Below, piece by piece: positions 1 through 64,000 of a stretch of 64,000 nucleotides of DNA. This stretch comes from Closterium sp. NIES-65 (taxonomy: Eukaryota > Streptophyta > Zygnematophyceae > Desmidiales > Closteriaceae): contig CANXME010002191.1 of assembly GCA_948144175.1 (NCBI GenBank), forward strand, positions 296,001 to 360,000, given 5' to 3'. Made by a program: the position numbers and the translations under genes. A model generated the notes under the pieces. The model had not been told where the DNA came from. It was given only the letters and a program-made list of their open reading frames with translations, and searched no databases. The stretch's first letter is position 1, and every line of letters starts with the position of its first letter.

Positions 1-2802
1 GGTGGAGCTAGAGGGGGCGGTGGCGGGGGAGGTGGGGGTGGCGGGGGGAGTGGGGGTGGCGGTGGAGGTGGTGGCGGGAGTGGAGGTACTGGTGGAGGCG
101 GTGGAGGCGGAGGTGGCGGCGGAGGAGGTAGCGGAGGGGGCGGGGGTGAGGGTGCCGGTGGGGGCGGTGGCGGTGGAGACGGGGGTGGCGGTGGAGGCGG
201 GGGTGGCGGTGGCGGCGGGGGCCGGAGTGGCTCGTCTCAGCGGAGCAGCTCTGGGGGTGGTCAGCGCCAGCAGCAGCAGCAGCAGCAGCAGCCACAGCAG
301 CAGCAGCGCTCTCGCACCGTCCCCGCCCCTCAGCAGCTCCGTGAGTGGTACTTGCAGCGTCAGCGTGGTGGTGCGTTTGGTCCCTGCCCCTACGTTCTTC
401 GCACCGGCGACCGTGCGGGGGAGAGGTGTGGCGGCACCCACACAGCCCGCCGCTGCTTTGGCCGCCTGACCGACGCCTGGCGTCAGCAGTTTCCGGAGGC
501 CGCTGAGATCCCCCGCTGGGGGGAGCTGTCTAGGGCTGGTGTAGCTATTTATGATCTTGACTTTGATGCTATTCTTTCTGCTATGTATGCTGTGACAGGT
601 AGTGATGAGGATGACTGTTACCGGTGTTTCCCGCCCGACCCGGGCATTGGTACTGCTGCGTCAGGTGCTCGTGAGGCTGCTGCTCTAGGTGCCAGTGCGT
701 CTGTGCTCTCAGGTACTGGTGAGTCTGCCCTCTCAGGTACTGTGTCGGCTTCGGCCTCTCACACCTTCACCCTTGACTCTGGAGCGTCTCGCTCCTTCTT
801 TCGGGACCGCACCACTCTCACGCCGCTGAGTCGGCCGGTAGCGGTGTCCCTGGCTGACCCCTCTGGGGGGCCTGTCCTGTCTCGCTTCTCCACGGTCCTT
901 CCGTGTCCGGCGGCCCCCTCTGGCACCCTGTCTGGTCTCTACCTCCCCTCGTTCTCGACGAACCTGGTGAGTGGTGCTGACCTACAGGATGCGGGTGTCC
1001 ACCAGTTCACTCCTGCTCGTCAGCGGGTGACCCACTGCACGGAGGCTAGCACGGGACGCCACCTGGCTACGTTTACACGTCGGCCAGGGTCGAGCCTGTA
1101 CACACTGACCACTGCTTCTCCTCCAGGTGCTGAGTCTGGTAGAGTCCCTTCGTCTAGTCAGGTGTTTGCCGCAGCGTCCAGGTCTGGTCCTGAGTCTGCC
1201 CCCTGTTCGTGTCGTCGTCTGTCTCACGAGACCCTCCTCTGGCACCACCGCCTTGGCCACCCCTCTCTGCTTTGGCTCAGAGGCATGGCCTCCCGTCTTC
1301 TTGTGTCTGGTGTCCCCCGGTCTCTACCTCCCCTTCCTCAGGGCCCTGGCCCTGCCTGTGTCCCCTGTGTCGAGGGGCGCCAGCGTGCTGCCCCTCACTC
1401 CTCCCAGTTTCCTCCGACAGAGGCCCCGTTGCAGACGCTTCACATGGACGTGTGGGGCCCAGCCCGCGTCCGTGGACAGGGTCAGGAGCGCTACTTCCTG
1501 CTCGTTGTTGACGACTACTCGCGTTACACCACAGTCTTCCCCTTGCGCAGCAAGGGTGAGGTTACTGAGGTGCTGATCGACTGGATCCGCGCAGCTCGTC
1601 TTCAGCTCAGGCAGAGCTTTGGCTCCGACTTTCCTGTGTTGCGTCTGCACTCTGACAGAGGCGGAGAGTTCTCCTCTGGCCTTCTGCGTGCCTACTGTCG
1701 GGCGCGAGGCATCCGCCAGTCCTTCACGCTTCCGGACTCCCCGCAGCAAAATGGGATTGCTGAGCGCCGCATTGGCATGGTCATGGACGTCGCCCGTACG
1801 TCCATGATGCATGCGGCTGCCCCCCATTTTCTGTGGCCGTTTGCGGTCAGGTACGCAGCGCATCAGATCAACCTCCACCCCAGGGTCTCCAGGCCGGAGA
1901 CCTCCCCAGCCCTGCTGTGGACGGGGAAGGTTGGCGATGCGTCGGCGTTCCGGGTCTGGGGATCTCGGGCGTTTGTCCGCGACTTGTCTGCGGACAAGCT
2001 GTCCCCTCGCGCTGCTCCCAACGTCTTCCTGGGGTTTCCCCCCGACGCCCCTGGGTGGCAGTTCTACCACCCCACCTCTCGACGTGTTCTGTCCTCCCAG
2101 GACGTCACATTCGACGAGTCGGTACCCTACTACCGCCTCTTCCCCTACCGCACTCCGTCCCTCCCCCCACCCCCGCTCTTCTTGGTACCAGGTCCCCCCC
2201 CGGTAGACCCCCTCCCCCCTCAGGGTCCTGCCCCTTCAGGTGTGTCCCAGGTAGACGCGGTCGAGCCTGTCGAGGTCACTAGTGACTCTGGTGCTGCTGC
2301 GGGAGCTGAGCCTGGGGGTGCGGAGTCTGGGGGTGCTGCGCCTAGTGGTGCTGAGCCTGGGGGTGCTGAGCCTGGGGGTGCTGCGCCTAGGTGTGCTGAG
2401 CCTGGGGGTGCTGAGCCTGGGGGTGCTGTGCCTGGGGGTGCTGAGCCTGGGGGTGCTGAGCCTGGGGGTGCTGAGCCTGGGGGTGCTGTGCCTGGGGGTG
2501 CTGTACCTGGGGGTGCTCTGCCTGGAGGTGCTTCGTCTCGCCGTGAGCCACTCTCCCCACAGGAGCTGCGTGAGTGGTTTGCCAGGCGCTGGAGGCGTGC
2601 TGCTGGTGCTGGTGGTTCTTCGGCTGCAGAGGGTACTACTGCCACGCGTCCCGGCGGTGCTCGTGCTGTGGGTGCTGGAGCTGCTGGGTCTGAGGTTTCT
2701 CCTGGAGCTGGTGCTGCTGAGGGTGTTGGCGCTGAGCCTGCCGCTGGCGGTCCGACTGACAGTGCTCCTGGTGCTGCTGCTGGAGGTTCTGGAGCTTCTT
2801 GA
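1..2802 (+). pseudogene. Copia-1 Gag C-terminus, protease and integrase (partial)
   Basis: The frame is open from base 1 through a Gly-rich and poly-Gln stretch. A Cys/His cluster at about 382-450 reads C-x13-C-x3-H-x4-C. The copia protease active site LDSGAS is near 770. The integrase HHCC region follows (HHRLGHPSL near 1245; CVPC near 1360), then the D,D,E core with DVWGPARV, LHSDRGGEF and SPQQNG (about 1447-1760). A tail of 15-bp repeats coding EPGGA-type units occupies 2305-2535. The frame ends at TGA 2800-2802, before reverse transcriptase, whereas intact copia polyproteins read on. I take the stop as a mutation. The start is outside the window. Confidence 0.88.
2305..2535 (+). repeat. 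15-bp coding minisatellite (EPGGA units)
   Basis: About 15 tandem copies of a 15-bp unit (GAGCCTGGGGGTGCT and variants) lie inside the copia-1 polyprotein between integrase and reverse transcriptase. The unit is a multiple of three, so length changes keep the frame. Confidence 0.85.
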
Positions 2803-3002
2803 GGTGCTGCTGGAGTGGGTGCTCCTGCTGGGGGTACTGGTGCTGTTCCTGCTGTTTCTGGCGTCGCCGCGCGGCCCCGACCGTACTTCGTTCCGCTCCT
2901 GCAGCAGGTTCTTGGTTTTTACACCTCCTCCTCCCTTAGAGGGTCCACAGCCTGTCCAGTCGCAGCCACAGCTACAGCCTGCCTCCCCTTACTGGAGGTC
3001 TT

Positions 3003-5054
3003 ACTGAGCGTCGTGAGCCTGCATCTCGTCCTGCGTCGCCTGTTCGTACTGAGCGCGCTAGTGGTCGCGGGTCGCGTCAGCGTCCTCCTCCTGTCCCTGG
3101 CACGCACCGGATGTCACTGCGTCCGTCCACTGCTCCTCTGCGTGCCCCTTTGCCTTCTCCTCCTGCTTCCTCTCTTCCTGCTCTTGCCGACCCGGAGTCG
3201 GACTCTCTTCGTGCTGCTTGTCCTACTGTCACGCGTCTCCTTGCTACTGCTGTCACTGACCCTTCCTTCGCGTCGTCTGCTGCGTCTGCCCTTGTCACTG
3301 AGCTTGTCGACTTTGCTGCGCGTTGTCGTCTAGACTACGCTGCCAGTCTTGTTGCTGAGTCTGGGTCTGCCTGTCCTCCGTCCGTCGGGGGTGAGTGTGC
3401 CCTTGGCACGGACGTCCTTGAGGACAGGCAGGAGGAGTTCCAGTGTCTGGCCGCCGCTTCACCTCATCTCGCGTCTGTACTGCTAGCCCCTGAGGGAGAC
3501 CCGGATGCACCAGACATCCCGACTCCGCGCTCTTACGCGGAGGCGATAGAGGGTCCCTACTCCTCTCAGTGGCAGGCAGCTATGGATGCAGAGATGGCTT
3601 CCTGGAAGTCCACAGGCACCTACGTCGACGCTGTTCCCCCTCCTGGGGCGAACATCGTCAGTGGCATGTGGATTTTCAGGGTGAAGCGGCCGCCGGGTTC
3701 TCCGCCTGTCTTCAAGGCGCGTTACGTGGCTCGTGGCTTCAGTCAGCGGCAGGGGGTTGACTACTTTCAGACCTTCTCCCCCACCCCGAAGATGACCACT
3801 CTTCGGGTTCTGCTGCACGTTGCTGCTCACCGTGACTACGAGCTGCACTCTCTCGACTTCAGCACCGCTTTCTTGCAGGGCAGTCTGCACGAGGAGATCT
3901 GGCTGCGTCGCCCACCTGGCTTCACTGGGTCTTTCCCTCCTGGTACCCAGTGGAGTCTCCGGCGTCCAGTCTACGGTCTCCGCCAGGCGCCACGTGAGTG
4001 GCACGACACACTGAGGACTACGCTCGCGGCACTTGGGTTTGCTCCTTCTACTGCCGACCCGTCGCTGTTTCTGCGCACCGACACCTCACTGCCGCCGTTC
4101 TACATCCTCGTGTACGTCGACGACTTGGTCTTTGCCACAGCTGACACTGCTGGACTCGCCTACGTGAAGTCCGAGCTGCAGAAGAGACACACTTGCACTG
4201 ACCTGGGTGAACTGCGCAGCTACCTTGACTTGCAGATCACCCGGGACAGAGCACGCCGCACCATTACCCTGACTCAGTCACACATGGTGCAGCAGGTCCT
4301 TCAGCGCTTCGGCTTCACGTACTCCTCGCCTCAGGCCACTCCTCTGCCTACTCGCCACTCGCTCTCAGCTCTGCCTTCGGATGAGTCCGTAGAGTCGAGT
4401 GGCCCGTTTGCAGAGCTTGTTGGCTGCCTCATGTACCTGATGACCTGCACACGACCTGACCTTGCATACCCTCTTAGCATTCTCGCACGCTATGTTGCTC
4501 CTGGGAGACACCGACCAGAGCACATGGCTGCAGCGAAGAGGGTGTTGCGCTACTTGTGCAGTACGTCGGGCATAGGGCTAGTGCTTGGAGGGCGCAGTCC
4601 AGTGGTCCTCACTGGGCACGCAGACGCTTCTTGGGCTGACAACCAGGCTACGCAGCGGTCGTCACAGGGTTACACCTTCAGCCTTGGTTCCGGCTCTGTT
4701 TCGTGGCGGGCTACCCGCTCGTCTTCTGTTCTCGGCTCCAGTTGTGAGGCTGAGATCTACGCTGGGGCTATGGCTGCACAGGAGTTACGCTGGCTCACCT
4801 ACCTGCTGACCGACCTTGGAGAGCAGCCTCGTTCTCCTCCAGTCCTGTACGTAGACAACAAGGCCATGCTGGCCTTGTGTCGAGAGCAGCGACTGGAGCA
4901 CAGAACGAAGCACATTGCTCTCCGCTACTTTCTTGCTCGTGAGCTACAGCAGCGTGGACAGTTGCGACTTGCGTACGTGGCCTCTGAGGCCAACACTGCT
5001 GATGTCTTCACCAAGGCACTTGCGCCTTGTGATCATCAGCGTTGTTGCACGTAG
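3003..5054 (+). pseudogene. Copia-1 reverse transcriptase and RNase H
   Basis: This is the second half of the copia polyprotein, in a different frame from the integrase part. Reverse transcriptase starts with MDAEMASW near 3581 and includes KARYVARGFSQ, LDFSTAFLQG, VYGLRQAPREWH and the catalytic YVDD near 4110. RNase H follows with DASWAD and SCEAEIYAGA, ending in the usual ANTADVFTKAL. The frame stops at TAG 5052-5054, where the otherwise near-identical copy at 26.64 kb has CAG and runs on 13 more codons. The last residues are therefore lost. The 3111 ATG is internal and not a true start. Confidence 0.9.
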
Positions 5055-5308
5055 TTGGGTCTTGTGCCTGTCTTGCCTCACTTGCTCTCCTCTTGACCTT
5101 GCTTGTACCTTCGCCTATATATACTCTTGCTCTTGCTTGCTTGACTCTTGTATATCTCTATATATGATCTTGCATGTGAACTGGCCTTCTGGCCTTTGAA
5201 CTTGTGCTCGGAATGCGTGGTGACTTTGTGATCCACCCTGAGCTTTGCTTTGCTTTGCTTGACTGGTCTTGTGACCCCTTGTTCTCCCCCACTTTGCCTA
5301 TGGGGGTG

Positions 5309-5440
5309 TGTCAGAACATTATAGCTTACTTATTTGTGTAGGCTATAGTGGGGTATCCCATAGGGGGTACAACCCAATTAGGGTTTCCTATTTGTACTCA
5401 CTTCGTTCATAGTCATTTCATTCTCGTTCATTTCTTCTCA
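5309..5440 (+). repeat. Copia-1 3' LTR (132 bp)
   Basis: Begins TGTCAGAACATTATAG and ends CATTTCTTCTCA. The same 132-bp sequence recurs at 26904-27035 at the end of the copia derivative. The LTR is short for copia and is related in sequence to the LTRs of copia-2 and of the small element at 21343-22880. Confidence 0.9.
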
Positions 5441-5809
5441 CATCCGACAGGCGTATATCAGCCTAAGGACTCCGTGTCCTCGAGCCAACTACTCCAGGAA
5501 CTACTGGAAACCAAGATGACCTCAGAGGAGAAGGTCAACAACTACCTTAACCGCTGTCGGAGACTTCGCGATCAAATCGTGAAGTTGGGAAGCACGATAT
5601 CGGATGAAATCTTCGTCAACATCGTGCTCCAAGGGCTCGGCCCAGAGTGGCGGCCCTGCAAGGCGCTTCTCCGACAGCAGTGGGTCATCTCGGAGGCCGC
5701 CCTTTGCGCCGCCCTTCTCATCGAACAGAGGGATATGGATCAGCAGCGACCAGCGCCGCGACGAGAACGCGAACGGCTCGCCTTCTACGCCGATAACAAC
5801 GAAGAGTGA
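5441..5809 (+). pseudogene. Gag (UBN2-type) remnant of an older copia element
   Basis: About 120 codons resemble the copia Gag domain (UBN2/Retrotran_gag_2). Visible are LLETKMTSEEKVNNYLNR, LRDQIVKLGS, the IVLQGLGPEW stretch and ALLIEQ, then a basic tail ending at the stop 5807-5809. It starts directly at the copia-1 LTR boundary, so copia-1 interrupted it. It belongs to a different family from the Gag of copia-2. No downstream zinc knuckle or pol is visible before copia-2, and I did not find the continuation beyond copia-2. Confidence 0.7.
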
Positions 5810-6176
5810 CGGCCGACAAGACGCACGAGGCGACGTGCGTTCAGCCCAATAATAATACCCGATGTTACTATGCACTCCTCACCGTAGAAAGGAACACACA
5901 ATATCGGGAATGAACACAAGCGTCAGACGGTTGGAATTTCGGACGGTTACAGCACATCTGAACCGTCGGAAGCAAACGGCATCGACAGCTGCAGGCAGGA
6001 TGGTTTTGGCGGGAACAGTTACGAAACTGTACGCGCCGAACGGTTGGGATGCAGTTGAATAAGGGAATGTACCCCTTAGAGTACATGGCTAGCTAGGACG
6101 TTTCAGATTCCCTTGTACTCATATTTATACCGCTGTATTTGCATGTTTTCATTATCTCAGACATTTTACATTCACT
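5810..6176. other. Spacer between copia elements, no gene seen
   Basis: 367 bp between the gag remnant and the copia-2 LTR. It is less GC-rich than its surroundings and may be decayed remainder of the same older element. The final five bases (TCACT, 6172-6176) are one copy of the copia-2 target-site duplication. Confidence 0.6.
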
Positions 6177-6287
6177 TGTCAAAATGAGGAATGAAATGTT
6201 CCATTGATGTTGGTTGGGGTACATATAACAAACCCTAACTTCTGTACCCCCTAAGACAAACCTCACTACAGGCTACAACATTTGACA
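6177..6287 (-). repeat. Copia-2 3' LTR
   Basis: 111 bp, apparently identical to 13293-13403. The adjacent 6288-6310 read on the minus strand gives GGCTATGGGGGTG, the polypurine tract shared by all the LTR elements here. Confidence 0.93.
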
Positions 6288-6484
6288 CACCCCCATAGCC
6301 TAAGTGAGGGGTGTCTAGCAAAAAGAGTACGGTCACAAGACCAGTCCAAAAGAAAACAAAGCTCAGGGTGGATCACAACGTCACCACACACTCTGAGCAC
6401 AAGCAACAGTGGCCACAAGGCCGGTCCAAGAGATCACAAGTATATATAGTAAGTGTACAGACGAAGCAGGCAATAAACTCAAGT

Positions 6485-7440
6485 CTACGCATGACTAGAA
6501 CCTGTGTCAACAAGGCCTAACTGCACACAACACCTCTGGTGGTCACAAGGCGGAAGCGCCTTGGTGAAGATGTCTGCAGTGTTGGCCTCGGACTCTACAA
6601 ACTCGAAGCGAGCCTGTCCACGCCTCTGCAACTCTCGCAGAAGAAAGTACCTGACGTGAATGTGCTTCACTCTGCTCTCCAGTCGCGGCTCACGACAGAG
6701 GAGGATCGACGCCTTGTTGTCAGTAAACAAGGTCGGTGCAGAGCTCGGCCGCTCACCAAGGTCGGCGAGCAAGAAGGTCAACCACCGCAACTCCTGTGCC
6801 GCCATGGCACCAGCGTAAATCTCAGCCTCAGTTGTAGAGGTCGAGACAGAAGAGGAGCGCGTGGAACGCCAGGAAACAGCTCCAGAACCCAGACTGAAAC
6901 AGTACCCCTGAGTAGACCTGTGAGTCTCAGCGTCGTCAGCGTAAGAGGAGTCACAGTGACCAGTGAGTACGACAGACTGCTGCCCTCCAAGAACTAGCCC
7001 CACGCCTGATGTAGTCGCTAGGTACTTCGCCACCCTCACAGCTGCCGTCCAGTGAACAGGACGGTGTCTCCCTGGCGCAACAAAGCGCGCAAGGATGCTG
7101 AGAGGGAAGGCGAGGTCCGGGCGAGTACAAGTCATCAGGTACATGAGGCAACCCACAAGCTCTGCGTAGGGACCACTAGGCTCAAACGGCTCGTCAGGAA
7201 AGGGACCAGTGAGTCTGTGGTCAACAGCTAGAGGTGTGCGCTGTACGGTGGAGTGCTGAAGCCCGAACCGCTGAAGGACCTGCTGCACCATGTGTGACTG
7301 TGAGAGTGTAATGGTGCGAGCGGCTCTGTCCCTGGTGATCTGCAGGCCAAGGTAGTGGCGCAGCTCACCAAGATCAGTGCACGTGTGTCTCTTCTGCAGT
7401 TCGGACTTCACGTCTGCCAAAGCAACCCTGTCCGAGTGGC
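6485..7440 (-). pseudogene. Copia-2 reverse transcriptase end and RNase H
   Basis: Continues the polyprotein after a one-base frame change just downstream of the YVDD motif. It reads ADVKSELQKRHTCTDLGELR, then RNase H with CDSSYADD and TEAEIYAGAMAAQELRW, and the terminal ANTADIFTKALPPCDHQRC. The C-terminus QLGLVDTGSSHA shows what copia-1 lost by its early stop. The break is a single-base loss near 7440 when compared with copia-1. Confidence 0.9.
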
Positions 7441-10400
7441 GAAAACGAGGTCGTCGACGTAGACCAGAACAAAGAACGGTGTGGAGCCACGACGAACGAA
7501 CAGCGACGGGTCGGCAGAAGACGGCTGGAACCCAAGGTCAGAGAGGGTAGAACGCAGAGTGTCGTGCCACTCACGAGGGGCCTGGCGAAGACCGTAAACA
7601 GGTCGCCTCAGCCTCCACTGGGTCCCAGGAGGGAAAGTGCCAGTGAAGGCCGAGGGACGACGCAACCAGACCTCCTCGTGTAGACTGCCCTGAAGGAAAG
7701 CAGTGGAGAAGTCAAGAGAGTGTAACTCGTAGTCTCTTTGTGCTGCTACGTGTAGTAACACCCGAAGAGTGGTCATCTTCGGGGTAGGTGCGAAGGTCTG
7801 AAAGAAGTCAACTCCCTCGCGCTGACTGAAACCTCTAGCCACGTAGCGCGCCTTGAAGACCGGGGGAGATCCCGGTGGCCGCTTCACCCTGTAGATCCAC
7901 ATGCCGTCGACTACGTTCGCCCCAGGGGGGGGAACCTCATCGACGTAGGTGCCTGTGGATATGTAGGAGGCCATCTCTGCGTCCATGGCAGCTCTCCACT
8001 GAGAGGCCCAAGGCCCTGACACTGCCTCAGCGTAAGTGCGAGGAGTCGGAATGTCAAGGGCGTCGGGGTCACCCTCAGGGGCGAGGAGCATGGCACAGAG
8101 ATGAGGGGAAGCAGCCGCCAGGAACTCTAGCTCAAACTGCCTGTCCTCTAGGGCGTCACAGCCAAGGGCAGACACACCCCCGACGGCCAGAGGACTGGTA
8201 GGAGGAGCAGCCACAAGCGTGGTGGCGTAGTCAAGGCGACGGGTAGAGGCAAAGTCAGTAACTGCGGCAGTAAGAGCAGACACAGAGGACACATAGGCAC
8301 GAGGGTGAGTAACAAGAGAGGCGAGAACACAAGAGAGAACAGGACGGTACGTGCGGTAGTAGTCAGTGACAGGAGCAGGGAGCGACACGGTGAGGGCCGA
8401 CTCAGGAGGAGACGGAAGCACAGACTGAGACGGACGAGGTGGACTAGAACAAAGTAAGGCAGTACGAAGGTCAGTGAAGGGAACAGGAGACGAGGGACGA
8501 GCACGAGGGGAGCGACGAGTAGCCCAAGAACGAGACGGAGGAGGAGAGGACAAAGGCGGAGAACTGGGGAAAACAGCGGGGGAGGAGTCAGGAGGAGGAA
8601 ACGTGGGACCGTAGACAGGAGGAGAGGCGGAGGAGGGAGGAGAAGGGGAGGGGAGACCAAGGATCCGAAGACCCGAGACAGGAGGAGGAAGTGGCTGCTG
8701 CTGCTGCGGCTGTGACTGCTGCTGCTGCGGACGCGGCTGCTGCTGGGACTGCTGCTCCTGCGGGTCCAGCTGCTGCTGCTGCTGCTGCTGCTGCTCCTGC
8801 GGCTCCAGCTGCTGCTGCTGCTCCTCCAGCCGCTGTAACTCCCTCTCCTCTCTCTCCAACGCCAGCTGCTCGTCACGGGCACGGCGAACACGAGCCTGGT
8901 GCCTAGTCGGGTAGGGGTGGGGGGGTGGAGTAGTGTCCGAAGCAGCGGCAGCTCCAGAGTCCACCCTAGAAGAACTAGGCGCACCACCCCCAGAGGCAGC
9001 ACTAACACCAGCTCCAGACCCAGGCTCACCTGAACCCGAAGGAGGCGCACCCTCACCCCCAGACGCAGCACCCCCAGTGTCCGCGCGGCCAGCACCAGCT
9101 CCCGGACGACAAGAGTCCTCTGCACCCACCGGGTCAGCTCCAACTCCAGAACCAGAAACTCCAGCTCCAACCCCAGCTCCAACTCCAGCACCCCAAGAAC
9201 CAGAAACTCCAGTGCCAACTCCAGCTCCAACTCCAACTCCAACTCCAGCACCCCCAGAACCAGAAACCGGTACAAGAACAGGCGCCGCACCAACCTCTCG
9301 AGAGCTAGCACCAGCGGCACGCTGCGAGGAGGACTGTGGGGAGGGAGGCTGTACCGGAGGGGCTACCGAAGGAGGAGGGGTAGCCTGGGACACACCTGAC
9401 GGGGCTGGACCAGGGGGGGGAGGCTGTACCGGGGGAGCAGGAGGGGGAACGGCAGTCAGGAAGAGGGGGGGAGGAGGAACCGGGAGACCTCGACTGGGGT
9501 ACCTGACGTAGTACGGAGTGGACTCCTCGAAACGGACGTCACGGGAGTCAAAGAACCGGTGAGAGGGAGGGTGGTAAAAGGTGAAGTCAGAGGAGTCCTC
9601 AGGGAAACCAAGGAAGACACAGGGGACGGCACGAGGCGAGAGCTTGTCCGCGGAGGTGTCGCGGACAAGAGCCAAGCACCCCCAGACACGAAACCGCGAC
9701 GCAACACCAGGGGACCCTGTCCAAAGACTGGTCGGTGAAACCTCTGGTCGAGAGACACGTGGCCAGAGGTTCAGCTGGTGCGCGGCGTACCTGACCGCGT
9801 AGGGCCACAGAAAATGGGGGGCACAGGCGTGAGTCAGGGAGGTGCGGGCGATCTCCATGACCAGGCCTATGCGGCGCTCAGCAACCCCATTCTGCTGTGG
9901 GGACTCTGGAAGCGTCCAGGACTGACGAATGCCCTGCTCGCGACAGAATCCAGCGAGAATGCCGGAGCGAAACTCACCCCCACGGTCGGAGTGGAGACAG
10001 CTGACACGACGACCACGAGTGTCCTCAGTGGTGAGCAACCACCTGATCAGCGTAGAAGTCACCTCAGACTTCTTCGCCAGAGGGAACACTGTGGTGTAGC
10101 GGGAGAAGTCGTCAACGACCACCAGAAAGTAACGCTCACGCTCAGGGCCTAGACGAGGGGCTGGGTCCCAGACGTCCAAGTGAAGCGTCTCAAAAGGCTC
10201 GGTGGCCGGACGAAGGGAGGAGGAGTGAGGGGTGGCGCGCAGCCTACCCTCGACGCAGGGACGACACGGCGGCGCAGGCGAAGGCGGCAGCGACGGCAAG
10301 ACACGTGGGAGGCCTAGGACAAGACGCTGACTAGACATAGCGCGCAGACGTGGAAGGGACGGGTGCCCCATCCGGTGGTGCCACAGAACGGTGGGGTGGG

Positions 10401-10564
10401 CAAGCGACCGGCAGGAGCACGACGCAGCGACTGGAACAGACGTAGGAACCTGACACGACACAGACACCTGGGGGGACGTAGCAACCTGGTGAGACGCGGG
10501 GACCCGAACGGGGGGGGGAACCGGGGGCAGTGGCAGTAGGGGGGGCTGCTGGTGCGGCCGCTGG

Positions 10565-10603
<39 letters not shown>

Positions 10604-10635
10604 GGCTGCGGCTGCTGCTGCTGCTGCGGCTGCTG
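7408..10635 (-). pseudogene. Copia-2 integrase and reverse transcriptase
   Basis: Same frame as the Gag-protease part, following the in-frame TAG at 10636-10638. It contains poly-Gln, the integrase zinc region (HHRMGHPSLPRL; CRPCVEGR), the D,D,E core (HLDVWDPAPR, LHSDRGGEFRS, SPQQNGVAERR), a long Pro/Gln/Gly-rich linker (about 9.3-8.5 kb), and reverse transcriptase (MDAEMASYIS, KARYVARGFSQRE, LDFSTAFLQG, YVDDLVFAT). It ends out of frame at 7408. The TAG lies where CAG codons cluster, so a C-to-T change is the simplest cause. Read-through cannot be excluded. Confidence 0.9.
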
Positions 10636-12534
10636 CTACGGCGCACGCGGGCCAGTGTGAAGAGTGTAGAGACCCGAGCCCGGCTCAGCAGTAAAGGTAG
10701 CAAGAGGCTGGTAAGAGTCTCCGTCAACACACACCGCAGTCTCTCCAGAAGGCTCAAACCACACACCCACGTGCTGACTCACGAGGGGTCGCACGCCCAC
10801 CAAGTTCCGGGAGAACGAGGGGACGTGAAACCCAGTGAGAGACCCGGAGGGAGCAGCAGGACACGGTAAAGTGGTAGTGTGACGTGCAGTGACTGGTCCC
10901 GTAGTGGGATCAGCCAACGCTACAGAAACAGGCGCAGGAAGTGGTGTAAGTGTCGTGCTGTCCCGAAAGAAGCAGTGGGAGGCTCCAGAGTCCAGTGTGA
11001 ACGACAGCGAAGCGTCCTCTAAGGTAGTCGCTGGTCTAGAGTCTACACAAGTACCTACACTAGCAACAGGCAACTGAGCAAGACTAGCACCTAAGCTAAC
11101 AACACCAGAGTAAACAGAGTCAGAAACACTAGAGTCAACAACAGCATACATAGCATGAGGAGCACTAATCAGATCAACTAACTGCTCAGCAGACATGCCC
11201 CACAGAGCGGAGCGGTAGCGCTGAACCAGAGGAAGCCAGTCAGGAGCAGGACCGCCAACCCCGTAGGTCAACCGGACCGTGTCAGTGAGCTGAGCAAAGC
11301 ACTGACCAGGGGGGTGAAAGCGGCCACAAGGGTGGCCCCGACGAGGACCTGTCTGAACCTGGTAGGGGCAGGGAGGGTAAGCAGCACCGCGCTGGGGCTG
11401 ACGCAGCCCCGACCCCGGAGCCAGCTGCTGACGCTGCTGCTGCTGAGGCTGCTGGGAGGAAAGGGGCTGCTGCTGCTGCTGAAGGTGCTGCTGACGCTGA
11501 GCCTGGTACCACGCCGCTGCTCCACCTAGCGGGGCCGGCAGTACAGGAGGCGACTGACGAGCTCGAGGGTCGCCGCCACCAGCAGGTGCAGTGGAGTCAC
11601 CAGCCGCTGCACGAGGGGTCTCTCCAGACGCTGCACTCCCACCACCGCCAGTCGCAACAGCACCCCCACTACCTCCGCTACCTCCGCCTCCACCTCCACC
11701 GGAACCACCTTTCTTGCCCCCCCTGCCGCGGGACCGCGACGCAGTCGTAACAGCAGCCGCAGTCGCGTTAGTAGCGGCAGTGGCAAGAGAGGCAGTGAAG
11801 GTGGGTAACTGCGGGACTGTGCACCCGTGGAAGAGTGGGGGGGACACAGTACCAGAGGCGGCAGCTACCGAACGAAGGTTGCTCTCGACGTCCTTGAGTG
11901 CAGACTCAAGGACCTCGATAGTCAGCTCACTAGGGTGCTTCAGCAGAAGCGCGTCACGAACGGAGGCAAGGCGGTCAGGGAGGCTAGTGGCGATGAAATA
12001 GACAGTAATCGCCATGGGGGGAGGAAGCAGTGCAAGCTGTGCCTCAGTGCAAGCAGCGCGGTAACTAGCGTCGAGCGAGCGGAGGTGAGCGATCAAGTCA
12101 GCAGAGCGCTCAAACGAGGCAAGATCAGGAAACAGGAACGGGAGGAAAAGACGGCCGAGAGAGACAGTAGCGGGAGTAGAGTAGCGGGCCTTAATCGCAG
12201 TGAGGTACGCAGCAGCGGTGCGAACCTGAGTAAAGTGGACCTCCTCGGACTCAGGGAGGAGGCTGCTGAGTGCGATGCAGGCCGCAGCGTCACGCGACGT
12301 CCAAGCCGTCCGGTCAGCGCGCTGACGGGCAAAGCGAGCCGTAGCAGCGTCGTCAGGAGCAGGGCCTAAAGCTGTAGGCTCGGGGGGCTCGGGGAGGTCA
12401 CCAGTAGCGTGTGACCAGAGGGTCTCGCCCCCCTGGACCTGACTCTCTAACAGACGACGAGCGCGAAGAAGCCAGACGGAAAAGTCAAGGGGTCTACCGT
12501 CGGCGTCGAAACGAAGAACTCGCGGAGTCGCCAT
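10636..12534 (-). CDS. Copia-2 Gag and aspartic protease
   Basis: The ATG at 12534 opens a protein of about 632 codons: a Gag domain (MATPRVLRFDADGRPLDFSV onward), a Gly/Ser-rich spacer, a Gln-rich stretch, a Cys/His cluster C-x13-C-x3-H-x4-C (CPYQVQTGP...HPPGQC), and the protease motif FTLDSGASHCFFRD near 10.97 kb. The cluster takes the place of the usual CCHC knuckle and has the same spacing as in copia-1. The frame ends at TAG 10636-10638, and the same frame continues into integrase. Upstream non-ATG codons in frame were not used as the start. Confidence 0.88.
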   Translation of the reverse strand: MATPRVLRFDADGRPLDFSVWLLRARRLLESQVQGGETLWSHATGDLPEPPEPTALGPAPDDAATARFARQRADRTAWTSRDAAACIALSSLLPESEEVHFTQVRTAAAYLTAIKARYSTPATVSLGRLFLPFLFPDLASFERSADLIAHLRSLDASYRAACTEAQLALLPPPMAITVYFIATSLPDRLASVRDALLLKHPSELTIEVLESALKDVESNLRSVAAASGTVSPPLFHGCTVPQLPTFTASLATAATNATAAAVTTASRSRGRGGKKGGSGGGGGGGSGGSGGAVATGGGGSAASGETPRAAAGDSTAPAGGGDPRARQSPPVLPAPLGGAAAWYQAQRQQHLQQQQQPLSSQQPQQQQRQQLAPGSGLRQPQRGAAYPPCPYQVQTGPRRGHPCGRFHPPGQCFAQLTDTVRLTYGVGGPAPDWLPLVQRYRSALWGMSAEQLVDLISAPHAMYAVVDSSVSDSVYSGVVSLGASLAQLPVASVGTCVDSRPATTLEDASLSFTLDSGASHCFFRDSTTLTPLPAPVSVALADPTTGPVTARHTTTLPCPAAPSGSLTGFHVPSFSRNLVGVRPLVSQHVGVWFEPSGETAVCVDGDSYQPLATFTAEPGSGLYTLHTGPRAP

Positions 12535-12592
12535 AGTGAGAACCAACGCGAACGAACAGGCGATTAACAACCGGGGGGGAAGAGGACTCAGT

Positions 12593-13170
12593 CGCAGCGG
12601 AAGAGCGGGCTAGGGCGACGGGCCAAGACGTAGGGTAGGGCAACGGGCCAGGGCCTAGGGTAGGGCGACGGGCCAGAGCCTAGGGAGGGCGACGGGCCAG
12701 GGCCTAGGGAGGGCGACGGGCCAGGGCCTAGGGAGGGCGACGGGCCAGGGCCTAGGGAGGGCGACGGGCCAGGGCCTAGGGAGGGCGACGTGCCAGGGCC
12801 TAGGGAGGGCGACGCGACGGGGGAAAGGGCGGGAGCGACGCGACGGGGCAGGGCGACGCGACGGGACAGGGCGACGCGACGGGGCAGGGCGGCGCGACGG
12901 AGCAGGGCGACGGGACAGGGCAGGGCGACGCGACGGGGTAGGGCGACGCGACGGGACAGGGCGACGGGACAGGGCAGGGCGACGCGACGGGACAGGGCGA
13001 CGGGACGGGGGGGGGTAACAGGCGGGCGCGACGCGACGGGGGGGAACGGGCGCGACGCGACGGGGGGAACGGGCGCGACGCGACGGGGGGAACGGGCGCG
13101 ACGCGACGGGGGGAACGGGCGCGACGCGACGGGGGGGAACGGGCGTGACGCGACGGGGGAGATGGCGCTA
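12593..13170. repeat. Minisatellite leader of copia-2
   Basis: Between the copia-2 5' LTR and Gag lie tandem units such as GGGCCTAGGGAGGGCGACGG (24-bp period, about 12.65-12.81 kb) and GCGACGCGACGGGG-type units of mixed length (about 12.81-13.16 kb). The leader is almost pure G, C and A on the plus strand and could be strongly structured in the element's RNA. Confidence 0.85.
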
Positions 13171-13280
13171 GGCTCGGTACTAGGCGCGGTAACAACGAAA
13201 CTGGTACGAACGAGAGGTAGGATCAGGCTCGGGAGGTACGAACGGAGAACGGAGGAACGGGATCCCACAGGATCCTAACC

Positions 13281-13292
13281 TAGCTGATACCA
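13281..13292 (-). other. Copia-2 primer-binding site
   Basis: Read on the minus strand directly after the 5' LTR: TGGTATCAGCTA. Its first ten bases match the 3' end complement of initiator-Met tRNA as used by many plant copia elements. Confidence 0.75.
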
Positions 13293-13403
13293 TGTCAAAA
13301 TGAGGAATGAAATGTTCCATTGATGTTGGTTGGGGTACATATAACAAACCCTAACTTCTGTACCCCCTAAGACAAACCTCACTACAGGCTACAACATTTG
13401 ACA
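13293..13403 (-). repeat. Copia-2 5' LTR
   Basis: 111 bp, the pair of 6177-6287. TCACT at 13404-13408 is the second copy of the target duplication. Confidence 0.93.
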
Positions 13404-13408
13404 TCACT

Positions 13409-16400
13409 CTGCCATTGAGGTCAAGGGCCCACCAACACTACCTTACTGCGCGTGAACCTTCCAGAGTAGATCCTGGGCTACGATCAGTTTCTGATCGCAG
13501 CACTACTGAGCAAACAACGAGGCCTAGGCATAATATAGCACAGCTAGCTAGGCCGAGGTCGAGGAGTTGCGCGAAGGTTGGGTGCAGGTTTGGGGTTGGG
13601 AAACCCGAAGGCGACGCGGGAGACGTTCGGACGGCGAGGTCGTCGGACCTAGCCTTAATTCCGAAAATTGGAATTGTACTCGTAAGAGATGCCTCAGTAA
13701 GGAATTAGCGAAATTACTTACACATTGTCTGCTTCGAAGCGCATGGCAAGATCCATGGCAGAGAGCTAAGAAATCTGAGCTAAGCTACCGTCATTGTATC
13801 TTGATTGCTTGTCTAAATACGTCAAAATACACATCCATAGTACTGTCATCGCCCGGATATAAGACAGTGTCGAATTGAAGACATGGGGTGTCGTTAAAAC
13901 GGGTGTTTCTTATAGATGGATCTTCCTGATAATAAGACAACTGTCAGTGTGTTCAAGTTAAGCCAGTATAGGGATTAGGGGCAATCTTATGACTAGAGGG
14001 TATCTTCTAAACGGTTTAGTCCATTTATAAGAATTATAAGACACCCTAAACCGTCCCAATTACAAGACACAGCAAGCTTTTTTTCTTATGTATAAGATAA
14101 GACATATATGTCCGGACGATGACGGTACCATGTCCAGAGTTAGACAAGAAAAAAATACCGTACAAGGGAAATTCAATTTTACAGTACAACAAAACTGCGA
14201 TGCAGCGAGAGCTACGCTGGTCTCAAAACCGTGGAGTAATGCCTTGCTTCCAGTGTGCACCTCCTGAATTGCAAAACAGCAGAAGCAGAAAACTTAATCA
14301 GAGACATTGCAGGATATTGGCGAAGTGTATCAGAAGGGACATCCACCAAGGCAACACAGCACGAGAGCCACAGGGCCCTCGCACCGCCGACCAGAAAACG
14401 CCCATCAGCGATTAACCCCGGCGCCCAGCCGTGAGGCGGGCGGTTGGTGTGCGCCCTGCATGAAACGACCATGCCACCGCCGCTGAGACAGCGCCGGGCA
14501 CAGCCGGGATTATCAGGGCGGTTTGGGAACGCGAGAGCAAGAGGTGACAGCAGCTAGGAGGGAAAAACAGCTGCAAGAGTGCATGAGGTGACGGCAGCAG
14601 GCCAGCGTGGTTGCTCAGACAGCCAAAGGAGTCCTCGTCAACGCCAAGAGGCTCGGAAACTCTAGTCTGAAACCGTTGAGCTTCATCACTGCAACCACCG
14701 CTACGCCTTGCATGCCACGCAACCCAGTCAAGGTTTGAAAAGCGCCAATGTTGAAGGTTTCAGCAAAGACAATCTTTGCGGGGGTGAATGTGCCATGGCT
14801 TTCCCGGCTCAGAGGAACAGCGTTCTCCCCAAAGCAAGAATTTCCATCGCGGGCCGGCGGCCCATTGTGTGGCGCTTAAGCCATTGTGACCGCTGGGAAC
14901 AGGCAGTCCCAGGGCATTGGTAACAAGCGCAAGAGCTCCCCACCCCACCCCGTCACTGAGTGGCGCACTCACCAGAAGCGCTTGTTGTGATGCTCGAGGG
15001 GGAACGAGCGCAACCAGCACTACAAAGGACTCAAGCTGTGCGGCAGTTAAGAGCCTGTGAATTCAGAGGGGGTAAACGTGGCAAACAAGAGCACACAACA
15101 GCAAAATATATTTCTTTGCAAAGCCTTAACATGGTGGGGGAGAGGCAGGGATGAAGGCGAGGGGTGTGAGCGGCCTCCGACGCGGCGGCGCCACGGAGGG
15201 TGCAGCCGCGCCAGGCGCCCACAAGCGCTGCGCGGAGAGCCGCGTCTCGCCAACACCGACGGCGGGCGACAACCACGAGTGGGTCGCACTGGCAGAGGCC
15301 GACCGCCGGCGGCATCCGCGAGATCAGCCAACAGCGAGAGCGGCAGGTGGGCGCGCTGACGCGACGTGCGGGGCCCCGCCGCTATAATGGCCGCACGCCT
15401 TGGCTGTGCGAAGGGCAACTAAGGAGCGCGCGATGCCGCAAGGCCGGCGCGCTCCAACTCAGTCCTTCGACGCACGTGAGTGAGCTGCGCGAGACAATAC
15501 AACAAAGCGGACTCATGCTAGTAAAAAGCAAATGCAAAAGAGCGAGGTACGGCAACGAGCGTGCAGTGCCTCTCAGATCAGCGGAGTAACCGTCACCGGC
15601 CGTGATTGCCCTCGCCCCGTAAGGGGGAGGGCGGGCCTCGGGCCTGTTGAGCTTGAATATTTGGGTCATCACTGAGGTAAACCTAAGCCCGAAACCCTGG
15701 GAGCCGGCGCTACTGCATGCAAGCAGCAGCGCAAGGACAGGCAAATGCGAGCAGCAGAGCAAAGACAAGCGGGGCTGCGGCGTTGTGGCGTGGCGAGCCA
15801 TCAGGAAAAAATTAGAGTTAACTTAGCATTCACAGATGCACGCATCTCATCATGCACCGGTTATGGTTCTCATCAGCTGGCCGCCTCGCAACGCACGCAG
15901 AGGCAGCAGGCAACAGCAGATATTAGCTTACAGACACAGTAACACATGAGGGTTGAAGGTACGGCAGAGGCAATGCGAGCATCAAGAGTGATGGAAGGGA
16001 AGGGGTCCTCAGAAGAAGGAGAAGTCGTTTTATGTTTGCTTCGTTCACGGTAAATCACATGGGCGCCCCGAAAGGCATCATCGTCACTGGACCCGCGGTG
16101 AGAGAGACGGGGCAGGGAGGGCAGGAAACGAGGAACGAGCAGGCGCGTGGAGGAAGAGCTGAGTTGAGGCCAACAGTCTTACCACTGAGGAACGACGCGG
16201 ACCATGGTGCCTCAACTCGCGACCAACACGCCGCCATGTAGCTTTCGCCCGAGCTTCTGCATTGTCGAGGGAGCGGCAAGAATGGCGGGCGAGAGTCCAG
16301 GGAACGGCACGGCAGAGCTTGCCCGCCATCCTGCAGGCAACCACGAGGAGATGGGAAAATACTCAGACACGACAGGGACGAAAAGCACGAAACGAAAGGC

Positions 16401-17462
16401 GGCGCATGGGCGTGGCAGAGCAATGTAGAACAGCAGCCCGCGCGGCCTCACGGGCACGAGGCAACAGCGAGCGTGGCGTTCAAGGAGCGAAGGCACTGTG
16501 CCCCAGATGATAGTTGCGGTGGCAGCCATGACAAGAACGCTGCCCCGCGCTGGACTGGGGACACCCTGCTGCCGCCCTCCCATTCCCCACCTCATCCACC
16601 CAGTCAAGAGATAATACAACAATAATCATAATTAAGAGGCAGGTGCAACGTCTGGCAGTGCGGCACAGCTAGCCCAGCAATACTCACAAGACGATGACGC
16701 GCAGCAGTCGCAGTCGCCGCGATTGGCGCCGCAAATGGCGAGGCGGACGGGCTCCGATAGTCCCTGTCCGTGGCTTCTGCATGAATGGCCCAGTTCGATG
16801 CTCACGTGGAATGCGGAGAGTGCCATCTGGACAGGGGATACCGTCGTTCCCGATCCTGTCACTGGTGCTGATCCAACGGATCCGATGCTTCAAATGAGGG
16901 TGGTGGTGTAGGCGATCCTACGGCCGCAGCTGACGATGATCCTACGGCCACAGCTTGCCGGTGCCGTTCCTCGGTCGAAGCCGGGAGCAATCAACGGCTG
17001 GTTCTCCTCCTCGCCTGATTCCATCCGTTATGAGTTGCAAATAGCAACGAAACGCCAGAAGATAAATAATAAGCCAAGGGCGGAATGGTGAGAAAAGGGC
17101 AGAGAGGGCATCGAGGGCAGCGCGAGAGGACGGAGGGAGGGGTCGAGAGTAGTGGGGAGCTTCGGAAATGAAATAAGTAGGCGGTGGTTTCCACCCTGCA
17201 GCCCCCAGAGAAGCAAGCATTCACTGTTCTCAAACAAACAGAACTGTCAACATGTGCAACTATATGGTTCGTTTCATCTCATAATTGCGAATATAACTTA
17301 TTGATGAAATTAAGATGGTATTGTTTTAAATATCATGGATGAAGATTGAGAGTTTTTTTTCTGTTTTTATTTAGACCCAAAATCATTCTCATTGAAGTAG
17401 TGAAGTCACAAAGCCAGTTTTCGCGTTTAAGATGTAAGAACAAGCATAAGTTCTTGCATTGT
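13409..17462. other. 4-kb intergenic stretch, no gene I can support
   Basis: Only short open frames without recognisable domains are seen. At 13.86-14.08 kb there are AT-richer segments with repeated 'aagacaccctaaac' and 'gggtgt' motifs that could be an old DNA-transposon fragment. At 14.1-17.2 kb the base composition is mixed, and I saw no convincing splice-linked exons, tRNA or rRNA. Non-coding transcripts cannot be excluded. Confidence 0.5.
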
Positions 17463-17467
17463 ACAGT

Positions 17468-17808
17468 TGTTACGAGTGCAATTGAGTGAACGAACGAGAA
17501 TTGCACTATCGAAGCAAGAGTACAATGAGCGAAGGAATGAGCGAAGAATATATAGCGAAACTACAGTGGTAACGGTAATGGACTGTGGTTGTCGCGCGAC
17601 GAGCATGGGACGGAGGTTGGGAAAATGTCGAAGCGTAGGCCCGGAGCGCGGGTTACCAGCCGAGCCGTGAGGTCGGGATGCGATGTGCGAAAATGGCGGG
17701 ATGAGTGTTGATGCGATGGTCGCGAGTGGTAACGGTGCTGACTGAGGTGCTACAGTGATGTACGCGATGAGTAGGGATGCGAAGTAAGGAAAATGAATTT
17801 TCCTTACA
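17468..17808 (-). repeat. Gypsy 3' LTR (341 bp)
   Basis: TG...CA bounded, matching 25552-25855 and 27036-27077 apart from a few substitutions. The C-run at 17812-17824 next to it is the polypurine tract on the element's strand. Confidence 0.93.
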
Positions 17809-17838
17809 CTACCCCCCCCCCCCCTAAGGAGGTCTCCT

Positions 17839-19486
17839 TTACGAAAGTGCGTGGACGTCTTTGAAGTTTCGGCTGCGCAGGTACTCGGTGAGGACGGGGT
17901 GGTTTTCAATTCTGTCCAGGGGAACCCAGTTGTCCTCGGTAGGTGTTCGGTCTTTCCAGCGGATCAGGAACTCGATCTTTCGAGCTCCGCGGGGGTCGCG
18001 AACTCTGTGACTCAGAATCTTATCGGGGGTGATGATAGGTTCGGATGGTGGTCGTGTCATGCTGGGTGGCCGATGTCGTGGGAGTTGGCTGGTGGATGGG
18101 ACGTACGGGCGAAGCAGACTAACGTGGAACGAGGGGCTGACGTACCAGTCAGCAGGGAGGAGGAGGTGCGCGGTGACGGGCGTGATCATGTGACTGATTC
18201 GAAATGGCCCACAGTATCGAGGGCGGAATTTCGGAATGATGGGCAGACGGAGGTTTTGAGTGTCGAGTAAAACGAGGTCGTCGGGCTGATAAGTGACGGG
18301 TCTGCGGTGGCGATCGGCGTTGCGTTTAGCGATGATATTTGATTTTTTAATTGCTTCTGCTGCCCGGGTCCGTGCTGCTTGCAGAATCTCGGCGAACTGT
18401 TGTGCTCGAGGTACGGGATTGTCGGGATTCGGTGTCATGGGTACTGTTGGGTCCTGTCCGTAGTTCAAGTAAAATGGCGATTGTTGTGTCGTGGCTGAGG
18501 GCGCATTGTTGTATGCGAACTCGATGAGAGGTAGCTGCTGCTCCCACGTGTTTGGATCGTCGCACGTGGCTCGAATCAGCTGCTCCATGGTCTGGTTTGT
18601 CCGTTCTGTCTGTCCGTCGGTTTCGGGGTGATAGGATGAACTGAACTGTAAGCGCGTGCCGAACTGCTGCCACAGGTTCCGCCAGAAATTACTGGTAAAT
18701 TTCGTGTCCCTGTCGCTGATGATCGACGCTGGTATCCTGTGCAGTCGAACGACGGTGGTGATGAAGAGTCGAGCGGTTTCTTCGGCTGTGATTGATTTCT
18801 TGCATGCTGCGAAATGTGCCATCTTCGTTAGTCGATCGACGACGACCAGGATCGCGTCATTCCCACTCGTCCCAGCGGGTAACCCCGTGACGAAGTCCAT
18901 CGTCACCTGCTGCCAAAAACGCTCTGGAGGCGAGATGGGTTGTAATTGTCCCGCCGGCCACTTCCTGCTTGACTTCATGAGCTGGCAGGTGGGACACGAT
19001 GCCACGTCTCGTTGCACGTCGGTCAACATTTCTGGCCAGTAGTAGTACCGCTGCAGCTGCTGCCGTGTTTTTTCTACCCCGAAATGTCCTGAGGTAACGC
19101 CGTCGTGTGCCTCCTGTAATAATAGTTCCCGTAGTAATGTGTACCCTGGTACCCAGATGCGGTCGGTTCCCGTTTTTACGTAGTAGACTCCTTTTGCTGC
19201 TGCGAATTGCTGTGAGTTTCCTCCTGTGAAGAATGGGTCTGTTTGATATCCGTGGGTAAATAGTCCTGTAAGTAGCGGGCTGGTCTGGGCGAGTAGTATC
19301 GCGTGGATCTGGGCAGTGGGGCGGGTCAGTGCGTCGGCGATATTCGAGGCTCCCTTTTTGTATGTGACCGTATAGTGAAAATTTGACTCGAGGAAATCGA
19401 GCCACCGAATCTGTCGTGGGTTGAGGTGGGGCTGTGCGCGAAGGTACTATAGAGATCGATGGTCTGTTCGTACTGTCACGTCTGCG
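17839..19486 (-). pseudogene. Gypsy RNase H end, integrase and chromodomain
   Basis: The continuation of pol after the small element at 19492-20807. RNase H reads ...TDHRSL, then an in-frame TAG (19447-19449), then YLRAQPHL and WLDFLE. The integrase zinc region (GHFGVEKTRQQL; CPTCQLMK) is followed by the core with MDFVTGLP, DRLTKMAHF, ISDRDTKFTSNFW and SSYHPETDGQTER. The C-terminus has a chromodomain (ILSHRVRDPRG, FLIRWKDRTPTEDNWVP, NHPVLTEYL), the mark of chromoviruses, which targets insertion through histone marks. It ends at 17839, thirty bases from the LTR. Confidence 0.92.
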
Positions 19487-19491
19487 CCGGT

Positions 19492-20807
19492 TGTCAACTT
19501 ATATTTGTAACTGCCTGTAGCTGTAGTTAGTGTAGTTATTTAAACTTTGTGTGGTGGTGCACCTTATGTGTTTCCTTTGCTATATGTACTTCGAACCCTA
19601 TAGTGAAGCACACATTCTCCCAACTTTTCTCAACTCACTCGAACTCCTACCTAGGCACAAAACCCGCTCGACACCTAAGTTCGGGCCTAGGCTCCTAAGC
19701 CTAGGCCCTTCCTTTCAACTTAACTCTACATTCTCGCCTCTATCTCGACATGTTATCGGAGCCAATTACGACCTGGCCTGTGGGCCCGCCCTACGCTTCC
19801 GCTATGATTTTTCGGTCGCGCGCCTAGGGCGCGTGACGATTTTTTTTTTACCTTGTCCCGCCCACGGGTGTGTGACTCCTACGCTGCCCGTCGCGCGCCC
19901 CGTGGCACGCGACGGTGCCCTTCAACTGCCCATCGTGCGCCCCGTGGCACACGATGGTGCCCTGCTCGTCGTGCGCCCCTAGGCACACGATCGGGCCCTC
20001 TTTCTTCTCCTACCCGTCGTGCGCCCCGTGGCACTGGCACGCGACGGGCCTTTCCGCCCCTGCTCTCCCTGAAGCCGCCCCTGGCCCATCTGCACCGACA
20101 CCTTTTCTCCGCTCTGCGGCTTTCTTCCCGCCCACCCCCTCCTCCTTTGTCTCCCTGCAGCCGTGGGGAGGAGGGTATGGGGGTGGAGGGTGTTGGAGTG
20201 TTGGGTCACCTCTCTCCCTTCCCCTCCTCCTTCTTTCAGTCCCACCGCTGCAGCTGCCGCTGGGGGGGGAGGGTGTGAGGATGTGGGGGAGCAGGGGGAG
20301 TGGTACCGGGGTGGCGGGTGTGAGGCAACATGCAGCCGTCCCTCCACCTCTCCTCACTTCCCCCCCTTCTCTGCTGCTCTTGCAGCAGTGTGGGGGAGGG
20401 GAAGGGGGAGGGTGAGGAGATGGAGGGGGTGACCACTTAGTGTCAGCCCGCCTGCATTACCTGCTGTTGCTTACTTTTATCATTTTGCATGTGTACACCT
20501 GCAGGTTGCATTCTGCACATACTCCTGCTGCAGGCAGTTATGGGGGAGTGTCAACTTATATTTGTAACTGCCTGTAGCTGTAGTTAGTGTAGTTATTTAA
20601 ACTTTGTGTGGTGGTGCACCTTATGTGTTTCCTTTGCTATATGTACTTCGAACCCTATAGTGAAGCACACATTCTCCCAACTTTTCTCAACTCACTCGAA
20701 CTCCTACCTAGGCACAAAACCCGCTCGACACCTAAGTTCGGGCCTAGGCTCCTAAGCCTAGGCCCTTCCTTTCAACTTAACTCTACATTCTCGCCTCTAT
20801 CTCGACA
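19492..20807 (+). mobile_element. Small non-autonomous LTR retrotransposon A (TRIM/LARD-like)
   Basis: Two 259-bp direct repeats (19492-19750 and 20549-20807) start TGTCAACTTATATTTG and end CTATCTCGACA. The 5-bp duplication CCGGT flanks them (19487-19491 and 20808-20812). The internal part is about 800 bp with no retrotransposon domain. It starts with TGTTATCGGAGCC, a degenerate tRNA-Met primer site, and ends with TATGGGGGAG. Its GC-rich repeats centre on 'cgtgcgccccgtggcac'. Orientation is inferred from primer site and purine tract. It interrupts gypsy RNase H. Confidence 0.93.
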
Positions 20808-20812
20808 CCGGT

Positions 20813-21342
20813 CAAGTAGCATCGCCACACTTTGAATGCGTGCACGATCGCAAGCATTTCGCGGTCGTGTATCGGGTAATTTCGCTCAGGCGGATGGAGC
20901 TTGCGTGATTCGTAGGCGATGGGTTGGAGGCCGTCGCCGAAGTCCTGTAACAGTACAGCTCCGATGGCGATGTCACTCGCGTCTTTAACCACTTCGAAGG
21001 GGCGGTGTGGATCAGCGATGCGAAGGACGGTTGGTGAACAAAGAACGTTTTTCAGGGTAGAGAAGGCAGCGTGCTCTTTCTCCCCCCACGTAAAAACGAT
21101 CCCCTTACGCAGTAAATCAGTCAGCGGGGCTGTTAAACGTGCCATGTCGGGGACGAACCGTCGAACGTAATTAACAAAACCTAAAAAACTCTGCAGTTCC
21201 GTGATGTTCGTCGGGGGTCGCCACGCTTTTACCGTATCCAGCTTCTTTGGGTCAATCTCAACCCCAGCCTCCGAAATGACGTGACCCAAAAACTCTAGCC
21301 TGTCCTGAAGAAACTCGCACTTGGAGCTCTTGGTGAGTAACC
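20813..21342 (-). pseudogene. Gypsy reverse transcriptase end and RNase H start
   Basis: Middle segment of gypsy pol between the two small LTR elements. It begins KSSKCEFLQDRLEFLGHVIS, the reverse transcriptase thumb, continues with the connection region SFLGFVNYVRRF and the RNase H start (KDASDIAIGAVLLQDFG, NYPIHDREMLAIVHAFKVWR), and ends at LTG just before element A. Joined to its neighbours it stays in frame, so both insertions came after the element was intact. Confidence 0.92.
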
Positions 21343-22880
21343 TGTCAGAATGTTATTCTTATGTTCTAGCCTGTAGTGGGGTGCTCTATAGCGAGTACAA
21401 CCCTTCTAGGGTTTGCTATTTGTATCCCCATTTCTGCTAGTTCAACCCTCTTTCTTCTTCTAACTTTTGACATGCTATCAGAGCAGGTCGATCCCCTTGG
21501 ATCGATCCTCTGGGTGGGCTCACCACCTCGTTGCTTCCGCTGCAACTGCTACTACTACTCTCTGTGCCGCACGCCCCGTGGCGTGCGGCATTTTTTCTTC
21601 CCGCCCTGCGCCCCGAGGTGCACGGCGGTTTTCTGCCCGCCGTGCGCCCCGAGGCGCGCGGCGGTTTTCTGCCCACCGCGCGCTCGGGGCGTGCGGCGGT
21701 TTTCTGCCCACCGTGCGCCTCGAGGCGCGCGACGGTTACCTGCTTTGCGCGGCGGTATTCTGCACGCCATGCGCTCGGGACGCGTGGCGGTTTTCTGCCC
21801 ACCGCGCACCTTGGGCGCACGCGGCGGTTTCGCGTTCCGTCGACCCGCACGCCCGTCCCCGTCGACCTGCGTGCGGCTCCTCGTCGCCCTTCGCGGCGGC
21901 CCCGTCAACCCGCGCGCGGCTTCCGGTCGCCCTTCGTGGCGGCCCCGTCGACCCGCGCGCCGCCCCTGGGGACCCGTGCACCCGTCCCCGTCGACCCGCG
22001 CGTCACCCTGCGGCCCCCCTCCCCGCACACCTGAGTTCGATTACCGCACATCCGAGTTCGCTTCCCGTAAGCTTGTGCACGCTTCACGCACACCTGAGCT
22101 CGCTTACCGCACACTCAGGGTATGGGGGTGACGGGTATGGGGGTGATGGTTGTGGGGGTGTCGTTTGTGCGTGCCGTCCCCTTCTCCTCCTCCTTCGTCT
22201 CCCACTGCTGCAGCTGTCGCTGAGGGGGGTGGTTGTGTGGGAGACTCGGGTTTAGGGTTTAAGGGGGGTGCGTGGGAGTGGAGCTAGGAGCGTATCAGCG
22301 GGTGTGTGTTGGGGGAGTTGGATAGTTAGGGAAGCTGCATGGAGGTTGCCGTCGTGTCGTCAGCAGCACCTGTATTCCGGGGGCTTCGCCCGGTAGCCCA
22401 GTCGTAGCCAGCTGTGCCAGCCGCCCGTGGGTCCGTTGCTCGTCTGCCGCTACTTTAGCCGCGGGGCCAGTTACTCCAGTATTCCGGGGGCTTCGCCCGG
22501 TAGCCGCTGTGCCAGTGTGCCTCCTGTTGCCCGAGTGTCTGCAGCTTCAGCCGTCGCCTCCCAACTCCTCTCGCTCTCACTCCTCCTCCTCACTTGCCCG
22601 TTGTGACCACCACTAGCTTTGCTCATAATTGTGCACTTGAACTTACTTCTTGAACTTGTGCTCAGAATGTGTGGTGACATTGTGATCCACCCTGAGCTTG
22701 TACTGCTTTGCTTGCTCTGCTGATTACACCCCACTTTGGCTATGGGGGTGTGTCAGAATGTTATTCTTATGTTCTAGCCTGTAGTGGGGTGCTCTATAGC
22801 GAGTACAACCCTTCTAGGGTTTGCTATTTGTATCCCCATTTCTGCTAGTTCAACCCTCTTTCTTCTTCTAACTTTTGACA
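21343..22880 (+). mobile_element. Small non-autonomous LTR retrotransposon B, copia-1 related
   Basis: 130-bp LTRs (21343-21472 and 22751-22880; TGTCAGAATGTTATTC...AACTTTTGACA) with the duplication TAACC (21338-21342 and 22881-22885). The primer site TGCTATCAGAGC follows the first LTR, and TATGGGGGTG precedes the second. The interior has no Gag or pol; it holds GC-rich 'gcgcgcggcggttttctgccc' repeats. Its last 120 bp before the 3' LTR and the LTR itself resemble those of copia-1, suggesting it is mobilised by copia-1-type proteins. It interrupts gypsy reverse transcriptase. Confidence 0.93.
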
Positions 22881-24299
22881 TAACCGATGTTCCGCTAAAA
22901 CCTTAAAGACTGCTTCAAGATCTACTAAGTGCTGCTGCTTATCCCTACTGTAAACGAGGATATCGTCGAGGTAAACTATCACGCATTTATCTAAAAGCGG
23001 CCTAAACGCCTCGTTCATAGTCATCTGAAATGTTGCAGGCGCGTTGGTCAGCCCGAAAGGCATCACTGTATACTCGAATGACCCGTATCTAGTCCTAAAT
23101 GCTGTCTTGGCGCAGTCCGATGGTTCGATCCGAATCTGATGGTAACCTCCCCGTAAATCGATTTTCGAAAAGACTCGTGCTGTTCGCAATTGGTCGATCA
23201 GTTCGTCGGCGCGGGGGATGGGGTATCGCGATTTGACGGTTACCCTATGAAGCGCTCGGTAGTCGATGCACATGCGGAACCCTCCGTCTTTTTTCGGTGT
23301 GAACAGTATCGGTGCGGCGAATGGTGACGAGCTTGGTCGGATAAACTGCTTCTCTAACAGGTAATCTAACTGCTTCCTTAACTCGTCGAGCTCGGGCTGT
23401 GTTAGTCGAAATTGTCGCTGTACAGTTGGCTGTGCCCCCGGTTCTAACTCGATCCTATGGTCGTGCGCCCGCTGAGGTGGCAGTCCCTGTGGTAAATCAT
23501 CCGGAAATATCCCCGGGAACCGTTTCAGTAGTGCCTGTAGGTCGGTCGGTACGGCTGCCAGCAGTTTCTGAAAATCACTCGGCTGCTCCTCTTTTTCAAC
23601 TAATGCGATATCCACTGCGTACACGTCAGCTCCAGCAGCGCCAGCCCGTTTCATCGTGATGGCGTTGACCTGGACCGTCGAAGACTCGGGTGGCTGCCAG
23701 CGAGGTAGGACGACCCAGTTACCACCACTTCGCACTGTGCAGCTACCCGTCGTCCAGTCAATTCGTGGGTTATACCGTCGCAGCCAATCACGTCCCAATA
23801 AAATGTCGTGCCCATCCAGTGTCGTTGCGAGCATTTCCTGTGTAAACCCGAAGTTCCCTCCGCAGCGGACTTTTACGCGCTCCACCTTTTCCCGTATGGC
23901 CAGTGGTGTTCCGTCGACTAAGCGTGCGTCTATCTCAGGTAAGCATCGGTTCAGTGTTAGCTGTAACTTCCGTGCGGTTGCGGTATTAACTAAGCTGTGA
24001 CTTGCTCCTCCGTCAATAAAAATCTTCACTGCTGCTCCCTGTATTTTCCCGTAGATCAGTACCGGGCAATCCGTCGCTGTACCCTCCTTATTCATCCGAG
24101 CCCGATCGATGGCGTGAATCGGTACTGTGACTCGGTGAGGGTCGGTGTGGTTGGGCGAGCAGGCAGTCTCGTCAGTAGTTGGCCCAACTTCTACTGACTG
24201 CTGGCGTTTCCCTGCCTCTGAGACTCCCTCCCCTGCTCTGCTCCTCGGCGTCTCAGCTCCTCTGGGCATTCGCTCTTGCGATGGCCCAGCCTGTTGCAA
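22881..24299 (-). pseudogene. Gypsy protease and reverse transcriptase (first part of pol)
   Basis: Overlaps the end of Gag by 109 bp in the -1 frame with no ATG near the start, so it is probably made by frameshifting. The protease-type motif IDGGASHSLVN is near 24.03 kb. Reverse transcriptase has PKKDGGFRMCIDYRALHRVT, YPIPRADELIDQL, FSKIDLRGGYHQIRI, FGLTNAPATFQMTMN and YLDDILVYSRD. It breaks at 22880 where element B is inserted and continues at 21342. Confidence 0.92.
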
Positions 24300-25369
24300 G
24301 CAAAGCAGCGCCCCTTAAACGGTGCGGCAGCTGCATTCGTTGCGACGGCGTATACAGTGGCGTGCTCGGTCGGTCCCCGAGGACGATGTCCGTAATAGGA
24401 CCCCGGTCTCGGTCGGCGTAGGATGTCGATTTTCTCGGCGAGCGCGAGAATCTCGTTGAAGTTCGAGAGCCCGCGTAGCATTATCTCGTGCGAGATGTCC
24501 GGCTTCAGCCCTCCGACGTAACGGTCCACCCGCTCCGCCTCGTGCATATAGCCGACCTGTTCGCAAAGTGCGAGAAAGCCGCTGGTATAGTCTTGAACTG
24601 ACCCAAGCTGGCGCCAAGTGCGCAGTTTCTGACGCGCCGAAATCAAAGCCGCGATCGGCTCAAAACGCGCCCGAAGCCCTGCGCACCACGCATCCCACGT
24701 GCTGTATTGGGCGGTTTCGCAGAACGAACTCCAGGTAACAGCTGGACCCGAGGGCCCTTCCTCGTGCGTCGGTGGCTCGTAGGCGCGTGGCGACGTCACG
24801 ATGACTCGCCACCAGTCCATGGCGGGGCCCCTGAGTAATGAAACCGCATACCGGATCTTGGCGGCGTCCGACTCGACGTAATTGGCGTCGAAAAACACAT
24901 TCATCGTGAAGACCCACGATTGAACTGTCGGACCGCCGCGTTGGCTTGGGTCGAAGCAGGGCGGGCGTTGCGGTTTGAGTGGCATTGGGGCCATTATGGC
25001 GTTTTCGCCACTTGTCGCCGCAAATTCTACGTGCCGACGGGCTTCTCGGGGCTCCCGTGGGCTTGGTGCGCTCCTGTTCCCTCCCATGCCGGGCATCGGC
25101 TGGGCGGCGCCTTCACTGGCTGCGCCTGAGCGTTGTCCCGAGCTCTCGTGTTGTGTTGGTGTGCCGGACGAGATGACAATTGGCTCCTCCGAATGTGCAG
25201 ATGCATTGGTTGGTGCGTGTGATATCGTCGGTACGTTCACCGTTGACTGTTGACGGGCGGAGTCACGTTCCGCCGTGAGAGTCGCGATTTCGAGCGCCGA
25301 TTCTTCCAGCTGACGCACAAGACGATCAAGTTGTTCCTGCGTCAACGTGGCGATCGTGAAATCGGCCAT
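24191..25369 (-). CDS. Gypsy Gag with CCHC zinc knuckle
   Basis: The ATG at 25369 gives 392 residues. The N-terminus (MADFTIATLTQEQLDRLVRQ) is a short coiled coil. The retrotransposon Gag domain follows (WVFTMNVFFDANYV, RYAVSLLRGPAMDWW, WDAWCAGLRARF, YVGGLKPDI). A canonical CCHC knuckle CFACNRLGHRKSEC lies near the end. The upstream in-frame codon at 25435 is GTG, so 25369 is preferred. This is the structural protein that packages the element's RNA. The frame looks intact. Confidence 0.92.
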   Translation of the reverse strand: MADFTIATLTQEQLDRLVRQLEESALEIATLTAERDSARQQSTVNVPTISHAPTNASAHSEEPIVISSGTPTQHESSGQRSGAASEGAAQPMPGMGGNRSAPSPREPREARRHVEFAATSGENAIMAPMPLKPQRPPCFDPSQRGGPTVQSWVFTMNVFFDANYVESDAAKIRYAVSLLRGPAMDWWRVIVTSPRAYEPPTHEEGPSGPAVTWSSFCETAQYSTWDAWCAGLRARFEPIAALISARQKLRTWRQLGSVQDYTSGFLALCEQVGYMHEAERVDRYVGGLKPDISHEIMLRGLSNFNEILALAEKIDILRRPRPGSYYGHRPRGPTEHATVYAVATNAAAAPFKGRCFACNRLGHRKSECPEELRRRGAEQGRESQRQGNASSQ

Positions 25370-25855
25370 GGCGGGGGTGTCGGGCAAGCTCAGCGAGAGC
25401 CTCTGTCGTGACCGTGCGTGCTTACGAGAGAGCACTACGAGCGGCGGTGCTGTCTCGCTGAGAGACGTCTACCCCCCCCAAAAATTGAGATAGCGGGGAA
25501 GCGAAGGTGTGGATGCGGTCCGAGATGGGATCGTAGGCTCTGAATACCAAGTGTTACGAGTGCAATTGAGTGAACGAACGAGAATTGCACTATCGAAGCA
25601 AGAGTACAATGAGCGAAGTAATGAGCGAAGAATATATAGCGAAACTACAGTGGTAACAGTAATGGACTGTGGTTGTCGCGCGACGAGCCTGGGACGGAGG
25701 TTGGGAAAATGTCGAAGCGTAGGCCCGGAGCGCGGGTTACCAGCCGAGCCGTGAGGTCGGGATGCGATGTGCGAAAATGGCGGGATGAGTGTTGATGCGA
25801 TGGTCGCGAGTGGTAACGGTGCTGACTGAGGTGCTACAGTGATGTACGCGATGAG

Positions 25856-27035
25856 TGTCAGAACATTATAGCTTACACATGGTGCAGCAGGTCCTTCAGC
25901 GCTTCGGCTTCACGTACTCCTCGCCTCAGGCCACTCCTCTGCCTACTCGCCACTCGCTCTCAGCTCTGCCTTCGGATGAGTCCGTAGAGTCGAGTGGCCC
26001 GTTTGCAGAGCTTGTTGGCTGCCTCATGTACCTGATGACCTGCACACGACCTGACCTTGCATACCCTCTTAGCATTCTCGCACGCTATGTTGCTCCTGGG
26101 AGACACCGACCAGAGCACATGGCTGCAGCGAAGAGGGTGTTGCGCTACTTGTGCAGTACGTCGGGCATGGGGCTAGTGCTTGGAGGGCGCAGTCCAGTGG
26201 TCCTCACTGGGCACGCAGACGCTTCTTGGGCTGACGACCAGGCTATGCAGCGGTCGTCACAGGGTTACACCTTCAGCCTTGGTTCCGGCTCTGTTTCGTG
26301 GCGGACTACCCGCTCGTCTTCTGTTCTCGGCTCCAGTTGTGAGGCTGAGATCTACGCTGGGGCTATGGCTGCACAGGAGTTACGCTGGCTCACCTACCTG
26401 CTGACCGACCTTGGAGAGCAGCCTCGTTCTCCTCCAGTCCTGTACGTAGACAACAAGGCCATGTTGGCCTTGTGTCGAGAGCAGCGACTGGAGCACAGAA
26501 CGAAGCACATTGCTCTCCGCTACTTTCTTGCTCGTGAGCTACACCAGCGTGGACAGTTGCGACTTGCGTACGTGGCCTCTGAGGCCAACACTGCTGATGT
26601 CTTCACCAAGGCACTTGCGCCTTGTGATCATCAGCGTTGTTGCACGCAGTTGGGTCTTGTGCCTGTCTTGCCTCACTTGCTCTCCTCTTGACCTTGCTTG
26701 TACCTTCGCCTATATATACTCTTGCTCTTGCTTGCTTGACTCTTGTATATCTCTATATATGATCTTGCATGTGAACTGGCCTTCTGGCCTTTGAACTTGT
26801 GCTCGGAATGCGTGGTGACTTTGTGATCCACCCTGAGCTTTGCTTTGCTTTGCTTGACTGGTCTTGTGACCCCTTGTTCTCCCCCACTTTGCCTATGGGG
26901 GTGTGTCAGAACATTATAGCTTACTTATTTGTGTAGGCTATAGTGGGGTATCCCATAGGGGGTACAACCCAATTAGGGTTTCCTATTTGTACCCACTTCG
27001 TTCATAGTCATTTCATTCTCATTCATTTCTTCTCA
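25856..27035 (+). mobile_element. Copia-1-family deletion derivative
   Basis: It starts with the first 21 bp of the copia-1 LTR (TGTCAGAACATTATAGCTTAC) and then jumps to the reverse transcriptase end (ACATGGTGCAG...), equivalent to copia-1 position about 4282. It runs to a complete 3' LTR (26904-27035). The 5-bp duplication ATGAG shows it arrived as an LTR element. The internal deletion, with two or three bases of microhomology at the junction, either came later or was present in the inserting copy. Confidence 0.92.
25877..26691 (+). pseudogene. Copia RNase H fragment in the derivative
   Basis: Open frame nearly identical to copia-1 4282-5050 (HMVQQVLQRFGFTYSS..., DASWADDQAMQRSSQG, SCEAEIYAGA). 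It runs through to QLGLVPVLPHLLSS because it keeps CAG where copia-1 has TAG. It lacks all upstream domains and cannot make a working polyprotein. Confidence 0.9.
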
Positions 27036-27110
27036 ATGAGTAGGGATGCGAAGTAAGGAAAAGGAATTTTCCTTACAACAGTGCTTATTCCATAATCGGT
27101 TGATCGCTTT

Positions 27111-27621
27111 GGCGGTGTTCGCCAGCACCCTTGAGATTGGAAGAAAATGGAAGGCATTGGACTGGCAACGGCATCAGGAAGCGGGGTCGGAACCCTCCGA
27201 AAAGGTTTGGGCGAAATGCCACCTGCGAACTTTCCAGCCCCGACATGAGAAACTTCAAAACCGCATATGGAACCCCACACCCCACCTTCCTCCGACAGCC
27301 AATTACATCGCCAATCCACGGCGGTCCACGTGAAATGGTGGATTGCCACGGGATGGCATGAGACGGGACGTTTGCCTGGGGAGGAAGTCGCGTCCCCATT
27401 TCCGAATGCCATGTTTCCTTCCGAAAATTGAGAAAAATGAGAGCGTTCGCCAGGCACCGCAGATTGCTTTAGGCTCGGACGACATCCTAGCTTCGGCACG
27501 AATTTTACGGGCTGACCAGGCTGACGGAGCTTAACGAACCCTAACTGACGGGATTAGGAAGGCGTGACTGACCTTTCTGATCCCGTCGTTTTCGTTCTCA
27601 AAAGTGCTGGCGAACACCGCC
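27111..27621. mobile_element. Inverted-repeat element, possible MITE
   Basis: An 18-bp perfect inverted pair (GGCGGTGTTCGCCAGCAC at 27111-27128; its complement at 27604-27621) with weaker similarity further in encloses about 0.5 kb without a coding domain. It lies just outside the gypsy element. I could not find a clear target duplication, so the class is open. Confidence 0.45.
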
Positions 27622-28150
27622 TTTGTCTCAGTCACACGAAAGCACAGGTACATAGGGGAAGGGTGGGAAAGGGCGCAAGTACATCCAAAACTCCAGTGCA
27701 TTCTGTCGTGAATTTTTGTAGAGGTCGCTGCTGACGACCGCTGCACGAGCGCGGGTTGATCTCTGAGGCACCGTGATTCTCAGGTGCGTTGATCCTTCCT
27801 GGTGCTTTTCTAGTCCCTCCCCTCTCTGAAATTTCCAAACTTTCTCACATCGTTCGTAGGTTATGTGCGTCGATTGGTCTCCTCTTGCTTTGCACTACCA
27901 TCTGAAGAGGGGGAGAGAGGGAGCGCGAGGGAGAGCGTGCGCACGATAGCGATCTCGCAGGAGAGTACTCGTGAGAGGCCGTATTTAAGAGCGAAGGAAG
28001 AGCTGGAAGGAGCGGGGGAGGGAGCACCAAGAACGTGTGGGAGGGAGCGTTGGAGGGAGAGGAGAGATAGAGAGCGCCGTGCGCGCCGTGGGCGCTTGCG
28101 TCTAAGCCGCTTGCGCTTAGGGCGCTGGCACCGTAGGCGCTTGCGATTAG
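27622..28150. other. Intergenic, no gene seen
   Basis: No supported exon. The stretch holds short frames only and passes into the GTGAGTGCGA-type repeat. A few 'cttgcg' repeats occur at 28.09-28.15 kb. Confidence 0.5.
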
Positions 28151-28880
28151 AGCATGAGTGTGCGTGTGGTTGCAAGAGTTGAGTGCGAGAGTGTGCGAGA
28201 TTGTGAGTGCGGACGTGAATCTTGGTGCGAGTGCGGGCGTGAGTGGGACTGAGATCTGCGCATGCACTTTAGGGTGAGTGCGGTTTTGAGCGCAAGGGCA
28301 AGTGCGAAGGTGAATGAGAGAGTAAGTGCGAGCGTGAGTGCGCAAGTGAGTGCGAAAGCAAGTGTGTGAGAGTGAGTGTGAGGGCGAGGGCGAGTTTGAG
28401 TATGTGTGTGAGTGCGAGGTTGAGTGAAAGGGCGCGGGTGTGAGTGCAATGGGGAGTGCTCGTGCCAGGTTGAGTATGAGGATGAGTGCACGTGTTTGTG
28501 TGTGTGTTTCTGTGAGTGCTGAAGAAGAGCTGTGTGTGAAGAGCGAGTGAGAGTGCGATTGCAAGGGTGAGAACAAGGGTGATCACGGGCATGGGTGCTG
28601 GGGTGAGTGCGAAGGTGCGTGCGACCACGTGTGCGAGAGCAAGTGGGAGAGTGAGCGCGAGTGTGAGTGCGAGGGCGAGTGCGAGTGTGAGTGCGAGGGC
28701 GAGTGCGAGTGTGAGTGCGAGGGCGAGTGCGAGTGTGAGTGCGTGTGCGTGTGTGGGTGCTCGAGGGAGCGTGAGCGCGAGCCCGAGGGTGAGTGCGAGG
28801 GTGTATGTGGATTTTCTGCGAGTGTCCAAGATTGGTGAGTGGTTGCGAGAGTGAGTGCAACCGTGTGCGAGAGGGTGAGC
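28150..28880. repeat. GTGAGTGCGAG-type degenerate minisatellite
   Basis: About 700 bp of degenerate units of 10-18 bp built from GTGAGTGCGA/GCGAGTGTGA. It is nearly free of T-runs and opens long frames on both strands that encode only Arg/His/Thr/Leu-rich repeats, which I treat as spurious. It ends about 300 bp before the plastid-protein start and could be in its promoter or 5' leader. Confidence 0.8.
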
Positions 28881-29171
28881 GCGGGTTTTGAATCCACAAC
28901 CTCTCGCAATCAATTTCAATTGTATGCCTGTTCTCATTCGAATTCGGAAGCTGCCAAGGGCATTTGTAAGCCTCTGCCGAGCCCAAGGTTCATCACTTGT
29001 GCCTCGGAACTTGAGAACCTCACAAACTTGAGACCCTCGAAAACTCGCCCTCTGTTTTCCCCCGTACCCCTCGTTCCCTGTCCTTCTTGGCCAGTAACCC
29101 TAATTCACCCTCCCTTGCCCCTCGCCACTGCTCCACGCGCCGCTGCAGCTGTCCATTTCTCCCCTGCCCTC

Positions 29172-29978
29172 ATGGCACACACGGCGCTTCTGCCGTGCGC
29201 CGCTCTCATGCCCACTATTGCACCACGCCAGCCAGTCGCCTCGCTGCGCGGCGGGCCAGCGGCATCCCCACCTGCACTCGCCCACCCTGCAAGGGCCTTT
29301 ATGGGGCTGCACGCGGCAGCGGCAGCAGCAGCATCGCTTAGAGTGGCGAGGGCGGCAGGAGCAGCAGTGCGAAGAGGTGTGAGGGCGGCAGCAGCATCGG
29401 AGGGGGAGAACGGGTCGTTGAGGACGCAGCCAGGCCAGGAGCAGGAGGCGGAGGCGAGGGGCGAGGGCGGGGAGGCGGACCCCGTGTTGGAGGAGGCGAG
29501 GCGGCGCAGGGCGGAGTGGCAGGCGCCGGCGCCAACGCGCGTCGAGGAGATTCTGGACGTGCTGTTTGTGTTCGGCGGGCTGCTGGACCGCCCGTTCGGG
29601 TCGGGGCAGAGCATCGCGGCGGCAGGGCGCGTGGTCCTGGCGCGCGTGGAAAAGGAAGTGCAGGCGCTCAGGCAAGAGGGCGAGGGGGGCTCTGCTGCTG
29701 CTGCTGCTCCTGTGCGCACTGGAGCGGCGGCTGTTCCGCGGAGTGGGATGGAGGGTGTAGCAGCGGAGGGAGCAGCAGCAGGCGGGGGTGGTGAAGGCGG
29801 GAAGGGGGGGGCGGTGAACCGGCAGCAGGTGCTGTTCGAGTTGACGCGGGTGGTGCAGCTGCTGGGGGTGGACATGCAGATGGTGGGCGCTGCTGTCAAG
29901 GAGGAGACGCTGCTGAAGCGCCTCGAGGAGGCCAAGAGCCACTGCCAGCTGGCAATGCGCCTTGCCAACAGCTTGTGA
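29172..29978 (+). CDS. Plastid-targeted protein of unknown function
   Basis: A single-exon frame of 268 residues from ATG 29172 to TGA 29976-29978. The first 75 or so residues are Ala/Arg/Ser-rich and almost free of acidic residues, as in a chloroplast transit peptide. Then comes an acidic, Arg-rich linker and a compact conserved-looking part (RVEEILDVLFVFGGLLDRPF, SIAAAGRVVLARVEKEVQAL) with a C-terminal helix (LFELTRVVQLLGVDMQMV, LLKRLEEAKSHCQLAMRLAN). Two low-complexity Ala/Gly stretches separate them. I do not recognise the family. The frame extends upstream only from a GTG, so the ATG is chosen. Confidence 0.72.
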   Translation: MAHTALLPCAALMPTIAPRQPVASLRGGPAASPPALAHPARAFMGLHAAAAAAASLRVARAAGAAVRRGVRAAAASEGENGSLRTQPGQEQEAEARGEGGEADPVLEEARRRRAEWQAPAPTRVEEILDVLFVFGGLLDRPFGSGQSIAAAGRVVLARVEKEVQALRQEGEGGSAAAAAPVRTGAAAVPRSGMEGVAAEGAAAGGGGEGGKGGAVNRQQVLFELTRVVQLLGVDMQMVGAAVKEETLLKRLEEAKSHCQLAMRLANSL

Positions 29979-30278
29979 CGTGACGTGTTGTGGTGCACAT
30001 CGCATTAGTGTGGGAGTTGATCTCAGGAAGCTTTGATGCCTTCATGCCGTGCTGAAATTCAGTAGGTTCAATAATTTTATAAGCATCGGACAACTCTGTC
30101 TGTCGTCCATGCTAAATCCCCTTCCATGCTATGAAGGCACCTTCTCATAAGCATTGATTGTACTGTCAATAAATATAGCAATGTTTATACATAATCATCT
30201 GATAGTGTTGAAGTGCATTAAGAATGTAAGCGAAGCAAATTCAAACGAGAGTAGCACGTCGCCTCGTTTTCATAAGGC

Positions 30279-30420
30279 CGCGGTAAAAGTACTCGATCGG
30301 GGGGAGATCGATCCGGTAACCGTACTGAAACCCCGCGTTTTGCATACGAAAGGTACACAACCGTTTACAACCGCGCTAAAAAAACGATCCTGAGGCGATC
30401 GAATCTCCACTTTTACCGCG
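30279..30420. repeat. Short inverted-repeat element
   Basis: CGCGGTAAAAGT (30279-30290) and its exact complement (30409-30420) flank 118 bp, and the similarity continues inward ('gatcg' blocks on both sides). It could be a small MITE or a hairpin in an intergenic region. No clear duplication is seen. Confidence 0.4.
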
Positions 30421-31011
30421 TCCTAACTGACGCACGGATCGGCAGTGGTCAGCAAACTCTGCCGCTAGAAAACTAGTTACGGCTTTGCGTAGCCCAATCG
30501 CCGCTCAGGTGTCGACTCCGCTTCCACGCGCCACTTGCACAAGGTGAGCCGCCGCGGGGTCAGTGTAGTGTCCACACTCCGCGCCCGCAAATTGTTCGGC
30601 GCCCCGCGCCCACTCTCTCTCCGCTGCTCCGCCCGTCGCGCGCGCGCCGCCCCCCGCTTTCCACCCTCCATCTGCGCAGCGGCTCCGCGACTTCGCCCTC
30701 TCTCCTCCTCTCCCCTGCGTCGCCGCCACCCCGCCTCCCATCCCTCTCTCCCCTTTCTCCATTCTCTTTTTGCGCCGCTCTTCCCCCCAACCCTCCCCGT
30801 ACGCACGCGGACCTGCGGCACTCTCATCTCAGCCAACGGCACTCGCCTGCGCCACGCTCCCTCACTTCTCGCTCGCCTGCCCGTCTTCCCTCATCCCCTC
30901 CACCCCCCTTTCGCCCCCCACGCTTCCCCACACACCTGCCCCTCGCCCCACTCACCCCCTCCTTGCCCCTTCCCCGCTTCGACCATTCCCCGTCTTGCCC
31001 CTTCCCTGCTT

Positions 31012-31075
31012 GCCCCCCTTCCCTCCGTGCACCGTTTACAGGGCAGGCGTGGGGGCCATTGCTGCTGTCGCCACC
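31012..31075 (+). repeat. Acceptor-side partial copy of PCC1 exon 1
   Basis: A near copy of 31125-31180: the end of the intron (cctccgtgcaccgtttacag) and exon start GGCAGGCGTGGGGGCCAT. The ATG start is ATT in this copy, so it cannot replace the true exon. Confidence 0.75.
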
Positions 31076-31162
31076 GCCTTCACACTTGTGCCTTCCCCTT
31101 GCCCCGCCCACTCATTGCCCGCCTTCCCTCCGTGCACCGTGTACAGGGCAGGCGTGGGGGCC

Positions 31163-34100
31163 ATGGCTGCTGTGACCTCCACCACCGCCACCACCTCGAC
31201 TACCACCACCCCCACCACCCCCACCACTGCCGCTCAGCCGCCTTCCAGCATCCCTCCCGCCATCCACACATGGTACCGACCGAACCCCTTTGTGCCGGGG
31301 ACTGGCGTTTACCCCAGCCTCTTCCATAGCCGTCTTAGACCATCCTCTCTTGCACATGTTCCCCACCATCCTCACTTGCACATGTTCCCCACCATCCTCA
31401 CTTGCACATGTTCCCCACCATCCTCACTTGCACATGTTCCCCACCATCCTCACTTGCACATGTTCCCCACCATCCTCACTTGCACATGTTCCCCACCATC
31501 CTCACTTGCACATGTTCCCCACCATCCTCACTTGCACATGTTCCCCACCATCCTCACTTGCACATGTTCCCCACCATCCTCACTTGCACATGTTCCCCAC
31601 CATCCTTACTTGCACATGTTCCCCACCATCCTCACTTGCACATGTTCCCCACCATCCTCACTTGCACATGTTCCCCACCATCCTCACTTGCACATGTTCC
31701 CCACCATCCTCACTTGCACATGTTCCCCACCATCCTCACTTGCACATGTTCCCCACCATCCTCACTTGCACATGTTCCCCACCATCCTTCACTTGCACAT
31801 GTTCCCCACCATCCTCACTTGCACATGTTCCCCACCATCCTCACTTGCACATGTTCCCCACCATCCTCACTTGCACATGTTCCCCACCATCCTCACTTGC
31901 ACATGTTCCCCACCATCCTCACTTGCACATGTTCCCCACCATCCTCACTTGCACATGTTCCCCACCATCCTCACTTGCACATGTTCCCCACCATCCTCAC
32001 TTGCACATGTTCCCCACCATCCTCACTTGCACATGTTCCCCACCATCCTCACTTGCACATGTTCCCCACCATCCTCACTTGCACATGTTCCCCACCATCC
32101 TCACTTGCACATGTTCCCCACCATCCTCACTTGCACATGTTCCCCACCATCCTCACTTGCACATGTTCCCCACCATCCTCACTTGCACATGTTCCCCACC
32201 ATCCTCACTTGCACATGTTCCCCACCATCCTCACTTGCACATGTTCCCCACCATCCTCACTTGCACATGTTCCCCACCATCCTCACTTGCACATGTTCCC
32301 CACCATCCTCACTTGCACATGTTCCCCACCATCCTCACTTGCACATGTTCCCCACCATCCTCACTTGCACATGTTCCCCACCATCCTCACTTGCACATGT
32401 TCCCCACCATCCTCACTTGCACATGTTCCCCACCATCCTCACTTGCACATGTTCCCCACCATCCTCACTTGCACATGTTCCCCACCATCCTCACTTGCAC
32501 ATGTTCCCCACCATCCTCACTTGCACATGTTCCCCACCATCCTCACTTGCACATGTTCCCCACCATCCTCACTTGCACATGTTCCCCACCATCCTCACTT
32601 GCACATGTTCCCCACCATCCTCACTTGCACATGTTCCCCACCATCCTCACTTGCACATGTTCCCCACCATCCTCACTTGCACATGTTCCCCACCATCCTC
32701 ACTTGCACATGTTCCCCACCATCCTCACTTGCACATGTTCCCCACCATCCTCACTTGCACATGTTCCCCACCATCCTCACTTGCACATGTTCCCCACCAT
32801 CCTCACTTGCACATGTTCCCCACCATCCTCACTTGCACATGTTCCCCACCATCCTCACTTGCACATGTTCCCCACCATCCTCACTTGCACATGTTCCCCA
32901 CCATCCTCACTTGCACATGTTCCCCACCATCCTCACTTGCACATGTTCCCCACCATCCTCACTTGCACATGTTCCCCACCATCCTCACTTGCACATGTTC
33001 CCCACCATCCTCACTTGCACATGTTCCCCACCATCCTCACTTGCACATGTTCCCCACCATCCTCACTTGCACATGTTCCCCACCATCCTCACTTGCACAT
33101 GTTCCCCACCATCCTCACTTGCACATGTTCCCCACCATCCTCACTTGCACATGTTCCCCACCATCCTCACTTGCACATGTTCCCCACCATCCTCACTTGC
33201 ACATGTTCCCCACCATCCTCACTCGCACATGTTCCCCACCATCCTCACTTGCACATGCTCCCCACCATCCTCACTTGCACATGTTCCCCACCATCCTCAC
33301 TTGCACATGTTCCCCACCATCCTCACTTGCACATGTTCCCCACCATCCTCACTTGCACATGTTCCCCACCATCCTCACCCCACACCTTCGCTGTTCTGCA
33401 CCAACAGGCGGACTGGCTCTCTCCCCGCCCCTGACCGCTTTTGAGACGTCTCAAAAGCTCTCTCCACGCCCCTGACCGCTTTTGAGACGTCTCAAAAGCT
33501 CTCTCCACGCCCCTGACCGCTTTTGAGACGTCTCAAAAGCTCTCTCCACGCCCCTGACCGCTTTTGAGACGTCTCAAAAGCTCTCTCCACGCCCCTGACC
33601 GCTTTTGAGACGTCTCAAAAGCTCTCTCCACGCCCCTGACCGCTTTTGAGACGTCTCAAAAGCTCTCTCCACGCCCCTGACCGCTTTTGAGACGTCTCAA
33701 AAGCTCTCTCCACGCCCCTGACCGCTTTTGAGACGTCTCAAAAGCTCTCTCCACGCCCCTGACCGCTTTTGAGACCTATGTTGGATTATACGCTTTGGAC
33801 CTTTTGCGTGTAGCGTTTCTACGCTAGCGTGTACACGCTATACGCTAAACGCTAGCGAAAACGCTATACGCAGCCCAAAATGTTTTCGGGGCAGCCCGCC
33901 TACCCAAAAATTTTCGAAGTGCTCAAAAGCTGCGGAATTGCACGACGAGCAATTCTGTGATCTCAGATTGCACGTCAGGTGGCTGTCGTGGCTGGAAATT
34001 GGAATCGTGTCCTGGAGTCGCGATTACGACCTTCACAATTTGCACGTTCAGAATTGCATGGTCAAGTATGTGGAGTCGCGCAAGCACGTCTCCACAATTC

Positions 34101-37100
34101 AATCACTCCGCTTCACCCCATTCAAACACACTTCATCTATCTAGTCCAACCACTCGTGTCCTCATCCCCGTCACCCAGCATGCTATTTAGCCACTCGTCA
34201 AAATGTCCATCTCATTCGGTTTTCAACTCCCGCTAGCTAGTTAGCGCGCTATGTCTTGTTCTCCACCACCCACATCGCCGTCCGTACAGACAGAGGAGAG
34301 TGCGAGGGTTCCTCCGACTGCGTCACGGGAATACCTTCCCGATGTTAAACACCCTGTGTTTAAAAACTTCAGGCTCATAAAGCGGGAAGAGGGCAAGTCA
34401 CAGCAGTTCGAGTGCAAATACTGCCCCCTTGTCTTCTCTGGTGCCGCCATCCGTTGCGCGCAACACCTGACGTCATGGAAGAACATGAAGCGCCGGGAGG
34501 TGTCACTTTGCAAGAATGCACCGCATGATGTTCGCGTCGAGATGAAGTCCATGTATGAGAAGAAGGCCGCTGATGCAGAGGAAAGGCGTAGATCGACTGA
34601 GGCGGCGATTGCCTCGGTGCTCCCAAGCGGGAAGCGGTCCCGCATAACCGACTATCTCGATGGTGATGCAGCAGGGAAAAAACGCGATGCACATCAGTCG
34701 CTGGTGCTGATGTTTGCGGGATGTCACATCGCGGAGCACATCGTAGACCATCCTCTCTTCGTCAACGCGATGAGGGACGTCGCCCGCGCCGGCGACGGTT
34801 ATGTTCCTCCAGGGCGGAAGTACATCGGCGGTACAGGTCTGCAAGCATGCCGCCGTGGCATCGAAAGCGGGTTGGTGGGCATCAAAGCAAGCTGGAAGAA
34901 GACTGGAGTAACCGTCGCGTCCGACATGATGACGGACAGGGCCGGGAGGCCGCAGGCGAATGTCTTCCTCGTTAACGACGCGGCCGCCGTGCTGCATATG
35001 TGCGTGGACTGCAACATGGAGAAGAAGACGGGGGGTTATATTGCGGGGTTACTGAGGCCCGTCGTGGAGGAGGTGGGTGCGGAGAACATCGTCGCCTTTT
35101 GTATGGACGGGGGCTCCAACTACGCGGGTGCCTGCCGTCAGTTGATTGCAGAATGGCCCCACATCCAGGTTGTCCCTTGTGCGACCCACGTCCTGGATCT
35201 CCTCATGGAGGATGTGGGGAAGCTTGGGTGGGCGAAAAGGGTGGTGGAGCGGACTGGGGAAATGACTTCGTTCGTCCGCAACCACCACTGGACGCGGGGG
35301 TACTTGCGGACGCCGGAGCTGGTGGAGGGGAGCGTGATGCAGGCGTTGAAGCCAGCGGGGACTCGCTTCGGCACCCAGTATATATCGGTGTCCCGTCTTT
35401 GTGCCCTTCGTAACTCCCTTACGCAGATGGTTCTCTCCGACCTGTGGAAAGCTTGGGCGGCGGGGGATGCGGATCGACAGAAAGCAGCAGATGGGTTTGC
35501 CGCGCTGGTACTCGATGCGGCTTGGTGGAAGAGCGCAGAGTTCTTCATGAAGCTCATGAAGCTCCCCTTCATGGCAATGCGGCAGACGGATGGGGAAGCT
35601 AAGGGGATGATGGGGCGACTGTACGACGTTATGCTCCAACTTACCGAGGATGTGGAGGCCATTGTCGAGGCGGATGAGGAGCACCTGTCCAGCACCGACA
35701 AGCAGGCGATCCGCAAAATCCTGAAAGACAGGTGGGACGGGAGTCTTGCATGCGCCATGCACGTGGCGGGACGCATCCTCAACCCCGCCAACCAAGAGGA
35801 GGACATCTTCGGCGGGGATGTGGAATGCACAAGGGTGTTCAAGGCGTTCCTCACCAAGCATGCGGAGTTCCTCACCAATCGGGGGGAAGAGGGGGATGAT
35901 GAGTGCGACTATTTACTCGCATTGGGGGACCAGCTGAGGTCTTACCTTGACCTCAAAGGGAGTTTCGGGATGCCTGAAGCCATTGCACAGAGGGAGAAGG
36001 TAAAGGCGGGCACATACAGCATGGTTAAGTGGTGGCAGTGGAATGGGACGGATGCGCCGCAGCTGGCGTCGCTCGCCATAAAGATTCTCTCGCAGCCCGT
36101 CTCGGCATCTCCGTGTGAGCGTGGATGGGCGAAGTGGGAATCAGTCCACACTGCGCGCCGGAACCGTCTCGGATCCGCTAAGTGCGCGGATTTGGTGTAC
36201 GTCACGCACAACTGGAACGTTGTGCGTGGATGGCACACGCGCCATGATGTTATGCCGCGAGTTGTGCGCGGGAATGAGGTGGAGCCGCCAATCCCCGTTG
36301 GCTACAAGATCGCGGAAGAGATGGAGGAGGAGGAGGGTGAGGACGACGTCTTGGCGGACGAGTATCAGTAGAGGGAGTAGGGGGGTAGAGTAGACTAGGA
36401 AGTAGTGAGGCACCTTGTTCTATGTATGGGGGATAATTTTAACATGGGGGAAAAAAAATTTATGGGTAGGTTTTTTTATGGAGAAACACAACCCACCAGA
36501 AACCCCCCTTGCTGCACTCCCAGAAGGGTTTTCTTCCCTGCCCGAGAAACTTTTTAGCTGCCCGGAAATGCGTATCCTGGATCAGACCCCTCCCGCGTTT
36601 AGCGTATATACGGTGGCGTATATACGACACGCGTATGTACGCCAAACGCGTATAATCCAACATAGTTTGAGACGTCTCAAAAGCTCTCTCCACGCCCCTG
36701 ACCGCTGGGGGTCATGATGCATACCCGATGCTCTGCTCTTCCTTGCCTTGCAGCAATCTCGTTATCGCCTCGCCAGTGCACGCACACACCCCGGCTAACT
36801 AACCGGGACAGCGCCACCACACGCGCTACTGACAGCGTCAGTGTGTGCGCAGCGCACATCGTCTCGCTTGTGTGCAGCGGCATCCCTAGCCCTAGACGCA
36901 CGATGTGAGGAGAGAGAGACGATGTGTGCACATCGTCTCTCTCCTCTCCTCCTCTGCCTACGTCGTCGCCCTGCCCGTCCATTCGACCCCCTTCCCTTCC
37001 CCAGCTACCCCTTTCTTCTCTCCCCTTCCCCCCTTTCATGCAGTGAGCTGCGTGTAACGTGTGGGTCGCCAGAGGAGGCGCTCATTCTGCGCAACACACT

Positions 37101-38842
37101 CGCAGTCGACCCCGAGGTGAGGCTTCAAGGGGTCAGCCAGGTGACGCCTTCCCACGCCACACCTACCTAAGGTGGGTCGCCAGAGGAGGCGCTCATTCTG
37201 CGCAACACACTTGCAGTCGACCCCGAGGTGGGGTGAGGGTATACGGTGATGTGCGGTGGGGTGAGGGTATACGGTGATGTGCGGTGGGGTGAGGGTATAC
37301 GGTGATGTGCGGTGGGGTGAGGGTATACGGTGATGTGCGGTGGGGTGAGGGTATACGGTGATGTGCGGTGTTCCCATGCCAACCAGTTTAGGGAGATGGC
37401 GTGGGGCCTTTTCACGCCAATGACCCCCTGATTTGACGCTTTCTCACGCTCCTGTAAGGCTTTTCCTTGCCATCTGTCATTCGGGAGGTCCACACCTCTG
37501 GTTGTGCTGTTTCCTTTCACCACAACTCTGCTTTTGAGTCGACTCAAAAGCACCTCTGGCTGTGCTGTTTCCTTTCACCACAACTCTTTCCACTACCAAC
37601 CGTCAATAGCCATCACCGACCAACCCCAACCATCACCAACCACTCTCACTTCATTTGCTTGCCATCTCTCCGTGTCCCCCATCACCACTGGCAGCTGCAA
37701 CCAGACAAGCTCGTGCGGGTGATCACAGTCCATGATACCCACGTCTCAGTGTACGCCCCATCCCAATCTTCCACAACCAGTTGCAATTACGGACTGCCGT
37801 TGTAAAGTGTGGGCTCTTATCGTCCTGTAGTGCGTGTGCAGCTCTTTTGTGCATCCCCTTTGCTCATCTCTGCCTGTTTCCGTGTGTGCTGCACTCTTCA
37901 CTCTGTGTATTGCCTCGTGCCGTGCTGCTTCTGCCTGTCTTCTCTATGCATGGGGGATGCCTGCCTGGCGTTCTCCCTCGACTGCTTGTAATCGTTCTCG
38001 AAGGACTTGGAATGTTGTTTTGAAGAGGCTAGTGCGACTATTCCACAGATGTTGCATACACCCCGTACGCGTAAAAAGGGTATTTTTGAGACGCTTGCCA
38101 TATATGCCACACACACACCACAGTTTTCATTGACTCGCCTTCGACCAATCTCTCCTTTTATGAGGCTCCTCACCTCAACAGTCACTCTTCCCTCCCCCAC
38201 AAACCCCTGCCCTCCCTCCCTCCCTCTGCAGCTCCTTCTCGTGTGCCGATGCTCGTCTCCTGCGAGCAGCCTTCAATGCCTTCATGGACTCGCTCATCCT
38301 CACATGCCCACCACCCAACCCCCCTTCCCTCCTCTCTGCAGCTCCTTCCCTTGTCCCGATGCTCGTCTGCAGCGAGCGGCTTTTAACGCCTTCATGGACT
38401 CGCTCATCCTCTCATTCCAACCACCATCCCACCCCCCCACCCTCCTCGGCAGCTCTTTCTCGTGCCCAGACGCCCGTCTTCTGCGCGCAGCTTTCAACGC
38501 CTTCATGGACTCACTCATCCTCGCTCCCCCATGCCATCCCTTTCTATCCCAACATGCACCACTGACCCCCTCTGCAGCTCCTTCTCGTGCCCTGATGCTC
38601 GTCTCCTGCGGGCATGCCTTCATGGACTCGCTCATCCTCGCTGCCTGCACCATTTCCCTAGGCACCTCAAAGTCCTATCCCACCATCCTTCCTCCCCCTC
38701 CTTTTGCAGCTCCTTCTCGTGCCCCGACGCTCGTCTGCTGCGGGCGGCCTTCAACGCCTTCATGGACTCACTCATCCTCGCTGCTCGCACCATCGAGGCA
38801 TTTGGCCCGTCTCCGCCCATGCAACAACCATGCCTGCAATGA
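31163..38842 (+). CDS. PCC1: EKC/KEOPS complex subunit PCC1 (LAGE3 family)
   Basis: Spliced model 31163-31272, 37044-37116, 37695-37750, 38710-38842 gives 123 residues in one frame. After an Ala/Thr/Pro-rich N-terminus it reads IHTCELRVTCGSPEEALI, LAVDPELQPDKLVRVITV, VSVSFSCPDARLLRAAFN and AFMDSLILAARTIEAFG. This is the whole Pcc1/LAGE3 fold (strand, helix, strands, helix). Pcc1 is the dimerisation subunit of KEOPS, which makes t6A on tRNA. The exon 1 and exon 3 donors are both GTAC, weaker than the rest, so exon 1 and the third junction are less sure; an alternative third donor is GTAAAG at 37802. Intron 1 is 5.8 kb and holds satellites and a hAT transposon. Confidence 0.8.
31350..33376. repeat. 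26-bp satellite array, about 78 copies
   Basis: Unit CTTGCACATGTTCCCCACCA plus TCCTCA, very homogeneous. There is one single-base insertion near 31787, and variants appear only at the right edge. Because 26 is not a multiple of 3 and the unit contains no stop, all three forward frames are open and encode the same 26-residue cycle. I do not regard these frames as genes. It lies in PCC1 intron 1. Confidence 0.95.
33411..33775. repeat. 41-bp array with 18-bp palindrome in each unit
   Basis: Nine copies (the last split by the hAT element) of a 41-bp unit made of a 23-bp spacer (GCTCTCTCCACGCCCCTGAC plus CGC) and the palindrome TTTTGAGACGTCTCAAAA. The palindromes start at 33439, 33480, 33521, 33562, 33603, 33644, 33685 and 33726. 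The array resumes at 36666 after the transposon and ends by 36710. Variation is confined to the first unit. Confidence 0.95.
33776..36665 (+). mobile_element. Complete hAT DNA transposon
   Basis: 2890 bp with perfect 18-bp terminal inverted repeats (CTATGTTGGATTATACGC at 33776-33793; complement at 36648-36665) and an 8-bp target duplication TTTGAGAC (33768-33775 and 36666-36673), the hAT hallmark. Subterminal regions carry repeated TACGCTA-type motifs. It encodes one uninterrupted transposase. It inserted inside the palindrome of the 41-bp array. Perfect ends and an open transposase suggest it may still be active. Confidence 0.96.
34251..36371 (+). CDS. hAT transposase (BED finger, DUF659, dimerisation domain)
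   Basis: 706 residues from the ATG at 34251. The N-terminus has a BED-type zinc finger (FECKYCPLVFSGAAIRCAQH). The middle matches the DUF659/hAT core (DMMTDRAGRPQANVFLVND; FCMDGGSNYAGACRQL; PCATHVLDLLMEDVGK; ELVEGSVMQALKPAGTRF). The C-terminus is the hAT dimerisation region (SLAIKILSQPVSASPCERGW, NRLGSAKCADLVYV) and a very acidic tail. It cuts and pastes its own element in the nucleus. Length, domain order and lack of stops fit a functional enzyme. No intron is visible. Confidence 0.93.
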   Translation: MSCSPPPTSPSVQTEESARVPPTASREYLPDVKHPVFKNFRLIKREEGKSQQFECKYCPLVFSGAAIRCAQHLTSWKNMKRREVSLCKNAPHDVRVEMKSMYEKKAADAEERRRSTEAAIASVLPSGKRSRITDYLDGDAAGKKRDAHQSLVLMFAGCHIAEHIVDHPLFVNAMRDVARAGDGYVPPGRKYIGGTGLQACRRGIESGLVGIKASWKKTGVTVASDMMTDRAGRPQANVFLVNDAAAVLHMCVDCNMEKKTGGYIAGLLRPVVEEVGAENIVAFCMDGGSNYAGACRQLIAEWPHIQVVPCATHVLDLLMEDVGKLGWAKRVVERTGEMTSFVRNHHWTRGYLRTPELVEGSVMQALKPAGTRFGTQYISVSRLCALRNSLTQMVLSDLWKAWAAGDADRQKAADGFAALVLDAAWWKSAEFFMKLMKLPFMAMRQTDGEAKGMMGRLYDVMLQLTEDVEAIVEADEEHLSSTDKQAIRKILKDRWDGSLACAMHVAGRILNPANQEEDIFGGDVECTRVFKAFLTKHAEFLTNRGEEGDDECDYLLALGDQLRSYLDLKGSFGMPEAIAQREKVKAGTYSMVKWWQWNGTDAPQLASLAIKILSQPVSASPCERGWAKWESVHTARRNRLGSAKCADLVYVTHNWNVVRGWHTRHDVMPRVVRGNEVEPPIPVGYKIAEEMEEEEGEDDVLADEYQ
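37160..37224 (+). repeat. Donor-side partial copy of PCC1 exon 2
   Basis: Repeats the end of exon 2 (GGGTCGCCAGAGGAGGCGCT through GACCCCGAG) and its GT, just downstream of the intact exon (37044-37116). The true donor is GAG|GTGAGG; the copy has GAG|GTGGGG. Confidence 0.85.
37225..37370. repeat. 28-bp array after the PCC1 exon 2 copy
   Basis: Five units of GGGGTGAGGGTATACGGTGA plus TGTGCGGT. Each unit repeats the bases that follow the donor of the duplicated exon end, including a GGTGAG core. Confidence 0.85.
37488..37590. repeat. 39-bp direct repeat split by palindrome
   Basis: Two copies of cacctctggytgtgctgttt...caccacaactct flank CTTTTGAGTCGACTCAAAAG (37531-37550) in PCC1 intron 2. Confidence 0.9.
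38225..38645 (+). repeat. Four partial copies of the last PCC1 exon
   Basis: Copies with acceptor and exon start, each coding SF(S/P)C(A/P)DARL(L/Q)RAAFNAFMDSLIL, begin near 38231, 38341, 38455 and 38579. They lie upstream of the complete exon (38710). The fourth has lost 8 bp and is out of frame. None carries the ARTIEAFG end or stop codon. Confidence 0.92.
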
Positions 38843-40029
38843 TTCCCGTGTATGGCCCAACGCAGCCCATCCCATCCCATCCCATCCCATCCCATCCCAT
38901 CCCTCGCCGTCCAATCCAAGCCCATCCCATCTCAATGCAATGCTGTTTCCTCCCCGTAGGTTACCATCACGACACTTGTAGAAATTGAGCACTCTCCCTT
39001 GCCATGCATTCAACCTGCTTTTCTCCTCCCTTACTTCCTTTCACTCTCCCTCTCGCTTTTTCTCCCTTATCCCAACACCACTCCTGATTCTCACTCCTCC
39101 CTCACTTGCCTCACTTCCCCATTTGGGATTTCTTCACTCCACAAACGCTCTCTTTCCTTGCTGCCCTTGATCCAAGGCTCCGAGGCACATCATTCCACCC
39201 AGTATCTTGCATATGCTAGATGACCCTGAACGCATACGCATGCACCGATGCATCATGCACCCATATACTCATGTACCCACATACTCACGCACCCATGCAC
39301 CCAGTTAGCCCTGCACCCACATAGTACCCACGCACCAATGTAACCACGCACCCATGAAACCATGCACCCATGAAGCCACGCACCCATGAAACCACGCACC
39401 CATGAACCCACGCATCCATGAAACCACGCACCCATGCACTCATACAACCATACACCCACATACCCATGCATCCACATACCCATGCATCCACATACCCATG
39501 TGCACATGTGTACATGCGCATTTGTAGGCATGCATCCATGCAGATATGCACCCATGTACCTATGCACACATGTACCGACCAGTGCACTCATGTACCCATG
39601 CACACATGTAACCCCATGCAGGCATGCGGTGCAGGTTCCAAGTATCATCATGCCTAATACCTGTATCCCCAAAAGCAGTTAGGATTGTTCCAGTTGTTAG
39701 AAGAAAACATGTCCCTCTGGGATGCCCTGCTTCAATTTTTGCTGGATTCTGTTCTGCCCCAGCTGAGGTTCTAAATCAACCCTTGCATCAGAATGATTCC
39801 TTTGAAGAAACAGCGCTTGATGACCCTTCGATGCAAGCATACGGTATTGAGGGTTCCTTCCACACAAAAAAAAAACTCAGATGACAAGCATTGATCCTCT
39901 GTGTTTAAGTGCTGTGGTGCAATCTTCCTACCAAGCTGCATTGCTTTCATGGAGATGACAAAACATAGATTTTGTAATCTAATTGGAAATTACAAGCCTT
40001 ACTCATAGAGCAAAGCTACAAGTATAAAC
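38843..40029. other. Intergenic with simple repeats, no gene seen
   Basis: Contains a short CCCAT run at 38866-38898 and a degenerate CATGCACCCATGAAACCACG-type minisatellite at about 39230-39620. The latter opens frames on the minus strand coding His/Gly/Met/Trp repeats only. The rest (39.65-40.03 kb) is AT-richer and holds no supported exon. Confidence 0.6.
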
Positions 40030-42130
40030 ATACGGTATTCTAGTAATATACAGTGTACAGATTTCACACTCTGCATCACATATTCGCAACAGCAGCTGGG
40101 AGTTGTTCCATCGTCACAATTATTCCAGCACATCCTTGAGTGTTACCCATGTATGTTCTCATTTTGACAGCAATCATTCCGATGCTGGCTCTCTCAGGAG
40201 CTCCTTCTGTGCGCCCTGCTGCTGCTGCAGCCTGGCCTCGCCTGCCTCTCATGCACCAAACCCTCTCTCCTCCCCGCGTGCTGCTTCACCCCCTCCCTGC
40301 CACACGCGCCACTTGCCACTGCTCTGCCACCTGCTGCCTTCACACCACCCTGCCTTCCACCTGCTGCCCTCCCTGCTGCTCCCTCCCCACACCCAACCCT
40401 CTCTCTCCTCTTCACCCCACTCGCCTGCCTGCTGCTGGCCTTGCCAGCTGCTCTCACTGATGATGCACCACCACGTGATCCCGCAACAAAAGCTGCTGCT
40501 GCACGTGGGCCAGAGACTGCAGCATTGCTGCTGATATTGCCACCCTTCACACCACTGCTCACCGCCTTTCCACTGCACCCATTCTTGCCCTTCACGGTTT
40601 CACCCCCCACCTTGCACCTTGCTGCAATGGCAGGTCTTGACTGCTTTGCTGCTGCTGAAGCTCCTCTCACTGGTGATGTCGCAGCAGGTAATTTCACAGT
40701 TGTTGCAGCTGCAGGCGAGGGAGCAGCTGGTGCGGCAGACTCTGCTACAGTCGTTGCAGTTGCAGATACAGGAGGAACTGTTTTAGCAGGCGCGATCCAA
40801 GCAGGAAGGCAGGCTTCAATGGCGGCTTCAATGTCCCTGGCCCACGTTGCCTGGTCCAGCTTGGCCCATCTCAGGTAAGCAGCACGTGCTCTCAACTTCG
40901 TCATTTCAACATCCATTGCAAGAACATCCTGACGCAGCTTGTCCCATCTGGCTTTCTGCTCACGCTGATCAGCAGCACCTGCACTCGCCTCCTCCGATGT
41001 TGCTTCTGTGGTCACACTCGCTTCAGGCACCTGTGGTGTGGTTGAAGCCACTGGAGCCACAGGCGCTGCCACAGCAGACGGTGTGACTGCAGCAGCAGCA
41101 GCAGCAGTGACGACCGCAGGTGCAAGAACGGCAGCAGCAGGCTTTCCTCCGAAGCGGCCGATCCCAGGCCGCTTCACATCAGGTGCGTCGGGTACATGCA
41201 CCCTGGAGGGCTTGTGCTGGCCGTCAGGGAGGTGTTTCGCCAGATTCTCCAGAAGCGGACTCACGCTCTTTAGAAGCACGCTGCTGCAGTACGTCTCACC
41301 GTCGCCGTTGCAAGGAGCAGGCTTGGCAGGAGAGTTTCTTACAGGCGAGAAAACAGTTCGCGGGGTTCCGAACCTGCCAATGCCTCTCGTAGGCGTTGCA
41401 GGACTGCTCGAGGTTTGAGAAACCGAGTTGACAGTGCAGATATCAGCAAGAGAGGCCATGTTACTTGACTGCAGATCGCTGAACAGAAACTGATCGATTG
41501 AAACAGGCTGATTTCTGAAAAGGTTATTCACTGCTGATCGACAGAACGGAAGAGGAACTGGGAATGGTAGGTTCCAATCCTGGCGACCCCATTTCTACTG
41601 CACTCCGCCCTCGGCTGCTCAACCCCCCCTCCTTCCACCCCCACATGCCTGAACATTGGAGCTCCAGCCTCGGCGTGCCTCGCTGTCTACCCATGAGCAT
41701 GCCATGCCAGACAAATCTGACGGTTGGGAACCTGGCAGCGAGGCGTGTGGGTGGATTTCAAGGCGTCTCTCGCTGGGGTTCAGGTTCGGGATCTTGATGG
41801 CGCCGCGTCAGGCGTAAACAACGGGTGTGGGAGGTTCGGGAACATCCTATTGGTTTCGGTGCGTTTCGGATTCGTGAGACCTCGAGGCGCCCCAACAACT
41901 TTCCCGCTCATTTTCGTCCTCGGTTTTCCCCTAGCCGTTTCTGGGGCAATTTGTTACGATAAATATAGTGGAAACACGTTTCGCTAAAGAATTTGCGACG
42001 CAATCGAAAAACTCTACGCGACGGTCCTACAGGGATGTCGCAAAGCATGGCGGCTGAGGAAATGCAGAGCCGAGGGATTGGGTTGCTGCATCTGAATGAG
42101 CAGGCCTTGGGATTTGCGTCTGTGTGTTGG
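40030..42130. repeat. Segmental duplication, copy A
   Basis: Matches 45857-48090 over the whole length: 3' flank (ttctagtaatatacagtgta), gene, and about 600 bp upstream. The copies have diverged by substitutions and small indels, more so outside the gene. Confidence 0.85.
40194..41459 (-). CDS. Unknown Ala-rich basic protein, paralogue A
   Basis: 421 residues from ATG 41459. The N-terminal part is conserved with paralogue B and has two similar motifs, RGIGRFGTPRTVFSPVRNSP and RPGIGRFGGKP, with SP/TP sites that could be kinase targets. A long Ala/Val/Thr/Pro spacer follows, then a helical segment (ARWDKLRQDVLAMDVEMTKL, RAAYLRWAKLDQATWARDIE, AAIEACLPAWI) and a basic Ser/Gly/Lys/Arg-rich tail. 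The helical part may be a coiled coil. I do not recognise the family. The preceding in-frame start is GTG, so ATG is used; sequence just upstream is also conserved between copies, so a longer first exon is possible. Confidence 0.7.
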   Translation of the reverse strand: MASLADICTVNSVSQTSSSPATPTRGIGRFGTPRTVFSPVRNSPAKPAPCNGDGETYCSSVLLKSVSPLLENLAKHLPDGQHKPSRVHVPDAPDVKRPGIGRFGGKPAAAVLAPAVVTAAAAAAVTPSAVAAPVAPVASTTPQVPEASVTTEATSEEASAGAADQREQKARWDKLRQDVLAMDVEMTKLRARAAYLRWAKLDQATWARDIEAAIEACLPAWIAPAKTVPPVSATATTVAESAAPAAPSPAAATTVKLPAATSPVRGASAAAKQSRPAIAARCKVGGETVKGKNGCSGKAVSSGVKGGNISSNAAVSGPRAAAAFVAGSRGGASSVRAAGKASSRQASGVKRRERVGCGEGAAGRAAGGRQGGVKAAGGRAVASGACGREGVKQHAGRREGLVHERQARPGCSSSRAHRRSS

Positions 42131-43400
42131 CGAAGAACCAAGGGGGGAGGGATAATCTGTGTTGTCCGCTCTATAAGATTTCTGAGCTCCGTCGCTAAGT
42201 TCACTGGTCGGAAATTCAGTCTGTATGGCAATGTTCAATTTGGGTGCTGTCCGCTTTATAAGCTATGTGAGCTGGCTAGTTCATTTGGGTGCTAGCTGGA
42301 CATAAATTCCTGTGTTCGAGGTGTTCAAATAAGAAGATCCTGCGATACAAAGCGGTTCGAAAAGTAAATGTCGCGATGCAGCGTGTTTTGGTGAACGAAA
42401 ACCCTTTCTTGGTGACCAAGACGAAATCCCCCAGAACTCCAATTTTGCTTGATTACGATTTGCACAAACTACGGATGCACAATTACAAGCGCACACAAGC
42501 GATTACGAGCGCGCGTTCCAGCGATTACGAGTGCGCGCTCAATGATTACGAGCGCGCGGTCAAGCGATTACGATTGCACTGGCGATTGCGATTTTTGGCC
42601 TTATCACGAATCATAATCGAAATTAATCGCACAAGTGATCACTGTTCTAGGGATTCACGTATGAAATGCGGTTTTCACCCGCCGTTTGATGCTGGCGGGA
42701 AATGCGAACTCTCAGACCAGCTTCGCCGATTCCCTCTGGACGAGCAGGCAAAGCGGAATGAGGGTAATGGACGGAATGGGCGACACGAAGAGCAGAAGGC
42801 GAGGATGGAGGCGAAGGGGGGAGGAACGAAATTCTCACAGGCCGTTTCCTCCTGTCGCGCGCTAATATGGCCGCGCTTATGTGACGTGGCTGGTGGGAGA
42901 GGTGGGGGATACGGGTTGCGGGGGGACGGAAGGAGCAGGAGAAGGGCGTTGGATGTGGAGCGGAAGCAAGGGGCGGGAGAGACGAGGGGAGAGGGATGGG
43001 ATGTCCAGCAGAGAGCAGCGAAGTGGAGTGCAGCGGAGGGAAGTGCAGCGGAGTGAAGTGCAGCGGAAAGAACTGCGAGGGGATGTAAGCTGCGCAATGG
43101 AGTGAAGTCCAGGGGAGACAAGTGCAGCGGAGGGAGGGGAGAGGGAGGAAATGTCCATCGGAAAGGGTATTGCAGCGGAGTGAAGTATGCTGCGCAGTGG
43201 TGGGGGGAGAGAAGTATGCTGCGCAGTGGTGGGTAGGGGGAGAGAAGTATGCTGTGCAATGCTGCGCAGTGCTGGCTCCATTTGACATACATGACGAGGT
43301 ATGCTGTCAGGGTCCACTCCTGCATGCTCGCATGCTCGTGCAGGCAATCGTGATGCATGCACTGCACATATATACATGCATGTTGCACGCACATGACATC
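42130..43400. other. Intergenic with short repeats, no gene I can support
   Basis: Includes a 66-bp direct repeat (42160-42290), a 21-bp degenerate array of 'gcgattacgagcgcgc' (about 42487-42590), and G/A-rich 'gagagaagtatgctgcgcagtg' repeats (43.17-43.29 kb). A long frame across 42.3-43.05 kb starts from a non-ATG codon and follows the repeats; I do not accept it. Confidence 0.5.
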
Positions 43401-43535
43401 GCATCAAGCGATGCGTGCATGTCACTCACATGCCCTCCACCCACAGCACCCGCGCTCGCCCTCTCCGCTGCTCCCCGCGCACCTCTCCCCTGCCCTTCGC
43501 CCTGCCCCTCCTCTCCGTTTCATCATCTCCCCCAT

Positions 43536-43610
43536 CCCCTCCCATTCTCTCCCATCCCCTCCCATTCTCTCCCATCCCCTCCCATTCTCTCCCATCCCCT
43601 CCCATTCTCC
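43536..43610. repeat. 20-bp array CCCATTCTCTCCCATCCCCT
   Basis: Four tandem units in a pyrimidine-rich stretch. Further on, at 43.93-44.10 kb, a 'tgccatgtgtgtg...cactgaata' minisatellite occurs. Confidence 0.8.
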
Positions 43611-44260
43611 CAGAAACCCCCCCCTCCCTTTTCTCCTCCATCCTCTCCTATTCTCCTTACTTCGACGTCATTTGCCCTTCTTTTCCTCTCTGCTTCACTT
43701 CGCCCTTATATTTCCCTCTACATGCGCTCCCCCACAGTCAGAAGTGCTGCGCCTGTAATGACAACATGGGAGAAAGTGACCATCTATGGCTTGACATACT
43801 TCCCTGCCATGTCAGCAGCTGGAATCCATGTCAGAAGATGGAATGCCATGTGAAAACCTGCAATGCCACGTCAGCAGCTGGGCATGCCATGTGAGAAACC
43901 ATGTGTGTACAGTGTACATGACGAAATTTTATGCACTGAATCATCCCGTGTGTGTGTGTGCACTGGACGATGTCATGTGTGTGTGTGTTATGCCATGTGT
44001 GTGTGTCCACTGAATTATGCCATGTGTGTGCTTGCACTGAATATGCCATGTGTCTGTCCTTGCACTGAATATGCCATGTGTGTGTGTACCTATCATACAT
44101 TCCATCTCCCATCACCCCTAGCTGCTCTCATAATTTCTTGACTTTCCCATCGTCCCTTGCTGCCTCCATCATCCCCTGCTGTTCCAAACAGCCAGGAAAT
44201 CGTCCTTGATCCTCCCATGATCCTTGCTGTCCCGTATCTCCATTTCTCTCAAAAGTAAGC

Positions 44261-44283
44261 AGTTTTTTTTTTTTTTTTTTTTT
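44261..44283. repeat. Poly-T tract
   Basis: Run of about 21 T. It could be the poly-A tail of a retroposed sequence on the minus strand, but no such element is recognisable. Confidence 0.6.
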
Positions 44284-44360
44284 ATCCAACCTGTTGTATT
44301 AATGCTTTTATTCCTGCTCGGTTGGTTTTATGTGTGTGCTTCAGACCAAATCCCAACCTA

Positions 44361-44925
44361 TCCCATCCCATTCCATCCCATCCCATCCCATCCCATCCCA
44401 TCCCATCCCATCCCATCCCATCCCATCCCATCCCATCCCATCCCATCCCATCCCATCCCATCCCATCCCATCCCATCCCATCCCATCCCATACCTTACCT
44501 TCCCTTCCCTTCCCTTCCCTTCCCTTCCCATCCCATCCCATCCCATCCCATCCCATCCCATCCCATCCCATGCCATCCCATCCCATCCCATCCCATTCCA
44601 TCCCATCCCATCCCATCCCATCCCATCCCATCCCATCCCATCCCATCCCATCCCATCCCATCCCATCCCATCCCATCCCATCCCATCCCATCCCATCCCA
44701 TCCCATCCCATCCCATCCCATCCCATCCCATCCCAACCCAACCCATCCCATCCCATCCCATCCCATCCCATCCCATACCATCCCATCCCATCCCATCCCA
44801 TCCCATCCCATCCCATCCCATCCCATCCCATCCCATCCCATCCCATCCCATCCCATCCCATCCCATCCCATCCCATCGCATCGCATCCCATCCCATCGCA
44901 TCGCATCCTATTTCATCCAAATCAC
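44361..44925. repeat. (CCCAT)n satellite, about 110 units
   Basis: Pentanucleotide array with a CCCTT interlude at 44505-44528 and sparse variants. Because the unit has no stop in any frame, all six frames are open and give IPSHP- or GMGWD-type repeats, which I regard as non-coding. Confidence 0.95.
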
Positions 44926-44945
44926 CAAGCCCATGTGCCCATGTA

Positions 44946-45477
44946 CCGTAAGCCCCCGGATAGAAGCGCAGGCCTCGGATAAGCGCCGGCGCTTATAAAA
45001 GGATGAGGGCGCTTATATCCGGTCCTCGATTATAAGCGCACCCCTGAAGGCTTACGGATTATAAGCGCCACCCTTTTTTTTCGAACTATAATTTTACTGA
45101 ATTCATCGTAACGAAACTCAACATCTCCATTCCCACATTTTGAATTTCGATGCCCTTCACCCTCGCTCGGCTCACTGCCAGCGCGTCCAGTCAGAATGAG
45201 CTGTCAGGGGTGCACGTTGACTCATTCTGACTGTGTGTGTTGGCAGGGAATCAATCCCTGCCAACTTGCAAGCGAGATTCTCAATCGCAACCCTGTATAG
45301 TTTTGACTCGATTCAACTCGCGAGAACGGGATCTACAGTTTGGTGTACAAACGAAAATTTTTATATATGCCATTATATAAGCCCCGGCGCTTATAAAAAT
45401 CCTCGATTATAAGCCCACCCCCTAAAAAAACGTGTTTTTTTATAACCCCAGGGGCGCTTCTATCCGGGGGCTGACGG
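44946..45477. mobile_element. Non-autonomous Tc1/mariner-like (pogo-type) MITE
   Basis: 532 bp with terminal inverted repeats of about 24 bp (CCGTAAGCCCCCGGATAGAA... and complement ...ATCCGGGGGCTGACGG, one mismatch) flanked by TA on both sides, as expected for the mariner superfamily. The interior has repeated 'cgcttataa' and 'cctcgattataagcgcaccc' motifs and no coding domain. It inserted beside the CCCAT satellite. Confidence 0.82.
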
Positions 45478-45856
45478 TATCTATGATCATGCCCAAATCA
45501 CCAAGCCCATCCTACACATTCATGTGGGTGCAGGTGCCATGTCCATCTACTGATGCTGTGCTGTGCCAGTTGAGGAACCTTGTCTGCTGGAGAATAGATG
45601 TGCTTATTATTCATCAGTACGCAAAGTAGAGTGAACAGTCCCATGAAAAGTATGGAATCCCGTTGAATTCCCACAAGCCATCACCTTAAAAACCAGCTGT
45701 TGCCAAGAGGACATTCTGACATTACTGTGATCTGTATCAGGCAGAACTGTTTATAAATCATCATTCTATCCAAATGAGATACGGTAACAAATACATTTTA
45801 TATGGATTTCAACTTACAAGTAAAGGTCTTGTCCTAGCAGAAACAAAAGCAACATG

Positions 45857-47012
45857 TTCTAGTAATATACAGTGTACACATCTGCCTACAAGTCATTACG
45901 TACTCCCAACAGCAGCTAGGAGTTGTTCGGTTGGTGTCACCGTTGTTCCACCGCACCATTCAATGCAGCCACATGTCTATGTACAGTTGATGCTCTCCAT
46001 GAATCCCCTCCGCAGCTCATGCCCGTCAGGGTTGTGAGGAGGAGGCCCTTCCCAGCAGCAGGTGGGAATGCCGGCAATGCACTGAGGGCTCTAACAGGAG
46101 CTCCTTCTGTGCGCCCTGCTGCTGCTGCAGCCTGGCTTCGCCTGCCTCTCATGCACCAAACCCTCTCTCCTCCCCGCCTGCTGCTTCACCCCCTCCCTGC
46201 CACACACGCCACTTGCCACTGCTCTGCCACCTGCTGCCTTCACACCACCCTGCCTTCCACCTGCTGCCCTCCCTGCTGCTCCCTCCCCACACCCACCCTC
46301 CTCTCTCTGCTTCACCCCACTCGCCTGCCTGCTGCTGGCCTTGCAAGTTGCACTCACTGATGATGCACCACCACGTGAACCCGCAACTGCTGCTGCTGCT
46401 GCACATGGGCCAGAGACTGCAGGCTTGCTGCTGCCCTTGCCACCCTTCACACCAGTGCTCACCGCCTTTCCACTGCACCCATTCTTGCCCTTCACGGTTT
46501 CACCCCTCACCTTGCACCTTGCTCCAACAACAGGTCTTGACGCCTGTGCTGCTGGTGAAGCTCCTCTCACTGGTGATGCCGCAACAGGTGATTTCACTGT
46601 TGTTGCTGATGCTGCAGAGGGAGCAGCTGGTGCTGCGGACTCTGCTACAGTCGCTGCAGCTGCAGATACAGGAGGAACTGTTTTACCCTGCGCGATCCAG
46701 GCAGGAAGGCAGGCTTCAATGGCGGCTTCAATGTCCCTGGCCCACGTTGCCTGGTCCAGCTTGGCCCATCTCAGGTAAGCAGCACGTGCTCTCAACTTTG
46801 TCATTTCAATATCCATTGCAAGAACCTCCTGACGCAGCTTGTCCCATCTGGCTTTCTGCTCACGCAGATCAGCAGCACCTGCACGCGGCTCCTCCAAAAA
46901 TGCTTCCGTGGTCACAGACGCTTCAGCCACCTGTGGTGTGGTTGAAGCCACTGGAGCCACAGGCGCTACCTCAGGCACCACCACAGGCGCAACCACAGCA
47001 AACGGTGTGACT

Positions 47013-47053
<41 letters not shown>

Positions 47054-48090
47054 GACGACCACAGGTGCAGGTGCAAGCACGGCAGCAGCAGGCTTGCCTC
47101 CGAAGCGGCCGATTCCAGGCCGCTTCACATCAGGTGCGTCAGGTATATGCTCCTTGGAGGGCTTGTGCTGGCCGTCAGGGAGGTGATTCGCCAGTTTCTC
47201 CAGCAGCGGCCTCACGCTCTTCAGAAGCACGCTGCTCCAGTACGTCTCACCGTCGTCGTTGCAAGGAGCAGGCTTGGCAGGAGAGTTTCTTACAGGCGAG
47301 AAAACGGTTCGCGGGGTTCCGAACCTGCCAATGCCTCTCGTAGGCGTTGCAGGACTGCTCGAGGTTTGAGAAACCGAGTCAACAGTGCAGATATCAGCAA
47401 GAGAGGCCATGTTACTTGACTGCAGATCGCTGAACAGAAACTGATCGTTCGACACAGGCTGATTTCTGAAAAGGTTATTCACTGCAGATCGACAGAACGG
47501 CAGAGTAAGTGGGAATGAAAAGTTCCAACTGTAGCGACTCCATTTCAACTTGCATTCCTTCCTCGCCCGCACAAACCCCCGCCTCCAAGCCTATATGCCT
47601 CGTCTGCCTCATCATTGGAGTTCTAGCCTCGGCTGCGTCGCTGTCTACTCGTTAACGTGCCACGTCACTCGAATCGAACGGTGGAAAAACTAGGAGCTAG
47701 GTGTGTGGACGGATTTCAAAGAGCCCTTTTCTGGGGGTTCAGGTTCGGGAAATTGGTGGCGTCGCGTCAGGCGAAACCTGCGGTTTGGGAGGCTTGGGGG
47801 CATTCTCTCTGTGTCAGTGAGTTCAAGGTCGTGGGTCCGTCGAGGCGCGTAACCATTTTCCCGCCACTCTTTCGCACAAGATTCCTAGCCGTTTCTGGAC
47901 GTTTTTGTTACAACGGTTGTAAAAGAGGGATATACACTCCTCGCCGAATCTTTTCGCAAGGAAATCGTTCATCGCCATGGATAGCGTTTTCAGGGATCAT
48001 CGTCGTAGCTGAGGGAACGCAGAGCTCTGGGATTGCTCGGCTGCTGGATTCAGATAAGCAGCCATTGGGATTCACATCAGAAGTGGAATT
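45857..48090. repeat. Segmental duplication, copy B
   Basis: Partner of 40030-42130, about 5.9 kb away in the same orientation. The MITE and CCCAT satellite lie between the copies. Confidence 0.85.
46091..47410 (-). CDS. Unknown Ala-rich basic protein, paralogue B
   Basis: 439 residues from ATG 47410, collinear with paralogue A: MASLADICT start, RGIGRFGTPRTVFSPVRNSP, RPGIGRFGGKP, Ala-rich spacer, helical ARWDKLRQEVLAMDIEMTKL segment and basic tail. It is longer mainly because an AGC run (47008-47050) adds Ala residues and because of an extra PVVVPEVAP insertion. Both copies keep an open frame and the helical block is almost unchanged, which argues that both are under selection. Function unknown. 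Confidence 0.7.
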
Positions 48091-48547
48091 TTGAATGGAG
48101 GATATGCGCTGTACTCCCTAAAAGAATGCTCTTTGCCTTGTGTAAAACATCTAGCGCCTTAACCGAACTCATTGGAAAATAAATCCTTCAAAGGGGGCGA
48201 TTTTCACCAAAGGAGCTTCGTGTAACATACCAAGATTTTTACATTAAATGTTAGTTCTTCCAATTCTTCAGAGAAACGTGAGCTTCATATTCTGGAGGAA
48301 CGTAAATTGCTCATCTGGGTAACCTCAATAGCAGTGTCATGTCATGGGCAAGGACACTTCGCTCATCATTGTGATATGACCTCAACCTCGTAGGCAGAGA
48401 TACTAAGGTTCCATAAGAATCCTGCCAATAGTAAAGTTCATAAACAAGTTCTTTCTATCTGATGTCATGGGTATAAAATTTCAAGCACACTGACTTGAGC
48501 TCGTTGAAATATTCTGCCCTAGGGCCTGCACTGCAACCATGGCACAC
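48091..48547. other. 3' flank of the ABC gene, no gene seen
   Basis: AT-rich, without a supported frame. It probably contains the 3' UTR of the minus-strand ABC gene and the upstream border of duplication copy B. Confidence 0.5.
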
Positions 48548-51500
48548 TCAAGTGGGACCAAATGCAGACCAGAAGGACCCTGCAGTGGCAGCCTGCTGCT
48601 GTTGCTGCTGCCGTGTGATATAGTCCACAACATGAGGCACGGACCCCATGACCACCACCCTGCCGCCATCCATGTATGCCGCCCCGTCTGCAAACTGTAG
48701 CTCCTCCAGCCGATGCGTCACCCACAGCGCTGTCACCCTCCGCCCCTGCCGCCCCGTCCTACTGCTGCTGCCTGCACTTCTGTCTGTGCTGCTGCTGTCT
48801 GTGCTTATGTGTGCGGTGTTGCTGCTGCCTGGGGAGCTGCCCGACACCACATTGCGCACTGCCTTGATGACTGCATACTGGCATTGGAGATGGGGAGCAG
48901 AGGGGGGTACAGCACGAGAGAAGCGGAGAGAAAGGGGCATGCTGACACATGGTGCAGTAACGACGCATGCCACATGCTGCACTGACGCATGCCACATGCT
49001 GCAGTGATGCATGCCACATGCTGCAGTGACGCTCGATAGACAGACTCCGCAATTGGAGCCATACAGGCCCCTGGCAACCAAAGTAAAAGAATTTCAAGTT
49101 TTGATAGCCTCTGAACGCAGAGAGAGGCACACAGACATTCCGAATGGTCCCCCTTTGAGAATGCCCATGGGGGAAAGCACGCAGGAAGCACAAAGGAGTT
49201 GGCAACAAGGAGGCGGAGGAGGGGAAGCAGGAAGCAGCGGACCTGGGGGGCGGAGTCGAGGAAGGTGGTGAGCTCGTCCAGCAGCAGCGTGAGTGTGAGG
49301 GGATGCTCCGCCAAAGCACAGGGGAGTTGGCAGGGAGGAAGCAACAGGGACTGACCTGGTCAGCGGCTATGTTGCGCCTGACGCCCTGGAAGGGCAGCGT
49401 CCAGCGTCCGGACGTGAATGTCCGGACGCTGGACGCGTCAAATCGGTTTGACGCTGGACGTTCGGGGAAAAAAAATTCGGGCAGCCCGAAAAAAAATTAT
49501 CCTGCACGAAATTGACTCGCAATTTCATTGCGACCAGAATTGACGATGAAATTGCCATCTGGGGGCCGCGTTTTTGACCTAAAAAACGCAACCCTCACTT
49601 ATTCCCCCCCACACATTTGTACCCATCCACATCTACCTCTCCCAACCTGGTCGACCCCCAACTAAACTAGAGAACCAGATCTAGGTCGACATTACCCAGA
49701 TCTGTTTCTCTCGACATTGTCAAGCATTCCTTACACTAGAATTCGCCAGTCACGCTACTAAGCCTTCCTAGCTAAAATTAGGTTAAGGCGATTAAGATAT
49801 CATGTCAACTCCTAGTCCCGCCAGTCATTCTGTTAGTGCCTCCACGCCTTCTGGAGATTTTCAGGATTTTCTGGATATTATGGAGTATTTATAACTATAG
49901 GTGACAAATGTTAACTTCTTGCATTCTAACCCCTGCGTATCCTTACTAGGCAGGTTTTTTTACCCCTGCCCGGAAAACATTTTTGCCCTGCCCGGACTAG
50001 CGTCAAGCGGGCGTCCAGGGCAGAGGGCACCGGGCGTCAAGCGTCTGGACGCCCCGTCCAGACGCCAGCGTCAAAAACGCCTGACGCGTCAGGCGCAACA
50101 TAGGTCAGCGGAGTCAAGGAAGGTGGTGAGCTCGTCCAGAAGGAGCGTGAGTGAATCCCCCACCAGTGCTGCTTGTGTGACATTCAGGAATTCTCAAGAT
50201 TGGCACAAGGAGTGCTGGCAGGGAGGACTAGGCAAGGATGACTTTTGAGGCGCCTCAAAAGCTGGCAGGGAGGACTAGGCAAGGATGACTTTTGAGGCGC
50301 CTCAAAAGCTGGCAGGGAGGACTAGGCAAGGATGAAGCGGCAGGGAGGGGGTGGCAGGGCTAGGACTGACCTGGTCAGCGGAGTCAAGGAAGGTGGTGAG
50401 CTCGTCCAGCAGCAGCGTGTGTGAATCCTCCGCCAGTGCCCCGGCAATTGCCACCCGCTGCTTCTGCCCCCCACTCAGCGTCGACACCAGGCGCTAGAGG
50501 GGAGACGAACAATGAGGGTAACAGAGAGAAACGGGTAATTGTCAGCGGATGGTTTTGAAGGAGGAGAGATGGACAGTCGTGTGAGTGGCATGGCATGGCA
50601 TGGCATGGCATGGCATGGCATGGCATGGCATGGCATGGCATGGCACGCAATGCTTCTGCACACTGATAGAAACAAAGTGGGCCCCCACCGAGGAGCAAAG
50701 GGGACGCTATATCTGCTGCCAATGCCCCTGCGATGTGCACCCCTCTCCTCCATTTCTCCGCGTCAACCATAACTGTCCACTGTTTCGACTCTCACACGTT
50801 CGTAGGTTGACTTTTTAAGACGACTACAAGCCAGCTCACCCCCTCAACCAGCCATGACCACCGTTTGTGCCGTGATATGTTCCATTGGTCGTACTTACCG
50901 CTGCTCTCCGCCACTTTCCCAAACCTCCCTCACCTGCCCATACTCCTCTCACCTGCCCATAATCCTCTCACTCACCTGCCCACACTCCTCTCACTCACCT
51001 GCCCACACTCCTCTCACTCACCTGCCCACACTCCTCTCACTCACCTGCCCACACTCCTCTCACTCACCTGCCCACACTCCTCTCATTCACCTGCCCACAC
51101 TGCATGGGATGGGAGGGTGGGAGGGCAGCACTCACCTGCCCATACTCCGCCATGCCAACGGCCTCCAGCACCTGCCCGTACTGCTCCCGCTCACCTGCCC
51201 AATACTGCACAGGTAGACGGGCGGGGCGGCCCTCACCTGGCCTGGTCGTCACGCCCTCACCTGCCCATACTCCGCCATGCCAGCGGCCTCCAGGGCCTCT
51301 GCCAAGCGCCGCTGCATACCTTTCAGCCTCCCCTCGCCAGCACCAGCAGAAGCACCGCGCACAGCACACTCCTCTCACCTGCCCACACTCCTCTCACCTG
51401 CCCACACTCCTCTCACCTGCCCACACTCCTCTCACCTGCCCACACTCCTCTCACCTGCCCACACTCCTCTCACCTGCCCACACTCCTCTCACCTGCCCAC

Positions 51501-52732
51501 ACTCCTCTCACCTGCCCACACTCCTCTCACCTGCCCATACTCCGCCATGCCAACGGCCTCCAGGGCCTCTGCCACGCGCCGCTGCACCTCCTCCTCTGGC
51601 AGCGGCGGGTTCAGCCGACCCAGCCCGAACGCCACGTCAGCATTCACAGTTGGCATGATGACCTGGCAGCAAGGGCCAAGTGGGTGGAGGGAGGGATAGG
51701 GAGAGGAGGGGCATGGATGGAGGCATGGTGGGGAAGAGAGGTGGAGAGGGGGGTTTGAGACGACATGTGGGCGTGAGTGGGCAGCAGCGCGACAGCGTGG
51801 CGATAGTGGCCCGTCAGTCACCTGCGGCAACACCTGACACCCACCTCATAGTCAGCACATGCCAGGCGGTCACCGGTCACCTGGCACCCACCTGGCACCC
51901 ACCTGATCACACCTGGTGGTCGGGGTTCTGTCACCTGAGCATACCTGGTGGTCGGGGTTCTGTCACCTGAGCACACCTGGTGGTCGGGGTTCTGGAAGAC
52001 GAAGGAGCGAGGTGCATCCACTCTCAGCCGCCCACTGTTGGGCTGCAGCAGCCCCGCTAGTACCTGCTGGGGGGGAGAGGGGGGACAGCACAGTGCAGAG
52101 CGATGTGGCATGATGCAGAGAGGTGCATCCGGCCGAAATCCCCACCTTGATCAGCGTTGACTCTCTCCCACCTTGACCAGGGTTGACCTTTTCTCACCCA
52201 CCTTGAGCAGCGTTGACTTGCCACACCCGTTGGGTCCCAGTAGCATCCACAGCTGCCCTTCGGGCACACGCAGGCTGCATTCTCGCAGCACCTGCATGCA
52301 TCGATATTCACGGATTCGGTAAGTGAAATTGGGATTTGGTAAGTCAAAGTCAGCAGACGAATCAGCAACATCCACAGCTGCCCTTCAGGCACGAGAAGGC
52401 ACCACCTGCGCGCGCCCCAGGCTCAGGCTCAGCCCCTCCACGTCGATCGCCGCGCGCCGCCCCGAGCTCCCTCCGCTCTCGCTCTCGTCGCTGCTGCTCG
52501 CTGCCGCGTAGCCCGCGGTCGCCGTGACAGTCGCCGTGCGACGGCTGCGATAGGATAAAGTTCGTCTGGCGACGCCGCGTGCGACGGAAGGGGGAGAAAA
52601 GGCGGAGGTGGACGGCGGGAGCGGGCAGGCAAGAGTGTGCTCGTGGCGGAGGAGAGCGGCGGCGGGAGCACATGGGGCGGAGACAGGATGCGCGGAGGCG
52701 AGGTGCGCGGCGGCGACGAACGGACGGTCCAT
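48548..52732 (-). CDS. ABCI11: Plastid ABC transporter ATPase, ABCI11/NAP14-like
   Basis: Six exons (52732-52406, 52291-52202, 52063-51977, 51662-51531, 50493-50371, 48877-48548) join in phase to 362 residues. The first 75 or so residues are Ala/Arg/Ser-rich, a likely chloroplast transit peptide. Then Walker [11 protein letters not shown]-loop FVFQNPDHQ, signature [10 protein letters not shown], Walker [12 protein letters not shown] and H-loop VTHRLEEL are all present, with [12 protein letters not shown] and [13 protein letters not shown] typical of the cobalt/ECF-type plastid ATPase NAP14. The family works in plastid metal-ion homeostasis with a membrane partner not in this window. Every internal exon has partial copies in the flanking introns. 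The last exon has a Ser/Thr insert before the H-loop. Confidence 0.92.
49250..49320 (-). repeat. Donor-side copy 2 of ABC exon 5
   Basis: Reads [13 protein letters not shown], then PQ|GTCCGC. Only the last half of exon 5 and the splice site are present. Lies downstream of the intact exon. Confidence 0.85.
49367..50103 (+). mobile_element. Non-autonomous hAT element, relative of the 33.8-kb transposon
   Basis: 737 bp with perfect 18-bp inverted ends (CTATGTTGCGCCTGACGC) and the 8-bp duplication GTCAGCGG (49359-49366 and 50104-50111). The first eight bases of the ends equal those of the complete hAT element. An ATG followed by a 30-codon Ser/Thr/Pro-rich start ([14 protein letters not shown]) resembles the N-terminus of that transposase and then stops. 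The poly-T and 'ctgcccggaa' blocks near the 3' end also match. An internal-deletion derivative that could be moved by the full element. It split a duplicated exon fragment. Confidence 0.93.
50104..50165 (-). repeat. Donor-side copy 1 of ABC exon 5
   Basis: The end of exon 5 ([14 protein letters not shown]) again. Its donor CAG|GTCAGTCC was separated by the hAT element and is at 49350-49358. Confidence 0.85.
50215..50340. repeat. 47-bp repeat with GCGC-centre palindrome
   Basis: Two and a half units of 29 bp (gctggcagggaggactaggc...) separated by TTTTGAGGCGCCTCAAAA (50243-50260, 50290-50307), in ABC intron 5. Confidence 0.95.
50587..50645. repeat. (GGCAT)n, 12 units
   Basis: Pentanucleotide microsatellite in ABC intron 4. 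Confidence 0.9.
50930..51310 (-). repeat. Copies of the ABC exon 4 end with 5' splice sites
   Basis: A 23-bp array (50930-51085; minus strand GGGCAG|GTGAGTGAGAGGAG unit) and two longer copies reading [15 protein letters not shown] (51120-51190) and [15 protein letters not shown] (51245-51312). All lie downstream of the intact exon 4 (51662-51531). Confidence 0.9.
51365..51530 (-). repeat. 19-bp array of 5' splice sites after ABC exon 4
   Basis: About nine copies of a 19-bp unit that on the minus strand is GGGCAG|GTGAGAGGAGTGT. Each contains a full consensus donor, directly after the true donor at 51530. Confidence 0.93.
51905..51976 (-). repeat. Donor-side copies of ABC exon 3 (33-bp unit)
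   Basis: Two more copies of CAGAACCCCGACCACCAG|GT, downstream of the true exon 3 end at 51977. Confidence 0.93.
52143..52201 (-). repeat. Donor-side copies of ABC exon 2
   Basis: Two copies of the sequence coding STL(L/I/V)K|GT (27-bp steps) after exon 2. A further internal piece of exon 2 (GLN-LEU-TRP-MET-LEU region) lies at 52364-52392, upstream of exon 2. Confidence 0.88.
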
Positions 52733-53383
52733 AATGCGACAGCGCGTACACGACACGATGCTGATGCTTCCTGGTTTAGCCGCACATTTCCCTAGGGCAT
52801 TCACGAGTCTTAGAGTACGCGCTGTAGGGTGTGTAGGGAGTTCAAAATGGGTAACATATAAATAAGTGAAACCCATCTTAGCATAGTTTTCAAATCAGTG
52901 GAGCCATATATTCGCTTATCCGTCGTTTGACGCGGTTCAGTGCGTTGAACCACATTTAAGAGCGGTTATTTTATTTTAACGCATTAAACCATCGCGGATC
53001 AGTTTGAACCGAGAGGAAAACTCACGCCCTGAATACCCCAGCTGACTTGCGCTCCAACAGCGAAGAACCCACGGCTCTTTCTTGCTTGGCACATGAACTC
53101 GCGCCTCGCGTTCCAGGTGGTAGCCCGCAGAGCATTTAGTTCTTCGTTCCAGAACCGGGTGACCGCGCATTCGTGTTACCTCCGAGCGTCTATCGCACCC
53201 GCAAGTCGTGCCGATTGTTATTAGGACCTGCTTTAGGAACCACTGAGGAGCCATCTTCGTCGCTGGTTCCCACGACCGACAGTGAAGGTCACCTCGTCTG
53301 CCTCGCTTTTTTCAGTGGTTAGGGCTCGTTTCGCTCTTCGTTTCTATCCGCCTCGCATTCTCGCCGTGCGTTAGCGTCCCGCC
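52733..53383. promoter_or_regulatory. Divergent promoter region between ABC gene and MFAP1
   Basis: The two start codons point away from each other across 651 bp, so both promoters and 5' UTRs must lie here. The middle is AT-richer (52.84-52.98 kb). I see no certain TATA box. Confidence 0.5.
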
Positions 53384-56011
53384 ATGTCGGTGGCGGCAGG
53401 CGTCAGCGATGCGGCGATTGCGATCCGGGAGAAGCTTCGAGGAAGGATCGCGCAGACGAAGGTGAAGCGGTACTGGCCGGGAAAGGCGCCGGAATGGGCG
53501 GACGACGCGGAGGAGGCGCGCGGGGGCGTGTTCGGGGAACCGGAGGACGAGCGGGAAGAAATCGGGGACCGGCTGACGCGCGTTAGGGTTTCCGAGAACG
53601 ACGCGCGGCTCCGGCGATTAGGAGAAAGCCGGCGCGACAGGGAGGAGGCCGTGGCGCGGCATCGGGAGATCCGTGCGGCGGAGATTGTCTCGACGCGGGA
53701 GGAGGAGGAGAGGAAGCAGCAGGAGCGCGAGGAGGAGGAGGAGGAAGAGGAGGATGAAGACGCGATCGAGGAGCGACGGCGGAGGATACGCGAGAGGCTG
53801 TTGCAACGGCAGAGGGAGGAGGAGGAGCTAGCAGCGTTAGGGGAGGGCGAGGAGGAGGAGGAAGAGGAGGAAGAAGAGGAGGAATCGTCTGAGTATGAGA
53901 CAGATTCGGAGGAGGAAGGGGGCGGTATGGCTATGATAAAGCCTGTATTCGTTCCCAAGGGCGAGCGCGACACGGTTGCGGAGCGCGAGCGCGTGGAGCA
54001 GGAGGAGCGCGATTTGGAGGAGGCGGTGCGGCGGCGCGTGGAGGAGCGCAAGGCGGAGACGCGGCGGCTCGTGGTGGACGACGTGCGGCGCGAGGAGGAG
54101 AAGGAGCAGCGGCGCGCGGAGGACGGCGGCGGCGCGGAGGGTGACGGCGCGGGGGCGGCGGCGGAAGACGTGGAGACGGACGACGAGATGGACGCGGAGG
54201 AGGAGTTCGAGCGGTGGCGCGCGCGCGAGAAGGCGCGCGTGCGGCGCGAGCGCGAGGAGCGCGACGCCGTGGCGCGGGAGAAGGAAGAACGCGAGCGGAT
54301 ATCACGCATGACCGAGGAGGAGCGGCGCGAGTGGGAGCGGCGCAACCCCAAGGCGGCGCCCGCGGGCAAGACGAAAACGAAATGGAAGTTCATGCAGAAA
54401 TACTACCACAAGGGCGCGTTCTTCCAGGCTGGCGCGGACGACAAGGGCGGCACGGCCGGCACGGACGAGATCTTCACACGGGATTACTCGGAGGCCACTG
54501 GGGAGGACCGGCTGGACAAGAGCGTGCTGCCCGCCGCCATGCAGGTGAGGGCGATTTGTGCATGCAGGTGAGGGCGATTTGTGCATGCAGGTGAGGGCGA
54601 TTTGTGCATGCAGGTGGGCGTGCTGTGTGGGGTTGGTGCTGGTGCTGGTGCTGGTGCTGGTGCTGGTGCTGGTGAGCTAGAGCAAGGTAGAGCAGTTGGG
54701 CGGGCACACGGCGAGCGAATGAGAAGGGGGCAATGGGTGTTGTGTGCTCGCGGGAAGGGGAGCTGGGAGAAAGGGAAGTTGGGTGAATTGGGTATAGGGT
54801 GGGAATGCAAAAGGGTAGGGTAGGCTGGTGGGGGGGTGGTGGGGAGGTGGTGGGGAGGTGCCTGGTTGGGGAGGGGGGCGCTATGTGTGGCTGAGAAGCA
54901 AATTTCTCAGGCGGGTTGACTGCAGCCTTGGCACTCGTATGGCTCTCTACATTTCCTCAGCTCCTCTGCTCCTCTTCCCATGCTTGCTTCCTCTCTTTGT
55001 TTCCTCTCCCCACACCATCTCAACTCCTCCCTCTCATCCCCATGTCCCGTGTGCCTGTGTGTGTGCCTGTGCGCCCTGCGTGCCATGCTGTGCCATGCGG
55101 TGCTGTGCGGTGGTGGGTGTGTGGAGAGCAGGTGAAGCACTTTGGGCGCAGTGGGCGGAGCAAGTGGACGCATCTGGTGAACGAGGACACCACCCAGCAG
55201 GACTCCCCGTCAGTACCTCCTGCCTTCAACCCCACTCCTCCTGCCCCCATTCCTTGCCGCCATTCCCTGCCCCCACTCCCCACTCCCTGTCCGCTTCACT
55301 CTCCATCATCGATTGCTTCCGCATTCCGAACATGCCTGTTTTCTGACTTTCAACCATACCCACACATCCACGGTGCTTTGCGCCTCGCCACGACCCTTCT
55401 TTCCTTGGCTTCTCCCTCTCGCCCCGGGCAGGTGGGCATACAACGATGCACTGAGGGCGAGGTACAACAACAAGATGGCGGGGATGGACAAGGCCTCCCC
55501 TCCATCTTTACCCCACACTACCCCCTCTCTCCCATCTCCCGCTCTCCCTTGTCGCTCCCCCCTGCCAGGTGGGCATACAACGATGTGTTGAAGGCGAGGT
55601 ACAACAACAATATGACGGCCAGGGCAGTGGGCAGGCGAGCCAGGGCAGTGGGCAGGCGAGCCTGCGCATCTGCATTCGCTTGTGCCTCACCCCCACCACC
55701 CCCTCATCTCTCACTCCCCTTCCTCCCCTCCCCTTCCCGGGTAGGTGGGCATACAACGATGCGTTGAGGGCGAGGTACAACAACAAGATGGCGGGGATCG
55801 ACAAGCCGTTGAAGAAGCCCAAAGGGGGCACATACACGTCTTCCATACCTCACCTCCACCACACCTCTGTGCCCCTTCCCCTCCATCTGTCAGGTGGGCA
55901 TACAACGATGCGTTGAGGGCGCGGTACAACAACAAGATGGCCGGGATGGACAAGCCGCTGGAGAAGCCCAAGGGCAGCAAGAAGCTAAAGAACGCACTGC
56001 AGAACCCGTGA
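53384..56011 (+). CDS. MFAP1: Microfibrillar-associated protein 1 (spliceosome factor)
   Basis: Exons 53384-54544, 55132-55208 and 55894-56011 join in phase to 451 residues (the human protein is 439). The N-terminus has the short conserved KVKRYWPGKAPEW motif. A very long acidic and Arg/Glu-rich coiled coil follows, with the ESSEYETDSEEE and KPVFVPKGERDT marks of MFAP1, then KTKWKFMQKYYHKGAFFQ, HFGRSGRSKWTHLVNEDTT and RYNNKMAGMDKPLEKPKGSK. MFAP1 (yeast Spp381 relative) is a tri-snRNP/B-complex splicing factor in the nucleus. The last exon exists in four copies; only the fourth has the stop codon and full C-terminus. Confidence 0.95.
54541..54612 (+). repeat. 23-bp array of the MFAP1 exon 1 donor
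   Basis: Three tandem copies of GCAGGTGAGGGCGATTTGTG plus CAT and a fourth start, so CAG|GTGAGG occurs three times in a row at 54545, 54568 and 54591. The unit is not a multiple of three, so the choice of donor would change the frame. Confidence 0.95.
54632..54673. repeat. (GGTGCT)n microsatellite
   Basis: Seven hexamers in MFAP1 intron 1. Confidence 0.9.
55400..55860 (+). repeat. Three acceptor-side copies of the last MFAP1 exon
   Basis: Start points 55432, 55569 and 55745, each after an AG, each reading WAYND(A/V)L(R/K)ARYNN(K/N)M. They diverge after MAGMDKASP, MTARA and MAGIDKPLKKPKGG respectively. The complete exon starts at 55894. Spacing is 137, 176 and 149 bp, so they are tandem duplicates of intron end plus exon start. 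Confidence 0.95.
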
Positions 56012-56526
56012 GAGGGGCACCAGGCGTGCTGCTTTGCGGCGCCCCTCACCCCGGCTACGTCAGGGAGATGCTGGCCATGCCCAGGCTGGGCATGCTTGCT
56101 TGGTTGGATTGCTTGATGTGTTTTGTTTTGTTTTTCCTCTATGGCGCTGCTGCTCCTTGTTGTAGCTGGCAATTGGTTGCTGAGGTTAAAGGCTATCTGA
56201 TTGCGTCTTCACTCCTACCCGAGTGGAGCTTCCTACCTAAAGCAGCTCACAGCTTTTTTTGCGCACTTGCAGCACCACAAGCATGTGTCTCTCGGGAATG
56301 AAATGGATAGCATCGTTCTGCACATTGTGAGATGGATCAACAAGCTAATCTCACATCTCAATAGCAATGTGTCCCTAACCTGGGTGTAGCAGTGTTAGAA
56401 AGGGGAGAGCACCGTATGAGTGCACTACGAATAGGTTGTGCGCGTAGTGAGCAAGCTAAGTAATCGGCACAGGATGAGCCGGAGCGCAAGGCGCTAGAGC
56501 CAAGAGCCAAGAGGCAAGAGGAGGCG
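56012..56526. other. Convergent 3' region of MFAP1 and CASPL
   Basis: No gene. The 3' UTRs of the two converging genes must share this 515 bp. Confidence 0.6.
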
Positions 56527-59416
56527 CTAGTCCTCGAACCAGCTGACAACGGCTCGCGTGGCAGAGGCAATGAGGGAGGGGATGAGGACGAAAAAGGTGA
56601 TGAATGCCATTGCCGTGGCAGCCTTGGTGCGCGCACAGAAGCTGGAGAACAGCCCCATCTGCATGGCGGGCAGGAGCCGTGGGGGGGAAGCAGCGGGGCA
56701 TGCAGGCAGGCAGGGGAGAGCAGGGCATGAGGTTTGGGTGAAAGCACTGATGGTGGCTGGTGGCCTTGGTGCGCGCACAGAAGCTGGAGAACAGCCCCAT
56801 CTGTGCTCAGACAGTGAAGTATGCAGGAGCAGTGATGTACGCATGCCCAAAAGCAAGGGAGAGCTTGCAGCAAGTCGGGTTAAGGAGGAAAGTGTGGAAG
56901 ATGGGGGTGTGTGTGTGGGAAATCACTCCTGAGAACGTGATTTCGAGACGTCTCAAAACACTCCTTCTTTCACGGGGTGTGTGTGTGGGAGTTGACTTTT
57001 GAGTCGACTCAAAAGTCAACGGGGGGTGTGTGTGTGGGAAATCACTTGTGAGAACGTGCTTTCTGTGCAGGAGGAAGGCATCGTGCAGCTGATGACGCAA
57101 AAGTGTGTGATGTCTCTAGTTTTTCGGCCTGCCTCAAAGCCAATCAGAGGGCATGGGGGAAAGCACCTGGAACTACCTCCCTGCACCACTCCCCACCCAC
57201 CTGGCAGTACCCTGGCTGCACCATCCCTGATCCCTTGTCGGCAAAGCTGGTGAGACCCGCTGCAGCAGAGGCACCGGCCAGAGCGATCCATGCCACGAGC
57301 TGATTGGGGGACAGGGGGGTACACAGTGGATGGATGGGGCACAGGGAGTGGGGATGAATCCGCAGGTTACAGGCAATGCCAGGCAACTTTCGAGTCACCT
57401 CGCTGCAGCAGAGGCGCCAACCAGAGCAATCCATGCCACGAGCTGCTTGCAGCACAGGGGGGACGCGGTGGAGAGATGGGGCACAGGGAGAGGGCACCTG
57501 AAAGTTGCTGATTGGTGCAATGACTTATGAGGCGGCTCAACAGGCGCTGCCGCAGAGGCGCCGGCCAGAGCTATCCATGCCACCAGCTGCTCGAGCCTTA
57601 AAGCAGAGCAGGGCGAGCAATGGACGTATGTGGCACACACATTGAGTGGGTGGGAGCAGCGGGTGAACCATCCCATCCGGCACCCGTGCACAAGGGTGGT
57701 TTGAGAGTACGTGAAAACTCGTGTTTGTGCCGTGCAGCACTGGGATGCACAGGCAGCCGTGCAGCACTGGGATGCACAGGCAACGCCGCAACGCTTTCTT
57801 ATGAGCCTCAAAAAGCAGCTGGTGACGCCAGGCACACGTGCGTATGGGTGGTTTGCGGGTTGAGGGTTGAAGTCATATGAGGTGTGTGGGTGCGTATGGG
57901 TGGTTTGCGGGTTGAGGGTTGAAGTCATATGAGGTGTGTGGGTGCGTATGGGTGGTTTGCGGGTTGAGGGTTGAAGTCATATGAGGTGTGTGGGTGCGTA
58001 TGGGTGGTTTGCGGGTTGAGGGTTGAAGTCATATGAGGTGTGTGGGTGCGTATGGGTGGTTTGCGGGTTGAGGGTTGAAGTCATATGAGGTGTGTGGGTG
58101 CGTATGGGTGGTTTGCGGGTTGAGGGTTGAAGTCATATGAGGTGTGTGGGTGCGTATGGGTGGCGACCAGCAGAGGAGGATAGTGTGAGGAGGCCGCTAT
58201 GAGGTGAGTGGTGTAGGGAACGCGGGCAGCTCGGCACGCGAGGCAGTAGTGGGCACAACACGTTGCAGGACAAGCAAGAGGGATGGCAGACACTGACAAT
58301 GTCGAGTAGGGCGAAGAGCGTGAACAAGTGCATAAGGTGTGTATTTCATTCCCGGTACATCAAAAGAGCACTGTAGGGCGAGGGGAAGGGAGAGCCGGCA
58401 CTGACGAAGTCGAGGAGGGCAAAGAGAGAGATGCGCCACTTGCGGGGCATTAGTGCTTCAAGTTCATCATGTGTGCATTTTATTATGGAGCGAGGGGGAA
58501 GGGCGGCAGGCAGGGCACTGACGAAGTCGAGGAGCGCGAAGAGAGTGATGCGCCACTTGCGGGTCATGAGGCGACCAATGGAGTGCAGCAGATGGGCGAG
58601 GCACCACGCTGCCACCGCTGTCATTGCCGCCACCATGAATATGAACGCCTGTTTGACGGGGTGGGTGCGAGGGAGAGGGTGGGGGGTGAGGAATGAGGGG
58701 GGTGGGGAGCTTGAGCCGTCTCAAAAGTCGCCAAGCACCGTGCTGCTACTGATGTCATTGCTGCGACTCTGACGATGAACGCCTGCGTGGTGGGGTGTAG
58801 GAAGGAAGGAGGGGGGCGAGAGGGGACATTTGAGATGATTAAAGTAGGTGTCATGTCAAGCACCATGCTGCTACTGCCGTCATCGCTGCTACTGCCGTCA
58901 TTGCTGCTACTGCGGTCATTGCTGCTACTGCGGTCATTGCTGCTACTGCCGTCATTGCTGCTACTGCCGTCATTGCTGCTACTGCGGTCATTGCTGCTAC
59001 TGCCGTCATTGCTGCTACTGCGGGGTGGGGGAAGGAGGTAGAGGGGGAGAGAAAAGATAATACGTTTCAAAAGGCGTGAGACACCACGCTGCCATTCCAC
59101 GGCTGCCAGTGCCACCACCACAGCTGCCATAGCTGTCGCTGCCATTCAACGGCTGAGAGGTGGAGGAACAAGTAGAGAGGGGAGAGTGAGGGAGGAGAGG
59201 ATTGCGGGAAGGGAGGAGTGAGGAGCGGGGAAACGGAGCTTGAGACGTCTCAAAGAACACGAGGCACAATGCTGCCACGGCTGCCATTCATGGTCGCGGC
59301 ATTCATGGCATGCCCCGACCATGAGCATGAATGCCTGCGAGGTGGGGAAAGGAGGTAGGGAGGCGGGAGTGAGGGGGGTGGAATACGAGGGAGTTGAGAC
59401 GGTGCGTAAGCCCCCA

Positions 59417-59467
<51 letters not shown>

Positions 59468-60293
59468 CTGCCAGCCACCCACTGCTGCCATGGCTGTGAC
59501 GATTGAGATGAACGCTTGACCTGAGGGGGGAGGAGGAGGGAGAGGGGGGAGCGGGAGTGAGGGGGGTGTAATACAGACCTGCCCATACACACACACACAC
59601 ACACACACCTGTCACCCCTGTCATGGCCGGACAATTGAGATGACCGCCTGAAGGGGGAGGAGGGAGGAGGGAAGTCGGGGGGGAGGTAGAGGAGGAAGGG
59701 GGACGAGGTGAAGCGGAGGCAGTGGGGATGGTGTTGTGGTGTGGTGCAGGCGGCCGTGCTACCATGGGCGTCAGCATGCAGATGAGCTTGTGGCGGATGG
59801 GGCGCGCATGGGTGCGCATGGGTGCGCATGGGTGCGTGCATGGTGGTGGAGTGGAGTATCCACGTTGACTTCATGGCAATGCATGGTGGCGATTAGCAAG
59901 GCAGGCAGCAGAGGTAGATGGATGGATGGATGGATAACGCTGTGATGGCGGCGTCCACCTGTGACGAAGCAACACATCGCCTGCACATACTATGCAGCAG
60001 TGCTCACCTGGCAGCACCGTGCTGACGTGGCAGAAGCAGCACAGTACGCACCTGGTAGTATTGGAAGTACATGCCGTTGGTACTTAGTGCAGGCATATCA
60101 GTCAGGGCAATTACAGCTGTAGCCAGCTGCAGCAGCACGGACGCACCTGGTAGTATTGGAAGTACATGCCATTGGCACTGGAAGCAGTCATGACAGCCAG
60201 CGCAATGATAGCCGTCGCCAGCTGTAGCAGCCGCCAGAAGATGGTCTGCCCGCGCGCAAAGATCCGAGTCTCGCCGCCCAGCCCGCCGCCCAT
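56527..60293 (-). CDS. CASP-like membrane protein (MARVEL family)
   Basis: Four exons (60293-60147, 58648-58523, 57299-57201, 56658-56527) join in phase to 167 residues, a usual length for CASP-like proteins. There are four hydrophobic helices: FWRLLQLATAIIALAVM, FIFMVAAMTAVAAWCLA, ITLFALLDFLVAWIALAGAS and MAFITFFVLIPSLIASAT. The Arg in helix 1 and Asp in helix 3 are the conserved family pair, and the Cys in SSFCARTKAA before helix 4 also fits. Family members form plasma-membrane scaffolds. All four exons have partial copies nearby. Non-coding or alternative first exons may lie at 60449-60530 (donor GTAAGG) and 60739-60959 (a Pro/Ser-rich frame with donor GTGAGT). Confidence 0.88.
56760..56812 (-). 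repeat. Acceptor-side copy of CASPL exon 4
   Basis: CACAG|ATGGGGCTGTTCTCCAGC and on to KA, then divergent. Upstream (on the minus strand) of the true exon start at 56658. Confidence 0.88.
56890..57070. repeat. Tandem 'ggggtgtgtgtgtggga' block with two palindromes
   Basis: Three copies of a 25-45-bp block are separated by TTTCGAGACGTCTCAAAA (56941-56958) and by a 30-bp perfect palindrome centred on GTCGAC (56991-57020). In CASPL intron 3. Confidence 0.9.
57400..57590 (-). repeat. Two acceptor-side copies of CASPL exon 3
   Basis: Both read LVAWIAL(V/A)GASAAA after an AG (starts 57442 and 57586) and then break off. The intact exon starts at 57299. Confidence 0.92.
57845..58165. repeat. 52-bp array, six units
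   Basis: Almost perfect units of 'gggttgaagtcatatgaggt' plus 'gtgtgggtgcgtatgggtgg' and 'tttgcgggttga' in CASPL intron 2. Confidence 0.95.
58298..58454 (-). repeat. Two donor-side copies of CASPL exon 2
   Basis: PRKWRISLFALLDF|GTCAGT (58454-58406) and FTLFALLDI|GTCAGT (58326-58298), downstream of the intact exon 2 end at 58523. Confidence 0.93.
58853..59030. repeat. 18-bp array derived from CASPL exon 2
   Basis: About nine units of (minus strand) GCAATGACNGCAGTAGCA, matching the exon 2 bases that code AMTAVA. Confidence 0.9.
59418..59466. repeat. (CA)n microsatellite
   Basis: About 23 dinucleotides. A second (CA)12 run is at 59585-59608. Both are in CASPL intron 1. Confidence 0.95.
60050..60130 (-). 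repeat. Donor-side copy of CASPL exon 1
   Basis: LQLATAVIALTDMPALSTNG then MYFQYYQ|GTGCGT, directly downstream of the intact exon 1 end at 60147. Confidence 0.93.
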
Positions 60294-60529
60294 CTCCGCC
60301 AGCTTCTCCGAACGAGCTGGGTGGGAGGGATGGTGGAGTGAGACAAAGCGGCAAGCAGGAGGGCGGAGGAGTTGGGTGGGAGGAGCGAGCGGGGCACAAG
60401 GGCCTAGTGCAGAGAGTCGTGTGCCTTGCCTTGGAGCAACTCTCCTTACCTTGGGGCGCTGTGTGTGTTCACGCTGCTGCCTCTCTGCATGCTCAGAGAG
60501 GTTATCATCGTGAGCGGTGAGTAAGGCAC

Positions 60530-60620
60530 TGTAGACTTGTTTTGAGACGTCTCGAAACAACTCTTTATCACAATGTTATAATCGTGAGCAGTGAGGCACT
60601 GTACACTGTACACTGCTCAC
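60530..60620. repeat. Direct repeat split by palindrome upstream of CASPL
   Basis: On the minus strand, ACAGTGCCTCACTGCTCACG (60600 side) and ACAGTGCCTTACTCACCGCT (60525 side) flank TTTCGAGACGTCTCAAAA (60540-60557). Confidence 0.85.
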
Positions 60621-60959
60621 ACCACGGGCCACACCCAACGCCACCAACCGCTGCTGGCCTGCCATGTCAGCAGTGGCAGCTCTTGCGTTACTTGGTTACC
60701 AGGCTACAAGCCCCACTGTGCTTGATGCTAACTCACCCGCGGGGCGACTTGCGGGGCGACTCGCGGGGCGACCAGCGGTGGCGCGTGGGGGTGACCCTCC
60801 TACAGCGCCGCGTGGCGGCGAGCCTGCTGACGTGGACAGCGGAATGGGTCCACGTGGCGGCGAGCCTGCTGACGTGGAGAGCGGAACGGGTCCACTTGGC
60901 TGCTGTCCCCCTTCCTCCAGTATCCCTCGCCGCCCTAGTGACGTGTCATACGCCGCCAT

Positions 60960-61940
60960 GTCCGCCGCACCGTGTTATTCCTCTCCGCTCTCCGCGCTAG
61001 CCTGCTACCACTCTCGAGAATTGCTAAACGCGATACAAGGCTGCTACCGCTGTCACGCAAGATGCGACGGCTCAGTGAAGCGACGGCTCAGCGAGAAAAC
61101 AGCAGTGAAGCGGAACGATTGAGGTAAAGCGAACGGGAAAAGAGGTGCGAGTAGCGAAAGGGTGTTGTTGATGGAGGCTCAACACGGGGACGGCTGGAAA
61201 CGGGACGAGAGGGTGGAGTGGAGGCATGGCATACGACGGACGGAGGCAGGTGCGCGCAGGCAGGCACGCGGAGGCAGACACGACACGCGAGTCGTGAGAT
61301 GCGAGCGTGACCGCATCGGCAGGGGAGACAAGAGGCGGTAGGGCGCACGGCGGTGTGGCACGAGGCGGCGCGCGGAGGGTGCGAGCGAGCAAAAATTCTT
61401 TGAAGAAGCTTTCGCTCCCCAAGCTCCCGTCGAGCATCGCGCGGGTCGCCGCGGAGGCAGAAGGTGCGGGGAGGTCGCGCAGGTAGCCGGGGAGGGGGCA
61501 CCGCACAGCATCCTTGCGGGAAACGAGCAGGCAGAAGGTGCGGGGAGGTGCGCAGATACGGCGGAAGGCGGGAAGGTCAATCGGCGGGGGAGTGCGAGCG
61601 GGATGGGCAGGACGCCAGCTGGAGCAGTAGTGAGTGGGTGCCGCGTGGTGGGCGGGAGAGGCAGCGCGTTGCGCCGTGCGGGGTCGCCGAGACGTGCATG
61701 TTGCTCTGCCGTGCCCCCCTTGCGGTGACTCCCAGAATCGCCGAGACGACGCCCTGCGACCTTCCTGGTGGACGACAATGCGAATAAAAAGCCGTCTATA
61801 GCGAGCATCAGAATCTGGCTCCTATTAGCATTTCGGTTATTATTAGTAAAAACACAAATAAAAAACATCAAAATACACTATCCATTCATGGATTTTAACG
61901 ATATTTACAGATTTCACAACAGCATGAAAGGCCATTTTAT
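60960..61940. other. Spacer between CASPL and UBA gene
   Basis: A minus-strand frame around 61.18-61.51 kb (with SATRAMLDGSLGSESFFKEF) could be part of an exon, but I found no partner exon. 61.78-61.93 kb is AT-rich and probably the 3' UTR of the UBA gene; AATAAA on the minus strand overlaps its stop codon. Confidence 0.4.
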
Positions 61941-63212
61941 TCAGGCGACTAGCAGCTGCAGCGCCCGGTCGCGGTCGTTGCCACAGAGGGCCAGACAGCC
62001 CGCCACGGCCACCGGGTCAAAACCCATCTCTCTTAGCAACGTGTATGCATTGCAGAAATCCACCACCTGGGGGCATGGGGGCACAAGAAGGGTGGGGGGG
62101 AGAGGGACAGAAAAGGAAGACGGGCGAACGCGGGGGGAAAGGGGACAAGGGGAGGAAAGGGGGACACAGTGGGGAGGGAAGGGGGGACACGGGGGGGCAA
62201 CATGGGGGACATGGGTGGCCGTGTAAAAACCCATTTCTCTCAGCAACGTTTATGACTAACAGAAGAATATCACCTGGCAGCACGGATGGCACGGGGCCAT
62301 GGGTGGCATGCGATGGGACAGTGGTCCCCATTCAGCAAGGCAGGCATGGTGCTGACAAGACAACCAGGGCACGTGACAGCATTCTCACTCTCATCGCATT
62401 GCTGCCAGAAAATGAAGAAGCTTCAGTGGTTTCTGTAATGTGTGTGGTCAGAATACCACCAAGATCATCCCCCACTCCAAAAGCATGCACTCGTGGGAGG
62501 AAGGAAGGTAATGTGCGAGAGCGAGAGGAATGGCGAGAACCCTGTTCCAAATGGTATTCCTTGTTACCTGTGAGTGAGAGTCGCCGTGCATGGTGAGTGC
62601 CATGATGACTGCCTCTCTGTTCATGCCCATTTGTATGTACTTGCTGGCCCGTGGGTCCACCTGATGGGGAGGAAGTGGGGAGGGCAAGGGCAGGGGACAG
62701 GGGGAGTGGACTCTCCTGCCTCTCTGTCCGTAACCCCACCTCTCACTTCACCGCCTCTGATAACCACTATGCAACTGGCGCCCTCGCCCCACGCCCACAC
62801 CTCTCGCTTCAAGGACACTCTGGTGCGCTCGTGCAGCGCCGACGCCTTGGACAGCAGCTGTCTCTGTGATAACAGTCAACTCAGAACACACACAGCTAAC
62901 CAGTGTGCAACTAGCCGCCCTCGCCCCACGTCCCCTCCCCCCCACCTCGCGCTTCACGGCCACGCTGGTGCGCTGGTGCAGTGCGGAAGCCTCGGACAGC
63001 AGCTGCTTCTGTGGCTTGTGTCAACTCAGAACACACAAGGCTAACATAACCACTATGCAACTAGCTGTCTTCACAGGCCCCACCTCGCGCTTCACAGCCA
63101 CGCTGGTGCGCTGGCGCAGTGCCGACGCCTCAGACAGCAGCTGCTTCTCCACGTCGAAGTCAAACGCCGCTGCGCTCACTGCCACTGGTTGTACGGGCGC
63201 TAGTGGGGGAGG
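61941..63212 (-). CDS. UBA-domain protein, C-terminal exons (5' part outside window)
   Basis: Three exons (63212-63084, 62660-62568, 62066-61941) join in phase to the last 115 residues. They are a Pro-rich start and a helical FDFDVEKQLLSEASALRQRT segment, a UBA-like unit (VDPRASKYIQMGMNREAVIM, ALTMHGDSHSQ) and a final UBA domain (YTLLREMGFDPVAVAGCLAL, CGNDRDRALQLLVA). UBA domains bind ubiquitin. Two in tandem at the C-terminus recall UBAP1-type ESCRT proteins, but the homology is not proven. The upstream exons lie beyond 64 kb or are hidden in the repeats. All three exons' neighbours carry partial copies. Confidence 0.78.
62222..62275 (-). repeat. Acceptor-side copy of the last UBA exon
   Basis: Decayed copy: GCCAG|GTGATATTCTTCTGTTA...GTTGCTGAGAGAAATGGGTT, upstream of the intact exon at 62066. 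Confidence 0.75.
62800..63000 (-). repeat. Two donor-side copies of the UBA gene's 43-codon exon
   Basis: Both read KQLLSEAS/RQLLSKAS then SALHQRTSVAVKRE|GT and SALHERTRVSLKRE|GT (62998-62944 and 62870-62806), downstream of the intact exon end at 63084. Confidence 0.92.
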
Positions 63213-63250
63213 CTGCATGGAGAAGAGGGTAGGGTGGAGACGGAAGGTTA

Positions 63251-63515
63251 TTGAGTCGACTCAAACGTCACCCTAGACAGCAGCTGCTTCTCCACGTAGA
63301 AGTCAAACGCCGCTGCGCTCACCGGCACCGCCTGCACTGGCGCTAGCGGGGGCGGCTGTGAGGAGGGCGCACAGGGTGGAGAATATAGGTATTTGAATCG
63401 ACTCAAGCGTCACCTCGGACGGAAGCAGGTGCTTCTCTTTTCCACGTCAAAGTCAAACGCCGCTGCTCGCTGCCATCACCTGCACTAGAGCTAGCCGGGG
63501 GGGCTGTCAGTGGGT
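63251..63515 (-). repeat. Two acceptor-side copies of the UBA gene's 43-codon exon
   Basis: Each begins after CACAG or GACAG with the Pro-rich start, continues through SAAAFDF and VEKQLL, and then ends at TTGAGTCGACTCAA (63251-63264) or TTTGAATCGACTCAAG (63392-63407). Upstream of the intact exon start at 63212. Confidence 0.92.
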
Positions 63516-63655
63516 AATACAGGGTGGAGAGGGATGGAAGTGTGGAGGAGTTGTGAGGGTGAAAGGCCACGTTGGAGGAAAAGGCAGAGGGAAACGGAAG
63601 GCAACGGGAAGGCGGGGTGCGATGGCGAGGGGAGGTGGTAACGTGCAGGTTGACT

Positions 63656-63975
63656 GGTGGAAGGGAGACGACATCAAGAGGTGGAAGGGAGACGACATCG
63701 AGAGGTGGAAGGGAGACGACATCAAGAGGTGGAAGGGAGACGACATCAAGAGGTGGAAGGGAGACGACATCAAGAGGTGGAAGGGAGACGACATCAAGAG
63801 GTGGAAGGGAGACGACATCAAGAGGTGGAAGGGAGACGACATCAAGAGGTGGAAGGGAGACGACATCAAGAGGTGGAAGGGAGACGACATCAAGAGGTGG
63901 AAGGGAGACGACATCAAGAGGTGGAAGAGAGACGACATCAAGAGGTGGAATGGAGACGACATCAAGAGGTGGAAA
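63656..63975. repeat. 24-bp array, about 13 units
   Basis: Unit GAGGTGGAAGGGAGACGACA plus TCAA, very uniform. It opens IKRWKGDD repeats on the plus strand and SPFHLLMS on the minus strand. As it sits upstream of the UBA exons, an intronic position is more likely than coding. Confidence 0.93.
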
Positions 63976-64000
63976 TGGGGCGCATGAATCTGAGGTAAGG

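What the first reader, a model, noticed from the sequence alone, without database searches (positions are those of the whole stretch)
33439..63407. Palindrome family TTTTGAG-nCGn'-CTCAAAA at the junctions of tandem duplicates
Perfect or near-perfect palindromes occur at 33439 (eight in an array), 37532, 50243, 50290, 56941, 56997, 59239, 60540 and 63251, with decayed forms at 57524, 58710 and 63392. Three centres occur (ACGT, TCGA, GCGC), always self-complementary, so the dyad is kept while the bases change. Nearly every one sits exactly between two copies of a direct repeat of 23 to about 100 bp, including exon echoes. It could be a minute mobile element with long target duplications, or a hairpin that triggers tandem duplication during replication or repair.
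Basis: partly seen in the sequence, partly recalled or inferred. Interest (0 to 1): 0.88.

Follow-up and report, generated by a model that had tools for sequence, protein, structure and literature searches.

The report
Tiny palindromic retroelement insertions duplicating DNA
In an alga related to land plants, a Penelope-type jumping gene appears to have left some 30,000 tiny mirror-image scraps of its own front end, and most of those sampled lie between two copies of neighbouring host DNA, which makes a little-understood insertion mechanism open to direct study.

Summary
The window is Closterium nuclear DNA. The palindrome occurs 24,964 times genome-wide with centre nCGn and 30,327 times with any centre; reversed-pattern controls give 0 and 4. 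In 61 sampled sites, 54 lie between direct repeats (X) at score 30 or more, against 37 of 150 random positions. A 99% identical copy of the region on contig C21 has a single X, no palindrome and no nested hAT at the site of the 33439 array, as an empty site would.

The palindrome is not an independent element. It is the 5' end of the pseudo-LTR (pLTR) of Penelope-like retroelements (PLEs), overlapping the end of their reverse-transcriptase gene. PLE copies at 45-100% protein identity keep it at the same codons through compensating changes, giving all four centres seen genome-wide: TCGA, ACGT, GCGC, AATT. Insertions keep the palindrome centre and vary at the outer arms.

Best reading: ultra-short, head-to-head PLE insertions with long target duplications. 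Most likely both ends of a break are extended on PLE RNA and joined through self-complementary cDNA ends; that joining step is inferred, not shown.

The parts
33416..33766 (.). Site A: array of 23-bp X (GCTCTCTCC[C/A]CGCCCCTGACCGC) alternating with 8 intact palindromes, centre ACGT
33767..33775 (.). Site A: left half of the ninth palindrome, cut by the hAT insertion
33776..36665 (+). hAT element nested in the ninth palindrome (later event, not part of the mechanism); transposase ORF 34251-36371
36666..36705 (.). Site A: rest of the ninth palindrome and the last X
37493..37529 (.). Site B: left X, 37 bp
37530..37550 (.). Site B: palindrome insertion, centre TCGA
37551..37587 (.). Site B: right X (36/37 identical)
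50214..50335 (.). Site C: X-P-X-P-X, X 28 bp, palindromes 50242-50260 and 50289-50307, centre GCGC
56941..56974 (+). Site D1: palindrome with a long right arm, 97% identical over 34 bp to the pLTR start of the PLE in L186
56991..57020 (.). Site D2: 30-bp perfect palindrome, centre TCGA, between two copies of GGGGTGTGTGTGTGGGA
57525..57542 (.). Site E: decayed palindrome next to a partial exon copy
58709..58726 (.). Site F: decayed palindrome before a partial exon copy
59238..59255 (.). Site G: near-palindrome, flanking repeat not convincing
60537..60560 (.). Site H: 24-bp palindrome with one mismatch, centre ACGT
63128..63530 (.). Sites I and J: three degenerate copies of a piece running from inside an exon into an intron, with palindromes at 63249 and 63391 (TCGA) between them

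Best explanation
The palindromes are ultra-short retrotransposition products of Penelope-like elements (PLEs). In these PLEs the pseudo-LTR begins with a self-complementary sequence, TTTTGAG + four-base self-complementary centre + CTCAAAA, which is also the codons for L-x-x-L-K near the end of the RT gene. Shown: the palindrome is the pLTR 5' end in two PLE families; it is kept by compensating changes across PLE families; insertions lie between copies of the target; their centre is constant and their outer arms vary; arm-target junctions share more bases with the pLTR than expected. Inferred: at a host break with widely spaced nicks, the 3' ends of both strands anneal by a few bases to PLE RNA near its 5' end and are extended to the RNA end, so that each cDNA ends in the palindrome; the two self-complementary cDNA ends anneal and are sealed; filling of the stagger gives X-P-X. 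Later slippage or unequal exchange amplifies some sites to (X-P)n-X.
For: About 25,000-30,000 exact copies, controls 0 and 4. 54 of 61 sites flanked by X against 37 of 150 random positions. n and n+1 rule and single-X copy on C21. Palindrome = start of the pLTR in L182 and L186 and head-to-head in L179. Of 21 readable PLE RT ends, 18 have the exact core with self-complementary centre and one more (L204) is changed on both arms. Covarying codons AGT-CGA, AGA-CGT or ATT, AGG-CGC. Site D1 carries 34 bp of pLTR. Junction overlap: 22 ends, mean 0.91 against 0.30; 5 of 22 with two or more bases against 5.0% (P 0.004); 10 of 30 with 8 further ends. A PLE direct-repeat flank of 29 bp, about 34 with one indel, in L182. 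Published: a PLE protein cleaves and extends both strands and starts inside its RNA (PMC11167929, main text read); rotifer PLE pLTRs have 5' palindromes and head-to-head copies (PMC3846280, passages and Discussion).
Against: 31 of 61 TCGA-family ends did not match the L179 pLTR up to X and were left out of the junction count. 7 of 61 sites lack a strong X. A deletion between outer X copies would leave the same single-X structure on C21. For site B and L158 only occupied copies were found. PLE classification rests on homology to one RT + GIY-YIG protein (28% identity) and on architecture; Pfam RT scores are below the curated cut-off. No transcript data.
Confidence: 0.85

Rival explanations
1. 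Self-priming within the same PLE origin: one target end primes cDNA, its 3' end folds back on its own palindrome and copies itself outward, and the far end joins the other side of the break. PMC3846280 proposes self-priming for rotifer PLEs.
For: Both arms agree in sequence, as one copied from the other would. Palindromes at head-to-head junctions are read so in PMC3846280. The 20-mers fold as 8-bp hairpins with a 4-base loop.
Against: A hairpin loop need not be self-complementary, yet the centre is in 18 of 19 exact cores among 21 PLE copies. Microhomology appears on both sides. Neither point is decisive.
Confidence: 0.35
2. Repair filler: ordinary break repair fills a staggered break and captures scraps of abundant PLE cDNA as filler, without PLE protein acting at the site.
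For: X varies widely (13-145 bp); no endonuclease domain was found in the PLE ORFs; duplicated breaks with filler are known in plants (recalled, not read).
Against: Inserts centre on the pLTR 5' palindrome, though copies were found by that palindrome, so this is partly ascertained; junction microhomology fits extension from target ends.
Confidence: 0.2
3. A minute autonomous or MITE-like DNA element with terminal inverted repeats.
For: Palindromic, dispersed, flanked by target duplications.
Against: Outer ends vary and differ between sides while the centre is constant, the reverse of TIR elements; duplications have no fixed length; the sequence is part of PLEs.
Confidence: 0.04
4. Hairpin first: a palindrome already in place provokes tandem duplication of its neighbour.
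For: Palindromes lie at duplication junctions.
Against: No palindrome lies outside the outer X copies at sites A, B, C and the C21 copy of site A has no palindrome.
Confidence: 0.04

Closest known systems
Penelope-like elements of the rotifer Adineta vaga (PMC3846280; passages and Discussion read)
   Same: pLTR with a palindrome at its 5' end (18 bp and 38 bp there), head-to-head inverted copies joined at the palindrome, partial tandems
   Different: There few copies, target duplications of 8-10 bp in the passages seen, GIY-YIG endonuclease present; here tens of thousands of palindrome-only insertions with X of 13-145 bp and no endonuclease found
PAc Penelope of Anolis (PMC11167929; abstract and main text read)
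   Same: PLE protein that extends both DNA strands and starts reverse transcription inside its RNA
   Different: Reported start sites are not homologous to the cut DNA; here junctions show slight microhomology. Its GIY-YIG domain was not found here
Short palindromic repeats of Volvox and Fusarium organelle DNA (PMC2670323, PMC7218506; passages) and Podospora ultra-short mitochondrial elements (recalled)
   Same: Very short dispersed palindromes or short elements held to be mobile
   Different: Organelle DNA, no source retroelement shown in the passages seen, no long flanking duplication described there
LINE twin priming (recalled, not read)
   Same: Both target ends prime on one RNA and give an inverted insertion
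   Different: LINEs keep the RNA 3' end; here only the 5' tip is kept

Membership tests
Penelope-like element (source) | PLE-type reverse transcriptase | tested here: met
   L186 ORF2 matches P0144, which has RVT_1 and GIY-YIG (E 4.9e-28, 28% identity); Pfam RVT_1 itself is below cut-off; weak telomerase RT match, E 0.097. No tree was built.
Penelope-like element (source) | pLTRs and tandem or partial-tandem copies | tested here: met
   L186: 155-576 and 3780-4201, 99.3% over 422 bp, cut by the end of the stretch; units about 3.5-3.7 kb apart
Penelope-like element (source) | Head-to-head inverted pLTR with palindrome at the junction | tested here: met
   L179: 434-bp inverted arms, 99.8% identical
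Penelope-like element (source) | GIY-YIG endonuclease (canonical clade; endonuclease-deficient PLEs exist, PMC3846280) | tested here: not met
   No Pfam match in the L179, L182 and L186 pieces
Penelope-like element (source) | Hammerhead ribozyme | tested here: inconclusive
   No Rfam hammerhead in L179 at E 1 or better; a CTGAAGA...CGAAAC stretch resembles one by eye only (recalled motif)
PLE-derived insertion (the palindromes) | Sequence identical to the pLTR 5' end | tested here: met
PLE-derived insertion (the palindromes) | Target duplication; empty allele with one target copy | tested here: met
   54 of 61; C21 copy of site A, where loss by recombination between X copies is not excluded; two other loci had occupied copies only
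TIR transposon or MITE | Conserved outer ends and fixed short target duplication | tested here: not met
   Outer ends variable, X 13-145 bp
LINE | Insertion keeps the RNA 3' end | tested here: not met
   Inserts consist of the palindrome and short arms at the pLTR 5' end

The most novel reading that the evidence does not exclude
The pLTR palindrome is a dedicated, selectively maintained sticky end: cDNAs grown from the two sides of a break each end in a self-complementary sequence, anneal, and seal it. A telomerase-like RT without its own endonuclease would thus act as a break-patching machine that has written tens of thousands of palindromic patches and host tandem duplications, exon pieces included, into one algal genome.
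Probability: 0.3. Interest if true: 0.92.

Novelty: new variant of a known kind. Interest (0 to 1): 0.82.

Why it matters
How PLEs, relatives of telomerase, complete an insertion is unsettled. A palindrome kept by compensating change at the pLTR 5' end, with tens of thousands of short products whose junctions can be read base by base, makes that step testable. It also offers a source for tandem duplications, partial exon copies among them, and a class of insertion that could pass for a simple tandem repeat in annotation.

Tried and rejected
Hairpin-first duplication and TIR/MITE element: see rivals. Artefact: unlikely, since copies decay, differ in centre and one is nested by a hAT.

Discarded: the first microhomology count (mean 1.93), because L156-L175 were chosen by a pattern that includes the arm; one search repeats it without that bias. 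Motif search in the 120 copia proteins found nothing. Rfam found no hammerhead. A guessed C21 stretch for site C did not match the window. Joined-flank searches for L158 and site B returned occupied copies only; the one for L165 did not complete. A notebook entry counts 11 TCGA copies; the output shows 10, and the report uses that.
Full report
Setting. The window is nuclear DNA of a Closterium (zygnematophyte alga): the 120 listed relatives of its copia polymerase ORF, out of 8,000 scored, are all Closterium proteins. The assembly searched as G000 has 874,075,685 bases in 2,400 contigs; the window is C1893:296001-360000.

The observation. TTTTGAGNCGNCTCAAAA with up to 3 mismatches occurs 19 times in 64 kb against 0.17 expected; 15 of the 20 perfect palindromes of 14 bp or more in the window belong to it. 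The array at 33439 has nine palindromes and ten X copies; a hAT element with an 8-bp duplication sits inside the ninth. Genome-wide there are 24,964 exact copies with centre nCGn and 30,327 with any centre, about one per 29 kb; the same patterns read backwards give 0 and 4. In 20 stretches of 10 kb chosen because they hold copies, 52 of 55 centres are self-complementary: TCGA 26, ACGT 13, GCGC 10, AATT 3; the other three (TTGA, AATC, ACAT) each differ by one base from such a centre. Chance controls: 120 matches in prokaryote genomes have self-complementary centres in 28 cases, and of 117 with flanks none has a flanking-repeat score of 36 or more and one has 30; 11 viral matches have 2 and no such repeat.

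Flanking repeats. With an alignment anchored to the palindrome, 54 of 61 sites score 30 or more against 37 of 150 random positions from the longer stretches. The 61 are one per array: 38 from the first sample, 19 from a second sample of 20 stretches chosen by the longer pattern GGTGAC...GTCACC, and 4 from the window; L163 was left out for short flanks, and L167 and L173 are near-copies. The background is high because this genome is rich in tandem arrays.

Order of events. At sites A, B, C and, in degenerate form, I/J, palindromes number one less than the X copies and none lies outside them. A palindrome that came first and was duplicated with its neighbour should also lie at an outer edge. A second copy of this region, 99% identical, lies on contig C21. 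There the flanks of site A meet across one X of 24 bp, without palindrome or hAT. The simplest reading is an empty site; loss by recombination between the outermost X copies would look the same and is not excluded. Site B is occupied in both copies, as is locus L158. At site C an upstream intron paralogue lacks the palindrome.

What the palindrome is. Copies with longer arms led to the source. The 27-mer CCATAGTAACGAGGTGACTTTTGAGTC has 52 matches. L179 holds a head-to-head element whose 364-aa open frame reads as a reverse transcriptase, and there the palindrome encodes LLSRLK near the end. L182 holds a longer, broken copy between direct repeats of 29 bp (about 34 with one indel) in what reads as a gypsy polymerase gene; its first pLTR starts at the palindrome. 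For the ACGT family, L186 has a 700-aa RT frame, and its two pLTR copies (155-576 and 3780-4201, the second cut by the end of the stretch; 99.3% identical) both start at the palindrome. The RT frame of L186 matches P0144, a protein with RT and GIY-YIG domains, the architecture of Penelope-like elements. No GIY-YIG domain was found in the Closterium pieces and Pfam RT scores are below cut-off. The L179 RT has 114 matches at 41-100% identity (112 of 381 candidates scored), some in head-to-tail series.

Conservation. The ends of 20 RT matches were fetched and read with L179, L182 and L186. Of the 23, L206 does not reach the place. Of the 21 in the codon table (L182 not included), 18 have the exact core with a self-complementary centre (TCGA 9, ACGT 4, GCGC 2, AATT 3), L204 has TTTTAAGTCGACTTAAAA, changed on both arms, L203 has one broken pair and L198 is broken. 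Some of these are near-copies, so they are not 21 independent cases. Codons covary: AGT with CGA (10 of 10), AGA with CGT (4) or ATT (3), AGG with CGC (2) or, in the two damaged copies, TGC or CAC. The lysine codon is AAA in 21 of 21, while the lysine of the nearby GPLV[LI]K is AAG in 9 and AAA in 8. Of 24 RT proteins scanned, a matching peptide in this context was seen only in two Closterium ones; several others end before this point. So the nucleic-acid palindrome itself appears to be maintained, and the centres of the insertions are the centres of the PLEs. In the window, site D1 carries 34 bp of the L186 pLTR start at 97%.

Mechanism. The centre is constant while the outer edge varies and differs between the two sides: the reverse of a transposon with terminal inverted repeats, and what two cDNAs would give if they start at different places and both stop at the RNA 5' end. 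If target ends prime on the RNA, X should share bases with the pLTR at the junction. In 22 TCGA-family ends not selected by arm sequence the overlap averages 0.91 bases against 0.30 in shifted register, and 5 of 22 have two or more against 5.0% (P 0.004). With 8 ends of at least 6 arm bases from the second sample it is 10 of 30. In the ACGT family 5 ends gave 2 such cases. A purified PLE protein is reported to cleave and extend both strands and to start inside its RNA (PMC11167929). Rotifer PLE pLTRs have 5' palindromes and head-to-head copies, read there as self-priming (PMC3846280). Self-priming remains possible here; a self-complementary centre, which a hairpin loop does not need, favours pairing between two strands. 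Long variable X with no endonuclease found suggests use of breaks with widely spaced nicks. These last steps are inference.

Novelty. Ten searches of an open-access library listed no paper that I recognised as describing such insertions; only a few of the papers were opened and subscription papers are not held. The Closterium genome paper (PMC10407611, passages only) has no occurrence of 'palindrom'. PLEs and their 5' palindromes are known. The mass of palindrome-centred insertions with long target duplications, and the codon covariation, seem to be new.

Noticed in passing
G000 contigs C927, C969, C2347, C614, C714: PLE RT copies repeat at near-constant spacing (about 6.0 or 8.9 kb) in long head-to-tail series; C969 is only 57.5 kb long. 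Could be telomeric or centromeric arrays, or assembly of a multicopy tract.
   Followed up: no
window 49367-50103: hAT-type MITE with 18-bp terminal inverted repeats and 8-bp duplication GTCAGCGG, sitting in one of three copies of an ABC-transporter exon
   Followed up: partly
window 38210-38522, 60035-60231, 62940-63200: Tandem exon or intron duplications without a recognisable palindrome; 63 tandem-repeat clusters were found in the window and 6 hold the palindrome. Older insertions may have lost it, or another process adds duplications.
   Followed up: partly
G000:C21 around 1867400-1870500 (L211): A near-identical second copy of part of the window; C21 also carries a second copy of the L158 locus, otherwise on C1792. 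Looks like uncollapsed haplotypes or recent duplication.
   Followed up: partly
L148:9019, L157, L163: Some insertions carry head-to-tail repeats of the half-element (17-nt unit [A/T]CGAGGTGACTTTTGAG, or a 27-nt unit), as if a template had been copied more than once
   Followed up: no
window 31339-33378: 26-bp tandem array of about 78 copies directly upstream of site A; alignments suggest it is much shorter in the C21 copy
   Followed up: no
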